From: a virus
Virus record (IMG/VR): IMGVR_UViG_3300029266_000379
Location: 1-22,997 of that record
Direction: 5' to 3' (one strand)
DNA length: 22,997 nucleotides
In this document: piece after piece, positions 1 through 22,997 of the stretch
Position numbering within the stretch: the stretch's first letter is position 1
Layout: every line of letters begins with the position of its first letter
Program-made: the position numbers and the translations under genes
The notes under the pieces: generated by a model
What the model was told of the DNA's origin: nothing
The model's input: the letters and a program-made list of their open reading frames with translations, nothing else
Databases searched by the model: none

Positions 1-241
1 GGGAGGAGGCCGCCATGTCTGTTCTGTTTTCCTGTGCGGCTTTTGCGTCTTGCTTGGCAAGGTACGCAGAGGTGCTGAGATACCAGCGCTCTTGCGTTCT
101 TACCTCGGCATCGTAGGTGAGCCAATCGTCTCTCGATTGCAGGATTGCGTCGAGGTTGAGGATGTTTTTGTACGCTTTCTTCCAGCGCTCGTAGTCTTTT
201 TCGTTCAGCTTGATTGTGTTGCCATCAAATGCGAAGCTCAT
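1..241 (-). CDS. Hypothetical phage protein, C-terminus cut by window edge
   Basis: An open frame begins with ATG at 241 (reading leftwards) and stays open to the left edge, so about 80 N-terminal residues are visible. It starts MSFAFDGNTIKLNEKDYERW and continues with a charged, tryptophan-rich helical segment (LDAILQSRDDWL). GGA lies about 8 nt before the ATG, and the gene overlaps the end of the upstream nuclease gene by 17 nt, which is typical translational coupling. By recollection, segments of this type occur in small phage proteins annotated as unknown or replication-associated. No catalytic motif is visible, so I give no function. Confidence 0.7.
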   Translation of the reverse strand, partial: MSFAFDGNTIKLNEKDYERWKKAYKNILNLDAILQSRDDWLTYDAEVRTQERWYLSTSAYLAKQDAKAAQENRTDMAASS

Positions 242-683
242 TTTCTTTTTCCTTTGTTGCTGTTGCGATTGTAAATCTTTCCACCATGTAATGGTTGACG
301 GGTTCCATGTCTTGCCCATCCCCCCTGTCGGATCTGCCTCCCCATTCAACCCTATCGGGCTGAGAGTCGAGATCCAAGTACGCAATCGTCCCACACGACC
401 ACTGTACAACCAACACTACACGCTTGCCTGTCGCTGACGCAAGAGATTTTGCATCGGCTACCTTGTGAACACTCAAAATGTATGTTTGAAATGTTCCGAA
501 TGGATGTGTTCGCGTCTTGATTTCCGCAAACCCTACGACTTCTTTTTTGCCATTCACAAAACAAAAATCTATCGGATACATCTTGGGGTTTTCTTTTGCT
601 GTCACTCCCCACAGGAGTGCCATTTCGTTTGCGAGTTTTCTTTCTCGCGTTTTGTCTGCGCCTGTTTCATATACGGGCCTCAT
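225..683 (-). CDS. Small PD-(D/E)XK nuclease-like protein
   Basis: This 152-residue protein probably cuts or processes DNA. A core strand arrangement E20...D39 (in PIDFCF)...E54-I-K56 (in GFAEIKTR) fits the PD-(D/E)XK nuclease fold, followed by a hydrophobic strand (RVVLVVQW). The frame is open from 752, but the ATG at 683 is preferred: AGGAG lies 5 nt upstream, whereas the ATG at 750-752 has no Shine-Dalgarno and would add 23 glycine/serine-rich residues lacking family character. The gene lies downstream of a RusA-like resolvase and overlaps the next gene by 17 nt. Observed: the motif and ribosome site. Inferred: nuclease activity. It could also be an inactive relative or a VRR-NUC/Holliday-type enzyme. 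Confidence 0.65.
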   Translation of the reverse strand: MRPVYETGADKTRERKLANEMALLWGVTAKENPKMYPIDFCFVNGKKEVVGFAEIKTRTHPFGTFQTYILSVHKVADAKSLASATGKRVVLVVQWSCGTIAYLDLDSQPDRVEWGGRSDRGDGQDMEPVNHYMVERFTIATATKEKENELRI

Positions 684-688
684 GTGAT

Positions 689-693
689 CTCCT
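689..693 (-). promoter_or_regulatory. Ribosome binding site deciding the start at 683
   Basis: The minus strand reads AGGAG followed by 5 nt and ATG. This site places translation of the nuclease-like gene at 683 rather than at the longer in-frame ATG at 752. Confidence 0.7.
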
Positions 694-706
694 TGTTGCG
701 ATAAGT

Positions 707-786
707 TCAGATCGGATGGTGAGAGAAGGACGCTCCCCCCTACCCCCCTCATTGAAAAGGTAGCGAGAAGATTGTGTCAGATCGGA
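707..786. repeat. 10-bp direct repeat TCAGATCGGA, two copies
   Basis: TCAGATCGGA is at 707-716 and again at 777-786, exactly 70 bp apart start to start. Both copies lie in the untranslated leader of the nuclease-like gene, so a binding site for a regulator is possible. No partner is known. Confidence 0.55.
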
Positions 787-926
787 CGGAGCCGAGCGTG
801 GACATTACCGCGAATTTTTATTGCGCCGTTGCGGTCTTACCCCCTTGCGCATTGCTTGCTTTCTTTAAAAAAACATATCATCATCCACCTTGTCAAGCCC
901 ACCTTGACTCCTTTGTTGCGAAGGAC

Positions 927-963
927 GGCCCATCAGAGGACTCACCTATGCCTCTGGTGGGCC
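927..963. repeat. 13-bp inverted repeat (hairpin) over the resolvase stop codon
   Basis: GGCCCATCAGAGG (927-939) pairs with CCTCTGGTGGGCC (951-963) through 13 positions with one mismatch that can be a G-U pair in RNA, around an 11-nt loop. The resolvase stop codon lies in the loop. No T-tract follows on either strand, so an ordinary intrinsic terminator is not supported. An RNA-stability or processing element is possible. Confidence 0.7.
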
Positions 964-1332
964 ACACTCATCATGCTCTATCTCTTTGATCCAGACCTCC
1001 GCTCTAGGGTTTTCTTTGTCTAAAAATCTACAAGAACTAATCTGTTTAAACTGCCTGTCGTTCTCGTAAAGCAAGCCCTGTAGGGCATCAAGCAGGATAC
1101 TGGGGTCAAGATCCTGTCGTCGTGATGGGTAGTAGATGTCTGCGTGAAAGGAAAGATCTCCCTCCAACATCTCATCCAGTTGAAACACTTGAGCTTTCAC
1201 ATCACTCTCAAACTGCAACGCAGATTTACTTTTGATGAAGCGCGGCTTACCTCCAAACGTAACCAATCTTCGGCTGTTTGATTTGGATTGTGCGGTTCCG
1301 TAAATTATTTTCTTGACAGATCTTTTATCCAT
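946..1332 (-). CDS. rusA: RusA-like Holliday junction resolvase
   Basis: RusA-family enzymes cut Holliday junctions left by recombination or replication. The 128-residue product has the family's size and its central signature: an acidic run D74-L-D76, then LLDALQG and YENDRQ (D92), as in E. coli RusA where Asp70, Asp72 and Asp91 are catalytic. The stretch between DLD and LLDAL appears two residues shorter than usual, and the lysine normally found there (Lys76 in E. coli) is not visible. The start is taken as the ATG at 1332, with GGA 4 nt upstream; a TTG at 1341 would add three residues. The gene stands head-to-head with the plus-strand operon, with only 32 bp between the starts, so promoters must overlap the opposite genes. 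Symbol given by family only. Confidence 0.8.
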   Translation of the reverse strand: MDKRSVKKIIYGTAQSKSNSRRLVTFGGKPRFIKSKSALQFESDVKAQVFQLDEMLEGDLSFHADIYYPSRRQDLDPSILLDALQGLLYENDRQFKQISSCRFLDKENPRAEVWIKEIEHDECGPPEA

Positions 1333-1364
1333 GTGTTCCAATCGTTACCCATACCTTTCGCAAC

Positions 1365-2246
1365 ATGGTAACACAAGTGAACTACACAAATAAGTTGGGG
1401 CTACCTGCTCCACTGGCTGCGGCCTTGACAAGAGACAGCTATAGCAAGGGCGATGCTTCGTTCTCTGCTACTGGGCTGTTGCGTCCACCAAGAATGGCTG
1501 TCCTGTTTGACGACCCCAACAACATTATGTTTCGTGATGTGTCTTCAAACCTGTGGACTTTGTTTGGCACGGCGGTTCACTCAATCCTAGAGGACTCAAA
1601 GCACCCTGACTTCATCACCGAGGAACGCCTGTACTGCTCTGTGGACGGCGTAAAGTTGTCAGGTGCAATAGACGTACAACACGTTCAACCGGACGGCTCA
1701 CGGATCTTACAGGACTACAAGACCCGCAAGGTTTATGGCGTGATGCACAACGACAGTGATGAAAAGCAACTGAACATCTACGCTTACATTGCGCACAAGA
1801 ACGGCATCGAAGTAAGTGGATTGCAGATAATAAACTTCATCAAGGATTGGAATAAGCATGACGCTTTGCGCAAGCCCGACTATCCGCAACATGACATATG
1901 GATTCAAGACATTGCGCTCTGGCCTACAGCTAAGACCGAAGCGTTTGTGAAAGAACGTATCACAGCACATCAGCAAGCTATCGCTGGCAATCTACCTGAT
2001 TGCACAGATGATGAGCGCTGGCTCAGAGATGAGAAGTTTGCTGTGATGAAGGAGAAGAGAGTACGCGCTGTGCGTGTGTTCGATTCGATGATAGAAGCTG
2101 AGACATTTATCTCGGCGCAGAAGGACGCAGACAAACACAGGGTAGACCATCGAAGAGGATCACCTCTACGATGCGAGCAGTTCTGCGATGTGTCTGATTA
2201 CTGCGACCAATTCGCAGCGTTTAAACAAGGAGAAGAAGTTGAGTGA
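1365..2246 (+). CDS. Cas4/RecB-like PD-(D/E)XK nuclease with cysteine cluster
   Basis: This 293-residue protein is a RecB/Cas4-type exonuclease candidate that would resect DNA ends for annealing or recombination. Motifs in order: H72 in FGTAVHSILE, D103 in GAID, D117-Y-K119 (the D/E-x-K pair in QDYKTRK), and Q135...Y139 (QLNIYAY), the usual RecB-nuclease order. Cysteines C213, C270, C274 and C280 near the C-terminus match the arrangement that holds a 4Fe-4S cluster in Cas4 and AddB proteins. ATG 1365 is the first start and has no clear Shine-Dalgarno. The next gene begins inside its last codons, 8 nt before its end, which implies coupled translation. There is no CRISPR array here, so this is a phage recombination nuclease rather than an adaptation protein. 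Cofactor and polarity are inferred. Confidence 0.85.
   Translation: MVTQVNYTNKLGLPAPLAAALTRDSYSKGDASFSATGLLRPPRMAVLFDDPNNIMFRDVSSNLWTLFGTAVHSILEDSKHPDFITEERLYCSVDGVKLSGAIDVQHVQPDGSRILQDYKTRKVYGVMHNDSDEKQLNIYAYIAHKNGIEVSGLQIINFIKDWNKHDALRKPDYPQHDIWIQDIALWPTAKTEAFVKERITAHQQAIAGNLPDCTDDERWLRDEKFAVMKEKRVRAVRVFDSMIEAETFISAQKDADKHRVDHRRGSPLRCEQFCDVSDYCDQFAAFKQGEEVE
2227..2232 (+). promoter_or_regulatory. Shine-Dalgarno supporting a TTG start at 2239
   Basis: AAGGAG stands 6 nt before TTG at 2239. It follows directly after a GTTTAAAC palindrome (2219-2226). It makes the TTG a better start than the upstream in-frame ATG at 2188. Confidence 0.7.
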
Positions 2247-2985
2247 GAACAAATTGCTGCAAGCAATTACCCATATGGAAAACCTTCCCGACTCGGACAA
2301 GGTTGGGATTAAGGGGAAGTTGTACGCACAGGTCACGACACGGGTTGTTGCTTTTCGCAAAGCCTATGGTGATAAGGGCAGGATCACGACAAAGATCCAC
2401 GCCTCGACTCCCAATAGGGTTTTGATTGAGGCGCAAGTTCACATCAGAGAAGGTGATGTTTGGCACTTGATCAGCAATGATTGGGCTGAAGAGCATCGTG
2501 ATGACGGCCCCGTGAACAAGAAGTCTGCCACAGAGAACTGCGCTACATCAGCGATAGGTCGCGCATTGGCTGCGGCTGGCTTGGGTGGTGGTGAGTACGC
2601 AAGCTTTGATGAAGTGGACTATGCCATCAACGAAAAGACCGGATCGTCTGGCAAGAAACAGGCAGCACCCGTAGAGGCCAAGCCGAAAGCGGTGCCGCCA
2701 GCAAAAAAGGCAGAAGCAAAGGCAGCGTCTCCCGTACCCCCAGCCGTAGCTGAAGGTGATGCAACTGCATCGCAGGCTTTCAAGTCAGATGCAAGCGTGG
2801 TCATAGACAATCTCGCTGGCTGCATTACAGCAGAAGAGGCGAAGGTAGTGATTGACGAATACTATGCGCCAATAAAAACTAAGTACGCAGATCGCCCAGA
2901 CTTTGAACCATTCAAGGAAAAGGTGCAGACCCGTATCCAACAAATCACAGCCAATGAAGGCAAAGCAAAGGGAGTTCCATTCTAA
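2239..2985 (+). CDS. Probable single-strand annealing protein (ERF/Rad52-type)
   Basis: The 248-residue product probably pairs complementary single strands after end resection. The folded part (about residues 14-130) has alternating strands and ends in a helix SAIGRALAAAGLGGGEYAS (about 104-122), similar to the SAIGRAL-type helix of phage ERF/Sak annealing proteins. An alanine/proline/lysine-rich linker (about 140-180) then joins a small helical C-terminal domain. The start is set at TTG 2239 because AAGGAG lies 6 nt upstream and this overlaps the previous stop by 8 nt; an ATG at 2188 is in frame but lies deep in the nuclease gene. Its place right after a Cas4-like nuclease and before a small acidic-tailed protein supports the role. 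The family is recalled, not searched; another ssDNA-binding replication protein is the main alternative. Confidence 0.65.
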   Translation: MSENKLLQAITHMENLPDSDKVGIKGKLYAQVTTRVVAFRKAYGDKGRITTKIHASTPNRVLIEAQVHIREGDVWHLISNDWAEEHRDDGPVNKKSATENCATSAIGRALAAAGLGGGEYASFDEVDYAINEKTGSSGKKQAAPVEAKPKAVPPAKKAEAKAASPVPPAVAEGDATASQAFKSDASVVIDNLAGCITAEEAKVVIDEYYAPIKTKYADRPDFEPFKEKVQTRIQQITANEGKAKGVPF

Positions 2986-3248
2986 TGGCATTTGAAAGAA
3001 AAGATTTACAAGGCGCGGCATTCAAGAACGACAAGAAGATCGAGGATTGGCATGCCGATTTTCGTGGCGACATATTAGTTGAAGGCACCGATTACTACCT
3101 TGACATAAGCAAGAAGGAGCCAGCAAATGGTGGCGCTACATTTCTCAGGGTAACTCTGAAGCCGAAGAATGCTGCGGCTAAAGCTGCTGTAGAAGGGGTT
3201 GTCGCCCAAGAAGCCAGCCCCTTTAGTGATGATGACTTTGGTCTGTAG
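2985..3248 (+). CDS. Small acidic-tailed phage protein, possible ssDNA binder
   Basis: This 87-residue protein has a compact N-terminal domain (FKNDKK...ADFRGDILVEGTDYYL...FLRVTLKPK) typical of a widespread small phage family, and an acidic C-terminal tip SPFSDDDFGL. Such a tail resembles the DDDIPF end of bacterial single-strand binding proteins, which recruits partner enzymes. It starts in a TAATG junction with the annealing-protein gene, so it is made from the same message. Observed: the coupling, size and tail. Inferred: ssDNA binding or a recombination cofactor. It could equally be a conserved small protein of other function. Confidence 0.6.
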   Translation: MAFERKDLQGAAFKNDKKIEDWHADFRGDILVEGTDYYLDISKKEPANGGATFLRVTLKPKNAAAKAAVEGVVAQEASPFSDDDFGL

Positions 3249-3250
3249 TT

Positions 3251-3535
3251 ATGAGCAAAATCAAATCATATGTGATGGACATTGAGTCTAAGCTAGACGA
3301 CAACCAACAGGCCGAAAGGCGTAGTCGGCTGGAGCTTGCCAAGATTAATGTGACAATAACGAAGCTGAGAGAATCAAAGCCGGTAGAAGACGAAGATCTT
3401 TTTACGGCTATTGATGATCGTTTAAACAACTCCTTGGCGTTGGTTAATGATCTTGAAGCACTACTAGAAACTGGCAATGCATTGGTGAAAGATTTTGGAA
3501 TCAAAATCGTGGGCAAAAAAACTAAGAAGTCGTAA
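3251..3535 (+). CDS. Small coiled-coil protein, unknown function
   Basis: I do not recognise this 94-residue protein. It is charged and almost wholly helical by appearance, with heptad-like leucine/isoleucine spacing (KLDDNQQAERRSRLELAKIN and NNSLALVNDLEALLETGNAL) and a lysine-rich C-terminus (KKTKKS). The ATG is 2 nt beyond the previous stop, with no clear Shine-Dalgarno, so translation probably depends on upstream ribosomes. It overlaps the following HNH-like gene by about 40 nt. A GTTTAAAC palindrome at 3420 lies in frame as Arg-Leu-Asn-Asn. Confidence 0.7.
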   Translation: MSKIKSYVMDIESKLDDNQQAERRSRLELAKINVTITKLRESKPVEDEDLFTAIDDRLNNSLALVNDLEALLETGNALVKDFGIKIVGKKTKKS

Positions 3536-3866
3536 GCATTTACAGCTTGTTAGGGATCAGGGCTGCTTGGTTTGTTACAGGCCAGCACAAGCGCATCACC
3601 TAACCTTTGTAGAAAAGGATGGGTTGCGCGGCATGAGGCGAAGCGGGGATCAGGATGCTGTTCCGCTTTGTGATGATCACCACAGACACCTGCATAGGCA
3701 TGGAAATGAAAAGCGGTGGTGGGCTATGGAAGGCATAGACCCCCTCGCTTGGATAGAAAATTTTACAAGCAACAAAGGATATTATCATGGCTGGAAAGAA
3801 GAAGACGACGACGACGGAAGCGAAGTCAACGAAGAAATATTACACAACAAAGAATCAAATGATTGA
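3495..3866 (+). CDS. HNH-like / DUF968-type zinc nuclease
   Basis: This 123-residue protein looks like a small HNH (His-Me finger) endonuclease. It shows C24-x2-C27 (GCLVC), H34-H35 (AHH), and C59-x2-H62-H63 (PLCDDHHRHLHRH), the order of zinc and metal ligands in phage DUF968-type proteins, then WWAMEGIDPLAWIENF. The domain begins at about residue 15, so a start near 3495 (TTG) is needed; no ATG precedes the domain in frame. The start is therefore uncertain. The acidic tail (EEDDDD...) shares about 80 nt with the next gene in another frame. In phages, such proteins accompany recombination genes. Nicking activity is inferred. Confidence 0.65.
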   Translation: MESKSWAKKLRSRKHLQLVRDQGCLVCYRPAQAHHLTFVEKDGLRGMRRSGDQDAVPLCDDHHRHLHRHGNEKRWWAMEGIDPLAWIENFTSNKGYYHGWKEEDDDDGSEVNEEILHNKESND

Positions 3867-4329
3867 GCAGCTTCACGCAAACATTGAAGCCGTTAACAAT
3901 CAGCATCGTCTGGCAGTTCAAGACATTGAGATAAAGCATCAGGAAGATATTGATGCAAAGGACGACGAGATCAGTGTCCTTCAAGCTGTTGTTGATGAGG
4001 GAGATGCGCTAGTCGATGAGACTATGGATCGTCTTAATTTACTGGAATCAAGGCGCTTCTCTGAATGCTCAACCATTGATGAGTTGTGCAATCACCTGTC
4101 ACCAGAAGACTTGAGGCTGCTATTTACCGCCCGAAGAAACAGCCTTACGTTTGGCATCCGAGGCGAGGGGGGAGAGGATTATCTCGTTAATAATCTATCG
4201 CTTGCTTGGCTTGAGGATGATCGGCCTGATATGCCCGTGATATATACGGATAGCGGCATGGTTAAGTTTGTTTTGGAGCGCCCTTACAGTAACAACTCAA
4301 GCGCTCACCTCCTCATAGATGAAGAGTGA
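3787..4329 (+). CDS. Coiled-coil protein of unknown function
   Basis: This 180-residue protein is not recognised. It begins MAGKKKTTTTEAKSTKK, a basic low-complexity arm, followed by a long helical segment (about residues 25-80, with Q/E/D heptads) that should form a coiled coil, then a globular C-terminal half (SECSTIDELCNHLSPEDLRL...). The start is well supported: AAAGGA lies 8 nt before the ATG. Its first 80 nt overlap the HNH-like gene in another frame through a GAC/GACGAC run. Its end overlaps a 58-residue gene by 11 nt. Confidence 0.75.
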   Translation: MAGKKKTTTTEAKSTKKYYTTKNQMIEQLHANIEAVNNQHRLAVQDIEIKHQEDIDAKDDEISVLQAVVDEGDALVDETMDRLNLLESRRFSECSTIDELCNHLSPEDLRLLFTARRNSLTFGIRGEGGEDYLVNNLSLAWLEDDRPDMPVIYTDSGMVKFVLERPYSNNSSAHLLIDEE

Positions 4330-4495
4330 TAAGGAAATAAGGCGATTTGATCTGGAGGTTTGGATTACCAACGCCTCCTACATCGCTGTAAATGCAGAGA
4401 ATATAACTGAAGCAAAGAGGATTGCTCTTGCCCAGTTTGACAAGCGCCTTGGTGAAAACTTTAAGCGCGTGGAAATACATGAGGTAAAACAATGA
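4319..4495 (+). CDS. Small 58-residue protein, unknown function
   Basis: A short open frame of 58 codons starts with ATG inside the end of the previous gene and ends in an ATGA overlap with the next, so it fills a gap in the operon exactly. The product (MKSDKEIRRFDLEVWITNAS..., ending KRVEIHEVKQ) has a beta strand - helix - strand look, with a central helix ENITEAKRIALAQFDKRL. There is no obvious Shine-Dalgarno; coupling to upstream translation is likely. It resembles small phage proteins whose strand-helix-strand core reads 'A.sA.eA...A'. The function is unknown. Confidence 0.75.
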   Translation: MKSDKEIRRFDLEVWITNASYIAVNAENITEAKRIALAQFDKRLGENFKRVEIHEVKQ

Positions 4496-4941
4496 GCGCG
4501 GAGAACTATACCGAAAGCTTTGAGGGTAAGAAGTACGCATACCGACAGACCAAGGATGGCATGGTCGTATCCTTTGTTGTCCACCCAGATGACATGCCGA
4601 AGGAGATGGCTACCGCACAGATAGGTCAGCGATACATGGTCGTGTGTGCGCAGATTGATGACTTTGAAAATCCAATACCACCAAAGGCAACTACCGATGG
4701 TAATCGCGCAGTAGCTAGGGCTAACCTAATATGCAAAGATGAATCGTACATTCAGTGGGTGCGTTTAAACAACAGCCAGTGGCATGTTGTTGATGAGTCC
4801 TTGGATGATGTTGATTACGCAGCAGAAGTTTTACGGTTCGTCTGTGGTATAGCGTCACGATCTGAACTGAAAGGAAGTGAGGATGCTAGGAAGAGACTTG
4901 TTGATCACCTTAAACATTTTGAGATAGAGGTCTTGCTATGA
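4492..4941 (+). CDS. Conserved-looking phage protein, unknown function
   Basis: This 149-residue protein begins in ATGA overlap with the previous gene and ends in ATGA overlap with the HTH gene. The N-terminal half is beta-rich with a VSFVVHPDDMPKEMATAQIG segment, then GQRYMVVCAQI. The C-terminal half is helical (AAEVLRFVCGIASRSELKGS...KRLVDHLKHFEIEVLL), which fits a small DNA-metabolism or recombination accessory protein. I do not recognise a characterised family. A GTTTAAAC palindrome at 4763 reads Arg-Leu-Asn-Asn. Confidence 0.75.
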   Translation: MSAENYTESFEGKKYAYRQTKDGMVVSFVVHPDDMPKEMATAQIGQRYMVVCAQIDDFENPIPPKATTDGNRAVARANLICKDESYIQWVRLNNSQWHVVDESLDDVDYAAEVLRFVCGIASRSELKGSEDARKRLVDHLKHFEIEVLL

Positions 4942-5204
4942 GTTGGTACTCAGATGAACTAAGAAGATTGCGCATGGATCAGAACATGTCGTTGCAGCAG
5001 GTAGCTGACAAATCAGGATCAACCAAAAGCTATGTGAGTCAGGTTGAGCTTGGCAAAAGAAAGCCCAGCTTTGAGTTGGTTGAGACTATGGCGAAAGCCT
5101 TGGGCGCTACTATATATATAAAGCTAGAAAACCCCGAACTCCCGCCAGCCATAGCGCCGAAGAATAAGAAGAGGGCTTCGATAGCTAGTAGATTTATACT
5201 GTGA
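4938..5204 (+). CDS. XRE-family helix-turn-helix regulator
   Basis: This 88-residue protein is a DNA-binding regulator of the Cro/C1 (XRE) type. The HTH spans about residues 5-60: LRRLRMDQNMSLQQVADKSG (helices 1-2), then STKSYVSQVELGKRKPS (recognition helix with the usual S-x-I/V-S-x-x-E-x-G-x-R pattern) and ELVETMAKALG. No cleavage or dimer domain of a lambda-type repressor follows, only about 25 basic residues. It overlaps both neighbours by 4 nt. Its target is unknown. The dispersed GTTTAAAC palindrome is a candidate operator only because it is symmetric and enriched; nothing in the sequence links them directly. Confidence 0.9.
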   Translation: MSWYSDELRRLRMDQNMSLQQVADKSGSTKSYVSQVELGKRKPSFELVETMAKALGATIYIKLENPELPPAIAPKNKKRASIASRFIL

Positions 5205-5533
5205 ACTGGCACATTGCTTGTCTTTCTTGCGGGTCAGCTTGCAACAGCCTTACTTTCCCGACAGGTTGCGAGGCTTGCGATTCTAGGGTTGTTTTAATTA
5301 CAGACAAGAGATCTAATGCAATGAGCAACAAAGCGCTAGAAGATTGGCTGGCTGCCGGTAATAAGCCGGAGCAAATAGCTATTGATGCGAGAGTTAATAC
5401 GAAAGTCTGTATCAACTGCGGTGTTGCTCGACCTACAGAGTCATTTGTAAGGGTAAACAATTACTCAAGATGCGGCTCTTGTCTGGAGAAACGTAACGAT
5501 TCGATAACTGAACGAAGAAATAACAGTACATAA
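5201..5533 (+). CDS. Double zinc-knuckle protein, unknown function
   Basis: This 110-residue protein carries two separated zinc-ribbon-like pairs: C7-x2-C10 with C23-x2-C26, and C70-x2-C73 with C91-x2-C94. A helix between them (NKALEDWLAAGNKPEQIAI) could be a small DNA- or protein-binding element. The start is GTG at 5201 in a 4-nt overlap with the HTH stop; an in-frame ATG at 5321 would keep only the second knuckle. Cysteine pairs at the very N-terminus favour the GTG. It ends the plus-strand operon, 60 bp from the convergent late block. A nucleic-acid binding role is inferred. Confidence 0.65.
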   Translation: MNWHIACLSCGSACNSLTFPTGCEACDSRVVLITDKRSNAMSNKALEDWLAAGNKPEQIAIDARVNTKVCINCGVARPTESFVRVNNYSRCGSCLEKRNDSITERRNNST

Positions 5534-5593
5534 CAGGCCAAGGGACTTCCTCCCTATTAGCGGTTTCCCGTCGCCGTGGTCGGACAGGCGGGG

Positions 5594-5923
5594 CTACTTG
5601 CCAAACTTCTGCTTCTGCGATTTAGGTGGGGACTTTTTACTTCCACCTTTTCCGCTCCAAAATAGTTTGTCTGCCCAGTAGGCACCACTGGTTTTGCCTT
5701 TAGCAATGTTCTTCCCGTGACGCGCCTTGAAACTTTTCCGAGCCTCATCGCTATAGTTATGGCCCATCTTCTGATCACCAAACCGTATGACCTTCATCTT
5801 AGATCCATCGCGCACAGCCACTACAGCCTTCTTGGTCTTGTGACTTGGGGTGCGCTTGGGCTTGTTTAAACCTGATAGCCCAACCTTTTTGAGTCTATTC
5901 TTTTCCGCGTCAGTCAAACTCAT
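5594..5923 (-). CDS. Small basic phage protein, unknown function
   Basis: This 109-residue protein is rich in lysine and arginine at both ends. The middle is a recognisable small-phage-protein block: KVIRFGDQKMGHNYSDEARK, then SFKARHGKNIAKGK and AYWADKLFW. By recollection, such blocks (FGD...SFKARH...YWA.K.W) recur in small proteins of aquatic phages, with no established role. It is the last gene of the late message and overlaps the preceding gene by 4 nt (ATGA). The basic charge suggests DNA contact or packaging, which is an inference. A GTTTAAAC copy at 5864 encodes Gly-Leu-Asn-Lys. Confidence 0.75.
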   Translation of the reverse strand: MSLTDAEKNRLKKVGLSGLNKPKRTPSHKTKKAVVAVRDGSKMKVIRFGDQKMGHNYSDEARKSFKARHGKNIAKGKTSGAYWADKLFWSGKGGSKKSPPKSQKQKFGK

Positions 5924-6174
5924 TTGCGATGCCTCGCTGTTTTCTTTGCTATTTTCTTTGGCTGCTTTGAGAACTGCTTACCTGCCTTTGTGTCGGCTCG
6001 TTTCTTTTTGCTAGTAGCAGCGTACTCCTTGCTTGATAGAGCCGCTCTAGCCTTCTTCGGGAGATACCTTTCACCTGTTGCCTTCTTACCTTGTGTTGAT
6101 GGCTTGCCTGACTTGGTTCCCCAATCTTCTTTAGTCCACTTCTTTAGTGACTTCTGCGACTTCTTGATTGCCAT
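5920..6174 (-). CDS. Lysine-rich protein, DUF5872-like
   Basis: About a third of the 84 residues are lysine or arginine (29 by hand count). The order SLKKWTKEDWGTKSGKPSTQ, then ATGERYLPKKARAALSSKEY, then GKQFSKQPKKIAKKT is shared, as I recall it, with DUF5872-type proteins in phages and large viruses. The gene starts in a TAATG junction with the 68-residue gene upstream and ends in an ATGA overlap. Together with its two neighbours it forms a cluster of highly basic proteins. Nucleic-acid condensation or virion packaging would fit but is unproven. Confidence 0.75.
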   Translation of the reverse strand: MAIKKSQKSLKKWTKEDWGTKSGKPSTQGKKATGERYLPKKARAALSSKEYAATSKKKRADTKAGKQFSKQPKKIAKKTARHRK

Positions 6175-6380
6175 TAGGTGTAGCCCCCACCAGCATCTTT
6201 GTACGCCTTAGCCAACATCTGGGCTTTACGCGCCGACCACTGCCCAGCCTTGCCACCTTTGGTGCCTGACTTTATGCGGCTGAACTGGCGCTTACGCATA
6301 GCTGGCTTGGTATAGTTGCCAGCCTCGTTAACCTTAGACTTGGCTTTTACTTTGCCGCCCTTCTTGTATCGTTTAAACAT
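6174..6380 (-). CDS. Small basic protein with KGGKxGQWSARKAQ motif
   Basis: This 68-residue basic protein contains TKGGKAGQWSARKAQMLAKA and ends YKDAGGGYT, a block that I recall as common in small phage proteins and sometimes fused to DUF5872-like segments, here encoded by the next gene. GGGGAG lies 8 nt before the ATG. The start codon and codons 2-3 are built on a GTTTAAAC palindrome (6371-6378), giving Met-Phe-Lys-Arg. The gene lies between the endolysin and the two other basic genes. The function is unknown. Confidence 0.75.
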   Translation of the reverse strand: MFKRYKKGGKVKAKSKVNEAGNYTKPAMRKRQFSRIKSGTKGGKAGQWSARKAQMLAKAYKDAGGGYT

Positions 6381-6415
6381 TTACAATGCTCCCCGGTTAC
6401 CCGGCGCGTTTAAAC
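6371..6415. repeat. Close pair of GTTTAAAC palindromes around a gene start
   Basis: Copies at 6371-6378 and 6408-6415 lie 37 bp apart (about 3.5 helical turns) and bracket the short leader of the 68-residue gene. This is the only close pair in the window; the next closest spacing is over 500 bp. Confidence 0.9.
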
Positions 6416-6418
6416 AGG

Positions 6419-6835
6419 CTAGTATTCACCCGTTCTTATCATTTCTGTAACCTCTACAGCGCGATTGCCTACCTGCTGGCTCCACTTGCTGTCCATAAAC
6501 TCATCGGCAGCAACATCAAACTGCTCGCGGGACATAGCCTCAAGCGCCTTAACAAACCCACGCAAACGTGTCTGACCCAGATTGAATGAGATGTTCACCA
6601 AAGCGTCTTGACGCGCCTCATTCATGGCAGGGAACCAGAAGTAACTATCAGTAAGCTCCGCTCTCACGCGCTCGATGTCATTACTTAGGAGGTAATCAAT
6701 CTCATCATCAGATAGACCAAGGCCCGACTCTGAAATATTTCGGCCCACAGCAATTGTTTCATACCCAGCGGAGCATATATAAGATTTAGAACGAACGCCT
6801 TCATGGCGTTTCAGCATCTTGACTAACTGTGTCAT
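6419..6835 (-). CDS. Endolysin, GH24 (T4-lysozyme-like) muramidase
   Basis: The 138-residue endolysin cleaves the glycan of peptidoglycan at lysis. The catalytic set is visible as E12 (KRHEG), C21 and T27 (YICSAGYETI), with the exact E-8-C-5-T spacing of GH24 enzymes. T4 lysozyme has Asp at the middle position, but Cys there is known in other phage endolysins of this family. The length is close to P22/R21-type enzymes and there is no signal peptide, so export would need a holin, none of which is evident. AAGGAG lies 6 nt before the ATG. Its first 35 nt overlap the end of the o-spanin gene. Confidence 0.92.
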   Translation of the reverse strand: MTQLVKMLKRHEGVRSKSYICSAGYETIAVGRNISESGLGLSDDEIDYLLSNDIERVRAELTDSYFWFPAMNEARQDALVNISFNLGQTRLRGFVKALEAMSREQFDVAADEFMDSKWSQQVGNRAVEVTEMIRTGEY

Positions 6836-7199
6836 CAGTCTCTCCTTTATTCATTTGTGAATAATAACTAATTATAGATAAAACTTGTCGGATATATCGC
6901 TTAACCTCCGCCATATTTGATGAAAGGTTTTCGTAACCCTTCGTAGTCAAACCGTAGTAAGCGTTAGTCGGCGCATTGCCATCGTTTAAATCATCCAAGT
7001 ATTCTTGCATCGTAGCAGGTGTCAGCACTGACCACTCTACCGGAAGGGTTGATATGGCGTTAGGTAACGGAGGATGATATTGAGCAGCCTCTTTAACAAC
7101 GGTAACAACTTCAACCTTATTTGTTTCTGGTACATAAGGCTGGCCCCCTAACCATGAACAACCGCTAAGGAGTAGGATTGGTAATAATCTCAAGATCAT
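6801..7199 (-). CDS. Lipoprotein, probable outer-membrane (o-) spanin
   Basis: The N-terminus MILRLLPILLLSGCSWLGG is a lipoprotein signal with lipobox L11-S12-G13-C14, so the mature protein should be acylated at C14 and anchored in the outer membrane. The rest (132 residues in all) has a proline-containing linker (YHPPLPNAISTLP) and a helical domain ending in RYIRQVLSIISYYSQM. It lies between a membrane-anchored coiled-coil protein and the endolysin, overlapping each by 35 nt, the usual arrangement of Rz/Rz1-type spanins. It is longer than lambda Rz1 (60 residues), so a spanin role rests on context. AAAGGGG precedes the ATG. Confidence 0.75.
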   Translation of the reverse strand: MILRLLPILLLSGCSWLGGQPYVPETNKVEVVTVVKEAAQYHPPLPNAISTLPVEWSVLTPATMQEYLDDLNDGNAPTNAYYGLTTKGYENLSSNMAEVKRYIRQVLSIISYYSQMNKGETDDTVSQDAETP

Positions 7200-7563
7200 T
7201 TAATACCCCTTTAGTTCCTTTGTTTATAATCTTCTCTATCAACTTAGGTTTTCTTAGGCTTAGTGTACCCATGTTGTGCTTGGCAAACTTTTGCCTAATG
7301 GACTCAACCTCCTGTTGAGACTGTCTATTCTCATCCGACAGCACACTAATCCTATCTAATACAATCTGCGTCCTAACCTCCTGATCAAGCAGTTCTTTAT
7401 TTTGCTTGGCAATAGAGGACTCTAGGAGCATCTGATTATCAGCAGCCTGACGTAGCTGTATAGCCATTGTCTCTTTCTCGGCCTCAGACTTGTCGTAGTA
7501 CAGCTTAAACCCGCCAGCCGATACAGTTAATGCGACACCAAGGATTGCTGTTATCTGCCACAT
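7165..7563 (-). CDS. Probable inner-membrane (i-) spanin, Rz-like
   Basis: This 132-residue protein has an N-terminal membrane segment (residues 2-20, WQITAILGVALTVSAGGFKL), then a long coiled coil (about 25-95), then a conserved-looking C-terminal tail (LSLRKPKLIEKIINKGTKG). That layout is the Rz type: anchored in the inner membrane with a periplasmic coiled coil that meets the outer-membrane partner to fuse the membranes at lysis. It starts 1 bp after the stop of the giant gene with AAGG 7 nt upstream, and overlaps the lipoprotein gene by 35 nt. Confidence 0.8.
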   Translation of the reverse strand: MWQITAILGVALTVSAGGFKLYYDKSEAEKETMAIQLRQAADNQMLLESSIAKQNKELLDQEVRTQIVLDRISVLSDENRQSQQEVESIRQKFAKHNMGTLSLRKPKLIEKIINKGTKGVLNDLEIITNPTP

Positions 7564-7564
7564 T

Positions 7565-10500
7565 TTACGGCCTTGTGTAACTGCTTTGTGCTGGTGATTG
7601 CTGAGTATCTTTGCGACGAAGACGCTCGGTCACATTTCTCGACGTTCTTCCCGCTTGGGTAAGCGCAGCTTTCTTCTGCTTGTAAGATGATAAGACCTCG
7701 TAGTAGTTGCCTATTCTTCGCTCACGCTCTTGTACCGACAAGCTCTGATCCTTTCTCAACCTGTTGATCTGAGTAGTAATCTTGCTCTTCTCTCCATCCA
7801 AATAGCGTAGGGACATTTGTATTTGCAGAGGATCTACGTTGGTAAGGTTTAAACCAACAAAGCGCATGATTGCCTGACCCAAGGTATCGGCCTCTATGCC
7901 GTTTGCTTTCCTGTCTCCCTTCAGCGCAGTGTTTAACTTTGCTACCGCTCCATACTCTGTGTTCAAGAATCCGGGCAAGAGGTACTGGTTCGCAGCCCAG
8001 AACATAGCGTCTGTCATTTTGCCGCGACGATAGAACGGTTTCTCAATCGCTCCAGAAACAAACATAGGATCTTCTGGGTTCACGATTGGACGCTGTGTAA
8101 ACGGGTCTAAGTTTTGAGCAGCGCCAGCCAGCGACCACGCTGGGCCACCAAACATACCCAATGTAGATGTCACATCTTTGATGCTGAAGCCTTGATCTTC
8201 TGGCTTCTTTGCACCGAACAATTGCTTGCCCCCTGATACAGAGTTAGCAATTAATCCAGTAAATGATCCCCAAGGATACAGGTAGCTGGTATCTAGGAAC
8301 TGTAGCCTTCCCTTTGAATCCCTTGCTGGGACGGGGATTAGGCCCGGATTTCCCCGAAGATAATCAGGCATGGCTTTCTTTACAGCCTCATACTCTTCGT
8401 CATCAATATCAAACGCACTCATAAATAATGATGGTAACGCATACGATAGCGCGGCATATGGAGCAAACTTCATTGGATTGCGAAGCGCGGTCTTTGCCAG
8501 AACAGGCAATACCTTGTACTGGAATGTTAAGAATGGAATACCTACAGGGCTTTGACGTATAGCTCGTACTGTCTGAGGAACGTCAGAGTAATCAAACAAA
8601 TACTCTTGCGCTCTCATGAATGCGTCATCTGCTGTGCCGCCCTCTCGTTCCATAACATCAATAGCAATAGCGGTCTTGCCTACAACCTCAATCCCTTGGT
8701 AAAGCTTACTTGCCTTCTGCGCCAATCTTGTCCATGTGTTTAGCTTTAGCCAACCAATCATGCCTAGATCTTTAGCGTCAACAGACCGCAAAAAATCTAG
8801 CATATCGTCCTGCATGAGAATCAATTCTTGATCAGTGAACGAGGATTGTTGTACGCCTCGCGCAATCATTGCCGCGTAGTGCTTAGAGTTCTCAAAGTCT
8901 TTGTTGTTGTACGCAACAATTTCTCTAGCAGCCTCAACCATTCTAGGTATAACCCTGTAAAATGGTACGCCAGATAAATGCATAAGGATCGCGTTGCTGA
9001 ATGTGTTACGAGCAATAGTCGGAGGGTTCAATGGAACCTTAATAGTTTTCCATATCGCCGTAGCTTTACGCCCCGTTGACAGAATATTCACATAGGCTTG
9101 GTCACCTATGTTAAGCATTGCGGATGAGGCAACAACATCATCAAATATCTCTTGACGAACCAACCTTCCAGCCAACATGCCGTACTGCCTACCCCTTGGA
9201 ACACGTTTAAACTCAAAGCCATATGTCTGCGTGATGCCAGATATATCTATGTTTGGATCGGTGATGTACTGCAAAACGCCGCGCTCTTCAAACGTAGTCC
9301 GAACCATACTGTCTATTTGCGCAGCATCAGATCGCAACTTGACGGCCTTGTCTGGATCAGCAGCCTCAACCGCAGCAGCAATGCTAGTCAGCGTATTAAC
9401 TTGATCAAGTAAATAGAATCCACTTACTTTCTGCGGCTTGCCATCCGGCCCTGTGTATTCAACAACAAACTGATCATCTGCTACAGTCCACGCCTCATTG
9501 CCAGCGACAGAGTTCATAAACTCAATAAACTGCAAGTCTCTAACTGGACGTTGTATAGCCCTAGACACCAAGAACGCAGGGTCAAGTTCGTTAATAACCC
9601 CTAACGCCTCTTGAGCCTGATCCGTCATGTCATCTTTACGGGGTTTTAGATAACTAAATCTAGCATCCATCTTGTCCTCAAGAACATTCTTTAGATATAT
9701 TCTTGGCAAGTAGGATCTTCTGTACTTGTAGAAGCTGTTCGCAGGTAGAAGGCCAGCTTGCATAAGCTCTAGGCCCAACTTCTCAATCATGTCTTTTGCT
9801 TTTGCAGAAGCCTTGGCTGCGCGAGGATCGAGAGCGCCCAACTGCTGCAATAACACAGCCTCTTGCTGTGCGTCACCTGTTGTAAGGTATTGGAATATCG
9901 CGCCTCTAAGCGCCTCAGTAGAAGCCCTGTTCTTGCTGCCTGACCTAGTAAGAAACTGATTACCGATCTCATCTCTGAGGAAGGTTGCAATGTTTGTTGA
10001 CTGCGCAACGGTGCCAAGGTACTTGGCTCGCTCAAGGTAGAACTCTTTCTTCTGGGGCATATCTTTGAGGGTGTTGAAGAACGGAAGGCTGTTTATAAAG
10101 TCTATGCCCTTCTGTCTGCCATTTTTCATAACGCCGCGCAAGTTGTCAGTACCTTGGTTGGTCGCTGCTGTACGCTCGTTTTCTATTTTGGCAAAATATA
10201 TCTCGCTTGGCGCACTTACTTGAGGCGAAGTCTTCATGTCTTCTGTAAGTGTGTAAAGGCGCAATGCGTTTCGTGAATTAGATACAGGTATCATGTACCT
10301 GTTTTGATACTCATCAGAAAACTCCCGCGCAGACTTCAGATCGCCAGTGTCTTCGTTTCTAAACATCGGCATCCTAGCTCCCTCTGGAGCGTCCTTATCT
10401 AAAGGAATGCGTTTAAACCCAGTTTCTTCTGCAACCTTGTCTATGATTGAATCATTTTCTGCAAGAGCTTCTTTTAAAGCTGTTGTCTCACCGCTTATTG

Positions 10501-13500
10501 CGGCAATCGGACGACCTCTTAATGGTTGAGACTGTATGTCAGACGCTTTTATAATAGTCGCCTTGCCTTCTGGAAGAATATCGCTTGTCCCCTCATACTG
10601 ACTTGCTGGCAAAAACTCTCCGCTTGAGGAGCCTAAATACAAAAGATTGTCTTTGCTGTTGAATGCAATCTTGTCTTTTATTTTCTTTATTTCTTTATTA
10701 CTTCCTTCGTGAAGACTTGCCAAAGCATTGTCTAATGCCTGCGGAATCTTTACGTCATAGACATTTTTAAAACCTCCGCCAACAGGTATATCAATAGCGC
10801 CTGTCGTTCTGTCCTTTGCGCTTGTTACTAACTTTGCTACGCTTTTTTGATAGTCAGTTAAGTTTGTTTCTCCATTGGCAATCTTATTGGCTTCCGCTTC
10901 TACAGACACAGCTTTGTCTTGGATGAACTTAATAAAGTTTTCTTGATGAAACTCTTTGCTTCTCGTTGCAGGGTTGTCTAGCTCATTACGCACAAGGACA
11001 GCAATATCTTCACCCAACCACTGATCAAGTGACGGGTTGCCTTCCATAGTTATGTTGTTGTTGCCAAGCTCTACTGAATCTCTAAAGAAAGACCCTCCTA
11101 CTTCGCCGCCTTCTCGCGTCTTGCCAATCACTGGCTGTGTGTATGAGGCTATCCAGCTTTGAGCAAGTTGTGGATACGCTTTTGTTATAGCTTTTATTAT
11201 GGCTAGTTGAGCAAGCTCTGAGCTAGTTGCTTCCGTAGCTGGCATAAACTCTGCCTTAATTCCTTGCATTGCTTTTTTTATTGCGGCTGCATCAAAAGAA
11301 AGCTGCGCCGAAGGTTCGCTGACAAAGTTAGCAACCTCTTCTTGAGCCTGTTCAAGTTTGTTTTGTGCAATAACATCACGCTGTTCTTCATCGACATTTA
11401 AACTAGACGGTGCCTCAAGGCCACCAAGCGCTCTTGCGTCGTCAAACTCTCCCGTATTAGGGTCTGGGTACGCGGGTTCAAATGATCCGTCTTGACGAAG
11501 CTCATTAAGCTCCTCTTGAATTGCCGCCTCTGTTAATACGACACTGACATTGCCATCCCCATCTACAGTTACTGCGTCAGATCGTAAAAATTCATTGTCA
11601 AAACGAGTGTCAGCTTCAAACTCCGCTGCGTTTAAACGTATTGATACTGCGGGTATTCCGCCGGGTAAAGAGTTAACGCTTTCAATTATACCGGACTCAA
11701 CTAGCTCATGAGTGTTGGTAAACTTTGTCAGCACCAACCCATCAATGTTTGCTTTTATTGCGTTCCTGTATCGCTCAACTTGAAGGTCGCCATTGCTTAC
11801 TGCGATATGATCGTAACCGCCATTGATCGCCATGCGCACAAGCTGATGCATTGCGAACTGTAACCGAGAGTTTTCTTTTTTCATTGGCAGGTCAGGCACT
11901 AACTTTCCGTACACCTCACTTGCAAACATATCCATCATTGGCCTGACAAGATTTTTTTCTTCCCTTGTAAGCGCCTCATAGTCGGGCTGACTTATCTCGT
12001 TGTCTGCATACAAATAGTCCGTTGCCATTTCGCGCATTTTTCTTTGCGCAGCCTGATGCACATCGGATTGAATTTCTTCTACAACAAGAACTGTGGTTCC
12101 GTCATCTAATACAATGTCTGCCAATCTCATGTGCATAAAAGCATTCCTGACATTAGGGAAGTGCATATGCTCAATGCCCTCGCCTTTTGTCAGCGGGGTT
12201 GTGTAAATAATATCCCTGTATCCTTCTAGCTCCTCCAATGCTTCGGTTGCGTTTTTATTCAAAAACAAATCACTGCCAACTTCAGCAAGCTCCCTACCGC
12301 CCATTGTTGTCCAAGCATAATAAAAATTAGGTTGACCGCCAGAAAACCCCATGCTTCCTTGCTGACCACCAACATAGCCAAAGCCAACATCCAAAGTGCT
12401 TGTCGGTGAAAAGCCAGCTCGCTCATTTTTGAAATCAAAATCTTGGAAATTTACTCCGTTACTATCAGTGTCAACTAACGTCAACCCTAGTAACGTCTTG
12501 TTAAATGGAGAGTTTTCATTTGCGTCTTCTGCGGAAATAGCATTGGCTAGGTTAAGAAGTTTTTTGGTGGTGCCGTCATTAAAAGTATCTACCCTTGATT
12601 GAACTTCGGCGGCATTTCCCCTTAACTCTGGAATTACTTGCTCTAAATCTCTGACAGCTTTAACTATAGATTCTGGGAATGCTTGATCTGCAACCGCTGG
12701 ATTAGGAACTAGACTCACTACATTAATTGCAGTAGTCATTACATCAACAACGCGAGCCGCACCCCTACCGAGACGAAGTGAGGTTATTGCGTCATTTGCT
12801 ATTTGTTCATACGCCTCGTTATTTCTGTCTTGCCTTAAAGCGTCTTGATATTCCCTTTCTGTTTGCGCATCTCTGTTCGCACCAATCGGCGCTCCATATA
12901 TTTGGATCTCTACTACCTGCTCTCTGTCTTCAAAGAACTCTAGCAGGTCTTCACCCTTGACCGACTTGTCTGCTGGCAATCTGTTTAAATAATCACCAAG
13001 CCCAGAGTCATTAAACTCATCAACTTTAACGCCAGTTAAACGGCCAGCAACAGATGAGCCGCTCTTGGTTTCTTTGATCCTGCCCCATGCATCAGGTAAA
13101 TATTTTTGTTCTCGTTGTTCTTCAAGAATTCCTTTCAGCTTAGACTTAAATGCTGGGCGCTGCGGAGTGTCGGGGCTAAACGTAAAGTTCCTGCCCATAA
13201 CACCCGTTACTGTAGATGACGCAGCTATTGGCCCTTGCTTTATTACAGCAAGCGGCGTTGCAGAACTCATTCCTGTTGGGTCGGAAGCCAGCATTACACT
13301 CTTGATGCGCTTCACTGAGTCTTTGTCTGGGGTTCTCTTGCCAGCCCTGCCCTGACGTACCTGCTCAAACACTTGCTCAAGCTCCATAGGGATAAACTCC
13401 CCAGTGAAGTTTGATTTAAGCTGTTTAAACAACCTAGCTATTTTTGCAAATGCTCTGCGTAATGGCGGTGTGAATTCTGGTGGTATCTTTCCGTCAATAT

Positions 13501-16500
13501 CTAACCCTCTATTATATAGGGCAGAAGAATAAGCAATAAGCTCGTTAAAGTTTTGGAACTCATTGCCCGACATGACAAGGTCGTATTGCTTTTGACCAAG
13601 GTGCTCAAGGACGATGCGCTCTAATCGTGGTTGATTGGCTATAAGCGACTTGATCTCAGAGTCATTGAGGAACCCGTTGTTAAATAAGAAGTGGGTTGCC
13701 TCATGGTACGCTACGTTTTCTGGGTCTAGGTGTCCGTCAGCAACCGATACAGCTACAACATTCCCCACCTGTAGTCCAAGGGCTTCGTCATACCCTACTT
13801 CTTGCCCATTAATTAGAAACTTTCTTTCTGCCCCTTCACCTGTAACTTGCCCGTAAAGCTGACTCGCTACTACAAGGTCAGCTTCTGGCGCTATATTGTT
13901 TACAATCTTCTTAATTCTTATGAATTGATTGTAGTCAATTGGCTTGTCTTTCTGGGGGACAAGTATGCTTGGCCCTTGAGGGGTATTAAGGTTTGGAATT
14001 GCAGTCAATGCTACGTTAGCATCAGAAGACTGCTGCGCTGGCCTAGCGAAATCTATATCGCCAACCAATTGATCTTGAAACTCAGGGTCTACAGAGAATT
14101 CTGTACGGGCTGTATTGTGATCGGCACCGTTGTCTCGTAGCTTTCTATACGCAGCCATGCCTATCTGCAAAGCCTTTGCGTCACCGCCAGAAAGCTCACC
14201 TATTGTATCTCTTATGTCAGCTTCTTCTGCTTGCGAAACGACAGCTACCGAGTCTTTCTGAAGCCTTCCTCTCTTTTTCTTCTTTGGCTTTTGACCCGTA
14301 TCGTCTTGAGCTATCTGTTCAAGCTCTGCCTTAACTTGAGCGGCAGGGTCTTGAGGAGGAACCAAGTCTAGCGTTATATTTTGAGTTGACTCTGAGTCAG
14401 GAGTGGTTGTATCTACAGCCGTAGGCACCGGAGTAAACCTATAGCGTCCATTACCTAAAGATACTACCTCTCCAGTTTTAGCTAACTCTGTTACAGCGTC
14501 GTTTATAGGATTAAACCCTGACCGTAACTCGTTTTGAACTTCGCTGATCGTGAAGTCGCTTTGCACAGCAGTAGAAGATCTAACATCATCTAATGTATCG
14601 AAGGCTGTTTTGTAGCTCTTTCTGTCACCACTGTCTTCGGCTTCAGCTTCTGGCTGAACTACTTCAACTTGAGCAACTTCCGGCTGAACCGCTACGGGTT
14701 GAGCGGCTTCTACTTGTGGAGCTTGTTGCGGAACAACTGTGGGTATTTTAAATACTGATTGATTCGCTTTTCTTGCCGCTTCACCACGCTCTTTAACTTC
14801 AGCGGCAATCGTAGTACCCATGATTCGTATGTCTGCCTCGGTCATTCCGGGCAACGCAGCTTTTAGTTCGTTAATTATTGAAGCATCTTTCTTGGATTTC
14901 TTAACGCCATCCCTAACAATATAAAGCGCCTTATCTAAAAGCGATTCAAACTCAGGGATCTCATCTCTATATCGAGGCTTTGAATTTGCTACATCTTTTG
15001 AGTCAAATACAACTGGCTCAAACGCTGCTGGCTCTTCAGCTACAGCCTCTTCTACCACAGGTTCTGGCGTTACAGGCGCTGGTGCTACAGCCTCTGGTGC
15101 TACAGCCTCTGGTGTTACAGGCGTATCCGCTGTTGCTACAGGTGTGGGCGCTGGCCCTTCAGACGCTTTAGTAGAGCCTTCAGCTAACTTTGCAGCCCTT
15201 CTTTCTATTTCTTCTTCGGTCTTGGCTAGATCGTCAGCAGCTTTATTTGCATCTTTCTTTGCAGCTTTTCTTCCTTGATGCGTTACAACTTTTTCATGGA
15301 TCAACGCTTTTTGATTAGAATCTAAATCTGATATTGGAGTGTTAGCATCTCCGGTTACTTCTTCAATGTATTGTTTTTGTTCTGTTTTATTTACCTTGTT
15401 GCGTTTAAACGCCTTCACTAACACTGAAGCTTCGATCTCTGGCCCGCGAGATACGTCTGTATCTGATACTACCCTGCCCAATACAGTGTCTTGATTGTCG
15501 CCCATAGTGCCAGCAATAAAATCACCGATCTCACCGCTATCAACTGCAAGCCCAGTAGCTACATCGCTTTCATTCTTTGCTGCTTTTTCGCTGATGTTCT
15601 GATCAAAGTCAGGGTTCCTGCGCTTCATCTCGGCTCTAATGGCTTTAATGCGATAAGCTTTGCCAGCCGACATGGTGACTTCCATCGTGCCGTCAGAAGA
15701 TTGGAATATATTAAGAGCCTCTCCCAAGCTCATATCACCAGCATCGACAGCATCTAGCGCGTATTGTGGCAGCATCTGCCGTGTCTGCTCATCAATTAAT
15801 TCTGTTGCGCTAAAGTCGCCTAACTCTCTGTTGTTAATCTTAAATCTAGGGGTAAGCAAATCCTTGTCTGATGCAAGAGAGTCGCCAGACTGCTCGTCAA
15901 CCGATTGATCTCTAGGCACATTTACAAGGTCGTCGCCTACAGACAGGGTTACAAAGTCATCTCCAAAGTCTACAACTTGACCCGCTTGTTGGTTGCCATC
16001 TGAGTCGTAAAATGCAACATCTTTTTCTGATGTTTGCATATCTTTAAGAAACTCTTCATCTAAAGACTCAAGCTGTTCAGTACCTTGATCCTCTTTGTCA
16101 ATTTCCTTTTGGTTCTTAGCGTACTTAACACGACGACCAAACAACATATCGACAATAGAACCAGCACCAGCGCCATAACCAAAGTCTGACAACGCGCTGT
16201 CACCAATGGGTTGGTCTGGGTTGTAATTGCTTTGCGCTGAAAGTTCTTGCAGCATCCCAGAGATAGCCTCTTGACCACCCTCTGCTCCAGCATTAGTTAT
16301 GTTCTCAGTGGCTCTTCTTATATACCCATTGGTAACATTCTTTGCCATTGTATTGGGTATGCCACGAAGCAGTATCTCCATTGGAGCTAAGTCCAACAGA
16401 CCAATACCAAGTCCAGTAGCTACCGCTAGGTTTCTTTTAGCTGTGGACACTTCATTACCTGCATCTTCATATGCTTCAAGCATTTGATTTGCAGTACCAC

Positions 16501-17215
16501 CGCCCATTGTACTAGCGGTTACAACTGATAATGCTTTTAATCCTTTTGCATAACCTAGATTTCTTCTAGCTGCTTCGGCATAACCCGCGCCTTTTGCTGC
16601 AAAACCTGCCGCTCTAGTGCCAACACCTGCCGCACCAAGGCCCGGAACCAGTAACGGAACCATGCTGCCAAGCGCTTCAGCAAGCTTGCCTACCATGCCT
16701 TCTTCGTTACCTACAGCCTTCCTAGAATCCTGTATTAACTTGAGAGCTTCTGATGTTGCTGGATCTATTGCATCTTCATAGCCAGCAAGATTTGTCACCA
16801 TGTCTGCTGTAGCAAACAAACCTTCACCAAGCGTTAATGTTCCTTGAGCTACGCCACGACCAAAGCCACGACCAGCTTGCATCAAAACATTTTGGCTTTC
16901 TTCTTCTTGTATAGGTGCAGCTTCGGGCAAAAATGCACGATCAAACCCGCCAAAAAGATTCAGATCTCTTTCTGGTTGCGCTTGAGGAGTCGGCGCTTGT
17001 TGTTGCGCAGGTTGTTGCGCAGGTTGTTGTGCAGGTGGCGCAAAACCAGACGCAAGACTTCCCTGTTCAACCTGACCAATATTTGCCTGTTGAGAGGGAA
17101 ACTGAGATTGTGGTAACTGATTTAGATTATTAAACGCCGAAGTTGTTGCAGATGGATTTTCCGGCTGTTGCAGCCTTGAAATTAAAGCCTGTATAAACTC
17201 TTCTTGTGTTGCCAT
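7565..17215 (-). CDS. Giant polyvalent virion-type protein with HEATH metallopeptidase motif
   Basis: The 3,216-residue product fills 42% of the window in one uninterrupted frame. In order: Q/P-rich arm (about 58-75); Ala/Gly-rich hydrophobic helices (about 182-291) that may interact with membrane; coiled coil (about 640-680); P/V/E-rich linker (about 685-735); zinc-peptidase motif HEATH at 1171-1175 with NELIAY downstream; a block around 1700-1800 (VEEIQSDVHQ, then GYDHIAVSNGDLQVERY) typical of phage large polyvalent proteins, with NVYDVKIPQALD after it; and a helical C-terminal part (about 2,650-2,950, RNTFSNAILMHLSGVP) like LPD38-type domains. Such proteins are thought to be packed and delivered with the genome to act on the host; that role is inferred. 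It holds six GTTTAAAC copies. ATG 17215 has only a weak AGAAG upstream, but no other in-frame start is better. Confidence 0.88.
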   Translation of the reverse strand: MATQEEFIQALISRLQQPENPSATTSAFNNLNQLPQSQFPSQQANIGQVEQGSLASGFAPPAQQPAQQPAQQQAPTPQAQPERDLNLFGGFDRAFLPEAAPIQEEESQNVLMQAGRGFGRGVAQGTLTLGEGLFATADMVTNLAGYEDAIDPATSEALKLIQDSRKAVGNEEGMVGKLAEALGSMVPLLVPGLGAAGVGTRAAGFAAKGAGYAEAARRNLGYAKGLKALSVVTASTMGGGTANQMLEAYEDAGNEVSTAKRNLAVATGLGIGLLDLAPMEILLRGIPNTMAKNVTNGYIRRATENITNAGAEGGQEAISGMLQELSAQSNYNPDQPIGDSALSDFGYGAGAGSIVDMLFGRRVKYAKNQKEIDKEDQGTEQLESLDEEFLKDMQTSEKDVAFYDSDGNQQAGQVVDFGDDFVTLSVGDDLVNVPRDQSVDEQSGDSLASDKDLLTPRFKINNRELGDFSATELIDEQTRQMLPQYALDAVDAGDMSLGEALNIFQSSDGTMEVTMSAGKAYRIKAIRAEMKRRNPDFDQNISEKAAKNESDVATGLAVDSGEIGDFIAGTMGDNQDTVLGRVVSDTDVSRGPEIEASVLVKAFKRNKVNKTEQKQYIEEVTGDANTPISDLDSNQKALIHEKVVTHQGRKAAKKDANKAADDLAKTEEEIERRAAKLAEGSTKASEGPAPTPVATADTPVTPEAVAPEAVAPAPVTPEPVVEEAVAEEPAAFEPVVFDSKDVANSKPRYRDEIPEFESLLDKALYIVRDGVKKSKKDASIINELKAALPGMTEADIRIMGTTIAAEVKERGEAARKANQSVFKIPTVVPQQAPQVEAAQPVAVQPEVAQVEVVQPEAEAEDSGDRKSYKTAFDTLDDVRSSTAVQSDFTISEVQNELRSGFNPINDAVTELAKTGEVVSLGNGRYRFTPVPTAVDTTTPDSESTQNITLDLVPPQDPAAQVKAELEQIAQDDTGQKPKKKKRGRLQKDSVAVVSQAEEADIRDTIGELSGGDAKALQIGMAAYRKLRDNGADHNTARTEFSVDPEFQDQLVGDIDFARPAQQSSDANVALTAIPNLNTPQGPSILVPQKDKPIDYNQFIRIKKIVNNIAPEADLVVASQLYGQVTGEGAERKFLINGQEVGYDEALGLQVGNVVAVSVADGHLDPENVAYHEATHFLFNNGFLNDSEIKSLIANQPRLERIVLEHLGQKQYDLVMSGNEFQNFNELIAYSSALYNRGLDIDGKIPPEFTPPLRRAFAKIARLFKQLKSNFTGEFIPMELEQVFEQVRQGRAGKRTPDKDSVKRIKSVMLASDPTGMSSATPLAVIKQGPIAASSTVTGVMGRNFTFSPDTPQRPAFKSKLKGILEEQREQKYLPDAWGRIKETKSGSSVAGRLTGVKVDEFNDSGLGDYLNRLPADKSVKGEDLLEFFEDREQVVEIQIYGAPIGANRDAQTEREYQDALRQDRNNEAYEQIANDAITSLRLGRGAARVVDVMTTAINVVSLVPNPAVADQAFPESIVKAVRDLEQVIPELRGNAAEVQSRVDTFNDGTTKKLLNLANAISAEDANENSPFNKTLLGLTLVDTDSNGVNFQDFDFKNERAGFSPTSTLDVGFGYVGGQQGSMGFSGGQPNFYYAWTTMGGRELAEVGSDLFLNKNATEALEELEGYRDIIYTTPLTKGEGIEHMHFPNVRNAFMHMRLADIVLDDGTTVLVVEEIQSDVHQAAQRKMREMATDYLYADNEISQPDYEALTREEKNLVRPMMDMFASEVYGKLVPDLPMKKENSRLQFAMHQLVRMAINGGYDHIAVSNGDLQVERYRNAIKANIDGLVLTKFTNTHELVESGIIESVNSLPGGIPAVSIRLNAAEFEADTRFDNEFLRSDAVTVDGDGNVSVVLTEAAIQEELNELRQDGSFEPAYPDPNTGEFDDARALGGLEAPSSLNVDEEQRDVIAQNKLEQAQEEVANFVSEPSAQLSFDAAAIKKAMQGIKAEFMPATEATSSELAQLAIIKAITKAYPQLAQSWIASYTQPVIGKTREGGEVGGSFFRDSVELGNNNITMEGNPSLDQWLGEDIAVLVRNELDNPATRSKEFHQENFIKFIQDKAVSVEAEANKIANGETNLTDYQKSVAKLVTSAKDRTTGAIDIPVGGGFKNVYDVKIPQALDNALASLHEGSNKEIKKIKDKIAFNSKDNLLYLGSSSGEFLPASQYEGTSDILPEGKATIIKASDIQSQPLRGRPIAAISGETTALKEALAENDSIIDKVAEETGFKRIPLDKDAPEGARMPMFRNEDTGDLKSAREFSDEYQNRYMIPVSNSRNALRLYTLTEDMKTSPQVSAPSEIYFAKIENERTAATNQGTDNLRGVMKNGRQKGIDFINSLPFFNTLKDMPQKKEFYLERAKYLGTVAQSTNIATFLRDEIGNQFLTRSGSKNRASTEALRGAIFQYLTTGDAQQEAVLLQQLGALDPRAAKASAKAKDMIEKLGLELMQAGLLPANSFYKYRRSYLPRIYLKNVLEDKMDARFSYLKPRKDDMTDQAQEALGVINELDPAFLVSRAIQRPVRDLQFIEFMNSVAGNEAWTVADDQFVVEYTGPDGKPQKVSGFYLLDQVNTLTSIAAAVEAADPDKAVKLRSDAAQIDSMVRTTFEERGVLQYITDPNIDISGITQTYGFEFKRVPRGRQYGMLAGRLVRQEIFDDVVASSAMLNIGDQAYVNILSTGRKATAIWKTIKVPLNPPTIARNTFSNAILMHLSGVPFYRVIPRMVEAAREIVAYNNKDFENSKHYAAMIARGVQQSSFTDQELILMQDDMLDFLRSVDAKDLGMIGWLKLNTWTRLAQKASKLYQGIEVVGKTAIAIDVMEREGGTADDAFMRAQEYLFDYSDVPQTVRAIRQSPVGIPFLTFQYKVLPVLAKTALRNPMKFAPYAALSYALPSLFMSAFDIDDEEYEAVKKAMPDYLRGNPGLIPVPARDSKGRLQFLDTSYLYPWGSFTGLIANSVSGGKQLFGAKKPEDQGFSIKDVTSTLGMFGGPAWSLAGAAQNLDPFTQRPIVNPEDPMFVSGAIEKPFYRRGKMTDAMFWAANQYLLPGFLNTEYGAVAKLNTALKGDRKANGIEADTLGQAIMRFVGLNLTNVDPLQIQMSLRYLDGEKSKITTQINRLRKDQSLSVQERERRIGNYYEVLSSYKQKKAALTQAGRTSRNVTERLRRKDTQQSPAQSSYTRP

Positions 17216-17232
17216 TTAATAATATTCTTCTG

Positions 17233-19380
17233 CTAAGGGTAGATTGGCGCTGTGTTTTGTGTGATGTAATCAGTTGAAATCCAAGGATGCTTTCGTTTAA
17301 ACGACATCAATGCAGCCTCTTGCTGCGCGGTTCCTGTAGCCCTCATTAGATCACCAAGCTCTGGCCCAAATTTTTGAAGCATTGCCATTTGCCCAACACG
17401 ATTATTATCCAAATAAGAAGCTTGTAATGATGCGGCTAATTGAGCTTCTTGCTGATCAAGAGGTAAAGTCTTATCTACATCCTTAGCAAACTTACCCATA
17501 TCCTTGATTAACGTTTTAACGGCTCTGTTTTCTATTTGCTGTGCAGCAGGAACTCCCATCTCAGCATAACCTTGCGATGATAATTGTACGTCCATTTCAT
17601 AAGGGTCTACTGTAGAGCTATAATCTACATTTCTAAAGCTTGCTTGAGCATCCGTAAAGTCATTGGATGTCTTTTGTTGGAATGCCCTGTAATCGTTTAA
17701 TTGAGTAGCATTTAATTTATCAACTTCTAATAGGTGATTTCTATTATCAGTAAATCCTTTCTGAATCATTTCAAGTCGCCGCTGACCAAGTGTTGAGTTG
17801 GCGGTAGCAATTGTCTGTTGAAACTGTCTGGCATCCTGTATCTTTTTGAGAGTGTTTTCTTGTCGTTTAAACGATGTATTAGCTTTGCCTTGCTCTCTTG
17901 CGTATTCATCCATTGCGTGTTGATACAGTTCTTTCTGCTCTTGGCCTGTCATCTTGTTCATCACGCCAGCAGCGCCGCCAAATCCTTTGCTAATTGATGT
18001 TAAGAAGTCAGGGCTTCCAGATCCAGCGGCATCAAAAAATGCTTGAGCTACACCTAGAGACGTTTGTTTTTTAAGGCGGTCTTTAATGTTTTCTCTTGTA
18101 GGTAAATTATCTTCTAACGTTTTAAGTTTATCTACCGAGTCATCTACTTCTTTGTTATAAGCTTTTTCTCTTTTAATTAATGTTTGAAACATTTCATTGT
18201 CTAGGTTTGAAGTAATTTTATTTGTTACACTGTTTGCGGGGTTGCTAATATTAAACAATGCTGAAGCAAATCCATTACTGCTTTGTTCTTTATTAAACAA
18301 TATTGGGTCATTTGAAAGTTGCGCGTCGTCTATTGCCGTAGTTGGCACATTACTGTTTGTAGTGTTACTCGGCCCTGCGGCACTAGTATTAATTAAACCG
18401 GCACTTGGCCCTCCGGTACCAGTAGATTGCGCTTGTAATAACGACGCGGCTCTTTGCGCTTGTGTTTGAAAGCCTTGCCCTAGCGCAGAGGGGTTTTGCC
18501 CAGCAGGAATAAATGCTGGTACGTTAGTATTGCTTGATAGTTGTGTTAAGTTACCGACACTACCCCTTGGCAAGCCACCAACACTCTTTAGCCTTTGTGC
18601 AGTTAATGCGGTTTGTACTGCTGCATTTTGTGCATCTATTTTACTTACAGGGTTTGGAATAGGCTGTTGCAAAGCTTGCGCTCCACCTCCAACAACTAAT
18701 GTGCTTGACTGAAAGGGTTTATAACCAGTTCCAGCTTGATTAAACACATCTGAATACTGATCTAAGTTTCCAGCCTTTTGATACTGAGCAAAACTAGCCG
18801 CTAAAGCATCTTCAGTTAATCCAAAGTCATCAGGCAAATATGTGTCTTGGCTTGCCAGCAAGTCTATTGGGTTGTATCCCAACTCATCTTCTAGCATTTG
18901 TAAGTAAGCAGGGGAATATGCGTTTCCAATAGTGCCGCCACCAGCAGTGCTGTTAGCAAAGCGTCTGATCAAACCACCTGATTGCATACCGCCAGCACCC
19001 ATTGCTTGAGCGAGCATTGCCATATCTGGAGCAGCAGGAGCACCCGGCTGCATTCCCGGAGGAGGCGCGGGTAGCCCAGCACCTTGCTGTGGCATAGGAG
19101 GCATTGCCGGTTGACCCATAGGTTGCCCCATAGGCTGTCCCATAGCCTGCCCTTGAGGCGCAGACTGACGCATAGCCATTTCTACCAGTTGATTAACAAC
19201 AGGTTGTGACGGGCTTTGCTGACTTGACTGAGCGTCTTGACGAATATCATTACGAGCTTTCATCTCGCTTGCAGCAATAACGCTTTCAATACCAGAACCA
19301 GATTGTGCAATTTGCGCTAACGTCGTGTCAGGTAAGTCCTGAGTTCGCTCGGCTATTCGTAACAGATCTTCCATTGCCAT
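17233..19380 (-). CDS. Large virion-type protein with Met/Gly/Pro-rich segment
   Basis: I do not recognise a named family for this 715-residue protein. It begins MAMEDLLRIAERTQDLPDTT, a helical head with IAQSGSG. A low-complexity stretch follows at about residues 75-135 (MGQPMGQPMGQP, PAPPPGMQPGAPAAP), then GLIRRFANS. The C-terminal half (about 390-715) is mainly long charged helices. Its position between a repeat-rich 685-residue protein and the giant protein fits an internal or ejection virion protein; that is an inference. The start is exceptional: the palindrome GTTTAAAC (19381-19388) directly abuts the ATG, with AGGA just before the palindrome. In-frame copies at 17295 and 17865 encode Ser-Phe-Lys-Arg. 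Confidence 0.7.
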   Translation of the reverse strand: MAMEDLLRIAERTQDLPDTTLAQIAQSGSGIESVIAASEMKARNDIRQDAQSSQQSPSQPVVNQLVEMAMRQSAPQGQAMGQPMGQPMGQPAMPPMPQQGAGLPAPPPGMQPGAPAAPDMAMLAQAMGAGGMQSGGLIRRFANSTAGGGTIGNAYSPAYLQMLEDELGYNPIDLLASQDTYLPDDFGLTEDALAASFAQYQKAGNLDQYSDVFNQAGTGYKPFQSSTLVVGGGAQALQQPIPNPVSKIDAQNAAVQTALTAQRLKSVGGLPRGSVGNLTQLSSNTNVPAFIPAGQNPSALGQGFQTQAQRAASLLQAQSTGTGGPSAGLINTSAAGPSNTTNSNVPTTAIDDAQLSNDPILFNKEQSSNGFASALFNISNPANSVTNKITSNLDNEMFQTLIKREKAYNKEVDDSVDKLKTLEDNLPTRENIKDRLKKQTSLGVAQAFFDAAGSGSPDFLTSISKGFGGAAGVMNKMTGQEQKELYQHAMDEYAREQGKANTSFKRQENTLKKIQDARQFQQTIATANSTLGQRRLEMIQKGFTDNRNHLLEVDKLNATQLNDYRAFQQKTSNDFTDAQASFRNVDYSSTVDPYEMDVQLSSQGYAEMGVPAAQQIENRAVKTLIKDMGKFAKDVDKTLPLDQQEAQLAASLQASYLDNNRVGQMAMLQKFGPELGDLMRATGTAQQEAALMSFKRKHPWISTDYITQNTAPIYP

Positions 19381-19388
19381 GTTTAAAC
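19381..19388. promoter_or_regulatory. GTTTAAAC between Shine-Dalgarno and ATG
   Basis: On the minus strand the order is AGGA-C-GTTTAAAC-ATG, so the palindrome forms most of the spacer of the ribosome site of the 715-residue gene. A protein bound to the DNA, or pairing of the self-complementary RNA, could affect expression; neither is shown. Confidence 0.6.
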
Positions 19389-19391
19389 GTC

Positions 19392-21449
19392 CTATGCTCT
19401 TCCAAGGGATGCTGCCCCACCCAAGAAGTTAAGTAGTTGGCCTGATTGATTAGGGCCGGGGCCGCTTACTTGCGAAGTTTCAGTTCCATATGCTTGCGGC
19501 TGTAAACCTGCTAATAGTTGCGCATAAAAAGCTAATTGCTCTTTAGGGAAGTTTTTCTGCCCTAAGAAATCTTGATACTGACTGTCAAGTATTCGCTGCT
19601 CGTCTGCTCTCAAATCTGCTCCCATAGATGACAATGCGCCAAGGCGTTGTAGATCCATAGTTTGCTCAATTCTATCAGCTTCTATACCTGATAATGCAGC
19701 TTTATCTCCGCGAGCCAAAGCCATTGCATACGCCCTTTGATTAGAAAGATCCGCTTGCAAGCCTTGTTGACCAGCAGCCCTAGAAGCAGAATCAGCAGCT
19801 ACTTGAGCTTGTAATGTTTGCGCACCACCCGCTCTTGAAGCAGCGTCAGTAGCTATGTCAGCTTGTATTTGTTGCGCACCTGCCGCTCTAGCCGCAGCAT
19901 CAGCTAACTGCTGGCCTTGCAAGGTTTGTGACCCAGCAGCCCTAGCAGCCGCATCAGCCAATTGTTGGCTTTGCAAGGTTTGTGATCCAGCGGCTCTGGC
20001 AGCAGCATCAGCTAACTGTTGACCTTGTAAAGTTTGCGAACCAGCGGCTCTAGCAGCAGCGTCAGCCATTTGCTGGCCTTGTAGTGTCATTGCGCCTTGG
20101 CGTTGTTTTGCTGCATCTGATGCAATTTGTGCTTGCAAGCCTTGCGCTCCACCCGCCCTTAATGCCGCATCTCTAAGTTGTTGAGACTGTAATGTTTGTG
20201 ACCCAGCGGCTCTAAGAGATGCATCTGATAATTGCTGCGCCTGCAATGATTGAGATCCCGCAGCGCGTCTAGCTGCGTCACTTGCAATCTGTGCCTGTAA
20301 ACTTTGAGCGCCAGCGGCTTGACCAAATCTTGCCGTTGATTCTTGCGCACCAGTTCTCATTTGAGAGGCCGCTCTTCTAGCTTGATCCGTCATTCCCTGC
20401 ATACGAATCTCGCGGTCAATGTCCTGACCCGCTAGTCCTGATGCTTTGTCAAATCCAGCCGCTAGTTGCGCTGCTTCTAAGTCTTGCTGCCTTGTTAGGA
20501 AGTCGCCTTCTGCTTGGGCATTTGCAAGCACGCCTCTACTACCAAAAGAACTAGCTCCACCTTGTTGTGAAAGCTTTGCATTTCTTGCTGCTGTTTGTTC
20601 TTGAAAAGACTTTAAAGATCTATCTCTTGCTCTATCAAGAACCTGCTCTGTGTATGGATTTTGATATTCCGCAATTCGATTTGTTAATCTATCGGCAGAA
20701 AATTGTTGTGGATCATAGTCAGATGTAATTTGTGCGCCTGTAAATCCGGCCCTAATGTCTTGAGGGTTATACCCAGAAGTCATTTCTCGGCCTTGATAAC
20801 CACTTCCAAATGCAGCATTAGCAGGATTGTAAGCGCTGCTTATACCGCCTGCTGTATACCCACTACCAAAGTTGGCTTTTAAAGGAGAGTAGCCACCGCC
20901 AAAGTCGGATTTTGCAGGAGCATACCCACCGCCAAAGTTAGCGTCTTTAGGAGCATACCCACCGCCAAAGTTAGCGTCTTTAGGAGCGTAGCCGCCGCCA
21001 AAGTTAGCGTCTAAGGGGGCATATGATTCAGTTATTGTGCTGCCACTATATCCACTATCAAAGCTTTGATTAGGCAATCCAGTAGCAGGATTAATTGCAT
21101 TCGGATTATAACCAGTACTTACAGTTTTATAATCGGGTACAAATTTGCCTGTAGCAGGATCTACTGCATTTACATTTTTAAAATAGTCTTGAGCGCCACT
21201 TACGCCTTCCAAAACTCTACTACCTACAGCATTAATGCCTTGGAATGCTTGTTGTTGTTCTGGGCTATACCCAGCTAAACGCTCCCCGCCATATGGGACA
21301 TAGTCTTGTTGCAACAAAGCATCTGCCATTTGCATTTGCTTTTGAAGATAAGGATAAAACTCTTTAGGTATGTTTGAGTTTATAACTTCTGTTGTACCGG
21401 ACTGCCTTACGTTTGAAGTTGAACTACCACCGCCGCTGCTACCGCCCAT
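19392..21449 (-). CDS. Repeat-rich 685-residue phage structural-type protein
   Basis: This 685-residue protein begins with a glycine/serine-rich tip, then YPYLQKQMQMADALLQQDYV and PYGGERLAGYSPEQQQAFQG, a head region I recall from internal or tail-associated phage proteins. Residues 143-197 are five 11-residue repeats (YAPKDANFGGG type), continuing in degenerate form to about 250. Residues 378-575 are eleven tandem 18-residue helical repeats (AAGSQTLQGQQLADAAAR type). A helical tail follows. AGGAGGT lies 6 nt before the ATG, the strongest ribosome site in the late block. It overlaps the GNAT-like gene by 11 nt. A long rod or internal virion role is an inference from the repeats and position. 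Confidence 0.75.
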   Translation of the reverse strand: MGGSSGGGSSTSNVRQSGTTEVINSNIPKEFYPYLQKQMQMADALLQQDYVPYGGERLAGYSPEQQQAFQGINAVGSRVLEGVSGAQDYFKNVNAVDPATGKFVPDYKTVSTGYNPNAINPATGLPNQSFDSGYSGSTITESYAPLDANFGGGYAPKDANFGGGYAPKDANFGGGYAPAKSDFGGGYSPLKANFGSGYTAGGISSAYNPANAAFGSGYQGREMTSGYNPQDIRAGFTGAQITSDYDPQQFSADRLTNRIAEYQNPYTEQVLDRARDRSLKSFQEQTAARNAKLSQQGGASSFGSRGVLANAQAEGDFLTRQQDLEAAQLAAGFDKASGLAGQDIDREIRMQGMTDQARRAASQMRTGAQESTARFGQAAGAQSLQAQIASDAARRAAGSQSLQAQQLSDASLRAAGSQTLQSQQLRDAALRAGGAQGLQAQIASDAAKQRQGAMTLQGQQMADAAARAAGSQTLQGQQLADAAARAAGSQTLQSQQLADAAARAAGSQTLQGQQLADAAARAAGAQQIQADIATDAASRAGGAQTLQAQVAADSASRAAGQQGLQADLSNQRAYAMALARGDKAALSGIEADRIEQTMDLQRLGALSSMGADLRADEQRILDSQYQDFLGQKNFPKEQLAFYAQLLAGLQPQAYGTETSQVSGPGPNQSGQLLNFLGGAASLGRA
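19725..20318 (-). repeat. Eleven tandem 54-bp (18-residue) coding repeats
   Basis: The repeats run in exact 54-nt register from 20318 down to 19725. The consensus is AAGSQTLQGQQLADAAAR. Some copies are identical at protein level but differ at synonymous positions, so the repeat unit is kept by selection on the protein. Eighteen residues equal five turns of an alpha helix. Confidence 0.9.
20859..21023 (-). repeat. Five tandem 33-bp (11-residue) coding repeats
   Basis: Five copies of a 33-nt unit encode YAPLDANFGGG, YAPKDANFGGG (twice), YAPAKSDFGGG and YSPLKANFGSG. More degenerate copies with Y-N-P and F-G-S-G continue to about 20700. The strict 33-nt phase within one frame shows a protein repeat rather than a CRISPR array. 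Confidence 0.9.
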
Positions 21450-21942
21450 TAGCTACCTCCTTGAGTAACTCGTCTGCATTTACTGATAACAAATCAGACT
21501 TATCTACAGAGTTATTTTCTTTATTTTCAACTGGCTTGGTCATTACAATAAATTCTTTAGTAAACCCAAGATCTTTCCAAATCTTTTCCATTGCCGGAGC
21601 GGTTGATGTTTCTAATCCATCCATACCTAACTCAATTGCAAAATCTTCTACCATCTTAAATCCTTCACCCATCCATTCTTTAAGACGAATTCCACTTAAA
21701 GTGTTTAGATCTAAGTATGTTTTTCTTGGGTACGACTTAACCCCGCAAATAAAGAATCCTACCGCGCCTTCTTCGTCTCTAACGACCCAAACAAAATACG
21801 GGTCTTCTGCTATCTGATGAAAAATATCAGCAACAATAAATCTACCATGACTTCTTTTTTCTAATTTTTTTGCAAAGTGTGCTATCTCAGGCCATATAGC
21901 AATAATGTTATCTTTTGGTATTAAGTCAAAAGTAAACGCCAT
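21439..21942 (-). CDS. GNAT-like N-acetyltransferase protein
   Basis: This 167-residue protein reads as a GNAT-fold acetyltransferase: an N-terminal helix pair, central strands (DPYFVWVVRDEEGAVGFFIC), a helix after the usual acetyl-CoA loop position (GIRLKEWMGEGFKMVEDFAI), then LGMDGLE and the closing KIWKDLGFTKEFIVMTKP, which matches the common GNAT end. The acetyl-CoA loop (Q/RxxGxG/A) is weak: only RLKEWMGEG is present. GNAT-like genes are known among phage virion gene clusters. The substrate is unknown. The palindrome GTTTAAAC abuts its ATG, and AAAGG precedes it; the same palindrome contains the stop codon of the upstream gene. Confidence 0.7.
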   Translation of the reverse strand: MAFTFDLIPKDNIIAIWPEIAHFAKKLEKRSHGRFIVADIFHQIAEDPYFVWVVRDEEGAVGFFICGVKSYPRKTYLDLNTLSGIRLKEWMGEGFKMVEDFAIELGMDGLETSTAPAMEKIWKDLGFTKEFIVMTKPVENKENNSVDKSDLLSVNADELLKEVANGR

Positions 21943-21950
21943 GTTTAAAC
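21943..21950. promoter_or_regulatory. GTTTAAAC joining a stop codon to the next ATG
   Basis: On the minus strand the upstream gene ends GTT-TAA inside the palindrome, and the GNAT-like ATG follows at once, with AAAGG about 10 nt before it. The arrangement is the same as at 19381, apart from the stop codon. Confidence 0.6.
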
Positions 21951-22322
21951 AACCTTTCTTGGAACCCGCAGCATAGCCATTATATCTTCTGGCGTTTCAT
22001 CTAATTCTGCTGGTTGCTCTGTTGTATCTGTTTTTTGCCTACGAATATTATCAATCATATCATCAAGCAACTCGCCGCCTCTTGTGGTGCTTCCATCACC
22101 TATGTGTGAAACAACATCCGCAGGTATAACGTATTCATCTCTTGAAAGCAGAACAGGCTCCATGCCATCAATAATGGCTGGGACAACATCGTCCATACCG
22201 CCGCCCATTCCGGGAACTAATCCTTCAAACACCGAGGTATCTACTGTTAAGCTGCCGCCATTTTCAAAATTGCGCAACCCTCCAGCAAAGGGCATATTCA
22301 TTGCATTAGATGGCTTAATCAC
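21945..22322 (-). CDS. Small conserved virion-cluster protein
   Basis: This 125-residue protein contains GMGGGMDDVVPAIIDG (about residues 38-53) and RDEYVIPADVVSHIGDGST (about 61-79), a block that I recall from many aquatic-phage proteins encoded next to head/neck and internal virion genes (pattern 'L-S-x-x-E-[FY]-V-[IV]-P-A-D-V-V'). No enzyme motif is seen. The start is GTG at 22322, with GGAGG 6 nt upstream, in overlap with the previous gene's stop; an in-frame ATG at 22301 is less well placed. The stop codon lies in a GTTTAAAC palindrome. Confidence 0.75.
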   Translation of the reverse strand: MIKPSNAMNMPFAGGLRNFENGGSLTVDTSVFEGLVPGMGGGMDDVVPAIIDGMEPVLLSRDEYVIPADVVSHIGDGSTTRGGELLDDMIDNIRRQKTDTTEQPAELDETPEDIMAMLRVPRKVV

Positions 22323-22997
22323 ATTCCACCTCCAAAACCAATATTTCCAAAGTTAAAATAATCTTGCGGATTATATGGTTGCTGGTTACCTATACTTGTT
22401 TGATTAGGTATTCCAAAATCATCTGCTGGCATATCAAGATTAAAATATGAACTATAATCAAAGTTATTTCCAAACGGATCATTTGCAGCCTGCGCGTCTA
22501 CAGCCATTTCTGGTTGCGCAGCTAAACTTGCAGCTTGTTCAGCCGCTTGAGCATCACTTCTAGCAGTCAACTCAGTCTCATTCATAGGTAGCATAAATGA
22601 AATTTCTTTGGTTGCATCACCTAAAAGCCTTTGATTGTAATCCATATTATCTATATCGCTTGCACCTCTAATTCCGGCTAAAGCGCCCGCTGTTCTTGGG
22701 TTGTACACTTGCCGAGTAAATGAATCTTGAATCATATCGTCAAGATCATTACCTACTTGATCTGCATCAGATGCTGAAGCGGTAGATGTTTGTGTCCCTG
22801 ATGGTCCACCAAGAGATTCTGGGGCAGCATACATTGGCTGGTATGGATTAAAAGTTGATTGGTAACTACTGTTACCGCCGCCACCACCCATCCCTCTGAC
22901 ATTGATACCAGCCCTTATTGCTTCGGGTGTAACTGATCCATAATAATTTGTATCTGGAGTTAAGCTAGATGATCCAGTACCAAACGGATTTGAAAAA
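22319..22997 (-). CDS. Gly/Ser/Gln/Asn-rich protein, N-terminus cut by window edge
   Basis: The frame is open from the right edge to the stop at 22319. An ATG at 22891 exists, but 35 further codons upstream remain open and coding-like (SNPFGTGSSSLTPDTNYYGS, then EAIRAGINVRG), and AGAGGG touches that ATG with no spacer, so the true start probably lies outside. Visible features: a glycine stretch (MGGGGGN), a helical middle (residues about 45-130 from that Met) and a Y/N/F/G-rich C-terminus (DYFNFGNIGFGGGM). Low complexity and position suggest a virion component. No named family is recognised. Confidence 0.65.
   Translation of the reverse strand, partial: FSNPFGTGSSSLTPDTNYYGSVTPEAIRAGINVRGMGGGGGNSSYQSTFNPYQPMYAAPESLGGPSGTQTSTASASDADQVGNDLDDMIQDSFTRQVYNPRTAGALAGIRGASDIDNMDYNQRLLGDATKEISFMLPMNETELTARSDAQAAEQAASLAAQPEMAVDAQAANDPFGNNFDYSSYFNLDMPADDFGIPNQTSIGNQQPYNPQDYFNFGNIGFGGGM
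22329..22333 (-). promoter_or_regulatory. Shine-Dalgarno supporting a GTG start at 22322
   Basis: GGAGG is followed by 6 nt and GTG on the minus strand. It supports the GTG over the internal ATG at 22301 for the 125-residue gene. Confidence 0.7.

Follow-up and report, generated by a model that had tools for sequence, protein, structure and literature searches.

A palindromic octamer repeated across phage genomes and its association with an SprT-like gene

The octamer in the window

The DNA analyzed here (the window) is a 22,997-nt stretch of a marine phage, IMG/VR record IMGVR_UViG_3300029266_000379. It contains 17 exact copies of GTTTAAAC between positions 1044 and 21950, about one per kb of phage DNA. 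The octamer is its own reverse complement, and sites are given without strand. The first five lie inside genes: 1044..1051 in a RusA-like gene (as Gln-Phe-Lys-Gln), 2219..2226 in a Cas4-like exonuclease gene and a 265-aa open reading frame (ORF), 3420..3427 in a 94-aa gene, 4763..4770 in a 149-aa gene and 5864..5871 in a 109-aa gene. Site 6371..6378 immediately follows an ATG (Met-Phe-Lys-Arg), and 6408..6415 is intergenic. Six sites (7847..7854, 9205..9212, 10411..10418, 11630..11637, 13423..13430 and 15403..15410) fall within the gene at 7565–17215, whose 3216-aa product has no Pfam match. Two more, 17295..17302 and 17865..17872, lie in a 715-aa gene, and 19381..19388 is intergenic, immediately 5' of that gene's ATG. 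The last site, 21943..21950, straddles a gene edge immediately 5' of the ATG of a 167-aa gene. Between these last two sites, positions 19392–21449 encode a virion-like protein rich in glycine, whose tandem YAPKDANFGGG-type repeats are visible as repeated 12-mers. A search for tRNAs as a hint to the host found none.

The initial annotation of this DNA had put the expected number of copies at 0.4–0.5, and the enrichment holds up. Dinucleotide shuffles of the window (n = 100) average 0.49 copies with a maximum of 3, none of the 100 reaching 17, and Markov models of order 1, 2 and 3 expect 0.45, 0.42 and 0.82. Higher orders expect 6.6–12.7 only because those models include the octamer's own 6- and 7-mers. 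GTTTAAAC is the sole enriched palindromic octamer in the window, the runner-up having 3 copies. One-base variants number 12 on the plus strand, and just three of them are changed at an end, as had been noticed.

In coding sequence the octamer is read as xxG-TTT-AAA-C (Phe-Lys) nine times and as GT-TTA-AAC (Leu-Asn) six times, in a tally where site 2219 sits within two overlapping ORFs. All six Phe-Lys-Arg tripeptides in the listed genes are written with the octamer. An earlier count of six in seven stands for these six; the seventh case lies outside the called genes. Sites occur on either side of the strand switch and are spaced more evenly than in the random model (coefficient of variation, CV, 0.45 versus 0.92, p 0.0005), with regular spacing also within the 9.6-kb gene.

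Conservation among relatives

A search with the exonuclease gene gave 46 contigs, all of them enriched at about one site per kb and none with a comparable excess of another palindromic octamer. Near-complete relatives carry 36–48 copies per 42–57 kb. Terminase identity separates two groups: phages at least 72% identical to the relative G018 are enriched and those at most 69% identical are not. The cultured distant relatives are the pelagiphages HTVC023P/HTVC027P, 023Pt_psg01, DSL-LC04 and MinM2; the four that were fetched have 0–3 copies.

Positions are also kept. In codon alignments of orthologues within the clade of the window (the window, G018, G014, G008 and G004), 38–71% of sites are exactly conserved, compared with 2–9% of other aligned 8-mers; a BLAST-based estimate was dropped as biased towards exact words. 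Clade C, represented by G024 with 28 motifs, is enriched and shares only 0–16% of positions, so sites also turn over. The flanks prefer a pyrimidine on the 5' side and a purine on the 3' side (0.85 in dense genomes); in cultured phages the flanking base is C at a frequency of 0.76 and T at 0.20.

The initial annotation had proposed, from the use of two coding frames, that selection acts on the DNA. The nine Phe-Lys and six Leu-Asn readings, the intergenic sites, the equal richness of every close relative and the conserved positions support selection on DNA at exact GTTTAAAC, genome-wide and in relatives. The octamer can encode Phe-Lys and Leu-Asn, and composition or codon usage might in principle yield such repeats by chance. 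That explanation is already contradicted by excesses of >10-fold to >100-fold across genomes of widely differing G+C, by the two frames and the intergenic sites, and by the retention of exact positions; we give it next to no chance.

Association with an SprT-like gene

We scanned for two copies of GTTTAAAC 370–400 bases apart to find further enriched contigs. There are many, and the densest has as many as 19 copies within 4.7 kb. Some have no detectable kinship to the phages of the window, and one motif-rich group outside this family is akin to Streptomyces phages. In an all-against-all comparison of 31 motif-rich with 7 motif-poor records, an SprT-like protein was present in 24 of the 31 and in none of the 7, ranking first (most widely shared) among clusters exclusive to motif-rich records. 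A search with the phrog_6361 profile was positive for all 10 motif-rich records >40 kb that were tested and for none of 8 motif-poor or motif-free complete phages. No SprT gene was found in a few short motif-rich fragments (G050, G058, G061 and G068). The profile matches 12 of 12 aligned members of the protein family, and Pfam SprT-like matches 8 of 12 at E-values up to 0.05. The gene itself falls outside the window: the window record is a fragment that breaks off before reaching it, as is that of the closest longer relative, so the gene's presence in the phage of the window is deduced from G018, G014, G008 and G004.

The association also holds in reverse. With the SprT protein as the sole query we fetched 80 loci, which are not phylogenetically independent; they contain 522 copies of GTTTAAAC against 14.6 expected (36-fold), and the runner-up palindromic octamer reaches 3.4-fold. 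Leaving out four loci from motif-selected contigs gives 455 against 13.3 expected. These 80 loci were found by a pattern with KQ-TR and therefore represent the KQ-TR class. The motif thus accompanies one phage gene, SprT-like phrog_6361, among unrelated phages, almost always.

Cultured phages and an actinophage variant

Cultured phages with both GTTTAAAC and the SprT gene infect Dinoroseobacter, Pseudanabaena, Escherichia coli, Klebsiella and Pseudomonas. R5C, R26L and Pan1 have 17, 20 and 16 copies against 0.11–0.16 expected at 62–63% G+C. Enrichment is modest in KA2-1 (7 against 0.6 expected) and ep3 (4 against 0.7), and Persinger has 4 copies. Actinophages with SprT carry GTGTAAAC instead: Yang 20, UNTPL 39, Percival 14 and Emotion 8 in 20 kb, with 0.09–0.21 expected. 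An unbiased list of 8-mers in these actinophages ranks GTGTAAAC first. Of the phages counted here, R5C infects Dinoroseobacter, ep3 infects E. coli and Yang infects Arthrobacter.

In several of these phages a site precedes the SprT gene. Three of them, ep3, KA2-1 and Persinger (enterobacterial and Pseudomonas phages), have it 26–27 bp 5' of the SprT start, in the two enterobacterial phages directly 3' of a TATAAT box. In Pan1 the distance is 81 bp, and GTGTAAAC precedes the gene in Yang, Emotion and UNTPL. Most metagenomic loci show no site close 5' of the gene.

Other repeats were seen in the same material. Pan1 (L495–L498) and R26L (L527–L530) have a second repeat, about CTATAACTCGCTTATA, whose pieces recur 6–12 times; in Pan1 one such element directly follows the GTTTAAAC site that precedes the SprT gene, and the element is perhaps a promoter. 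Bordetella phage CN1 (L524–L526) has 8 copies of a AGAAGTATAGATAGA-like repeat. Among the records, OQ594354 (L070, 69% G+C in the part read), OL906435 and PP438419 share a length of 65,014 bases and match identities under three cyanobacterial hosts, and their host assignments may be doubtful.

The octamer could instead mimic the host genome, as the initial annotation suggested by analogy with HIP1, or mark DNA for modification. It is palindromic and is the PmeI site, and HIP1 of cyanobacterial chromosomes is a precedent. Searching bacterial genomes with the terminase yielded three binned contigs only. In a metagenome-assembled genome that includes a motif-rich relative's contig we counted 78 copies over 2.8 Mb, some of them on that contig itself, fewer than the 141 of the reversed control, although the host link is weak. 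The motif tracks a phage gene through different hosts, and no methyltransferase is prominent in the table of shared clusters. We consider mimicry or a modification mark highly improbable. The contig L245 (PAUP01000067), placed in the bin Cytophagaceae bacterium SAT149, belongs to a motif-rich phage of the window's family, and the remainder of that bin is not enriched.

Parts of the SprT-like protein that follow the octamer

Three cultured phages, Dismas, CN1 and Epa5, have an SprT homologue and neither octamer. All three homologues are without the KQ-TR motif, and those of CN1 and Epa5 are also without the zinc-ribbon cysteines. Using these three proteins as queries we fetched 80 further loci, which were then dereplicated. 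Dividing the protein tails by KQ-TR proved too strict, and we divided them instead by whether they have the zinc ribbon. The 41 loci with a ribbon contain 84 copies of GTTTAAAC (4.4 expected) and 91 of GTGTAAAC (7.1 expected); the 18 without contain 1 (1.7 expected) and 2 (3.2 expected). For both octamers pooled the counts are 175 against 11.5 expected with the ribbon and 3 against 5.0 without (per-locus Fisher p 1.3e-5), a comparison that is partly post hoc since it was those three cultured phages that led us to make the split, under a criterion revised once. Among loci with the ribbon, there are 172 copies against 10.4 expected where a [TSA]R motif is present and 3 against 1.1 where it is not. 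Two loci, L652 and L681, have a good zinc ribbon and the KQ-TR motif, yet zero octamers.

The protease motif behaves differently. HExxH is found in most members and is absent from motif-rich G045, G057, G060 and G065, as well as from G052, G063 and G067. Three HExxH-less proteins from motif-rich phages (L459:5375–5917, L461:11711–12235 and L478:13176–13769) keep RE-WL at the start, PHA, Q-TR and the cysteines at the end. Homologues that keep the protease motif without the C-terminal zinc ribbon show no octamer enrichment. This pattern makes the zinc ribbon the most likely part of the protein to read the octamer.

The nearest structural match to a model of the G018 protein (pLDDT 88) is human SPRTN (6mdw), with Z 8.0 across 106 residues, at the tool's unspecific level; Foldseek with this model gave no significant fold match. 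The fold matches span residues 5–144, and the zinc-ribbon end lies outside them.

Another host or phage factor could bind the octamer, and the SprT-like protein might then cooperate with that factor or act on it, for instance to remove it from the DNA. We know of no sequence-specific DNA-reading member of the SprT/SPRTN family, which favours such a role. So does the fact that SPRTN-type proteins are proteases acting on DNA-bound proteins (6mdw title). However, the octamer stays rich where the protease motif is missing and is not enriched where the ribbon is missing, and in another lineage of the SprT-like protein the site is GTGTAAAC. The hosts span Proteobacteria and Actinobacteria, and a common host factor is therefore unlikely. 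Binding by a separate factor is an unlikely explanation overall.

Arrangement of sites and repressor systems

In the window, as in Pan1, R5C, R26L, Yang, UNTPL and Percival, sites are more regularly spaced than expected at random (CV 0.37–0.61). In G051, G056, G057 and G060 sites are clustered, in G057 and G060 within a small-gene region. The actinophage site GTGTAAAC has mixed orientation (6:14 in Yang, 20:13 in UNTPL) in genomes with nearly all genes pointing one way. Sites 5' of gene starts are in excess (Yang 7 against 1.2 expected, UNTPL 11 against 2.0), although most sites in both phages are intragenic.

With tens of sites in a genome, and some of them next to gene starts, the arrangement recalls a stoperator-like system in which a repressor, such as the XRE protein at 4938–5204 or a small protein with two helix-turn-helix (HTH) motifs, blocks transcription at the sites. 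The XRE protein, the candidate binder of the initial annotation, is absent from motif-rich G024 and only ~29% alike in G022 and G023, and was rejected. Inside the window's family the two-HTH protein is perfectly associated with the motif: all motif-rich members with a contig extending to the gene have it, and motif-poor kin do not. But it is inherited together with the whole replication module and has no convincing homologue in motif-rich contigs of other families, and it too was rejected as the binder. Mixed orientation in one-way genomes and regular spacing, even through the 9.6-kb gene, also speak against repression, and the parallel with L5 stoperators drawn earlier does not extend to orientation where this can be read. 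A repressor system of this kind is very unlikely. The two-HTH gene adjoins the primase-helicase gene in the window's species (L035:2054–2521, left of the window), and its recognition helix, SRQ[YW][VI]Y, is almost invariant. Integrases occur in Yang and Persinger; none was seen in the window.

Discussion

The reading we favour, as probable, is that phage SprT-like phrog_6361 recognizes GTTTAAAC, in the extended form pyrimidine-GTTTAAAC-purine, with the C-terminal zinc-ribbon region as the candidate reader. Direct binding of the protein to the octamer is the step we infer. The phage would keep sites at intervals of ~0.3–5 kb genome-wide, within and between genes, and some phages would add one at the promoter of the SprT-like gene. 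Speculatively, the even spacing may serve a genome-wide job such as docking an SPRTN-like protein along phage DNA. The docked protein might organize that DNA or clear bound proteins before replication, transcription or packaging, and the promoter site might let the SprT-like gene regulate itself; both suggestions are speculative. The sites may therefore form a docking system that spans the genome, combined with local regulation.

Several known systems resemble this one in part. Stoperators of Cluster A mycobacteriophages (L5, Bxb1) are 13-bp sites, mostly in one orientation and mostly not at promoters, some being operators (PMC6550527). As there, one short site recurs tens of times over the phage genome; the phage-encoded DNA-binding protein is known for stoperators, and here the SprT-like protein is the predicted binder. 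Unlike stoperators, whose repressor is a different protein, the present site accompanies an SprT-like zinc protein and is an 8-bp palindrome or near-palindrome of no fixed orientation, evenly spaced in several phages. HIP1 (GCGATCGC) of cyanobacteria is likewise a highly iterated 8-bp palindrome found chiefly in coding DNA, but it is chromosomal, whereas GTTTAAAC belongs to phages and accompanies a phage gene. Chi and KOPS are also octamers over-represented across a genome; they are non-palindromic and orientation-dependent, whereas GTTTAAAC is palindromic and GTGTAAAC occurs on both strands. With the SPRTN/SprT zinc metallopeptidases the phage protein shares a predicted zincin fold and a cysteine-rich C-terminal part, though several phage members are without HExxH.

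The open-access literature we searched holds no description of GTTTAAAC, GTGTAAAC or GTTTACAC in phages, of an SprT–octamer link in phage genomes or of a HIP-type phage motif, which is weak evidence of novelty. One Arthrobacter phage paper names an SprT-like protease as a common gene, without any motif.

More tentatively, and with somewhat less than even confidence, we suggest that many unrelated phage families, with hosts in Proteobacteria, Actinobacteria and probably other groups, share an undescribed system in which an SPRTN-fold protein, sometimes protease-less, reads an octamer kept genome-wide as docking points for organizing or patrolling DNA. A common phage gene, phrog_6361, often named SprT-like protease, is now tied to a concrete candidate DNA target, and the link is open to testing in E. 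coli, Dinoroseobacter and Arthrobacter phages. If true, a zincin fold would have become a DNA reader with sequence specificity, and protein docking sites would be distributed along the genomes of many phages, a layer of organization absent from the literature searched.
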